Below, piece after piece: positions 1 to 31,448 of a stretch of 31,448 bases of DNA. Both the position numbers and the translations under genes were made by a program. Source of the stretch: a virus; IMG/VR virus record IMGVR_UViG_3300008113_004141, positions 1-31,448 of that record; one strand, written 5' to 3'. The notes beneath the pieces were generated by a model. That model saw only the letters and a list, made by a program, of their open reading frames with translations, made no database searches and was not told the origin of the DNA. Each line of letters starts with the position of its first letter. Position 1 is the stretch's first letter.

Positions 1-306
1 AAGCCAGGTAAATTACCGCCACCCACAATTGGATATGACTTTGAGTATGAGTATGCTAGCACAAGTCTGCATATGAAAGAAAATGCTCCGCTCGGTGATG
101 TAAGCAATGTATTAATTGTTGACGATGTAAGCGCCACAGGGGGTACAGCATTAGCTATTGTTGAGTTGCTTAAAAAGTTTAACGTACATCCAATCGAAGT
201 ATGTTATGCATCAGTTATTGATCTAGAATTTCTAGGCGGCTCAGTTAAACTAACAGAACAAGGCGTTAAAACATTTAGCGCCATTACATATAACAAGGAT
301 GAATAA
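1..306 (+). CDS. apt: Adenine phosphoribosyltransferase, C-terminal part (5' truncated by window)
   Basis: The reading frame is open from base 1, so the gene begins outside the window. The first residues read KPGKLPPPTIGYDFEYEY, matching the A-R-K-P-G-K-L-P loop and following tyrosines of adenine phosphoribosyltransferases. VLIVDDVSATGGTA is the PRPP-binding motif of type I phosphoribosyltransferases. Known role: adenine + PRPP to AMP + pyrophosphate, in cytoplasmic purine salvage. The ATG at 73 is internal, because family-specific residues lie before it. The TAA stop overlaps the ATG of the SAM synthetase gene by one base (TAATG), suggesting translational coupling. Pairing with metK suggests recycling of adenine from methylthioadenosine or S-adenosylhomocysteine breakdown (inference). 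The APRT call rests on the KPGKLP motif; the PRTase fold is certain. Confidence 0.85.
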   Translation, partial: KPGKLPPPTIGYDFEYEYASTSLHMKENAPLGDVSNVLIVDDVSATGGTALAIVELLKKFNVHPIEVCYASVIDLEFLGGSVKLTEQGVKTFSAITYNKDE

Positions 307-1409
307 TGGGTTATTTTTTTACAAGTGAAAGCGTAAGTGAAGGACATGCTGACAAGGTTGCTGATTTAATCAGTGATGCTGTTGCTACATACATTCTGGA
401 TAAGAATCCAGCTCACCGCGCCGCAGTAGAAACACTAGTCACCACTAACATGGTAACACTGGCTGGTGAGTATAAGAGCACCAAAGAAATTGACAAGAGT
501 GTGATTGCAGACATTGTGCGTAACACAGTTAAGGATATTGGGTACGAGCAAGAAGGCTTCCACTGGCAGCATCTAAAAATCTACAACGAACTGCATCCAC
601 AAAGTGCAGACATCGCACTAGGCACAGATGACTTTGGAGCAGGCGACCAGGGTCTTATGTTTGGCTATGCTTGTCGTGAAACACCTAACTATATGCCGTT
701 GGCTATCTATCTAAGTCATCGCATTGTTGAAATGCTCACCCGCCATCGAAAGAACGGCACAGATTGGTTAGGACCAGATGCAAAGTCGCAGGTAACAATT
801 GAATACAATGACGATGCAGAGCCTGTACGCATTGCAAAGATTGTGTGCAGTACGCAACATGCAGATTGGATCAGCATCGACGAAGTTCGTGCTAGCGTAA
901 AGAGCTTTATACTATCTATGCCTGAAATGGAGTTAATTGATAATGACACTGAGTTTTACATTAATCCTACTGGCCGTTTTGTTATTGGGGGGCCTGACGG
1001 TGATGCAGGTCTCACAGGACGAAAAATTATCGTCGATACTTACGGCGGCTATAGTCCTCATGGCGGTGGTGCTTTTAGTGGAAAGGACCCTACCAAAGTA
1101 GATCGTAGTGCCGCTTATATGATGCGCTACATTGCTAAGAACATTGTAGCAAGTGGACATGCAGATTGGGCTACGTGCCAGATTAGCTATGCAATCGGTG
1201 TCAAAGAACCAATGAGTTTTTATATCGAGAGCAATGGCGACAGTCGCGCACTAACTGATTGGGTCATTAAAAATGTTGGCCTAACCCCCAAAGAAATCAT
1301 TGACAGATTCGGCCTTTTCAGTGTACAATTAACAGATACTACAAACTATGGACACTTTGGTAAAGACCATTTGCCGTGGGAACAGGTAGATTTAGATATT
1401 ACACTATGA
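306..1409 (+). CDS. metK: S-adenosylmethionine synthetase
   Basis: Makes S-adenosylmethionine from methionine and ATP. The 367 aa product is near full length (bacterial enzymes about 380-400). Visible signatures: FTSESVSEGHADK at residues 5-17 (usual form GHPDK; Ala15 replaces Pro, but His14, Asp16 and Lys17 are kept), GAGDQGLMFGYA at 111-122, GGPDGDAGLTGRKI from 228, and GGGAFSGKDPTKVDRSAAY at 253-271, carrying the phosphate and metal ligands. The frame is uninterrupted. It starts inside the APRT stop and ends in an ATGA overlap with gp62, so it sits in the replication operon. An auxiliary metabolic gene: it would raise SAM supply for methyltransferases or polyamine synthesis. No methyltransferase is visible in this window. 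Confidence 0.95.
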   Translation: MGYFFTSESVSEGHADKVADLISDAVATYILDKNPAHRAAVETLVTTNMVTLAGEYKSTKEIDKSVIADIVRNTVKDIGYEQEGFHWQHLKIYNELHPQSADIALGTDDFGAGDQGLMFGYACRETPNYMPLAIYLSHRIVEMLTRHRKNGTDWLGPDAKSQVTIEYNDDAEPVRIAKIVCSTQHADWISIDEVRASVKSFILSMPEMELIDNDTEFYINPTGRFVIGGPDGDAGLTGRKIIVDTYGGYSPHGGGAFSGKDPTKVDRSAAYMMRYIAKNIVASGHADWATCQISYAIGVKEPMSFYIESNGDSRALTDWVIKNVGLTPKEIIDRFGLFSVQLTDTTNYGHFGKDHLPWEQVDLDITL

Positions 1410-1879
1410 CAACCAAAAAAGAACCTGCTATTGCTCTAAAGGATATTATGGCAGCTCTGGACAAAAAGGACAGAGGCTTTTATAATCGCTTGACTGATGA
1501 ACAGAAGAAAGCATTTGTACCATGGATGATGATGCGTTATGCTAGTAGCGCACAAGGGCGTAATGCTGCTCATTATTTGTTTATGATTAATGAACTTGTT
1601 AACAAAAACTTCAGTGACGTTAGCAAGCATCCTGAACTACAATGGTTACTAATGACAGCAGCAGGTTCTGGTAAAGTAGAATTCCATCCTTACATTAAAC
1701 CACCCAATAGTAAAAAGAAGAAGGACAAAGTCCGAGATTTTGTTAGTAGCATATATCCGCATTTTAAGAGTTCGGAAGTAGACATGCTGCTAACTATCAA
1801 TACCAAAGAAGAATTAGCTAAACTGGCGGAAGCACACGGATACGATGACAAGTCAATTAAAGACATCTTTGGAAAGTGA
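1406..1879 (+). CDS. 62: DNA polymerase clamp-loader small subunit, gp62-like
   Basis: A 157 aa protein starting at ATG 1406, which overlaps the metK stop as ATGA; an in-frame ATG at 1376 lies inside metK and is less likely. The N-terminus (LKDIMAALDKKDRGFY) and the central stretch NELVNKNFSDVSKHPELQWL followed by LMTAAGSGK resemble the T4 gp62 region with a conserved SD...YLMAA...GK pattern. In T4, one gp62 with four gp44 ATPases loads the sliding clamp gp45 onto primer ends. The length is somewhat below T4 gp62 (187 aa). gp44 and gp45 are not in the window. Placement next to other replication genes supports the call, though overall similarity is modest. Confidence 0.65.
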   Translation: MTTKKEPAIALKDIMAALDKKDRGFYNRLTDEQKKAFVPWMMMRYASSAQGRNAAHYLFMINELVNKNFSDVSKHPELQWLLMTAAGSGKVEFHPYIKPPNSKKKKDKVRDFVSSIYPHFKSSEVDMLLTINTKEELAKLAEAHGYDDKSIKDIFGK

Positions 1880-2549
1880 CACTGCCTGCAAGTGGTGTGA
1901 AAAAGAGTTTCGCAACGAGCGTACTCTAAGCGCCCACATGTGTCCAAAGAAACGCCGCTGGGCCGACAGAGAAATGACGCATGTTCGTTTAGGCTATCGT
2001 GTGTTCCAACTGTTTTACGAGCTTAACACCACAGCAGCAAAAACTAAGAGTATGGAAGATTTTATCCGTAGTCAGTACTATGAGGGCTTTGTTAAGTTTG
2101 GACGTAGTTGTGTACGCAATGAATATCTAGCACCAGAGCGTTTTGCAGAGTGGCTAATTAAGAACGGGAAGAAGTTAACAGACTGGAGCAAGGACTCGCT
2201 ATACAATGAGTTCTTGCTAGAGTATGTTAAGAAGGAAACTGGACTTCGCGCACTGGAGCGTAGTATACTTTATCTTGCAGAATGGGCCGAAGATAATAGT
2301 TGCGACTGGCAGGAATATTTTAAAGTTGTTAGTACACCGCGAGCTGTGCATGACATCAGGAGTGCTAAGATTAGTCCTTGGTTATTATATTTGAGCGATA
2401 CAGGCGATCAGTTGCTTACTCGCTTTAGCAGTGAACAAGTAAAGATGATTGACGATATCATCAACGCTAAGTTTTGGATGAAAGTATTTGCTAACAACGC
2501 AGAAGAAGTTGATGCGGTTAGAACAGCATGTGAGGCAGCAGGAATATGA
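1845..2549 (+). CDS. C2H2 zinc-finger protein of unknown function
   Basis: A 234 aa protein with one classical C2H2-type finger near its N-terminus: CKWCEKEF (Cys15, Cys18), then ERTLSAHMC (His31, Cys33), followed by the basic patch PKKRRW. The rest is mostly helical and charged with no motif I know. The ATG start overlaps gp62 by 35 bases; a TTG at 1869 would also keep the finger and shorten the overlap to 11 bases. The next ATG would cut through the finger, so the true start is one of these two. A zinc finger plus basic patch suggests DNA or RNA binding, and its place between gp62 and later replication genes fits a replication or transcription accessory. Function is inference only. It ends in an ATGA overlap. 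Confidence 0.8.
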   Translation: MTSQLKTSLESDTACKWCEKEFRNERTLSAHMCPKKRRWADREMTHVRLGYRVFQLFYELNTTAAKTKSMEDFIRSQYYEGFVKFGRSCVRNEYLAPERFAEWLIKNGKKLTDWSKDSLYNEFLLEYVKKETGLRALERSILYLAEWAEDNSCDWQEYFKVVSTPRAVHDIRSAKISPWLLYLSDTGDQLLTRFSSEQVKMIDDIINAKFWMKVFANNAEEVDAVRTACEAAGI

Positions 2550-2677
2550 CCCCAGATAATTATTTGTTTTTATTTATACTGGGTGTACTAGTAATAACAG
2601 CATACGTGCTATTTACTAATAAGACTACACCGGAAGAGCGTGATGCTATGCTTAACGATAAGGATATGTGGCCATGA
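2546..2677 (+). CDS. Small single-pass membrane protein
   Basis: A 43 aa frame linked to both neighbours by 4-base ATGA overlaps, the main reason to accept it. After MTPDN there is one strongly hydrophobic segment, about residues 6-23 (YLFLFILGVLVITAYVLF), then a charged tail with KTTPEERDAM. This is the layout of a short membrane peptide with a charged soluble tail. No family is recognised. It could be a lysis accessory or a modifier of the host envelope, but nothing in the sequence decides this. Confidence 0.6.
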   Translation: MTPDNYLFLFILGVLVITAYVLFTNKTTPEERDAMLNDKDMWP

Positions 2678-2826
2678 GCTTTGTAAATTGGTTAGTATAT
2701 AATAAGAACAATTATATTGTTGCAGACGTTGAGACTGAACAAGAAGCTTTAGAAGTTGTAGAAGGTCTTACAGAAGATCCATGGTGGAAAGATGACGGTC
2801 CCTTTAGAATCGAGATGATGCTATGA
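2674..2826 (+). CDS. Small hypothetical acidic protein
   Basis: A 50 aa frame (MSFVNWLVYNKNNYIVADVE at the N-terminus) joined upstream and downstream by ATGA overlaps, so it sits in a chain of translationally coupled small genes. It is rich in acidic and aromatic residues (EDPWWKDDGPF near the C-terminus) and has no membrane segment. No known family is recognised. Confidence 0.55.
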   Translation: MSFVNWLVYNKNNYIVADVETEQEALEVVEGLTEDPWWKDDGPFRIEMML

Positions 2827-3056
2827 ACCTAGAACTAGAAGCTTATGAAGGCGAGTTAGAAAAACTACGTCGAGTACACACTATGGTAAGACATCTTTCA
2901 GCTGAAAAGCTGGATGGTGTATTCTTTATCTGCGGCGAAGCTGGTAAAAAAGATGATATGGGCTTACCAGAAAAGATTATGGTATGCCCTGCGTATGGCT
3001 TAGATGGATTTGCTATGTACACTAAAACATCAGGCTATTCAGCACCGGAGTATTAA
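2823..3056 (+). CDS. Conserved-looking hypothetical protein, 77 aa
   Basis: A 77 aa protein beginning with a charged helical region (about residues 1-30, Glu/Leu/Arg rich), then a hydrophobic core FFICGEAGKKDDMGLPEKIM and the segment VCPAYGLDGFAMYTK. I recall similar small proteins in marine T4-like phages but know no function. The start overlaps the upstream stop (ATGA), and the next gene begins two bases after the TAA. Two cysteines are present but form no clear metal site. Confidence 0.65.
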   Translation: MNLELEAYEGELEKLRRVHTMVRHLSAEKLDGVFFICGEAGKKDDMGLPEKIMVCPAYGLDGFAMYTKTSGYSAPEY

Positions 3057-3057
3057 G

Positions 3058-3309
3058 ATGGCAAAAGAACAGCCACAACATTATGATAGAATTGGTCGGC
3101 AAGTTGATGTAGGCGACATCATTGCTGTAGCAGACTTCAACGGACTTATGCTGGCTAGGGTTGTTAAGCTAAACAGTAAGATGATCAAAGTTCAACGGTA
3201 TCCTAACGCCTATCGCGACGGTAAAGGTCGCAACAAATATGCACATGACGCTATTAAACTAGATCGAGCTGATGTGGCGATTCACATACTGCAAGGAGGC
3301 GAGCAATGA
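3058..3309 (+). CDS. Small hypothetical basic protein with a beta-barrel-like core
   Basis: An 83 aa protein. ATG 3058 is chosen because it directly follows the preceding TAA; an in-frame ATG at 3004 would overlap the upstream gene by 50 bases. The middle (VDVGDIIAVADFNGLMLARV, then VKLNSKMIKVQRY) alternates hydrophobic strands with turns, like small SH3 or KOW-type barrels that bind nucleic acid. The C-terminus is basic, then ends ILQGGEQ. The gene ends in an ATGA overlap with the next one. The barrel fold is a guess from the strand pattern; function unknown. Confidence 0.6.
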   Translation: MAKEQPQHYDRIGRQVDVGDIIAVADFNGLMLARVVKLNSKMIKVQRYPNAYRDGKGRNKYAHDAIKLDRADVAIHILQGGEQ

Positions 3310-3503
3310 CCAGAGAACAAATTATTTTCAACATGTGCATGACTTTTCGTCATGACTACGGACTCACTATTAGTGAGGACGACAAGATGTACACTTTAAA
3401 TAGTGGTGTCACAGAAACAGAGCGCAAATATATCTGGCAGCAAATGGCACAGATATTTGACAATGACATTGCGCCATATATGGATTTTAAAGATGCGATA
3501 TAG
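3306..3503 (+). CDS. Small hypothetical protein, 65 aa
   Basis: A short frame (MTREQIIFNMCMTFRHDYGL...) whose ATG overlaps the preceding TGA by four bases and whose 3' end overlaps the next gene by 11 bases. It appears soluble, mixed charge, mainly helical. An upstream AAGGAGG (3294-3300) is a strong Shine-Dalgarno at suitable spacing, supporting translation. No family is recognised. Confidence 0.6.
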   Translation: MTREQIIFNMCMTFRHDYGLTISEDDKMYTLNSGVTETERKYIWQQMAQIFDNDIAPYMDFKDAI

Positions 3504-3780
3504 AAAGAAGCCAGTAGTAATTGACGCAGTGCAGTTTGTGTGTACCGGCGAGGGCATTAGACGCTTACAAGAATTTTGTGGTGAGGCCCTTGGCCAAATT
3601 GTTATACCCCCTGATGCCAAGGGAGAAGCAGAAATTGTTACACTAGAAGATGGTGAACATTTAACTGTAAAGCATATTGCCTCTGAAGGCGATTGGATTA
3701 TTAAAGGTGTACAAGGAGAGTTTTATCCTTGTAAGCCAGATATTTTTGAACAAACCTACGAGGAAGTAAATGAAAAGTGA
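3493..3780 (+). CDS. Conserved phage protein with MxYRKKPVVIDA start and GDWIIKGV...GEFYPCKP motif
   Basis: A 95 aa protein. ATG 3493 is chosen because the N-terminus MRYRKKPVVIDAVQF is the recognisable start of a small protein family widespread in phages and prophages; the upstream in-frame ATG at 3403 would add an unrelated extension overlapping the neighbour. The C-terminal half carries the other family hallmark, GDWIIKGVQGEFYPCKPDIF. No function is established to my knowledge; it is a soluble single-domain protein. Overlaps: 11 bases with the gene before and 11 with thyX after. Confidence 0.8.
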   Translation: MRYRKKPVVIDAVQFVCTGEGIRRLQEFCGEALGQIVIPPDAKGEAEIVTLEDGEHLTVKHIASEGDWIIKGVQGEFYPCKPDIFEQTYEEVNEK

Positions 3781-4441
3781 AGTAAATTTAATTGGCGTAA
3801 CCAAACCTAGTGCTATCACCGGTTGTTTCACACCGGGCGACCTAGTTGCATACACTGCACGAGTTAGCAATCCGGCTAATCAGAGCAATACACAAACAGC
3901 CCCCAAACTGCTAAAGTATCTAATCCGCGAAAAGCATTGGAGTCCGTTTGAGATGGTGCATATGACACTGGAAATTAAAACCACACGTGATATTGCACGA
4001 CAGATTCTGCGGCACCGTAGCTTTTCCTTTCAAGAATTCAGTCAGCGTTATGCTGTAGCAGAGAATGTTGGTCACACTCGAGAAGCAAGATTGCAGGATA
4101 CTAAGAATCGTCAGAACAGCGTGGAAGTGGATAACCCTGCACTGCAAGAGGATTGGCAGATGCAACAAGCAAAGGTTCGAAACGCTGCTATGGGTGCATA
4201 CCAGTGGGCGTTGGATCAAGGTATTGCTAAGGAACAGGCTCGTGCCGTACTGCCAGAGGGTCTCACACAAAGCACATTATATATGGCAGGTAGTTTGCGT
4301 AGTTGGATTCACTACATTGACCTACGTGCATCAAATGGCACACAAAAAGAACACATGATTATTGCAGAGCAGTGCAAGAAGATTGTGTTAGAGCATTTTC
4401 CAATGCTAGAGGAATATTGGTCAGATCATGAAAGTACTTGA
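3770..4441 (+). CDS. thyX: Flavin-dependent thymidylate synthase ThyX
   Basis: Converts dUMP to dTMP using methylene-tetrahydrofolate, FAD and NADPH. The 223 aa length is typical. The ThyX signature RHR-(x)7-S is RHRSFSFQEFS at residues 81-91, followed by QRY. An upstream HWSPFE block (57-62) and a C-terminal LRSWIHYIDLR block match the FAD and substrate regions. The start overlaps the previous gene by 11 bases and the end overlaps the next gene by 14, placing it in the early metabolic operon. With the nrdA start at the right edge, it indicates phage-encoded dNTP synthesis. The call is secure. Confidence 0.95.
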   Translation: MKSEVNLIGVTKPSAITGCFTPGDLVAYTARVSNPANQSNTQTAPKLLKYLIREKHWSPFEMVHMTLEIKTTRDIARQILRHRSFSFQEFSQRYAVAENVGHTREARLQDTKNRQNSVEVDNPALQEDWQMQQAKVRNAAMGAYQWALDQGIAKEQARAVLPEGLTQSTLYMAGSLRSWIHYIDLRASNGTQKEHMIIAEQCKKIVLEHFPMLEEYWSDHEST

Positions 4442-5084
4442 TTACTTTGGTCCTAAAGTAGCAAAATCTAAATTATCTGAGTCAGATACACAGCAATTAT
4501 TTGATATTTGTCAAAAATCCAGTGACAGGTACAATCATAAACTGCTGGGTTTAATTGATGAAGAAATGGGTATTACTGAGTTATTGCGTAACAGTCCGTT
4601 ATACAAAATAATTTTAGATGAGGTTACTGCATATTTAACGGAAATCGATGCAGGTCTTTGGAAAAAAGTTATTGACAGTGATCCTAAGTTTGATTTATTA
4701 GAGATGCAAGATGCTTGGTATAACAAGCAAGTGCATATGGAATACAATCCACCGCATGATCATAGGCACTCAGCTGATCTAGTATGTGTTATTTTTCCTA
4801 AAGTTTATATCGACGATTCTGCAAATTATTACACTAATTACGAACATGTACGGCAAGAAGGGCAATTAACATTTCTATATGGCGAACATACAAAAAATGA
4901 TTTTGGAAAAAAACAAATAACAGTGAAGCCAGAGGAAGGTGACATGTTTATTTTTCCTGCAACGCTTGGACATTATACTGCGCCAGTTTTAGGTGACAGT
5001 GTGAGATATAGCGTTAGCTGTAATTTTACATTTAGTAACCTCGCTCAACGACTTTTAAGGAAAATTAATTCTAATGAAGATTGA
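4428..5084 (+). CDS. 2-oxoglutarate/Fe(II)-dependent oxygenase, putative
   Basis: A 218 aa protein whose C-terminal half looks like a small 2OG-Fe(II) oxygenase jelly roll of the phage type (PF13759-like). The candidate iron site is in NPPHDHRHSAD (His110, His112, His114) with distal His182 in FPATLGHYTAPV and Arg193 in the RYSVSCNFTF strand for 2-oxoglutarate. EEGDMFIFPATLGHY is the typical turn before the distal histidine. Such enzymes hydroxylate proteins, nucleobases or small molecules; the substrate is unknown. The N-terminal 100 residues are helical without motifs. It overlaps thyX upstream and the DnaE-like gene downstream by 11 bases. Confidence 0.75.
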   Translation: MKVLDYFGPKVAKSKLSESDTQQLFDICQKSSDRYNHKLLGLIDEEMGITELLRNSPLYKIILDEVTAYLTEIDAGLWKKVIDSDPKFDLLEMQDAWYNKQVHMEYNPPHDHRHSADLVCVIFPKVYIDDSANYYTNYEHVRQEGQLTFLYGEHTKNDFGKKQITVKPEEGDMFIFPATLGHYTAPVLGDSVRYSVSCNFTFSNLAQRLLRKINSNED

Positions 5085-5646
5085 TTTTGACGTAGATATT
5101 GACATGGCTAATCGTGAGGACTTCTTGCGGTTAGTTAATCATATACCTGCTAGTATTAAAAACAATGACGGCACATATTCGAAGCACAATACCGGTGTGT
5201 ATTTCCAAACTATACCAACCTTTCCTTTAGACGGCTACAGCAGCATTGACTATGATACTGCTGAAGAAGAAGGATGGTTCAAAGTAGATATACTCAATAA
5301 CGGAATCTATAAAGATGTTAAGGACGAAGCTCACTTGAATCAACTAATGAGTATTGAGCCAATATGGGATTTACTCAAACATGAAGAGTTTGTAAACCAA
5401 TTGTTTCATGTTGGTAATTATGCTAAAATCCTAGCACATTATAAGCCTACTAGTATAGAACAGCTTGCTATGATTCTAGCAATAATCCGCCCAGGCAAGA
5501 AGCACTTAGTTGGTAAAACTTGGGACGAGATTGCGGAAACTGTGTGGGATAAACCCGCTGAAGGCTATTACTTTAAGCACAGTCATGCAGTTGCGTATGC
5601 AGTTGCAATTGTAGTGCAGATGAACTTAATTAGCGAACTAGTCTAG
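5074..5646 (+). CDS. Minimal DnaE-like protein (DNA polymerase III alpha palm relative)
   Basis: A 190 aa protein that reads as a compressed bacterial DNA polymerase III alpha subunit. IDFDVDIDMANRE (residues 3-15) matches the PDFDVDF catalytic motif of DnaE, keeping both metal-binding aspartates (Asp6, Asp8). KHNTGVYF and FPLDGY match the following KHAAGVV...PL region. EEGWFKVDILNNGIY (65-79) matches GLVKFDFLGLKTL, with Asp72 in the place of the third catalytic aspartate. IEQLAMILAIIRPG and FKHSHAVAYAVAIVVQM match the later RPG and SHAAAYA blocks. The PHP, finger, tau- and clamp-binding regions of the usual roughly 1100 aa protein are absent. It may be a regulatory decoy, primer-related enzyme or degenerate relic. 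It converges with the minus-strand gene, sharing CTAG. Confidence 0.7.
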   Translation: MKIDFDVDIDMANREDFLRLVNHIPASIKNNDGTYSKHNTGVYFQTIPTFPLDGYSSIDYDTAEEEGWFKVDILNNGIYKDVKDEAHLNQLMSIEPIWDLLKHEEFVNQLFHVGNYAKILAHYKPTSIEQLAMILAIIRPGKKHLVGKTWDEIAETVWDKPAEGYYFKHSHAVAYAVAIVVQMNLISELV

Positions 5647-6044
5647 TCGGGCTTTCTAATTAATTGAATACTGCGTCGTTTGATGCGTTTCTTCAACAAG
5701 TTTTGCAAGCTAGTTATTGGCCCAAACAGAATATCTACATCTTTTGTAACAAAAGTTCTAATACAGCTACGAAACGGCTTCATTTCGTGATGCAAGAATA
5801 CATCTATGGGCAGCATACGATTACTTTCCCACCACCACATATCACCTAGATTTAGAAATTCGCGTTTCTGTTCAGTTGTAGGAATAAGTTCAACATCGTA
5901 AAAAGTTACTATGTTGTTATCGTGATTAACCACAATCCCAACATAGTCTTTTTCTATATAATGTAATCCGGTGAGAAATTCTAATTCTGAATAGTCATGT
6001 TCTTGCATGTTGTGATATTTATTAATTACCTGTGTAAATTGCAC
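5643..6044 (-). CDS. Conserved-looking hypothetical protein on the opposite strand
   Basis: A 133 aa frame and the only convincing minus-strand gene. It fills the 5647-6078 gap left by plus-strand genes. It begins at GTG (complement of 6042-6044), or possibly at an internal ATG (complement of 6006-6008, MQEHDYSELEF), preceded on that strand by AATAAATA, a late-promoter-like word. Features: hydrophobic strands VGIVVNHDNNIVTFYDVELI, the tryptophan cluster LGDMWWWESNRMLPIDVFL, and a basic C-terminus KKRIKRRSIQLIRK. From memory similar proteins occur in marine T4-like phages, without function. Its TAG stop shares the palindrome CTAG with the convergent DnaE-like gene, so the two transcripts must run into each other. 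Confidence 0.65.
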   Translation of the reverse strand: MQFTQVINKYHNMQEHDYSELEFLTGLHYIEKDYVGIVVNHDNNIVTFYDVELIPTTEQKREFLNLGDMWWWESNRMLPIDVFLHHEMKPFRSCIRTFVTKDVDILFGPITSLQNLLKKRIKRRSIQLIRKPD

Positions 6045-6065
6045 TCTTATTGGACATACTACTCT

Positions 6066-6073
6066 GATAAATA
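6066..6073 (+). promoter_or_regulatory. Late-type promoter GATAAATA, leaderless arrangement
   Basis: GATAAATA closely matches the T4 late -10 element TATAAATA. Only five bases separate it from the ATG at 6079, and there is no Shine-Dalgarno, so the transcript would start at or next to the ATG. The following bases are repeated before the gene at 24106. Confidence 0.6.
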
Positions 6074-6084
6074 GTAGTATGAAC
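6068..6084 (+). repeat. 17-bp repeat, copy 1 (promoter end + start codon)
   Basis: TAAATAGTAGTATGAAC, identical to 24095-24111. It spans the 3' half of the late promoter, the spacer and the first codons (ATG AAC) of an otherwise unrelated gene. Confidence 0.8.
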
Positions 6085-6882
6085 AGTGACTTTAAACTAT
6101 ACCTTTATGATACTACTATCGACTTAGTAGTATCATCTAATAGTATTTATGTGGATAACAAACCTATGAACAACAGAAATCTGAGCGCACACAAAGGCGT
6201 AAGTAACGAAATCTATTTTAATATTAGAAATAGAGATAGAAAACTGCAAAATGTGTTTTCCGACACACTACGGGCTTACATAATCGACCCGGGATCTAAA
6301 AAGAGATTGCTAACTAAAGTGCTAGAACACACGTCTGATGTGGGTATTGTTAAACTAGTATTAGTAGAAGGCGACCTAACTAATCTAGATGCAGGATTAT
6401 ACCAAGTACATATTACTCGGTCAACCCAAGAAGATACAGATCTACCTGTATATGTTGACCAGAACAACAATGTAAAATTTGATATTAAAATAACAGATCA
6501 GACTAGTGTTGAGCCAGTGGCTACTCAAGAAGAAGCAGTGTTTAGTCAACTAGCCAATACAGCATTAGGGGACAGTTCGAATGTGTTTGTAAGCAGCGCA
6601 CTGTACGGAAACCTAGATCATAACTTTGTTAATGCACAGCATAGCATAGCATTATACACTACTTCGTACACAGGGAACATTACTATACAAGGCAGTTGCT
6701 TACAAGGTGTTCCTGATACTGACGATGTAAGTAAGGATTGGTTTAACATTACAACTCTTGCTCTAAGTAACAGCAGCGTAATTACCCACAGAACGTTCAG
6801 TGTGAACGCTAACTGGATCCGAGTAATACATACTCCAGACAATAGTTCGGGTACGATAGATAAAGTATTGCTTCGAAATTAA
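6079..6882 (+). CDS. Probable virion structural protein (baseplate or fibre type)
   Basis: A 267 aa, beta-rich protein low in cysteine. The N-terminal 140 residues (ISNEI-like strands around VSNEIYFNIRNRDRK, then FSDTLRAYIIDP and LDAGLYQVHIT) resemble the Ig-like or BppU-like N-terminal domains of phage baseplate and fibre proteins. The C-terminal part ends in NANWIRVIHTPDNSSGTIDK, a beta-sandwich-like tail. It is preceded by a late-type promoter 5 bases before the ATG, which fits expression with virion genes. It stands alone between the minus-strand gene and the primase promoter. The structural assignment is inference from composition and regulation; no family is certain. Confidence 0.6.
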   Translation: MNSDFKLYLYDTTIDLVVSSNSIYVDNKPMNNRNLSAHKGVSNEIYFNIRNRDRKLQNVFSDTLRAYIIDPGSKKRLLTKVLEHTSDVGIVKLVLVEGDLTNLDAGLYQVHITRSTQEDTDLPVYVDQNNNVKFDIKITDQTSVEPVATQEEAVFSQLANTALGDSSNVFVSSALYGNLDHNFVNAQHSIALYTTSYTGNITIQGSCLQGVPDTDDVSKDWFNITTLALSNSSVITHRTFSVNANWIRVIHTPDNSSGTIDKVLLRN

Positions 6883-6885
6883 CAC

Positions 6886-6913
6886 TTGACTTTTTGTTAG
6901 AAACCTGTATAAT
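6886..6913 (+). promoter_or_regulatory. Sigma70-type promoter for primase (leaderless)
   Basis: TTGACT (6886-6891), a 16-base spacer, then consensus TATAAT (6908-6913). The ATG of the primase gene starts at 6920, six bases after the -10, about where transcription should begin. No Shine-Dalgarno lies between, suggesting a leaderless early or middle mRNA for primase, SGNH protein and helicase. Confidence 0.8.
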
Positions 6914-6919
6914 ACTATT

Positions 6920-7900
6920 ATGGATCTAGATTCTATAGTAGAAAGCGTACATCGGTTACTGCTTGACAATTTGCCGCTCCGCGCCACTAGAACTTCCAGT
7001 GGGTGGCATACTTTCAATTGTCCGATGTGTTCAGATAAACGTAAGCGTGCCGGGGTTATTACCAGCGGTGCAAAAATATCTTTTAACTGCTTTAACTGTA
7101 AATACACAACTGGTTGGAGCCCTAATCCGTATATTGGACAAAAGTTTAAAGACTTGGCAATTAGATTGGGTGCATCCGAGTCGGCTATACACGGCGTACA
7201 AGTCAAACTCATGCGCTGTCAAGAAGAACTAGAAGGTTTAGAAACAGAAGGATATGTTTACAATCTTTCAAAGTTTGAAACTGTTGAACTTCCTGATGAT
7301 GTGCAGATGATCGAAGACCTGCCTGTGGATCATGATGTACGGCAGTATGCAAGACAGCGAGGCCTAGAAGGGATATACCCCCTACTATACTTCCCCAACG
7401 ATCCTTTGTATTCAAAACGTTTAGTAGTACCGTTCACTTTTAACGGTGAAGTAATAGGTTGGACAGGCAGGCACATTGCCCCACCGGATAAAGCTACACC
7501 TAAATATCTACACAAGATGCCTCCGGGTTATGTGTTTAACATTGACCGTTTTGCAGACAGTGACAGAGAAATTGTTATTGTGGTAGAGGGTGTGTTTGAT
7601 GCAATCGGCATTGATGGCATTGCTGTAATGGGAAATCATGTTACGCCTGAACAAGCACACTTAATTGAACGATTGGGTAAGCGAGTGATACTATGCCCAG
7701 ACAGAGATAAAGCAGGTAAAGAGCTAATCGACGAAGCACTAGCATTAGACTGGGAAGTAAGTTTCCCGCCATGGCATAAAGATGTTAAAGATGCTGCTGA
7801 TGCAGTAGCTAAATATGGTAGGCTGCTTACTGTTGCTAGCATTATAAAACATGCTACAGACAACAAAATTAAAGCACAGGTTAAGGCTAAAATGTTATGA
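6920..7900 (+). CDS. 61: DNA primase, T4 gp61-like
   Basis: Synthesises RNA primers with the gp41 helicase. The 326 aa protein has an N-terminal zinc-binding domain: FNCPMC (Cys34, Cys37) and FNCFNC (Cys57, Cys60). A DnaG-type TOPRIM region follows: RLVVPFTFNGEVIGWTGR near 167-184, then IVIVVEGVFDAIGI with catalytic Glu223, and LCPDRDKAG with Asp261 and Asp263. Length matches T4 gp61 (342 aa). It begins at the expected transcription start of a strong promoter and overlaps the following gene by four bases; the helicase lies two genes downstream, so the primosome is one operon. Confidence 0.93.
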   Translation: MDLDSIVESVHRLLLDNLPLRATRTSSGWHTFNCPMCSDKRKRAGVITSGAKISFNCFNCKYTTGWSPNPYIGQKFKDLAIRLGASESAIHGVQVKLMRCQEELEGLETEGYVYNLSKFETVELPDDVQMIEDLPVDHDVRQYARQRGLEGIYPLLYFPNDPLYSKRLVVPFTFNGEVIGWTGRHIAPPDKATPKYLHKMPPGYVFNIDRFADSDREIVIVVEGVFDAIGIDGIAVMGNHVTPEQAHLIERLGKRVILCPDRDKAGKELIDEALALDWEVSFPPWHKDVKDAADAVAKYGRLLTVASIIKHATDNKIKAQVKAKML

Positions 7901-8604
7901 AGTTATTTGTTAACGGGTGTAGCTTTACTCACGGACACAGAGACTGGGGTGATAGTATGTTGCCACCAGCTTGGGTGTGGTCTAATGTAATGTCTGATAG
8001 GTTTGACGAAACTGTTAACTTAGCATGGCAAGCCGGCAGCAATCACAGAATTGTTCGAACCACACTAGAATTTTTTGACAACATTAAAGATCCTAGTGAT
8101 TGGCTAGCAATTATTCAGTGGACTACTCCGTATAGTAGAACTGAGTTATATGATGCAGCAACTAACACATATTTTGGTTATTGCGAAGGCTCCGACGATC
8201 CAGTATTTGATTTAACAGCAAACACAAAGTTTGTTACTATACCAAAAGCTTTTTATAGAACTATTGATTTATATAAACAGACTACTATCATCCAATCGCA
8301 TACATTGTTAGAATCTAATTTTATATATCAGAATTTTTTGTTATCAGAGTATTTTAAACGGCGTGGTATAAAGTTTGTGTTTATGTCGCTGTCGTCGCAC
8401 TCGTTTATTCATCCAGAAAATAATCACCCGCTGGTTAAATATTTGGCTAGAGAACACTATTTAGATACAACCCTAACTTCATTTATTAATCCGAGCACTA
8501 AACACCTTATTGAAAGCGACACTGACTATCATCCTAATAAAGCGGGGCATAAGGTCGTAGCAAACTATATAACTAAAGAACTTGAGACGAGAAACTATCT
8601 ATGA
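7897..8604 (+). CDS. SGNH/GDSL-type hydrolase-like protein
   Basis: A 235 aa protein with block I LFVNGCSFTHG (nucleophile Ser9) and a C-terminal block V DTDYHPNKAGHKVVANYI carrying the Asp-x-x-His dyad. This is the catalytic layout of SGNH esterases and deacetylases, which cleave O-acetyl or acyl groups from glycans or lipids. The Gly and Asn of blocks II and III are less clear; AGSNHRIVR may be block II. It lies between primase and helicase with 4-base overlaps on both sides, an odd position for a surface-glycan enzyme. The substrate is unknown. A second SGNH protein lies at 26716. Confidence 0.75.
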   Translation: MKLFVNGCSFTHGHRDWGDSMLPPAWVWSNVMSDRFDETVNLAWQAGSNHRIVRTTLEFFDNIKDPSDWLAIIQWTTPYSRTELYDAATNTYFGYCEGSDDPVFDLTANTKFVTIPKAFYRTIDLYKQTTIIQSHTLLESNFIYQNFLLSEYFKRRGIKFVFMSLSSHSFIHPENNHPLVKYLAREHYLDTTLTSFINPSTKHLIESDTDYHPNKAGHKVVANYITKELETRNYL

Positions 8605-9980
8605 GCGATGTAAAAGACTACACAGAAGAAGTACAAGAACTTTTTATTAGATTTTTGATCAGCGATCCGGATCTATTTGCTCGCTGTCAAAACATCGTTC
8701 ACAGTGAATTCTTTAATCGTAAGTTTAAGCCCACAGTGGATTTGCTGGTAAGTCACAGTACCAACTATACTAGCATCCCTACCATTGAGCAAATCAATGC
8801 AGTTGGCGGCCTCAATCTAGAGAAGATTAAAAACGTAACACCGGATCACCAGAACTGGTTCATGGATGAGTTTGAAACTTTCTGTAGGCATAAGGCGCTA
8901 GAAAAAGCAATCATTGACAGCACTGACTTGTTGGAAAAGCAACGTTACGGTGAAGTTGAAAACAAGATCAAAGCAGCCACACAGTTAGGACTTGTGAAAG
9001 ACTTAGGTTTAGATTACTTTGCTAATCCCAAGGAGCGACTTGAATGGATCAAGCAACAAGCTGGTGCAATCAGCAGTGGATGGAAAGGCATCGACCAAAA
9101 GCTATACGGTGGACTTAACCGAGGCGAGATTACAATCTTCGCTGGAGGCTCTGGTGCAGGCAAAAGTTTGTTCTTGCAGAACTTTGGCGTCAACTGGAGT
9201 CTTGCAGGACTCAATGTTGTTTACATCAGCTTAGAACTTAGTGAGCAACTTATCAGTATGCGACTAGACAGTATGGTGAGTGGATATGCTGCTAAAGAAA
9301 TTATGCGTAACGTAGATGATGTTGATCTTAAGGTACGTATGAAGGGCAAAGGCGCAGGTAAGTTCCGTGTAAAGCAAATGCCCAGCGGTATTAATGCCAA
9401 TGACATTAGAGCATTCTTGCGTGAATACGAAATTCAAAGCGGTGTTAAAGTTGACGCATTACTAGTGGACTACTTAGATCTTATGATGCCCATTGCTGCA
9501 AAGATCAGCGCAGAGAACTTGTTCGTTAAGGACAAGTATGTGAGTGAAGAATTGCGTAACTTGGCAATGGAACGTAATATGCTGTTAGTAACAGCATCGC
9601 AGTTGAATCGTGCAGCCGTTGAGGAAATTGAATTTGACCACAGCCACATTGCTGGTGGTATCAGTAAGATCAACACAGCAGACAACGTAGTGGGTATCTT
9701 TACCAGTAATGCTATGCGCGAGCGTGGACGTTATCAAATTCAGTTTATGAAAACACGTAGCAGTAGCGGTGTAGGCAGTAAAGTAGACCTTAAATTTAAT
9801 CCAGATACACTACGTATTGAGGACTTAGAAGAGGGTGATGAGGACGCTCAAACTGTTACTAGTACTGGGCTAATAGATCAGCTTAAGCGCAGCGGCAGTA
9901 TTAAAGCAGATGAGCCAGCCGCGGCAGACACAGTAAGTCAAAGCCTACAGCTTCGTGATTTCCTAAAAGCTAAAAAGTGA
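8601..9980 (+). CDS. 41: Replicative DNA helicase, gp41/DnaB-like
   Basis: A hexameric 5'-3' helicase acting with primase gp61. The 459 aa protein has an N-terminal helical domain (1-130), then a RecA-like core: GLNRGEITIFAGGSGAGKS with Walker A at 182-189, VVYISLELSE (motif H1a), VDALLVDYLDLM (Walker B, about 285-296), and LLVTASQLNRAAVEE (H3, the DnaB-type SQLNR). The acidic C-terminal tail is typical of gp41. Start overlaps the SGNH gene (ATGA). Its TGA stop (9978-9980) is embedded in the TGATAAATA late promoter of the next gene. Confidence 0.95.
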   Translation: MSDVKDYTEEVQELFIRFLISDPDLFARCQNIVHSEFFNRKFKPTVDLLVSHSTNYTSIPTIEQINAVGGLNLEKIKNVTPDHQNWFMDEFETFCRHKALEKAIIDSTDLLEKQRYGEVENKIKAATQLGLVKDLGLDYFANPKERLEWIKQQAGAISSGWKGIDQKLYGGLNRGEITIFAGGSGAGKSLFLQNFGVNWSLAGLNVVYISLELSEQLISMRLDSMVSGYAAKEIMRNVDDVDLKVRMKGKGAGKFRVKQMPSGINANDIRAFLREYEIQSGVKVDALLVDYLDLMMPIAAKISAENLFVKDKYVSEELRNLAMERNMLLVTASQLNRAAVEEIEFDHSHIAGGISKINTADNVVGIFTSNAMRERGRYQIQFMKTRSSSGVGSKVDLKFNPDTLRIEDLEEGDEDAQTVTSTGLIDQLKRSGSIKADEPAAADTVSQSLQLRDFLKAKK

Positions 9981-9986
9981 TAAATA
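9979..9986 (+). promoter_or_regulatory. Late-type promoter GATAAATA
   Basis: GATAAATA within AAAAAGTGATAAATACT, an extended form seen at several late promoters here. It overlaps the helicase stop codon and lies 27 bases before the ATG at 10014, which has a good Shine-Dalgarno (AGAGGAAA). Confidence 0.7.
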
Positions 9987-10013
9987 CTTACACTAACGCT
10001 TTAGAGGAAAGTT

Positions 10014-10283
10014 ATGAGCAAGTATCGTAGCATTATTGAAGAACTCAATCAAATATCTATTGATAGAGATCGTAATCATGTAGTTGAGAATCGCGGCGAA
10101 CATGTCATTCGTAGTGCTATTAATCTCATCGAGCAGATGGAGCGTCATTACGATGCTGAAACTGCTAAGGATCTTACCAATAGACTGATCAACAGTATTA
10201 AAGGTAAAGACAGCACAAAATTTTCCCGCGGCATTAAAAAAATTATAAAAGAGAGCCAGGGGAACGACGATGCGTCTGTATGA
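10014..10283 (+). CDS. Small conserved-looking helical protein, first gene of the late block
   Basis: An 89 aa mostly helical protein (SKYRSIIEELNQISIDRDRN, then RGEHVIRSAINLIEQM and AKDLTNRLINSI). AGAGGAAA sits 4-11 bases before the ATG. I recall similar proteins in marine T4-like phages but know no function. Driven by a late promoter and followed by an overlapping gene (14 bases), so it opens the late region that carries candidate internal virion proteins. The C-terminal part is basic (KFSRGIKKIIK), compatible with DNA contact. It lacks the N-terminal tag found in several neighbours. Confidence 0.65.
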   Translation: MSKYRSIIEELNQISIDRDRNHVVENRGEHVIRSAINLIEQMERHYDAETAKDLTNRLINSIKGKDSTKFSRGIKKIIKESQGNDDASV

Positions 10284-10875
10284 ACTTCAATCAGACTTTG
10301 ATCTAACTAAAAAATCTAAGAACAAACTATTTCCTAGCGGCCCAACATTTACTTGGGATCCTGCTAAGAAACAATGGCTCAATCCTGACGGCACTCAAGT
10401 AGCCAGAGACGTACACTTTGACCTAATGAAGTCTGTGGGACTTGACCCACAAGGTAATAAAGCAACACCTAGTATGCTTGCTAAGATGAAAGGTGCATGG
10501 GTAAAAAGCGGTGCAGGCATTGATCCTAAAGCTAGTATGCTAGGTAAAGTAATGGGTCGTGTCGGCGGCGCTATTGGCAATGCTATCGGTAAAGCTGTTG
10601 CGCCAGCCGCGCCAGCCGCTCCAGCTGCCCCACCAAAACCAGGTGAAGGATTTACGGCAGATAGAATTGAGCAAGTACGTCCAATGGTAGATCGAGCTAT
10701 TGCAAAAGGCACTATACCAAAAGACGCCACTCAATTAGGTAAAGCACTTGCTAAAAAATATCCAATTCTTTGGAAAAACACAAAGGATAAAAAGGCTGTA
10801 CTTGATGCATTATTGAGTGCTGAACCAACAACAGCCCCTCAACCATCATCTAATCCTTTTAGGGGCGTGACGTAA
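10270..10875 (+). CDS. Putative internal virion protein with glycine-zipper segment and Ala-Pro linker
   Basis: A 201 aa protein. The N-terminus MRLYELQSD loosely fits the tag shared by proteins in this block (M-K/R-hydrophobic-x-E-hydrophobic). Residues 10-90 are basic and carry TFTWDPAKKQWLNPDGTQ. Then comes a small-residue hydrophobic stretch GKVMGRVGGAIGNAIGKA (about 93-110), a glycine-zipper pattern of membrane-active or oligomerising helices, and an (A-P-A) linker PAAPAAPAAPPKPGEG. The C-terminal domain is helical (IEQVRPMVDRAIAKGTIPKD) and ends SNPFRGVT. Function unknown; late expression and neighbours suggest a virion or injected component (inference). Confidence 0.6.
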   Translation: MRLYELQSDFDLTKKSKNKLFPSGPTFTWDPAKKQWLNPDGTQVARDVHFDLMKSVGLDPQGNKATPSMLAKMKGAWVKSGAGIDPKASMLGKVMGRVGGAIGNAIGKAVAPAAPAAPAAPPKPGEGFTADRIEQVRPMVDRAIAKGTIPKDATQLGKALAKKYPILWKNTKDKKAVLDALLSAEPTTAPQPSSNPFRGVT

Positions 10876-10892
10876 TGAAGTTTGCAGATTAA
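10875..10892 (+). other. Five-codon frame MKFAD-stop overlapping the next gene's start
   Basis: ATG AAG TTT GCA GAT TAA begins inside the stop of the preceding gene (TAATG) and encodes MKFAD, the same kind of start as the tagged proteins downstream (MKFTD at 16064 and 18762). The following long frame continues in another phase from TTG 10882. This may be a remnant of a tag lost by frameshift, a programmed shift, or a sequencing error. Confidence 0.4.
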
Positions 10893-12027
10893 AGATTTTG
10901 GCAAGTATTTAAATTGTTTATTATATATGGCAGATATCTATCCTCGCATCACCTTGCGGTTTGAAAACCGTACAATTATACTTAATGGACTTTATCCGTT
11001 CTCCTATCCTGGTAATAAAAGAAAATTTGAAGTTGCGTTTGAGAAATTCGCAGTTTTAGCTGATACTATTACAATTGATGCTAGAGAGCCTTGTTTGTTT
11101 CTAGACAAGCAACGCGAATATAATATTTTTAAATTTTTGCATGATCTAATTGACAAAACTAAATTTAAAAATTCTGTAATTCTTACATCTGTACATTTAC
11201 ACACTGCATCATGCTATGATAAATGGTGTAATGAATTTAACAAAGAAAAAATACTTACTATACAAAACAATAGTTTGATTTATAATATTACTAGATCTGT
11301 CAAAGGCGGCTACTCGTTGGTAGAAACTACTAAGGATAAAACTTTATCATTATTAGTTGGGAATCTACGATTTCAAAAATCTCATGTACTTAAATGGTAT
11401 CTAAATAATATATTTTCAACCAACTACGAAAGTAACGTATTATCTAGTTTTATGATAGATGGCAGATATCAATTACCGCCAGATTTGATAAATTTTAAAG
11501 ATCAGATTAACCAACTTCCAGGAAAATTTTCTGATAATTCTCAGGCAAGAAATTTCACAGCATTGTGGAACAGCACTTATTCAAAGGATAGATTCAATTC
11601 CCAGTTCGCTAGAAGTCTTTTTAATTTTTGTGTAGACTACGTTGAATTTGAAGACTTTCAAGATTACACTCTTTATGAAGATTTTAAAAAACAGCACTTA
11701 TGGTGGGAAGAAGACGTAATCTCAGAAAAGACATTTATGTGCATACTGTTTAAGCAACCATTTATAAGATTAGGCATGCCACATTCTCTTAGGACGCTGC
11801 AAGCCTGGGGATTCCGTACATATGATGGAATACTATTTGACGAAAGCTACGACACTATTGAAAATTTTTATGATAGAGCAGAACATATATTTTCACAAGT
11901 TATGTCCTATTTAGAACAGCCATTTGAATCTGTATATGAAAAAGTGTACTCAACTCATGTGCAAGAAGTTATTAATCACAATTATAACCTGGCAATGGAT
12001 ATCATAAAAAGTGATAAATACTTGTAA
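10882..12027 (+). CDS. Unknown protein with a glycosyltransferase-like C-terminal motif
   Basis: A 381 aa frame. The earliest start is TTG 10882 (MQIKDFGKYL); ATG 10929 (MADIYPRITLRF) is the first ATG, so the N-terminus is uncertain. Most of the protein matches nothing I can name. The C-terminal section, ISEKTFMCILFKQPFIRLGM and then SLRTLQAWGFRTYDG, FDESYD, resembles a motif seen in phage and algal-virus proteins related to GT-B glycosyltransferases, where an EKT...P segment binds the sugar nucleotide. That is weak evidence. It is more AT-rich than its neighbours by eye, hinting at separate acquisition. The last codons contain the next late promoter. Confidence 0.6.
   Translation: MQIKDFGKYLNCLLYMADIYPRITLRFENRTIILNGLYPFSYPGNKRKFEVAFEKFAVLADTITIDAREPCLFLDKQREYNIFKFLHDLIDKTKFKNSVILTSVHLHTASCYDKWCNEFNKEKILTIQNNSLIYNITRSVKGGYSLVETTKDKTLSLLVGNLRFQKSHVLKWYLNNIFSTNYESNVLSSFMIDGRYQLPPDLINFKDQINQLPGKFSDNSQARNFTALWNSTYSKDRFNSQFARSLFNFCVDYVEFEDFQDYTLYEDFKKQHLWWEEDVISEKTFMCILFKQPFIRLGMPHSLRTLQAWGFRTYDGILFDESYDTIENFYDRAEHIFSQVMSYLEQPFESVYEKVYSTHVQEVINHNYNLAMDIIKSDKYL
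12013..12020 (+). promoter_or_regulatory. Late-type promoter GATAAATA
   Basis: AAAAAGTGATAAATACTTGTAA, with the GATAAATA core inside the last codons of the upstream gene (Ser-Asp-Lys-Tyr-Leu). It lies 25 bases before ATG 12046, the ligase-like gene. Confidence 0.7.
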
Positions 12028-12045
12028 TTAACAACAGAGATAGAT

Positions 12046-13317
12046 ATGCGCTTTATAGAAATTTCCAAACCTCTAGTAACAACTATTATTAGCGAAAGCC
12101 TCTTTGAATCTAAAGAAGGCAAGAATACTCACCTTGAGCATCTAGAAGATAACATCTTTAATAAAGGATTTGCTGGTGCTAAGGAAGCAGTAAACTATCT
12201 TTATAGCTTGCACGAAATGCTAGAAGGTCACGCTAAAGCACCTGTAAGCATTACTACTAAGTGGGATGGAGCGCCGGCCGTAGTTGCTGGTCGCGACCCT
12301 GCTACTGGTAAGTTCTTTGTGGGTACTAAAGGTGTGTTTGCACAAGATCCAAAGATGAACTTTAGTGTTGCAGATATTAAAAATAATCATCCAGCAGAAG
12401 GTTTACAAGAAAAACTAATTGCTGCACTAAAACACCTTAGCAAGCTACAGTGGAACACAGTGGCACAGGGCGATTTGCTTTTTACCAAAGGCGACATTAA
12501 GAGTGCAACCATTGACGGTGAAAACTACATTGTGTTTAAGCCCAATACAATTACATACGCAGTACCAGCTGACAGTGACTTAGCAAAACAAATGCTGTCC
12601 GCAGAGATTGGTATTGTGTTTCATACAGAATATGCAGGCGGCCCTACCTTAGCTGATACAACTGCTAAGTTTGGTTTTGACAGTGGCAGTTTAGGCACTA
12701 CACCTAGTGTGTGGTATAGGGACGCAACAATTAAAGATCTAAGTGGTACAGTTACACTTACTAATGCCGAAAGTGCTGACATTATGGGTGCCATTAGCGA
12801 AGCTGACAACTATTTAAAAGGCATTGATGCAGAAACGTTTACGTGGTTAGAGCGCGGCACTGACGTTATTGGTAAGGATTTTGTGCAACAACTTAAAGCA
12901 CATGTCAACAATCAAGTGCGTCAAGGTGCGTTTGATGAACCCACCAAGTTTGCTCAAGGCTTTGTAGAAAAATATATTAACTACATGACCAAGACTATTG
13001 ACAAATACAAGACTCCGGCCAAGCAAGATGAGGCTCGTGAAAAAATGGTACAAGGTGTGAAGTTCATTAAAGAACATGTACCTCAGATTGTATCAGTATA
13101 TGACTTATATTTAAAGATCATTGAAGCTAAGGTTAAACTGTTAAGCAAACTGTCAACAATCAGTCAAATTCCTACATTCATTGAAACTGAAAATGGGTAT
13201 GCAGTAACAGGCGAAGAGGGCTTTGTTGCTGTTGACCGTTTAGGTAATGCCCTAAAACTTGTTGACCGTTTAGAGTTTAGTAGATTAAACTTTGGCAGCG
13301 GCAAACCCGGAGCCTAA
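12046..13317 (+). CDS. Ligase-like nucleotidyltransferase (KWDG motif), putative packaged protein
   Basis: A 423 aa protein. Residues 68-79 hold TTKWDGAPAVVA, with Lys72-x-Asp-Gly as in motif I of the DNA/RNA ligase and capping superfamily, where the lysine is adenylated. GKFFVGTKGVF follows where motif Ia would be; EIGIVFHTEYAGG and the YIVFKPNTITYAV strand are candidates for later motifs. From memory this matches an uncharacterised family of marine T4-like phages (possibly DUF6267). The C-terminal half is helical. The start MRFIEISKPLVTTIISESLF resembles the capsid-targeting tag of neighbours and contains an I-S-E site. Whether it seals nucleic acid is untested. It has its own late promoter. 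Confidence 0.65.
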   Translation: MRFIEISKPLVTTIISESLFESKEGKNTHLEHLEDNIFNKGFAGAKEAVNYLYSLHEMLEGHAKAPVSITTKWDGAPAVVAGRDPATGKFFVGTKGVFAQDPKMNFSVADIKNNHPAEGLQEKLIAALKHLSKLQWNTVAQGDLLFTKGDIKSATIDGENYIVFKPNTITYAVPADSDLAKQMLSAEIGIVFHTEYAGGPTLADTTAKFGFDSGSLGTTPSVWYRDATIKDLSGTVTLTNAESADIMGAISEADNYLKGIDAETFTWLERGTDVIGKDFVQQLKAHVNNQVRQGAFDEPTKFAQGFVEKYINYMTKTIDKYKTPAKQDEAREKMVQGVKFIKEHVPQIVSVYDLYLKIIEAKVKLLSKLSTISQIPTFIETENGYAVTGEEGFVAVDRLGNALKLVDRLEFSRLNFGSGKPGA

Positions 13318-13318
13318 A

Positions 13319-14122
13319 ATGGACCTAGAGTTTATCGGCACAGAGCTTTGCGAAAGTAGACTATATAGAACCACACGAAATTTTAGCAAGTTCAATGGCA
13401 GAGATGTTGCTGATTTACTGTATCTAAATACTATAGCTGCTTTTATGATGACCAAAGATGAAATACAACGAGACTATGCGATTGCGTACTTGTCTAAAAC
13501 AACGCAATACGGTAACTATACATTGTTTAGGACCCATGCAACTGACTTATACTTGTTAGCATATCAAGCGTCGCACCCTAAAAACAAAGCAATTGATCTA
13601 GAAGATAGTTTAATCAGCGACAGATTTTTAGAAGGTTTAACCTTTGATCATAGAGATCACTGGAGATTTTTACGTGAAGTTATTAGTGCTAATGGTGGAT
13701 CAACTGGCAGAGCAACGTCTTATTTTTATCGTTTAGAACAACAGTTAAAGATAAGTCGACCTAGATTTAAACAGCTAAGACGCTTAATACTAGATTGGGC
13801 AAACTTAAAATATATTCAGCGACAGCTAGTAGTTGCTACACTAGCACATGAGCTTAGAGCAAAAGGCATAGGTAGTGAGTTATTAGCCCCTATCAATACT
13901 ATGCTCAAATACAGAGATTTTCGTGTTAGTGATGAAACTGAGGAATTACCTAGCTTAAGCACTAAACTTGCTGGAGCAGCAGTTGGTGCCGCCGCTGGCA
14001 GAGCTATTGGCAGTAAGGTAGCTACTTCATTGGGCAAAGATGAAGATAAATATAAAAAAGCAGGCACAGGTATTGGTGCTATTGCGGGCTACTGGGCAGC
14101 AGGTAGAAGAAGACAACGATGA
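13319..14122 (+). CDS. Hypothetical protein with C-terminal glycine-zipper and basic tail
   Basis: A 267 aa protein; ATG 13319 follows the upstream TAA by one base, and the in-frame ATG at 13292 would overlap. The N-terminus MDLEFIGTELCESRLY contains an L-C-E site but not the canonical tag. Residues 20-200 are helical and charged. The C-terminus has a small-residue repeat LAGAAVGAAAGRAIGS, then GTGIGAIAGYWAAGRRRQR. Such glycine-zipper helices occur in membrane-inserting and pore-forming phage ejection proteins. Function unknown. It overlaps the next gene by four bases. A GATAAATA word inside it (14045-14052) may give a secondary promoter. Confidence 0.6.
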   Translation: MDLEFIGTELCESRLYRTTRNFSKFNGRDVADLLYLNTIAAFMMTKDEIQRDYAIAYLSKTTQYGNYTLFRTHATDLYLLAYQASHPKNKAIDLEDSLISDRFLEGLTFDHRDHWRFLREVISANGGSTGRATSYFYRLEQQLKISRPRFKQLRRLILDWANLKYIQRQLVVATLAHELRAKGIGSELLAPINTMLKYRDFRVSDETEELPSLSTKLAGAAVGAAAGRAIGSKVATSLGKDEDKYKKAGTGIGAIAGYWAAGRRRQR

Positions 14123-14625
14123 AAATTAACGAAATCATTGTAGAAGCTATAGATCAAAAAGACGCTAACGAAGTATATAATGCGTTGATTGCTGATGGCG
14201 ATCATCTAACAGCAAAATATTTTCAGCAAACAAGAAACAGCCCGAAGTACAGTAATATTGACAGCGCAATGCGAGCAGCAGAACGTATGGCTTCTTCAGA
14301 AGAAAGAAAGAAGGCTGCACAACAAAAAACATCAACTGCTGCAACAGCCAAAGCTCAACCAACAATTGACAAGCCAACTGTAGCACCTAAACAGTCAACT
14401 CGCGATCCCGAAGATTACAGTGATAACTTTTACGGTAATCGATATACTGGTAGTTTGGGAAGAGGTGCTAGTTTAGGTGATGTTGATTTAGACATTGATT
14501 TCGATCAAACAGGTTTAAAAACTATAGGTAAAACAATAGGCGCTGCAAAAGCAGCCGCTAAACCCTTTAGTAATTTAGCTACAGCGTTTAAAGCAGGTAT
14601 GAACAAGGCCCCCGGTAAACGCTAA
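14119..14625 (+). CDS. Putative internal head protein with capsid-targeting-like tag
   Basis: A 168 aa protein starting MKINEIIVEAIDQKDANEVY. The first ten residues closely resemble the start of T4 IPIII as I recall it (MKTYQEFIAEA): same length, E at position 5, and an I-V-E-A site where the prohead protease would cut. After it come a helical region, a Lys/Ala/Thr/Gln-rich low-complexity linker (70-105), YSDNFYGNRYTGSLGRG, an acidic patch DVDLDIDFD and a basic Ala-rich C-terminus. The final composition fits a small soluble internal protein. It overlaps the upstream gene by four bases. Targeting and cleavage are inference. Confidence 0.6.
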   Translation: MKINEIIVEAIDQKDANEVYNALIADGDHLTAKYFQQTRNSPKYSNIDSAMRAAERMASSEERKKAAQQKTSTAATAKAQPTIDKPTVAPKQSTRDPEDYSDNFYGNRYTGSLGRGASLGDVDLDIDFDQTGLKTIGKTIGAAKAAAKPFSNLATAFKAGMNKAPGKR

Positions 14626-14639
14626 AAACATAAAAATTT

Positions 14640-14647
14640 GATAAATA
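14640..14647 (+). promoter_or_regulatory. Late-type promoter GATAAATA
   Basis: GATAAATA 43 bases before ATG 14691, giving a leader long enough for a 5-bp hairpin (GCTGT-AGAA-ACAGC, 14656-14669) and a strong Shine-Dalgarno AGGAG at 14680-14684. Confidence 0.7.
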
Positions 14648-14655
14648 AAGTTATA

Positions 14656-14669
14656 GCTGTAGAAACAGC
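14656..14669 (+). promoter_or_regulatory. 5' leader hairpin
   Basis: GCTGT (14656-14660), loop AGAA, ACAGC (14665-14669): a perfect 5-bp stem near the 5' end of the leader of the 14691 gene. It may stabilise the mRNA. Short stems like this can arise by chance. Confidence 0.35.
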
Positions 14670-14690
14670 AAAATAAATTAGGAGAATAAC

Positions 14691-15017
14691 ATGCCTCAGA
14701 CAAGAGTAAACGGCTCAGCAGCAGAAGGTCAGTTTTTAACTGGCGCACTAACATGGTTCAAAATTGACGAAGTAGACGGCACAGCAAACATTGCAAACTT
14801 TGGTTTCACAGCTGGTTCAGCAGATCCAGGCGAAAAGCTATTAAATGCTTTCGCAACAGTTGCTAACCCAGTAGTAGTTGAGAGCGGTAACGCTCGCATT
14901 ATGCATGTTGCCACAGAAGTACCAGGCATTACAGCAGCAGCACTACAGACAGCAATCCGCGCCGCTGGTGGTTTTACTAACCTAACGGTAACAGCAGGTT
15001 CAGTTACTGTAGTATAA
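14691..15017 (+). CDS. Small, probably abundant virion protein
   Basis: A 108 aa protein (MPQTRVNGSAAEGQFLTGAL...) rich in Ala, Gly, Thr and Val, with no cysteine and strand-like patterning (FKIDEVDGTANIANFGFTAG, LTVTAGSVTVV at the end). It has its own late promoter, a strong AGGAG Shine-Dalgarno six bases before the ATG, and a dedicated terminator: the layout of a highly expressed single gene. This suggests a decoration or other multi-copy structural protein. No family is recognised with certainty. Confidence 0.7.
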   Translation: MPQTRVNGSAAEGQFLTGALTWFKIDEVDGTANIANFGFTAGSADPGEKLLNAFATVANPVVVESGNARIMHVATEVPGITAAALQTAIRAAGGFTNLTVTAGSVTVV

Positions 15018-15035
15018 TAAGTCTTATAAGCTTAT

Positions 15036-15068
15036 GAAAAAGCCCTCGCTAGTCGGGGGCTTTTTTTT
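15036..15068 (+). terminator. Rho-independent terminator
   Basis: GCCCTCG (15042-15048), loop CTAGT, CGGGGGC (15054-15060): a 7-bp stem with one G-U pair, preceded by AAAAA and followed by eight T. The flanking A and T runs extend the stem. It ends the transcript of the 108 aa gene. Confidence 0.92.
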
Positions 15069-15103
15069 GGTTACAATTTATCAAACTATAAAACTTGAGT
15101 TTA

Positions 15104-15111
15104 GATAAATA
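15104..15111 (+). promoter_or_regulatory. Late-type promoter GATAAATA
   Basis: GATAAATA 21 bases before ATG 15133, just after the terminator, with Shine-Dalgarno AGGAG at 15122-15126. Confidence 0.7.
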
Positions 15112-15132
15112 GTATAAAGACAGGAGATACAC

Positions 15133-15540
15133 ATGGCAATTTCTAATAGAAGAGGTGCGATGGGTAGCGCAGAAGTTGTTACCGGTAACATAGAATTTTA
15201 TACATTATACACTACACTTGATATTACAAGAACAGGTGATTACAGCGATGCTAGTCAAAAAGACTTTGAGAGCGTTGTTCAAGTGATCGGGTTAAGAGCT
15301 ATGCCAATTATGATGAATGATCCTGTTGAGCTTGATGGTACTGGGTCAAATGTTCTTGAAAATTATGGCGCACCAACATTAACTGGTGCAGGATGGATTT
15401 ATAAGTTTGCTTTTGAGAGAGCAGCAGTACACACTATACAGACCTTAACAGACGAACTGCATGGAATTGTGTTGAACGGTGGCACTATTGACACTAAGAA
15501 TACAGAAAACATGGAATTTAGTAAACAGGATCTATTATAA
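15133..15540 (+). CDS. Probable virion structural protein, 135 aa
   Basis: A beta-rich protein (AEVVTGNIEFYTLYTTLDIT, then QVIGLRAMPIMMNDP and AGWIYKFAFER) with no cysteine or membrane segment. It starts the transcript after a terminator and late promoter and has a strong AGGAG Shine-Dalgarno. The composition resembles the small structural proteins at 14691 and 26222. The stop TAA overlaps the next ATG by one base. Structural role is inferred from regulation and context. Confidence 0.6.
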   Translation: MAISNRRGAMGSAEVVTGNIEFYTLYTTLDITRTGDYSDASQKDFESVVQVIGLRAMPIMMNDPVELDGTGSNVLENYGAPTLTGAGWIYKFAFERAAVHTIQTLTDELHGIVLNGGTIDTKNTENMEFSKQDLL

Positions 15541-15782
15541 TGGCAGACAAAGAACCACAACCTAAGCCTCAAGTGTACTTGGAGTCGGGCAACTTGGAAG
15601 CACATATCATTGCAGATATGTTGCGAATTGAAAATATCACCACCGAACTTAGCGAGTTCAAAGTTGACACTAAAGAAAGACTTAACAAGTTAGAAAACTG
15701 GATTATTGGTATTGTTGCAATTACAGTGACTACTCTACTCAGTGTACTATCTGCAATTGTTATTAATGCATTGAGCACATAA
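15540..15782 (+). CDS. XhlA-like coiled-coil membrane protein, holin-associated candidate
   Basis: An 80 aa protein: a hydrophilic N-terminus (ADKEPQPKPQ), an amphipathic helix (LRIENITTELSEFKVDTKERLNKLEN, seen in parts at about 28-53), then one C-terminal transmembrane helix WIIGIVAITVTTLLSVLSAI (about 54-76). This layout matches the haemolysin XhlA type family, small membrane proteins near holins that help lysis. Here the neighbours are virion and cargo genes, so it could instead be a virion membrane component. The ATG overlaps the upstream TAA (TAATG), as does its own stop with the next start. Confidence 0.6.
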   Translation: MADKEPQPKPQVYLESGNLEAHIIADMLRIENITTELSEFKVDTKERLNKLENWIIGIVAITVTTLLSVLSAIVINALST

Positions 15783-16054
15783 TGTTAATTGAAGAAATTG
15801 AAACTGTTACTGAAGCAAGAATGGTTTGGCGCAAGATAGGCAGCGCCGTTAAGCGTGGTGTCCGTTGCGTCGGAGGCCGTCGAAATGGTCGCGTTGTTAG
15901 TAATGCAGGTCAATGCAGTGCGCCACTGGATATGAAGAAACGTTTAACGTTGAAACGTACTCAATCTAAGATGGGCAAAAGAATGAACTTAAAAGCTCGT
16001 AGAACTAAGCGTATGAATCCTACCAGCAAGCGTGTAGCAAAACTAAACAAGTAA
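15782..16054 (+). CDS. Very basic internal-head-like protein with targeting tag
   Basis: A 90 aa protein with N-terminus MLIEEIETVTEARMVW, resembling the capsid-targeting tag (acidic, E at 4-5, V-T-E-A cut site at 9-12). The remainder is extremely rich in Arg and Lys: RKIGSAVKRGVRCVGGRRNG, Cys29 and Cys44, then KRTQSKMGKRMNLKARRTKR and NPTSKRVAKLNK. From memory, marine T4-like phages encode similar Lys/Arg-rich proteins with R-x-V-x-(x)-P/A-x-x-C and NP-x-S-(K/R)-R. It likely binds packaged DNA. Removing the acidic tag on maturation would leave a nearly pure polycation. Confidence 0.65.
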   Translation: MLIEEIETVTEARMVWRKIGSAVKRGVRCVGGRRNGRVVSNAGQCSAPLDMKKRLTLKRTQSKMGKRMNLKARRTKRMNPTSKRVAKLNK

Positions 16055-16063
16055 GAGATAATA

Positions 16064-18760
16064 ATGAAATTTACTGATGTTAGAACAATTAAAACGTTGA
16101 TAAAAGAATATGGTATGGACAGCGGTTCAGCTACTTACGGTTCTAACAAAAGTGTGATGGCACCTAGCTCCAGTCCTAGTCAAAAGACATCATCTAGCCC
16201 TACAACTAAAAAGACGCCCCAGAGTCCCTCAACAACAGGTGCAATTAAAAAAGACACACCAAAGATTTTAGCAGTTAGAGCAAGTGATGTTCCTGCTGAC
16301 GCAGTTGTAAAAGATATTAAAGACAAGCCGATGGGCAAGGTAGTAAGCAGAGTAGGTGATAAACCTAAAGCAGATGCGCTAGTAGTTGATACTGGTAAAA
16401 TGGGCAAGCAACAATATCAAGTGCTTGACAAAAATCAAAAAGTATTCATCGATAATCCAGAATATCAAGAAGAAGGCTCTGCTGCAAAATTAATTTCTAA
16501 GCTAAAAATTAAAAATAAAAAAGTTCGTTCTATTAAAAAGATATTACGCAACAGCGAAGGCAACGAACAAAATGAAACTGTTAATGCAGGAAACGGATCC
16601 ATGAAAGAAAGCATTTTCGCACAATTTGATAAGTTGTCACTAGAAGAACAGCTAACAATTCTAGAGCGTGTAGACAGCACCAAGCTTGACGAAGCATGGA
16701 GCAAAAAATACAAAGATAGCATTAACTGCTCTAATCCAAAAGGCTTCAGTCAAGAAGCTCATTGTGATGGGAAGAAGAAAAATGAAGATGTTGATGTAGA
16801 TGAAAATCTAAAGCAATGGTTCAAAGACAAGTGGGTTCGTTTTGGGCCCGACGGCAAGATTAAAGGCGACTGTGCTAGAGGCAATGACAGCGAAGGTAAG
16901 CCTAAGTGCTTACCACAAAGCAAAGCGCACGCACTAGGCAAGGATGGGCGTGCTAGTGCTGCTCGTCGCAAACGCAGAGAAGATCCAAATCCAGAGCGTA
17001 AAGGCGCAGCAAAAAATGTTGCTACCAAGAAGGAAAGTGTAACAGAGCAAGTTAATTTTCCAAGCAATGTTGTTGATTATTTAAAGACTAAAGGATATAA
17101 AGGTCCATACAAATTAAAACAATTGAAAGCATGGACAAATGAACTAGAAGATTTTGAAAGTATTGATCTAGACAATGACATTATGGTTCAAGGTAACAAT
17201 GTTCAGTTTGATGGTTGGGTAGTACGTCTTAGTGATGGTGAATTTTTAGCCGGATCTGAAGGTTATGCATCACCTGTTTCAGTAAAGCAATTATTAAGAC
17301 TGGAAGAAAAGCAAGACGCTTGCTATCACAAAGTTAAGAGTCGATATAAAGTATGGCCTAGTGCATATGCATCGGGCGCACTGGTTCAGTGCCGTAAAAA
17401 AGGCGCAAAGAACTGGGGCAATAGCAAAAAAGAAAGTGTGGCAGAAAGTGCTGTACCCGATAATCGTAAAGTTAGAATCCTAAACAAAATTATGTCTAAG
17501 CCACTTCTAGCCAGCGACCTAGGTGCTCAAATGGAAGCATTCTTTGCTATACCAGATCCAAGAATGGTTAACGAATTCCGCAAACAACGTGCAATAGCAG
17601 GCGATGATATTGACCTACGCCCGGTAGTAAAAGGCTTCATCGGAAATGTGCTACACCCGGATGTACAAAAGCAAGTTAATGTTAGCGAAAGCGTAATTAA
17701 CGAATATGATGACTTAGGCAAAGAAAAGCAAACTATTATTAAAACAGTTAGTGGTTTAGATGCGGCAGATAAGGAACAAGCTTCTATACTAGATCGAATT
17801 TATAAGATTCTAAACAGCGGTCAAATTTCTTCTAATATTGATGTTGCGTTTACTAAACCACTAGTAGATGAAAATTTGCCCGAAGCTGAAAAAGCTAATG
17901 TTCGAAGAGATATGACTAGAATTATTTCGAGCTTAGAACAAGATTATGGTTCAATGAAAAGGTTTTTAGATAGACTCGAACAAGCAGGCGGCGTAGTTAA
18001 TATTGCAGAGCTGTCTAAACCTCTAAATACTTTTGAAAAAGTTTTTGGCGATGATGCTGCTATAGCAGCATTTATTACCCTAGCTAACTACGGTGTAGGT
18101 AAGAAGCAAAAAGGCCCGGGCGAATATGCACTAGCATGTTTAAGCAATCAAATTAAATTAGCCGAAGGCGAAGGCGACTTACAGATCAACGGTATTGGCA
18201 AGACAGAACTTAAAGCAGCATTAAGCAGTGCTGGCGGACGTATTGGTTACGGCGGCGGCTCACAAAAAGCAAAACGTGCAGCGATTGAAAAATATGCACA
18301 ATATCTTCCAACTGTGTTAGCTAGATTAAATGCGGGCAGCGGCGGAAGTATTAGTATTCGTCCGTTCATTGACGCATTGAACACAGACCTACCAACAAAT
18401 AACCCAGAAAATGTTAAAGTTCGTAAAGCACTTATGAGTGAGCTATTAACAATGGATCTTGAAAAGTTTGCTGCACCTGTAGTGGACAAATTTGCAACCA
18501 GTACGAACTTTGATGAAATCGAAACTGAATACTTAATACAAAACTTTGCATGGTATAAGGACCGCGACGACTTTGATGCTCTACTGCTGATTCATGTACC
18601 AAATCGTAAAACAGCAATGATTCGTAACGCTGAAGATTTAATTGCGTTTAGAAACAGCGGTCACGCCAATGCAACCAGTATCAGTATTGTGCCAACACAA
18701 GCAGGTGCCGGCCGCGAGCAGTGGGCACAGTTAACTCTTAATAAAGCAAAAGCAGGTTAA
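16064..18760 (+). CDS. 898 aa multi-domain virion polyprotein candidate with PD-(D/E)XK-like nuclease domain
   Basis: N-terminus MKFTDVRTIKTLIKEYG is of the tag type. Residues 25-60 are Ser/Pro/Thr/Lys low complexity. Short Cys modules follow: SINCSNPKGFSQEAHCDGKK (Cys222), GDCARG...PKCLPQSKA (Cys270, Cys282) with a basic RRKRREDPNPERKG tract, and DACYHKVKSRYKVWPSAYAS (Cys420). Similar modules recur in marine-phage proteins (recalled). Hydrophobic-x-Glu sites lie between modules: LDE210, VTE328, VAE461, INE547. The C-terminal part has GPGEYALA (Glu687), GDLQINGIGKTELKAA (Asp705, Glu715-x-Lys717) and GGRIG, the layout of PD-(D/E)XK nucleases. I infer a capsid cargo protein cut into modules by the prohead protease. 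No such cleavage is shown by the sequence itself. Confidence 0.6.
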   Translation: MKFTDVRTIKTLIKEYGMDSGSATYGSNKSVMAPSSSPSQKTSSSPTTKKTPQSPSTTGAIKKDTPKILAVRASDVPADAVVKDIKDKPMGKVVSRVGDKPKADALVVDTGKMGKQQYQVLDKNQKVFIDNPEYQEEGSAAKLISKLKIKNKKVRSIKKILRNSEGNEQNETVNAGNGSMKESIFAQFDKLSLEEQLTILERVDSTKLDEAWSKKYKDSINCSNPKGFSQEAHCDGKKKNEDVDVDENLKQWFKDKWVRFGPDGKIKGDCARGNDSEGKPKCLPQSKAHALGKDGRASAARRKRREDPNPERKGAAKNVATKKESVTEQVNFPSNVVDYLKTKGYKGPYKLKQLKAWTNELEDFESIDLDNDIMVQGNNVQFDGWVVRLSDGEFLAGSEGYASPVSVKQLLRLEEKQDACYHKVKSRYKVWPSAYASGALVQCRKKGAKNWGNSKKESVAESAVPDNRKVRILNKIMSKPLLASDLGAQMEAFFAIPDPRMVNEFRKQRAIAGDDIDLRPVVKGFIGNVLHPDVQKQVNVSESVINEYDDLGKEKQTIIKTVSGLDAADKEQASILDRIYKILNSGQISSNIDVAFTKPLVDENLPEAEKANVRRDMTRIISSLEQDYGSMKRFLDRLEQAGGVVNIAELSKPLNTFEKVFGDDAAIAAFITLANYGVGKKQKGPGEYALACLSNQIKLAEGEGDLQINGIGKTELKAALSSAGGRIGYGGGSQKAKRAAIEKYAQYLPTVLARLNAGSGGSISIRPFIDALNTDLPTNNPENVKVRKALMSELLTMDLEKFAAPVVDKFATSTNFDEIETEYLIQNFAWYKDRDDFDALLLIHVPNRKTAMIRNAEDLIAFRNSGHANATSISIVPTQAGAGREQWAQLTLNKAKAG

Positions 18761-18761
18761 T

Positions 18762-19328
18762 ATGAAATTTACTGATTTACATGAAGGTTCAAAGCCAGCT
18801 TCAATACTAAGTATCGGTAACAGACCGTGGCTAGTTCGCGAACAACTATCCTACGAGCTTGACGACTTAGAACCTGTGCTCAGTGAAGATGCGTTGAAGT
18901 ATCATTATAACAAACTGCACAAAGGTTATGTGGAAAAATATAATGCCAGTGAAGGCGACCCTGATTTTAATGAAGCAGGCGCATTTTTACATAATGTATT
19001 ATTTCCTCAGTTTAAGAAACCAGTAAGCGGTAGTAGACCTCATGGTATTTCATCAAGTTTGATCATGGCACACTTTGAGAGTTTTGAAAACTTCAAAGAT
19101 AAGTTCAAAGAAGTTGCAATGGGCGTACAAGGCAGCGGTTGGGTTTACCTAAGTAAAAAAGGCGAAATCAAAACTATTGTTAATCACGAAATTAAAAACG
19201 ATATAGCACTACTAGTTGATTGGTGGGAACATGCTTGGGTACTAGACTACCAGCATGATAAAGGCAAGTATTTAGATAATATTTGGCGCATCATCGATTG
19301 GGAAGTTGTTAACGCAAGGTTAGTATAA
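18762..19328 (+). CDS. Fe/Mn superoxide dismutase family protein with packaging-like N-terminal tag
   Basis: The 188 aa protein matches Fe/Mn SOD along its length: LSYELDDLEPVLSEDALKYH, YNKLHKGYVEKYN, then SFENFKDKF, GVQGSGWVYL, LVDWWEHAWVLDYQ and DNIWRIIDWEVVNARL. Metal ligands by alignment are His48, His77, Asp153 and His157; Tyr56 is also kept. Around His77 the motif is AGAFLHN, one residue shorter than the usual AGG/AAQ-x-x-NH. The second-sphere Gln site seems to be His142. Where bacterial SODs begin at Ser/Tyr-Glu-Leu, this one adds 29 residues starting MKFTDLHEGSK, with an L-H-E-G cleavage-like site. It would convert superoxide to oxygen and peroxide; packaging in the virion is inference. 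Confidence 0.85.
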   Translation: MKFTDLHEGSKPASILSIGNRPWLVREQLSYELDDLEPVLSEDALKYHYNKLHKGYVEKYNASEGDPDFNEAGAFLHNVLFPQFKKPVSGSRPHGISSSLIMAHFESFENFKDKFKEVAMGVQGSGWVYLSKKGEIKTIVNHEIKNDIALLVDWWEHAWVLDYQHDKGKYLDNIWRIIDWEVVNARLV

Positions 19329-22048
19329 TGAGATTTATAGACTTACAAGAAGGTCCTAACGACCCCGGAATTTTTAAAGCTATTTTCTTAGCTGGCGGCC
19401 CTGGTAGCGGTAAAGGCTATGTAGCGCAGCAGTTAGGGTTGCAAGCCCGCGGTTTAAAAGTAGTTAACAGCGATGATGCTTTTGAATACCTAATGCGTAA
19501 GCGCAAATTAAGTTTTGAGATGCCGCCCGAAGAACAACCTGATCGTGATGTTGCCCGACAACGTGCCAAAGATCTTACTAATAAAAGGCAAGATATATAT
19601 TTAGATGGTCGCCTAGGCATTATCATTGATGGCACTGCTAAAGACCCTAACAAGATGGCTAAACTAAAAGCAGAGCTAGAAGCGATTGGTTATCAGACTA
19701 TGATGGTGTTTGTGAACACTAGCCTGCGTACAGCACTACAGCGTAACTTGTTACGTGATAGAAAAGTTCCTACAGATATTGTTACACAATCTCATAAGCA
19801 AGTACAAACTAACAAAGATACGTTGTCTAACGTATTTGCCCCTAACTATGTTGAAGTTAACAATGATGACAACGCTAATTTTAACGAACCACTGAAACGT
19901 GTGGAAAAGTTTATTGATGCCCCAGTTACAGCACAAGCCCGTGACTGGATCAGTAAAGCATCAGTACAAAAAAGTATAGCACAAGAAGATGTACAGAGCA
20001 AGCCAAAAGTTTATGTAGACATGGACGGGGTGCTTGCAAACTTTTACGCCGGTGTTACTAGAGTAACAGGACACGAAGAACCACGTGATATGGCGTTACA
20101 AGACATTGAAGATACAATGGCATCTTTTAAAGGTACAGACTTCTTTTACAGGTTACCTAAGTACGAACAAACCGATCAACTTATTGCAATGGTTAATGCT
20201 GCTACAAAAGGAGATTGGTATATTCTCAGCTCACCTTTAAAGTATGACAGAGAAGGTAGTGCAAAATATAAAGCAGCATGGATTCGTGATAAACTAAAGA
20301 TTCAACCTAAAGACATGTACTTCCAGAGTGATAAAGCACAGTTTGCTACACAGCCCGACGGTACTCCGAATATTCTTATTGATGACTATCCAAAATATTT
20401 AAACAGTTGGAAAGACAAAGGCGGCATTGGTGTACAGTACAAAGGTCATGCAGGTAACATTGAAGATGTTAAAGCAACACTAGATCAGTACTTCTCGAAA
20501 AAAAAAGTAGCTGAAGCACTGGATAGTTCATATCCATATAAAAATAGTAAGCGAAATCCCGGTAATGCTTTTTACTTTGATACAGAAGATGGTCAAGAGT
20601 ATAAGGTTGAATTTGATAGCGTCTTTGCAGGTGATGTTAGGGTTGCGTTTGCTGCAAGAGGTCAAGGTGACGAACATAAGATTGGTCTCACCGGTACTGG
20701 TGACAGTCGAAAAATATTTGGTACAGTTATTAAAATTGTAAAAGATTATGTCAGAAAAGCTCAGCCAGAGGCAGTATCATTCAGTGCTAATAATAGTGAA
20801 CCAAGCAGAGTAAGACTTTACAAGATGCTTGCCTCTCAAGCAGATAAAGAATTACCTAACTATAAATTTGCTGATGCATTCAGCAACGGTGGATTCACGA
20901 CATATTATCTTACAAGGGATGGTGCTAAAATTCCAACATCAACTAAAGTAAAAGCTAAAGCAGGCAAAGTATTAGACAAAGTATTTGATTCACAACAACC
21001 TAAAATCCATACAAGCAAGATTGGTGAAACTATTCTAACAGAAGAACAATTAGTTGAAGGGTTTTTAGACAGCGCCAAAGACTATTTAGGAAACGCTTAT
21101 ACCCAAACTGTTGCGGACATAAAAACAAACATTGTAGATTTAAAGCAAGCGGGTATTGTGATCAAAGATGTGTTAACCGATCCGCAGCAAACAGCGATTG
21201 TTAATGCACAGCTAGGCAAACAAATTAATATGATTGTTAAACAAATGATCAGCAGTGCCAATGTTGCTGTAGCACCTATGGTTAAATTTATTCAACAGAA
21301 TATTTTACCCGTAGTTCGAGTTGATGGCATTAAAGGATTTTTAGGAAGACTTGGGGTATACGGGGTGCTGAAATATGTGTCAACACAACTATCTAAACTT
21401 ACTGACGTTGCTAAAAATGAACTTCTAGGATTAATGGCTGATATTGTAAAGCAGGTCAGTAGTGCTGCACTAACAATGTCGGCTTTTATGGGGATATTTG
21501 ATAATGTAGCTAGTGTTAAAAAATATTTTCTAGATGTATTATCATATATTAAATCAAAAATAATGTCAGTACAGATTAGAAGACCCACTGAGTCAGTTCA
21601 AATTGACGAATTAGCTGATAAACCATATAGCTACTCGCAAAACGTAAAGACACCTGATAAACGTGCATACCGCTTTCAAACAGATGCTGGACAGTTATAC
21701 AGAGTACAAGTGTTCAATCGCAGAAAAGACGATGCTAATAAATTAGAAATACACTTTGATTTAACTAACATGAAAACTGGACAGCCCAACTCGGGCGTAA
21801 CAGGCACAGGTGATGCTGTTCGTGTGTTTAGCACTGTTGCAAACATCCTACAGCAAGAAGTAGCTGATCAAGATCCAACAGGTATTATTATCGCTAGTAA
21901 AGCAGATGATGAGAGTAGAGTAAAACTATATAGAACCCTTGCACGCCGTGCAGCAAAGACTATGTCAGGATTTGAAATTTCCGGTGAGCGCACTGTAACA
22001 GGCGGAGACGGCAATCCTTATATTACTATTGAGTTAACCAAGCAATGA
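19328..22048 (+). CDS. 906 aa kinase + HAD phosphatase fusion with duplicated C-terminal domains, cargo polyprotein candidate
   Basis: Tag MRFIDLQEGP with an L-Q-E-G site. Residues 17-195: P-loop kinase, IFLAGGPGSGKGYVA (Walker A 23-30), VNSDD, then IIIDGTAKDP and QRNLLRDRKVPTDIV, recalling T4 Pnk or zeta-toxin kinases. Residues 228-385: HAD domain, KVYVDMDGVLANF (Asp231, Asp233), WYILSSPLKYDREG and ILIDDYPKYLNSW, resembling 5'(3')-nucleotidases. Residues about 400-520 and 765-880 are two copies of one domain (YxFxTxxGQxYxV ... GxTGTGD ... SRVxLYxxLAxxA). Between them is a long helical, partly hydrophobic region (578-750). Cleavage-like sites VAE396, LVE577 and IDE761 precede domain starts. 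Kinase-then-phosphatase order is that of T4 Pnk, so nucleic-acid end repair is one hypothesis. Confidence 0.75.
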   Translation: MRFIDLQEGPNDPGIFKAIFLAGGPGSGKGYVAQQLGLQARGLKVVNSDDAFEYLMRKRKLSFEMPPEEQPDRDVARQRAKDLTNKRQDIYLDGRLGIIIDGTAKDPNKMAKLKAELEAIGYQTMMVFVNTSLRTALQRNLLRDRKVPTDIVTQSHKQVQTNKDTLSNVFAPNYVEVNNDDNANFNEPLKRVEKFIDAPVTAQARDWISKASVQKSIAQEDVQSKPKVYVDMDGVLANFYAGVTRVTGHEEPRDMALQDIEDTMASFKGTDFFYRLPKYEQTDQLIAMVNAATKGDWYILSSPLKYDREGSAKYKAAWIRDKLKIQPKDMYFQSDKAQFATQPDGTPNILIDDYPKYLNSWKDKGGIGVQYKGHAGNIEDVKATLDQYFSKKKVAEALDSSYPYKNSKRNPGNAFYFDTEDGQEYKVEFDSVFAGDVRVAFAARGQGDEHKIGLTGTGDSRKIFGTVIKIVKDYVRKAQPEAVSFSANNSEPSRVRLYKMLASQADKELPNYKFADAFSNGGFTTYYLTRDGAKIPTSTKVKAKAGKVLDKVFDSQQPKIHTSKIGETILTEEQLVEGFLDSAKDYLGNAYTQTVADIKTNIVDLKQAGIVIKDVLTDPQQTAIVNAQLGKQINMIVKQMISSANVAVAPMVKFIQQNILPVVRVDGIKGFLGRLGVYGVLKYVSTQLSKLTDVAKNELLGLMADIVKQVSSAALTMSAFMGIFDNVASVKKYFLDVLSYIKSKIMSVQIRRPTESVQIDELADKPYSYSQNVKTPDKRAYRFQTDAGQLYRVQVFNRRKDDANKLEIHFDLTNMKTGQPNSGVTGTGDAVRVFSTVANILQQEVADQDPTGIIIASKADDESRVKLYRTLARRAAKTMSGFEISGERTVTGGDGNPYITIELTKQ

Positions 22049-23028
22049 AAATAACGGAAGTAGTTGGCGCCCCTATTATTGCCTATCATGGCACAACTGA
22101 CGATATCAGTCAGTTTCGTCCGCTAACTCACTTTGGCACCGAAAAGGCTGCTAGAGACCGTATGGACTACAAGAAGAACGCAAACGGTAAAATCTACAAA
22201 GTTCAGTTGGATATTCGCAATCCATTTACTATTAAAGACTTTCCAGGTATACACTATGATCGTGTATATGCATTTGAATTGCGGGACAAGAAAAAATTAT
22301 CTCAAGAAGACATGGCAGCGATTACTACTTTAGACGACCCTGCCCAGTTACGAGCAGCACTGTTAGCAAAAGTAAAAGAACTGGGCTATGACGGCTTTGT
22401 TTATAAGAATCGCTACGAGGATAAAGGCAACATTAGTTATGTTATCCTTGACCCTAGTCAAGTTAAAGTACTAGAGGTAATTCCAGTAGGCGAAGAAGTA
22501 ACAGAAGATAGCGATGTAGACTACGAAGAACAAATTGAAGACTTTGTACAGTCACTAAATCCAGATGATGTCGGCGTAGAACAAATTGGTCCTTACCATG
22601 TACACTTTGAAGGGTTCACAGACGATTGTCAAGATGATGCAAATAGACGTTGCAATTTACCAGCAAACAATCCACGCTACTTGGCAAGCTACGATGATGT
22701 TTACAAAGAAGTAATTAAGGATTTTGTGAGACGAGAAGGAGGCAAGAAGCCCCTCAAGGTCGGCTTTACAGGTGATGAAGACTACCCTATCATATATGCA
22801 GTTTTTGATAATCCTGAGCCATACAAGAATCCAGATGCTTGGAACCCCACTTTTGAAAACTTTGCCGACGGTAAAGTAAAAGGCAAGAGCCGTCCTGGTC
22901 GTGTAAAACGTGCCGGTGCTAGTTGTGCAGGTTCGGTTACAGATTTGCGAGCAAAGGCTAAAAAGTACAGTGGTGAGAAAGGTAAAATGTATCACTGGTG
23001 TGCTAATATGAAATCGAGTAAAAACTAA
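22045..23028 (+). CDS. ADP-ribosyltransferase-like (ART-PolyVal type) protein, putative injected effector
   Basis: A 327 aa protein with tag-like start MKITEVVGAP. IIAYHGTTDDISQFRPLTHF at 11-30, then GTEKAARDRM, IYKVQLDIRNPF, a GYDGFVYKN turn (114-122) and ISYVILDPSQVKVLEV (130-145) match the ART fold of polyvalent-protein domains: His15-Gly-Thr for NAD+ and a later Tyr/Glu. A linker with V-T-E154 leads to a second domain with Cys195 and Cys203. The C-terminus GRVKRAGASCAGSVTDLRAK then GKMYHWCANMK is a small Cys/His module seen in marine-phage proteins (recalled). T4 Alt, also packaged, ADP-ribosylates host RNA polymerase; a similar role is inference. Catalytic residues are only partly clear. 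Confidence 0.65.
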   Translation: MKITEVVGAPIIAYHGTTDDISQFRPLTHFGTEKAARDRMDYKKNANGKIYKVQLDIRNPFTIKDFPGIHYDRVYAFELRDKKKLSQEDMAAITTLDDPAQLRAALLAKVKELGYDGFVYKNRYEDKGNISYVILDPSQVKVLEVIPVGEEVTEDSDVDYEEQIEDFVQSLNPDDVGVEQIGPYHVHFEGFTDDCQDDANRRCNLPANNPRYLASYDDVYKEVIKDFVRREGGKKPLKVGFTGDEDYPIIYAVFDNPEPYKNPDAWNPTFENFADGKVKGKSRPGRVKRAGASCAGSVTDLRAKAKKYSGEKGKMYHWCANMKSSKN

Positions 23029-23036
23029 GGACACAC

Positions 23037-23786
23037 ATGAAACAATACTACACACGACCATTTTTAACCAAAGAAGAATGCAAGTATCTTATTGACTACT
23101 ACGATGCTCAGCAACCAGAAAGAATTGCCAGCGACTATAAGACTAGAGATGGTAGAATTCTAAACAGGAAACAAAATGTACTATCGATGATAGACACTGA
23201 AGAACCTTATGGGTTGTTTGCTAATAAATTGAAAGATGCACACCAAGACATTTGTGACAATTTAGGGTTAACAGATAGAGCGTTATTTAATTTCCAGCGA
23301 AACTGGTTTAAAAATCAACCTGATTTAAATTATGAATCATTAGATTTAGAAAACTTTGAAAATAAAATTAAAACATACGAAGTTTTTCTTTCAAAATACG
23401 AAACCGGAAATTACTGTGCTCCGCATGTTGATAATACGCAAATAGGCAGAATGTTTACAGAATGGTATTGGCAATCACACGAAGTGCCTAAGGCACTTTG
23501 GCATAAGCATCCGAGATTGTATATTGTTTCAGTCATCTTAAATGATGAGTTTGACGGCGGAAGATTGCGGATAGCAAAAAATGAAGAAACTGCTCAAATA
23601 GATTACATAGATGTGAGCGCCCCTGCTGGACATTTAGTTGTAATGGACGCAACCTGCTGTCATGAAGTAACACCTGTTACTGCTGGAGCAAGATATTCTC
23701 TTATTTCTTGGGCATATTTAGAACATGACGGATTCTATCCTGAGGGTGCTATTAAAAATATTTTTGAACTAGAACCTATAAGATAA
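23037..23786 (+). CDS. 2-oxoglutarate/Fe(II)-dependent oxygenase (prolyl-4-hydroxylase-like)
   Basis: A 249 aa protein with the full iron facial triad and 2OG anchor: NYCAPHVDNT (His130, Asp132), CCHEVTPVTAGARYSLISW (His209, Arg219). FEGGRL-like strand DEFDGGRLRIA at 171-180 and AGHLVVMDATCCHEV are typical of P4H-like phage oxygenases. It probably hydroxylates a protein side chain or another substrate; which one is unknown. It starts nine bases after the ART-like gene, with AGGACAC upstream. No packaging tag is present. It is the second 2OG oxygenase in the window. Confidence 0.85.
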   Translation: MKQYYTRPFLTKEECKYLIDYYDAQQPERIASDYKTRDGRILNRKQNVLSMIDTEEPYGLFANKLKDAHQDICDNLGLTDRALFNFQRNWFKNQPDLNYESLDLENFENKIKTYEVFLSKYETGNYCAPHVDNTQIGRMFTEWYWQSHEVPKALWHKHPRLYIVSVILNDEFDGGRLRIAKNEETAQIDYIDVSAPAGHLVVMDATCCHEVTPVTAGARYSLISWAYLEHDGFYPEGAIKNIFELEPIR

Positions 23787-23796
23787 AGGTATAAAC

Positions 23797-23952
23797 ATGG
23801 CGCATCTAAATAATACAGGTTATGGATATTTTGAACACTTGTTGAGGGCATGGAAGATAGCAGGAGTTCTATTAGTACACGGGGTATTACCTAATATTTG
23901 GGAAGATAAAGCAAGTAATTTATTGTGTGAGAAACAACATGAGAATAAGTGA
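23797..23952 (+). CDS. Small DUF6356-like membrane peptide
   Basis: A 51 aa frame, MAHLNNTGYGYFEHLLRAWK then IAGVLLVHGVLPNIWEDKAS. The pattern HLN-x-T/V-G-x-x-Y-x-EH-x-x-x-A-x-x-x-A-G-x-LL-x-HG-x-x-P matches, from memory, the DUF6356 family of short proteins found in bacteria and marine phages. One short hydrophobic segment (residues 19-32) may be membrane associated. AAAGGTATAAAC upstream gives a weak ribosome site. It overlaps the next small gene by 14 bases. Confidence 0.65.
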   Translation: MAHLNNTGYGYFEHLLRAWKIAGVLLVHGVLPNIWEDKASNLLCEKQHENK

Positions 23953-24097
23953 AATTATTAATGAAACTACATCAGGCGGTATAGCCGCAGTAATTCAGCC
24001 GTTGGGTGCTGTAATTAAACGCCCAAATCCCAGCATCTACAAGACTAAAAGGAAGCGTACTCCAAAAAAAGAAAGTACTGATCTTAGTATCAAGTAA
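23939..24097 (+). CDS. Small basic internal-protein candidate with capsid-targeting-like tag
   Basis: A 52 aa frame starting MRISEIINETTSGGIAAVIQ. The first nine residues are among the best tags in the window (E at 5, then I-I-N-E as cleavage site). After removal, about 43 residues remain: a small-residue hydrophobic stretch (GGIAAVIQPLGAVI), then IKRPNPSIYKTKRKRTPKK, strongly basic. This resembles T4 internal proteins in being short, basic and N-terminally tagged. It overlaps the upstream gene by 14 bases, and its final codons contain the promoter-like GTAAATA of the next gene. Confidence 0.65.
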   Translation: MRISEIINETTSGGIAAVIQPLGAVIKRPNPSIYKTKRKRTPKKESTDLSIK

Positions 24098-24100
24098 ATA
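24093..24100 (+). promoter_or_regulatory. Late-promoter-like AGTAAATA, leaderless arrangement
   Basis: AGTAAATA deviates from GATAAATA at the first three positions, but the 17 bases TAAATAGTAGTATGAAC (24095-24111) are identical to 6068-6084 after a better promoter. The ATG follows five bases after the element. Confidence 0.4.
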
Positions 24101-24111
24101 GTAGTATGAAC
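24095..24111 (+). repeat. 17-bp repeat, copy 2 (promoter end + start codon)
   Basis: Identical to 6068-6084. It joins a promoter-like element directly to the ATG of the 132 aa gene. Confidence 0.8.
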
Positions 24112-24504
24112 CTCAATTATGCTAAAAAAGTGAAACTAGCTGCAACTCTGACAGAGGTTGCCAACAATGTGGCACGAACTCCTGTGTTTGTGGTTCTTGC
24201 AAAAGATGGTGCATTTGATATACTTAATTACTATAGCAGAAGCCCTGTGCTAGTTAATATTCCTAGTAAATCATTAGCAACATTTGTATGTGATTCTTTT
24301 AATAAAAATAAATCTAATGCACCGTTTAACTCTATGCAGCAGCATGTTGATGCATACGCAAAGCATTACTATGACTGCGAATTTTATAAAAATACTATTC
24401 GAAACACTAAAGATAGCTTTAAACGAGCAGTTACCATAACTAGATTAGATATCTCAATTGAGTATCTAAAACAAGCAGCATCATACATTCGTAAAAGTTG
24501 TTAA
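24106..24504 (+). CDS. Hypothetical helical protein, 132 aa
   Basis: A soluble, mostly helical protein (MNLNYAKKVKLAATLTEVAN..., later FNSMQQHVDAYAKHYYDCEF and IEYLKQAASYIRKSC at the end), net basic, with three scattered cysteines. No family is recognised. The ATG has no Shine-Dalgarno and sits five bases after a late-promoter-like element, sharing that arrangement exactly with the gene at 6079. It precedes the late promoter of the 441 aa structural gene. Confidence 0.6.
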   Translation: MNLNYAKKVKLAATLTEVANNVARTPVFVVLAKDGAFDILNYYSRSPVLVNIPSKSLATFVCDSFNKNKSNAPFNSMQQHVDAYAKHYYDCEFYKNTIRNTKDSFKRAVTITRLDISIEYLKQAASYIRKSC

Positions 24505-24521
24505 TTAAAAATCTAAAAAGT

Positions 24522-24529
24522 GATAAATA
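24522..24529 (+). promoter_or_regulatory. Late-type promoter GATAAATA
   Basis: CTAAAAAGTGATAAATAACT, the same extended motif as at 9979 and 12013, 33 bases before ATG 24563. The leader holds CGTTAGCGAGAACAA, similar to the leader at 28136. Confidence 0.72.
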
Positions 24530-24562
24530 ACTGTAATTACTTAACCGTTAGCGAGAACAACT

Positions 24563-25888
24563 ATGTTTTTAAAAGAATTCAACACAAGCCCAGCCACTAA
24601 GGTAGCCAAGATCAACAAGGTGCTACAGGAACAGTTTGGTATCACAGTAAAGACTAATTTCCCTTCTAAAAAGAAGTTGAAAAAAGTGCTTGAAAATACC
24701 AATATGGCACTAATCAAACTTCGCGGCACTAATAGAAAGTTTCAGTTAGATCCAGACTATGCTAAGTTCTTAGGCATCAAGGATGTTGTAGAAACTATGC
24801 TTGAAGAAGGTATGTATGCTAAGTCTCCTGTACACGAAGCTATGTGCGAGATGATTAGGGAAACAGTTCATAACTTAATGGACAGCGGCTATACAATGGA
24901 CGAAGCTAGCAGCGAATGCATGAACCGTTATAGAATGGACGATCGTTTTGCATATGATGATGAATATGTAATGCCTATTGTTATTACCGCAGCTAAAGAA
25001 TATATGGAGCAGTATAACATGGGAGAAGATCTAGCAGGCGGCGCAATGGGTGCTACTATCGGCAACACTATTACCGGTATGCCTTCCCACAATGAGTTAA
25101 GTTCAAGGAACGTAGCAGAGCAGGTTCTACGTGTTCTTGCTAAAGAAGCAGGCGTAGACTTGGTTACTGCATCAAGCTATGACGCAATTGAAGAAAAGTT
25201 GAATAGTTTTGCTAAGGTCAGCGGCAAGAGTCGCGACGCAGTAGTAGGCTTTTTAAACGGCCTAGACGAAGCTGCATTACTAGCTGGCATTCAAATGTTT
25301 GGTCGTAAGATTGGCGAAGCAAACTCATTTGTTGACGCAAGACGCAAAGCAATTGCAGCAGGCGAAAAAGAGTTTGAAGTAGGCGGCAAAACTTTCAAAG
25401 TAACTGGCGATACTTCAGATGAAAAGAAAGCAACTAAAGAAAGCATGTTCGATGATATCCTCAACGATATTATCAACGAAGAAGTTGACGTTGAGCAAGC
25501 AGAAGTTGTAATGGCAGTTCGCGCACTAGCTGATGATGTACAAGATCAGATTGAACGCATTGGTCGCATGATGAACGAAGACGTTCCTGCAATCGCTGAC
25601 AAGATGCGCGGCGAAATGGGCGCACAAGCAGCACAGAGTTTTGTTGATAGTGTAAACAGTTTACTATCCACCCACTTAGAAGCAACTAAGGGTGTTAAGG
25701 CAGGACTTGACAGTGCAGTTGGGTCAATGACTGGCGAAGAAATGGTTGGCGGCCTAGGCGACACTGGTGAATTAGGCACCGGCGGATTAGCTGAACCAGA
25801 TATGCCAGAAGAAGAGCCTGCTATGGACATTAACGAACCAGCAGCAGCAGGCCCAGAGGACGAGCCGTTAGGTAGAGCAGAAGTATAA
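24563..25888 (+). CDS. Large acidic virion or internal head protein
   Basis: A 441 aa protein. N-terminus MFLKEFNTSPATKVAKI loosely fits the tag type (E at 5). A basic helical domain (1-75) is followed by helical regions, a Gly-rich stretch (GGAMGATIGNTITG), then KESMFDDILNDIINEEVDVE (about 293-312), whose I-I-N-E site looks like an internal cleavage site. A coiled-coil-like region follows (VRALADDVQDQIERIGRMMN), and the tail is very acidic (EPDMPEEEPAMDINEPAAAG). Similar proteins are abundant virion components in marine T4-like phages as far as I recall. A role in head assembly or scaffolding fits the acidic helical nature. It is driven by its own late promoter. Confidence 0.6.
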   Translation: MFLKEFNTSPATKVAKINKVLQEQFGITVKTNFPSKKKLKKVLENTNMALIKLRGTNRKFQLDPDYAKFLGIKDVVETMLEEGMYAKSPVHEAMCEMIRETVHNLMDSGYTMDEASSECMNRYRMDDRFAYDDEYVMPIVITAAKEYMEQYNMGEDLAGGAMGATIGNTITGMPSHNELSSRNVAEQVLRVLAKEAGVDLVTASSYDAIEEKLNSFAKVSGKSRDAVVGFLNGLDEAALLAGIQMFGRKIGEANSFVDARRKAIAAGEKEFEVGGKTFKVTGDTSDEKKATKESMFDDILNDIINEEVDVEQAEVVMAVRALADDVQDQIERIGRMMNEDVPAIADKMRGEMGAQAAQSFVDSVNSLLSTHLEATKGVKAGLDSAVGSMTGEEMVGGLGDTGELGTGGLAEPDMPEEEPAMDINEPAAAGPEDEPLGRAEV

Positions 25889-25889
25889 G

Positions 25890-26222
25890 ATGTTAATTCG
25901 CGATATCGTTCTTAGAGAAGGATACTACAGCGATTTAATTGTTGCTGTGCAAGACCTTATGTCTCGCTATATGTCTAAAGGCATCAAAGAAATTAATACC
26001 GAAAAATTTAAAAGTTTATTAGCAAAGCAGGGTTATGTCACGTCAACAGATGAAATCATTCAAGCTGTTGATCAAAGCGGATTTGCTAGTAGCGTAGATG
26101 CAGAGAAGATTGTTCCAAAAGGTGAACTTCCTGCGGACATGAATACAGACGCAGAACAGACACGTGATGTAGGTGCTATGGCTGGCGATCAAGCCATGCA
26201 AGATATTAAGGCGGATCTGTAA
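25890..26222 (+). CDS. Small acidic internal-protein candidate with tag
   Basis: A 110 aa protein starting MLIRDIVLREGYYSDLIVAV; the first eleven residues match the tag type with an L-R-E-G cleavage-like site. The body is helical (LMSRYMSKGIKEINTEKFKS, then YVTSTDEIIQAVDQSG) and the C-terminus acidic (PADMNTDAEQTRDVG...). From memory small proteins of this kind sit next to the 441 aa protein type in marine T4-like phages. It starts one base after the upstream stop and overlaps the next ATG by one base (TAATG). Confidence 0.6.
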   Translation: MLIRDIVLREGYYSDLIVAVQDLMSRYMSKGIKEINTEKFKSLLAKQGYVTSTDEIIQAVDQSGFASSVDAEKIVPKGELPADMNTDAEQTRDVGAMAGDQAMQDIKADL

Positions 26223-26542
26223 TGGCAAATATTTTTGTTAACGCAACTCAAGCTAGATTGAACACACGTAATAACAGTGTTATTCATGCTGAAGTTCGAA
26301 GTATTGAGAATGTTGTACTTAGTAATATAGATGCCGGTGTGCTTTATGCTAATGTGTCTACCGGAACTACTATGACAGCTAGCAATGCATACTATTTTGT
26401 TTATAATGGTGTTACTAGCGATCCTACAAAATTAGATCAGATTAATTATGTAAAGAACTATTTTGTTGACTTGGGATACGGGGTAAATATTACAACAAAT
26501 CCTACAACCAATACCACAATACAGTGGAACATCAGCTGGTAA
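26222..26542 (+). CDS. Small probable virion structural protein, 106 aa
   Basis: A beta-rich, Asn/Thr/Val-rich protein (MANIFVNATQARLNTRNNSV..., ending NPTTNTTIQWNISW) without cysteines. Alternating strands and the Thr/Asn-rich C-terminus resemble the small structural proteins at 14691 and 15133. Coupled to the upstream tagged gene by a TAATG overlap. No family is recognised. The structural assignment is based on composition and position. Confidence 0.55.
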   Translation: MANIFVNATQARLNTRNNSVIHAEVRSIENVVLSNIDAGVLYANVSTGTTMTASNAYYFVYNGVTSDPTKLDQINYVKNYFVDLGYGVNITTNPTTNTTIQWNISW

Positions 26543-26558
26543 CCACAGGAGTATTAGT

Positions 26559-26702
26559 ATGTTAGAAACATTATTTTGGATTGGGGTTGGCGCATTTATT
26601 GGCTGGAACTTCCCGCAACCACAATTTGCAAAAAACTTTCAAACTAAGTATTTGCAGAAGTATATTGATAAGGTAAAAGCATTTTTACCTTTTGTTAAAT
26701 AA
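26559..26702 (+). CDS. Small membrane protein (GAFIGWNFPQP motif)
   Basis: A 47 aa frame: MLETLFWIGVGAFIGWNFPQ then PQFAKNFQTKYLQKYIDKVK. One N-terminal hydrophobic helix (residues 4-16) and a basic amphipathic C-terminus. The FWIGVGAFIGWNFPQP segment is a recurring small-protein motif of marine T4-like phages (recalled), function unknown. CAGGAG (26546-26551) provides a Shine-Dalgarno seven bases before the ATG. Confidence 0.7.
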   Translation: MLETLFWIGVGAFIGWNFPQPQFAKNFQTKYLQKYIDKVKAFLPFVK

Positions 26703-26715
26703 TCAAAGTTAATTT

Positions 26716-27411
26716 ATGGATTTATGGTTTGGCGATAGTTGGCCAATTGGGTTTGAGCTAGGCGAAAAAACCAATTCATTCGATAAAACTATTTTTCCTA
26801 ATGTAACGATTGGCGAAGACAATCCCTTAAAGGCCTTCCCCCATCATGTTTCCTCTCATAGAAATAAGAAATATATAAATTTTGCTCGCAGAGGCGCATC
26901 AATTGAGTTTTCTCTCAACCAGCTAATAAAATTCTGCAACACATCGTATAATCCTAATATAAAATACACCGCGTTTTTATGTACTACAGCACAGGTTCGC
27001 GGCTTTGGTAAAAGTTTTACATTAGACAGAGATTTTCATTATTCTCAACACAACCCAAAAACACCGCATGATATATTTGTATATGATTCTATAATATGCA
27101 TTAATTCTTTCTATGCAATATGTGCTATGTTTAAAATAGATTGCGTTGTGATTCCTATTTTTTGTGATTTACTTATACCTGACGTGCTTGACGATTTAGT
27201 CCTATTTAAAAAATCATTACTAACTAAAACAACATTAGTAGAAGAAACGTTTAACATTAAATTTATAGAAGATACATGTGGCAACGTTGAATCCGACAGC
27301 AAAGAGTCTAACGAGTTATATGATTGGATTAAACCAAACGACTTTCACCCAAACATAATAGGTCATAGAAAACTAGCATATAAACTTATAGAACTCTTAG
27401 AAAATCATTGA
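26716..27411 (+). CDS. Second SGNH/GDSL-type hydrolase-like protein
   Basis: A 231 aa protein: block I MDLWFGDSWPIGFEL with Ser8 in a G-D-S motif, and block V WIKPNDFHPNIIGHRKLAYK with the Asp-x-His pair. Between them is ARRGASIEFSL, a candidate block II glycine. As with the 7897 gene, this suggests an esterase or deacetylase acting on acylated glycans or lipids; the two share layout but little obvious sequence. It is AT-rich, like the 10882 gene. Its TGA stop lies inside the TTGACA -35 element of the exonuclease promoter. It could modify host surface sugars or phage-related glycans. Confidence 0.72.
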   Translation: MDLWFGDSWPIGFELGEKTNSFDKTIFPNVTIGEDNPLKAFPHHVSSHRNKKYINFARRGASIEFSLNQLIKFCNTSYNPNIKYTAFLCTTAQVRGFGKSFTLDRDFHYSQHNPKTPHDIFVYDSIICINSFYAICAMFKIDCVVIPIFCDLLIPDVLDDLVLFKKSLLTKTTLVEETFNIKFIEDTCGNVESDSKESNELYDWIKPNDFHPNIIGHRKLAYKLIELLENH

Positions 27412-27436
27412 CATAACGATTTATATATGTTATATT
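27408..27436 (+). promoter_or_regulatory. Sigma70-type promoter for exonuclease (leaderless)
   Basis: TTGACA (27408-27413), 17-base spacer, TATATT (27431-27436). The ATG at 27442 follows five bases later without a Shine-Dalgarno, so the mRNA likely starts at the ATG. The -35 contains the stop codon of the upstream gene. Confidence 0.75.
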
Positions 27437-27441
27437 AAACG

Positions 27442-28110
27442 ATGCTTATAAACAAATATAATTACCCACAACTAAAAAGATTACAAACGCCCGCTGGTCG
27501 ACAGTATGTAGGCGATGACGACGCACCAGTACCCAGTGTAACCACTATACTTGACAGCACTGCTGACAAGACTCATCTCATTGCATGGAAGAAACGCATT
27601 GGCGAAGATGAAGCCAATCGCCAGAGTCAACAAGCCGCCGGGCTAGGTACTAAAGTACACAATGCGTTAGAAAAATATATCCTAGGGGAAGAATGGGACA
27701 ACTTTGGCACTAACCTGGTTAGTGTATTAGCCGGCAGCATGAGTCGAGTGATGATTAATCAAGGCCTAGGCAAAGTTAACGAACTATGGGGTACAGAAGT
27801 AGGTCTCATCGCTCGAGGCCTGTATGCTGGTACTGCTGATGCGATTGGTATCTACGAAGGCGAAGACAGTGTCATTGACTTTAAGACAGCTAAGAAGCTG
27901 AAAAAACGTGAGTGGATTGAAGATTACTTTTTGCAGGGCTGTGCGTATGCACTGGCACATAACGAAATGTTTGGCACAAACATTCGCAAAGTAAGTATCT
28001 TAATGGTGGACAGAGAAGCTAAATTTGGTGACTATATTATTAAGGGCGATGAATTTGATCACTATTGCAGTCTATGGGCTGACAGAGTAGCACAGTACTA
28101 CAGTCGCTGA
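27442..28110 (+). CDS. PD-(D/E)XK exonuclease (RecB/Cas4-like)
   Basis: A 222 aa nuclease-like protein. VPSVTTILDST (30-40) and GLGTKVHNALEKYILGE (67-83, His73) are typical of RecB-type phage exonucleases. Catalytic core: Glu119, GTADAIG (Asp133), SVIDFKTAKK (Asp146-x-Lys148) and EDYFLQGCAYALAHN (Gln165, Tyr169), the QxxxY motif of the RecB/Cas4 clade. It probably degrades or processes DNA ends in replication or recombination, or host DNA. It has its own early or middle promoter, unlike flanking late genes. No four-cysteine cluster is evident, so it is not a typical Cas4. Confidence 0.85.
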   Translation: MLINKYNYPQLKRLQTPAGRQYVGDDDAPVPSVTTILDSTADKTHLIAWKKRIGEDEANRQSQQAAGLGTKVHNALEKYILGEEWDNFGTNLVSVLAGSMSRVMINQGLGKVNELWGTEVGLIARGLYAGTADAIGIYEGEDSVIDFKTAKKLKKREWIEDYFLQGCAYALAHNEMFGTNIRKVSILMVDREAKFGDYIIKGDEFDHYCSLWADRVAQYYSR

Positions 28111-28119
28111 ACACAAAGT

Positions 28120-28127
28120 GATAAATA
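28120..28127 (+). promoter_or_regulatory. Late-type promoter GATAAATA
   Basis: CACAAAGTGATAAATACTG, 25 bases before the GTG start at 28153. It carries the same AAAGT extension and CT after the core as other late promoters here. Confidence 0.72.
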
Positions 28128-28153
28128 CTGTTAAGCGTTAGGAGACTTAACAG
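28128..28153 (+). promoter_or_regulatory. Inverted repeat enclosing the ribosome-binding site
   Basis: CTGTTAAG (28128-28135) and CTTAACAG (28146-28153) form a perfect 8-bp stem; the 10-base loop contains the Shine-Dalgarno AGGAG (28140-28144), and the last stem base is the G of the GTG start. If transcription starts about six bases after the late promoter, only part of the 5' arm is in the RNA, so a role as hairpin is uncertain. Confidence 0.5.
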
Positions 28154-30861
28154 TGGCTGAAGATAACAACAAAGTAATTATTTCCCGTATTCAAAATCGT
28201 AGGGGTCTAAAGCAAGACCTTCCGCAACCTTTACGTCCAGGTGAACTTGGATTCGCTTATGACACCCGTCAGGTGTTTATTGGTGCTGATCCTAGTGACG
28301 CAATCAGTGGTGGTTATAATACACAAAGTATTTTTGAAACTACAGTCGGTGCTAAGGATTTTACTTCTAGTATTGCTAACAATAACATTGTTGCTTTTAC
28401 TGTTCCATTTAAAAAGTACGGAAAAGGCTTTTTTGATGGCATTACTAAAATAGTAAGTTATCTACCTAGCGCAAACACTACGTCAAGTTCAAACCTAAAG
28501 ATATTCCCTTCAAATACACTAATAAGTACAACTGCTGTACCTAACGCAAATATCACATCAAACGTAATTACGCTTTCAGCATCACCTAATGTGTTTATTA
28601 CAGTAGGAGATATTGTCACTGGTTCAGCAGTTAACACCTTTATTACTGTAGAAGCAATTTCGGGTAATACTGTTACCCTTTCAAATAATGTTAGCGTAAC
28701 AACAGCAAATACACTAACCTTTGTTCCTAACAATCTTGTAAATGCTGAAACAAATTTACCGTTCAAAGCTGCGGACTTAATTGTTAATAAGAACGGAGTA
28801 GTGATTGCCGGCGATAGCAGCAATACCACGCCCGCAGCAGCGTATGAATATAGTTTTGCAGCCAACACATCAGCTGCAAATACTCATATTGTAACATTTA
28901 GATCAGCACCGCTTGCTTCTGAAGAAGTTACAATATGCTACTACAGCAATACAGCAATTATTCAAGCTATCGAAGGTATTACTGTACAAAGTAATACTGC
29001 GTTGAACGGAAACATTTCTTTATATAATGTTGGTCCCAAAGCTTTCCCAAGTTTTTATACTGCATACAGTATTCCTCCATATAGACAAATTCCTAGAGAA
29101 TTAATCACAGTAAGCTCTACAACCGGCACAGGCTTTATTGGTTTACAAAATAAACATATTGCTGTAAATGCTGACAGCGGAGAAATAGATTCACCAACCA
29201 GTCTCTCATTAGGTAATTTATTATTAAGCAGAAGTGACTGGAGTGCGAGCTCTAACGTTACACCCAACACTGCTAACATTGTATTCACAGTTGGAACTGT
29301 ACCTACATATAATGTAGCTGGTCCTTACAATTATATCTATGTTGACAATACAGTAGGATATCTAAATGGTAAGGTGTTTCAAATCTCACAATTTAGTAAT
29401 GTAACACCTAGCGTAACTGTAGCAATGCCTTCAAATGCGTTCAGCATAGCAAGATCAGTTACAGCTAATGCCGCAGGAACAGGAGCCAATACTACTGTTA
29501 CTCTTACTGGTAATGTCGCTGGCGTGAGTCAAAGTGCAAATATTTTAATTGTTGATGGTAGTAATACTAGTGGACTATCAGGTAAAGTAGTTGTAGTAGC
29601 AAATGACCCCGCAACAGGTGTAATTACTTTTAATACAGGCGCCTCACCATTTTTATCAAACGCAAATGTCCAATATATTAACTACGGCAACGATGTTACT
29701 GGTAACACTAGGGTTCAAGTTTTTAGCTCACTACACGGATATAGTAGTGTTGACCAAGCAAATGTTACATCTTCTAATACTTCAGCAATTGCTAATGCTA
29801 CATTCAGTGTGCTGTCACCTGTTACTCAAAACACTTTCTTTATAGATCCAACTGCTCCGGCAACAGGAAATATAACCGGTTTGCTTTCGCCTAATCTAAG
29901 TCCTAGCACAGTTGATGTGACTCCTGTTAGAAGCATTGATCTAAGCAGTAATACAACACTAGCTGAAATTTCATCGACTGTAAATGACTTAGATGATTGG
30001 CCGTTCTTAGGTATTATTCCTGATAGCGAAAATAAAATTTATATTACTCACAAACCTGAATATACTAGTGTAGGGTTAGACTTCCGACTACACGAAGATT
30101 ACAATCAACCTACTCTCAGTGAGCTTTCCTTAACTGCCAGTGAATATACTAGAGACGACACAGTTAAAGCTAAATTAGAAAAATGGATGAACAGTTGTTT
30201 GGAAAGCGATTTAGTTGATTTATTCTCTACTGCTGGTGTAGGTGTTAAGTACGCTACTAACTCAACCCTAACAAGATCTGTAGGCCAGTATCAAGCAGCA
30301 ATAAATAACACCTATGACGAAATTGATTTTTCTAGCAGAGAAGAAGCACGAGACTTCAACAAACTTGTAAACACAATTTTCTTTGAGCGACCAGATCCAG
30401 ATAATGAAAATATCAAAGGTCTAGTAAATCTAAAAACAAATATTGAATTACAGACTCGTTCTAGTGTTGCATTAGGTGATAGAACTGTATCATACGCAGA
30501 ATTGAATTCGGCAAGTATCCCTTCCGGAGGCGGCAACATTAGCAGCTTAACACAAAGCGTTGATGTATACGATACGTATCAAATTGATTATAGTATTACT
30601 GAAGCAAGCTCTGTAATAGTTACGGGTGAAAACTATCAGCGAATTGGTACAATGTTTGTTTCCGGTAGAACTGAATTTAATGGCGGAAGCGGTGCAGTGC
30701 TATTCCAAGATGTGGCTAGTGAAATGATTGATACAGGTCTTTCCGGCAATGTAACATTTACTGCATCACTAGTTGGAACCAATATCATTTTTAATGTAAC
30801 CAATTCAGTGGGCCGCGAACTAGCAATGAAATATATTGTTAAACGTTGGAGTTCATTATAA
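28153..30861 (+). CDS. Large tail-fibre or adhesin-like virion protein
   Basis: A 902 aa protein starting with GTG behind AGGAG. The N-terminal 60 residues (IISRIQNRRGLKQDLPQPLR, PGELGFAYDTRQVFIG) are the common phage fibre opening with NRRG...LP-x-PL-x-PGE-x-GFA-x-D-x-x-x-x-FIG. The long middle (70-640) is Thr/Asn/Ser/Val-rich and strand-like, with repetitive GNTVTLSNN-type segments (for example VFITVGDIVTG, ANTTVTLTGNVAG). The C-terminal third is more globular and ends with a jelly-roll-like region to LAMKYIVKRWSSL. No cysteines in the beta part. A host-binding or structural role is likely. Late promoter and strong ribosome site fit. Confidence 0.75.
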   Translation: MAEDNNKVIISRIQNRRGLKQDLPQPLRPGELGFAYDTRQVFIGADPSDAISGGYNTQSIFETTVGAKDFTSSIANNNIVAFTVPFKKYGKGFFDGITKIVSYLPSANTTSSSNLKIFPSNTLISTTAVPNANITSNVITLSASPNVFITVGDIVTGSAVNTFITVEAISGNTVTLSNNVSVTTANTLTFVPNNLVNAETNLPFKAADLIVNKNGVVIAGDSSNTTPAAAYEYSFAANTSAANTHIVTFRSAPLASEEVTICYYSNTAIIQAIEGITVQSNTALNGNISLYNVGPKAFPSFYTAYSIPPYRQIPRELITVSSTTGTGFIGLQNKHIAVNADSGEIDSPTSLSLGNLLLSRSDWSASSNVTPNTANIVFTVGTVPTYNVAGPYNYIYVDNTVGYLNGKVFQISQFSNVTPSVTVAMPSNAFSIARSVTANAAGTGANTTVTLTGNVAGVSQSANILIVDGSNTSGLSGKVVVVANDPATGVITFNTGASPFLSNANVQYINYGNDVTGNTRVQVFSSLHGYSSVDQANVTSSNTSAIANATFSVLSPVTQNTFFIDPTAPATGNITGLLSPNLSPSTVDVTPVRSIDLSSNTTLAEISSTVNDLDDWPFLGIIPDSENKIYITHKPEYTSVGLDFRLHEDYNQPTLSELSLTASEYTRDDTVKAKLEKWMNSCLESDLVDLFSTAGVGVKYATNSTLTRSVGQYQAAINNTYDEIDFSSREEARDFNKLVNTIFFERPDPDNENIKGLVNLKTNIELQTRSSVALGDRTVSYAELNSASIPSGGGNISSLTQSVDVYDTYQIDYSITEASSVIVTGENYQRIGTMFVSGRTEFNGGSGAVLFQDVASEMIDTGLSGNVTFTASLVGTNIIFNVTNSVGRELAMKYIVKRWSSL

Positions 30862-30873
30862 TTAGGAAATAAT

Positions 30874-31311
30874 ATGTTCACAAAGACACAGAGTAACTCT
30901 GAGCGATTGGCAGCTTGGAGAAAGTTCCGCCAAGAATTTCCTGCTAACGGAACAGCAGATGATGTAATAGATGCGTTCTCCAAAATTAAAATTGACCGCC
31001 GAATACTTGATTACTATACCCCAGAAAATTGGCCCGATCCATTTGAGATTGTAAGTGAGGGACACTTTTGTCAATCTGGGTTAACATTGGTCATTGCTAG
31101 TACTCTGCTTAATCTTCAACTCATTAAACCCTCTGAATGCAGATTTGATGTGATAAGTAATCACATAACTGGAGCCGATGGTTTAGTGTTTGTTTATAAC
31201 GAGCGTGTCTATAATTTCCTGCAGGATTCTATAGTTACCTTAGATTATTGCGAAAACAATTCTACTAAATTTTCCAGTCATATTATAGCTGTAGATAAAC
31301 TTGGCTCTTGA
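30874..31311 (+). CDS. Conserved-looking hypothetical protein, 145 aa
   Basis: A soluble protein beginning MFTKTQSNSERLAAWRKFRQ, with DDVIDAFSKIKIDRRILDYY, the stretch TPENWPDPFEIVSEGHFCQS and GLTLVIASTLLNLQLI. From memory, proteins with RLAAW-x-x-FR...NW/GWP-x-P-(F/W)-EI are common in marine T4-like phages with no known function. TTAGGAAA (30863-30870) is a good Shine-Dalgarno. It is co-transcribed with the fibre gene. The stop TGA (31309-31311) is embedded in the TTGACA of the nrdA promoter. Confidence 0.7.
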   Translation: MFTKTQSNSERLAAWRKFRQEFPANGTADDVIDAFSKIKIDRRILDYYTPENWPDPFEIVSEGHFCQSGLTLVIASTLLNLQLIKPSECRFDVISNHITGADGLVFVYNERVYNFLQDSIVTLDYCENNSTKFSSHIIAVDKLGS

Positions 31312-31336
31312 CAAGATAAGTACAATGCTATATAAT
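31308..31336 (+). promoter_or_regulatory. Consensus sigma70 promoter for nrdA
   Basis: TTGACA (31308-31313), 17-base spacer, TATAAT (31331-31336): both hexamers and the spacing match consensus exactly. It leaves a leader of about 50 bases before ATG 31395 with AGGA at 31381-31384. It reads into nrdA, marking the return to early or middle genes. Confidence 0.9.
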
Positions 31337-31394
31337 ACATAATATATACATTCTAGAAACAAAACTCATAATAACACGACAGGAAATATAGTAG

Positions 31395-31448
31395 ATGTCC
31401 AAGCCTATTCTAATTGCAAAAAGAGACGGTAGTAAAGAAGAACTAAAT
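31395..31448 (+). CDS. nrdA: Ribonucleotide reductase large subunit, N-terminal fragment (3' truncated by window)
   Basis: Eighteen codons to the window edge: MSKPILIAKRDGSKEELN. The pattern hydrophobic-x-KRDGS-x-E is the first strand of the ATP-cone at the N-terminus of class I ribonucleotide reductase alpha subunits. NrdA reduces ribonucleotides to deoxyribonucleotides. An ATP-cone also begins NrdD and NrdR, so the class is not proven from 18 residues; nrdA is the most usual in T4-like phages. A perfect sigma70 promoter lies upstream and AGGA precedes the ATG by ten bases. Confidence 0.6.
   Translation, partial: MSKPILIAKRDGSKEELN

Follow-up and report, generated by a model that had tools for sequence, protein, structure and literature searches.

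The window analysed here, the whole of IMGVR_UViG_3300008113_004141, is a 31,448-base fragment of an uncultured virus. Protein comparison reveals that positions 1403-31311 are syntenic with gp266 to gp242 of the jumbo phage PA5oct (Arenbergviridae), and that the window from about 5074 onward is syntenic with gp74 to gp30 of Agrobacterium phage Atu_ph07. The synteny holds gene by gene, leaders are present in both phages, and the shared order runs primase, helicase, leader block, exonuclease, and tail-side genes. A similar block lies 3′ of the helicase in the marine phages HTVC008M and Melnitz, and the nearest large relative is G002 (104 kb). We defined the block as the 20 genes at 10270-25890 and used the 22 other window genes for comparison. 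Leaders in the window set are 8-23 residues long (Table 1). All nine N-termini listed in the earlier note were found in place, most with the extent it gave; those at 12046 and 16064 are longer (MRFIEISKPLVTTIISE and MKFTDVRTIKTLIKE). The tagged set it described is real and was incomplete, as 13319, 24563, and 10270 (head only) also belong to it. The block genes 14691, 15133, 15540, and 23037 carry no leader. A candidate late promoter, TATAAATA, was rejected, with one match in the window against 3.65 expected and hence no enrichment.

Table 1 Leaders and bodies in the window (↓, predicted cut; site kept, distinct leaders of orthologues or homologues with hydrophobic-x-Glu at the junction).
Position	Strand	Feature	Detail	Site kept
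10270..10287	+	Head of leader MRLYEL	Basic 201-aa protein; no clear cleavage site	
12046..12096	+	Leader MRFIEISKPLVTTIISE↓S of DUF6267 protein	Second site LFE↓S at residue 21	
12097..13317	+	DUF6267 body	Pfam E=1e-103; invariant K72 W73 D74 G75 (KWDG motif)	
13319..13354	+	Leader MDLEFIGTELCE↓SRLYR	13319 is the corrected start of ORF 13292-14122	32/32
14119..14145	+	Leader MKINEIIVE↓A	Basic 168-aa protein	8/8
15782..15814	+	Leader MLIEEIETVTE↓A	Strongly basic peptide	18/18
16064..16108	+	Leader MKFTDVRTIKTLIKE↓YG	898-aa protein with basic Cys-containing modules	11/11
18762..18785	+	Leader MKFTDLHE↓G	Superoxide dismutase	40/45
18786..19328	+	Fe/Mn superoxide dismutase body	Pfam E=5e-23	
19328..19351	+	Leader MRFIDLQE↓G	Kinase-phosphatase	9/9
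19352..22048	+	Zeta-toxin/AAA_33-like P-loop kinase + 5'(3')-deoxyribonucleotidase + DUF6934-type region		
22045..22062	+	Head of leader MKITEV	ADP-ribosyltransferase; no conserved cleavage site	
22066..22480	+	ADP-ribosyltransferase domain (ART-PolyVal)	Pfam E=8e-13, residues 8-141	
22855..23025	+	Basic C-terminal module ENFADGKVKGKSRPGRVKRAGASC...MYHWCANMK of 22045	Common to unrelated viral proteins	
23939..23965	+	Leader MRISEIINE↓T	52-aa basic protein	
24563..24631	+	Leader MFLKEF...VLQE↓QFG	Acidic 441-aa protein	
25890..25919	+	Leader MLIRDIVLRE↓G	110-aa protein	15/16

The bodies behind these leaders are unrelated, with differing Pfam assignments, and include superoxide dismutase (SOD), kinase-phosphatase, ADP-ribosyltransferase (ART), and basic peptides. 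The 18762 protein has the fold and the four metal ligands (His, His, Asp, His) of an Fe/Mn superoxide dismutase; H48, H77, D153, and H157 are invariant in 25 homologues, and the core of the predicted model mostly exceeds a pLDDT of 90. Titles and abstract openings of the 13 literature matches describe no SOD from a phage virion. DUF6267, on which we found no paper, is at most a possible RNA/DNA ligase: KWDG is invariant, but the model is of low confidence (pLDDT 67) and neither fold nor sequence comparison gave a significant match. After the predicted cut, the 15782 peptide would retain 79 residues (pI 12.0, net charge +25) and the 23939 protein 43 residues (net +8), while the 24563 protein contains 16 hydrophobic-x-E sites. 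The window encodes no cytidylyltransferase, and PADLOC returned one marginal match in it, on the kinase. Among the regions compared, no kinase-phosphatase was detectable in PA5oct and no SOD was seen in Atu_ph07, where gp53-62 are ten tandem proteins that look ART-like by eye and begin M[KR]W.QL.E or MKWNDLNE.

The claim that the leaders are alike beyond chance was upheld. Over residues 2-9, pairwise BLOSUM62 scores average -2.45 across the full set of 20 block genes and -6.88 across the genes outside (label shuffle, p=0.0006). Likeness runs in the same direction in G002 (p=0.004) and Melnitz (p=0.02), and is not significant in HTVC008M alone (label shuffle, p=0.30). We also ran a nine-position profile, built only from the SOD leaders of other, distant phages, over all N-termini. 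Among the window's 42 genes, the top ten all come from the block and comprise SOD itself and nine others. Two top-ranked window genes, 10014 (RSIIE↓ELNQ) and 24106 (LTE↓V), were not counted as tagged despite their high scores because the Glu in question seems to belong to the body or lacks conservation. Across five genomes, scores of at least 5 are reached by 12 of 83 block genes versus 5 of 512 others (p=9e-8); the profile also picks up T4 gp24, IPII, and IPIII, the latter two with moderate scores. A strict pattern (leader, then hydrophobic-x-Glu-small) occurs in 15 of 76 block genes and 5 of 486 others when four genomes are pooled. The head motif M-[KRLFQY]-x-x-[ED]-[FILVM], written and tuned after the data were viewed, opens 12 of the 20 block genes, none of the 22 other window genes, and 5 of 576 background genes. 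In freshwater contigs, the flanks of SOD yielded the YNFIK leader on SOD only.

Orthologues for eight leader families were collected from IMG/VR, in whose contigs the gene starts are our own calls. By pattern, hydrophobic-x-Glu stands at the start of the conserved body in 134 of 148 distinct leaders; in most of the remaining 14 the pattern misplaced the junction, and one, a 25890 leader with Gln at P1 (MLINEVISQ↓G), is a real loss. The sequence of the leader and often its length vary across orthologues while the junction Glu persists. Leaders of DUF6267 proteins span about 17-22 residues, and of the first 25 alignment columns only those of Met1 and Glu17 are invariant (20 orthologues). In the 15782 family, every distinct leader ends in hydrophobic-x-E↓[ATGS] at a length of 11-14. 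For SOD, the count in Table 1 compares with a shuffle mean of 10.5 and a maximum of 21; E. coli FeSOD lacks this N-terminal extension and aligns only from query residue 29 onward, and residues 1-12 are disordered in the predicted model. Kinase-phosphatases elsewhere begin MIPFILKE↓G (HTVC008M), MKTFAELQE↓G (Melnitz), and MKSFKDFVSLDE↓A (RB43). The 10270 head reads MRLYEL, MRLYEF, MRIDEL, or MRLDEL in relatives, and the G002 neighbour of this gene begins MRLHEIENINE↓APLD. These patterns support the view that the leaders behave like propeptides that can be detached at a conserved hydrophobic-x-Glu junction. In 22045 (MKITEVVGA), the head is followed by no conserved site of this kind.

The gp21 protease (PF03420), to which the earlier note attributed the cut, is absent from the 31-kb fragment and present in the near relatives G002, PA5oct, Atu_ph07, and HTVC008M. 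G002 gp23 reads RYLSE↓AATAGA at a position that looks like that of the T4 gp23 cut, and G002 gp22 begins MAVTFNDLLE↓G. The matches support a T4-type prohead protease encoded in this lineage. The idea of T4-like tags cut after hydrophobic-x-Glu stands as far as the conserved junction and the protease of the lineage go, and does not extend to 22045.

Several orthologues or near-relatives of leader proteins have been reported in virions. The PA5oct record attaches an ESI-MS/MS note to the orthologues of 14691, 15133, SOD (gp223, leader MNDSIKKYISIAE↓A), 24563 (gp247, E=1e-22), and 25890 (gp246, MKIKDILVE↓S), and to those of 26222 and 28153 just downstream of the block; gp259, the 10014 orthologue, is named a virion structural protein and has no MS note. 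Contamination is possible in this set because ribonucleotide reductase (RNR) and thymidylate synthase are marked likewise; the S-CREM2 authors voice a similar caution (PMC10665884). Mass spectrometry reportedly detected a cytidylyltransferase in virions of S-SZBM1 (PMC9146016) and S-CREM2 (PMC10665884); the two proteins begin MRFRQFIIE↓A and MKNFSSFLTE↓A. The S-CREM2 study also reports detection of gp155 and gp136, both of which have leaders, and of gp160, a relative of 16064 (E=2e-23). The S-SZBM1 DUF6267 protein has no leader and is absent from the list of 30 virion proteins (PMC9146016). Over three phages, the strict leader pattern is weakly enriched among MS-detected proteins (6/71 vs 4/184, p=0.03), a looser pattern is not (p=0.19), and PA5oct, taken by itself, shows no difference in profile score between detected and undetected proteins (p=0.68). 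Weak general enrichment would be expected if tail and shell parts make up most of the virion proteins.

What is new here, to judge from sequence comparison, is a basic module at the ART C-terminus that is common to many unrelated viral proteins with the same head motif. Relatives of the 22045 query are encoded in at least 594 stretches; in the 80 of these that were kept, best-segment identity to 22045 is 47-97%, and mostly above 80% over its last 57 residues. The module belongs to no Pfam family, with a sub-threshold OAR match only, and the basic tail has no match in 50,697 records of cultured phages. Among 52 proteins with complete N-termini chosen by the module alone, 43 open with the head motif versus 5 of 576 background proteins, a difference whose p-value is only indicative because the motif was chosen with the data already in sight and the 52 proteins do not represent independent lineages. 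Hydrophobic-x-Glu occurs within the first 20 residues in 33 of the 52 versus 94 of 374 background proteins. Module-bearing bodies include P-loop kinase, HAD-type nucleotidases, and cytidylyltransferase, and some proteins are leader and module alone (66 aa). Several such genes lie in tandem at 26830-31281 of a 210-kb contig (G016), and gp21 is found in five of seven module-bearing contigs above 150 kb. Two others (G018 and G013) carry just three or four, so the cargo load varies. The module may bind packaged DNA, or may be freed as a peptide by a cut at its own Glu.

We consider it highly likely, from these sequence patterns and the T4 precedent, that these leaders serve as capsid-targeting propeptides of the T4 type and that the enzyme cargo bearing them is enlarged. 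The short head M-[KR]-x-x-[ED]-hydrophobic would bring each protein into the prohead scaffolding core, where a prohead protease of the gp21 family would then cut after hydrophobic-x-Glu. The matured enzymes and basic peptides would remain in the head with the DNA and, like T4 internal proteins and Alt, would enter the host with it. In T4, ten N-terminal residues of IPIII are enough to direct packaging, the residues that govern targeting are not those that govern cutting, and both the internal proteins and Alt are ejected (PMC9026906); the internal proteins block GmrSD enzymes (PMC12373910). Such a separation of targeting from cutting would explain why 22045 has a head without a cut site. The window set shares with T4 IPI-III and Alt a short propeptide on unrelated bodies, a hydrophobic-x-Glu site, a gp21-family protease (here in relatives), an ADP-ribosyltransferase cargo, and some small basic cargoes. 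It differs from T4 in its larger cargo, which includes SOD, kinase-phosphatase, and DUF6267, and in its arrangement as one block after the replicative helicase. Its leaders open M[KR]xx[ED]h whereas those of T4 open MKTYQEF, which the window heads resemble only loosely when compared for the IPIII targeting residues at positions 4 and 7. By this analogy we infer that the proteins are packaged and cleaved in this phage and then injected, and what each cargo would do. The ART would modify host proteins, as Alt does; SOD would counter superoxide, either in the virion or at an early stage of infection; the kinase-phosphatase, perhaps with a possible DUF6267 ligase (KWDG motif, putative fold), would serve end repair; and the basic peptides would hold DNA.

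The same propeptides could direct proteins that help to assemble the head or condense DNA and do not act as injected effectors. The basic 15782 and 23939 peptides would suit such a role, as would the acidic 24563 protein, whose many cleavage sites recall a T4 core protein; we nevertheless judge this unlikely, though worth weighing, as SOD with all its metal ligands, the kinase-phosphatase, and the ADP-ribosyltransferase have no obvious part in assembly. It is improbable that the leaders are tags for the tail or baseplate, a replication compartment, or a membrane, with a structural Glu in place of a cleavage site: some tagged proteins do lack hydrophobic-x-Glu, but the P1 Glu persists across leaders of differing length, G002 encodes gp21 and has the same type of site in gp23 and gp22, and MIJ3, a close relative of PA5oct, is reported without phage-nucleus genes (PMC6892783). 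Chance likeness from base composition and start-codon context, a concern raised by the choice of nine leaders by eye, is scarcely credible given tests that covered all block genes and four genomes, used a profile built from other phages, and started from proteins chosen for their C-terminal module.

Several known virion systems resemble the window set in part. The S-SZBM1 cytidylyltransferase occupies the same genomic slot, beside a DUF6267 gene and after the helicase. Cytidylyltransferases or NMNAT-like proteins were found by MS in virions of S-SZBM1, S-CREM2, and S-SCSM1, and the two that were checked (S-SZBM1, S-CREM2) have a window-type leader; the accessible parts of two cyanophage virion papers (PMC9146016, PMC10665884) mention no leader or gp21 site. 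In the giant phages phiKZ and SPN3US, head proteins are cut after Glu and packed with DNA, as proposed here. SPN3US propeptides are mostly 111-254 residues long, with two of 20-24 (PMC10052503), whereas the window leaders span just 8-23 residues. More tentatively, and with slightly more doubt than confidence, we suggest that uncultured T4-type and jumbo phages use a modular format for their cargo. Combining an N-terminal capsid-targeting propeptide with basic Cys/His modules that can be reused (ENFADGKVKGKSRPGRVKRAGASC...MYHWCANMK, CYHKVK, KYKRSINC) on changing enzyme bodies might let a phage load almost any enzyme, including a working SOD, into the head and deliver it at infection.

By analogy with T4, the phage probably carries a ready-made enzyme set and injects it at infection. 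The leaders would then provide a rule by which injected proteins could be recognised from sequence in unculturable phages, far outside the T-even group to which it was applied earlier, and the cultured relative PA5oct makes direct experiment possible. Virion proteins labelled 'hypothetical' and genes taken to be metabolic (SOD, cytidylyltransferase, nucleotidase, kinase) would become candidate enzymes of the first minute of infection, active ahead of phage gene expression.

Unrelated proteins of uncultured viruses end in an almost identical basic module, seen in the window at the end of the ADP-ribosyltransferase (ART), for which Pfam gives no family and 50,697 cultured phage records gave no match. 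At three of the loci compared (L239, L283, and L307), the leader, a short N-terminal stretch that is probably a propeptide of T4 capsid-targeting type, is joined straight to this module.

Features in the window and related genomes (a slash marks a putative cut point; L numbers are loci compared)
Feature	Location	Sequence or property
Basic C-terminal module	window 22855-23025; also L229-L308	ENFADGKVKGKSRPGRVKRAGASC..MYHWCANMK
Acidic protein	window 24563-25888	441 aa, pI 4.5; 16 hydrophobic-x-Glu sites
Radical-SAM-like gene, within block	G002 100495-101400 (L129)	CNLSCRGC
Leader-bearing gene, outside block	G005 40932-41963	MKITNIVE/G
Leader-bearing gene, outside block	G001 29430-30341	MKIYDILE/G
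RB43 ORF241c, kinase homologue	L336 2983-3816	N-terminus MKSFKDFVSLDE/A
Atu_ph07 gp53-gp63	L111 24485-35593	gp53-gp62, ten ART-like in tandem, then gp63

In Agrobacterium phage Atu_ph07, gp53-gp62 begin with MKWNDLNE, MRWEQLTE, MKWHQLTE, and similar N-termini, and gp63 with MRLFQLLE. By eye, gp53-gp62 look like ADP-ribosyltransferases (YRG motif), a possible injected ART arsenal.

The acidic protein, with its many potential cleavage sites, resembles a T4 core or scaffold protein of the kind that gets chopped up, and its orthologue in jumbo phage PA5oct, gp247, is MS-flagged. G002, whose block contains the radical-SAM-like gene, is the window's nearest large relative. The window's own block of leader-bearing genes holds a 2OG-oxygenase-like gene (23037) that lacks a leader. 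Of the two contigs with leader genes outside the block, G005 is 92-98% identical to the window and G001 is a further relative. In coliphage RB43, the kinase homologue adjoins a nucleotidase-like gene and has hoc and inh (inhibitor of gp21) close by.

In many contigs (L029, L031, L035, L043, and others), TAAATA lies a few bases upstream of the superoxide dismutase start codon, resembling the -10 box of a T4 late promoter. If it acts as one, late mRNAs would be nearly leaderless.
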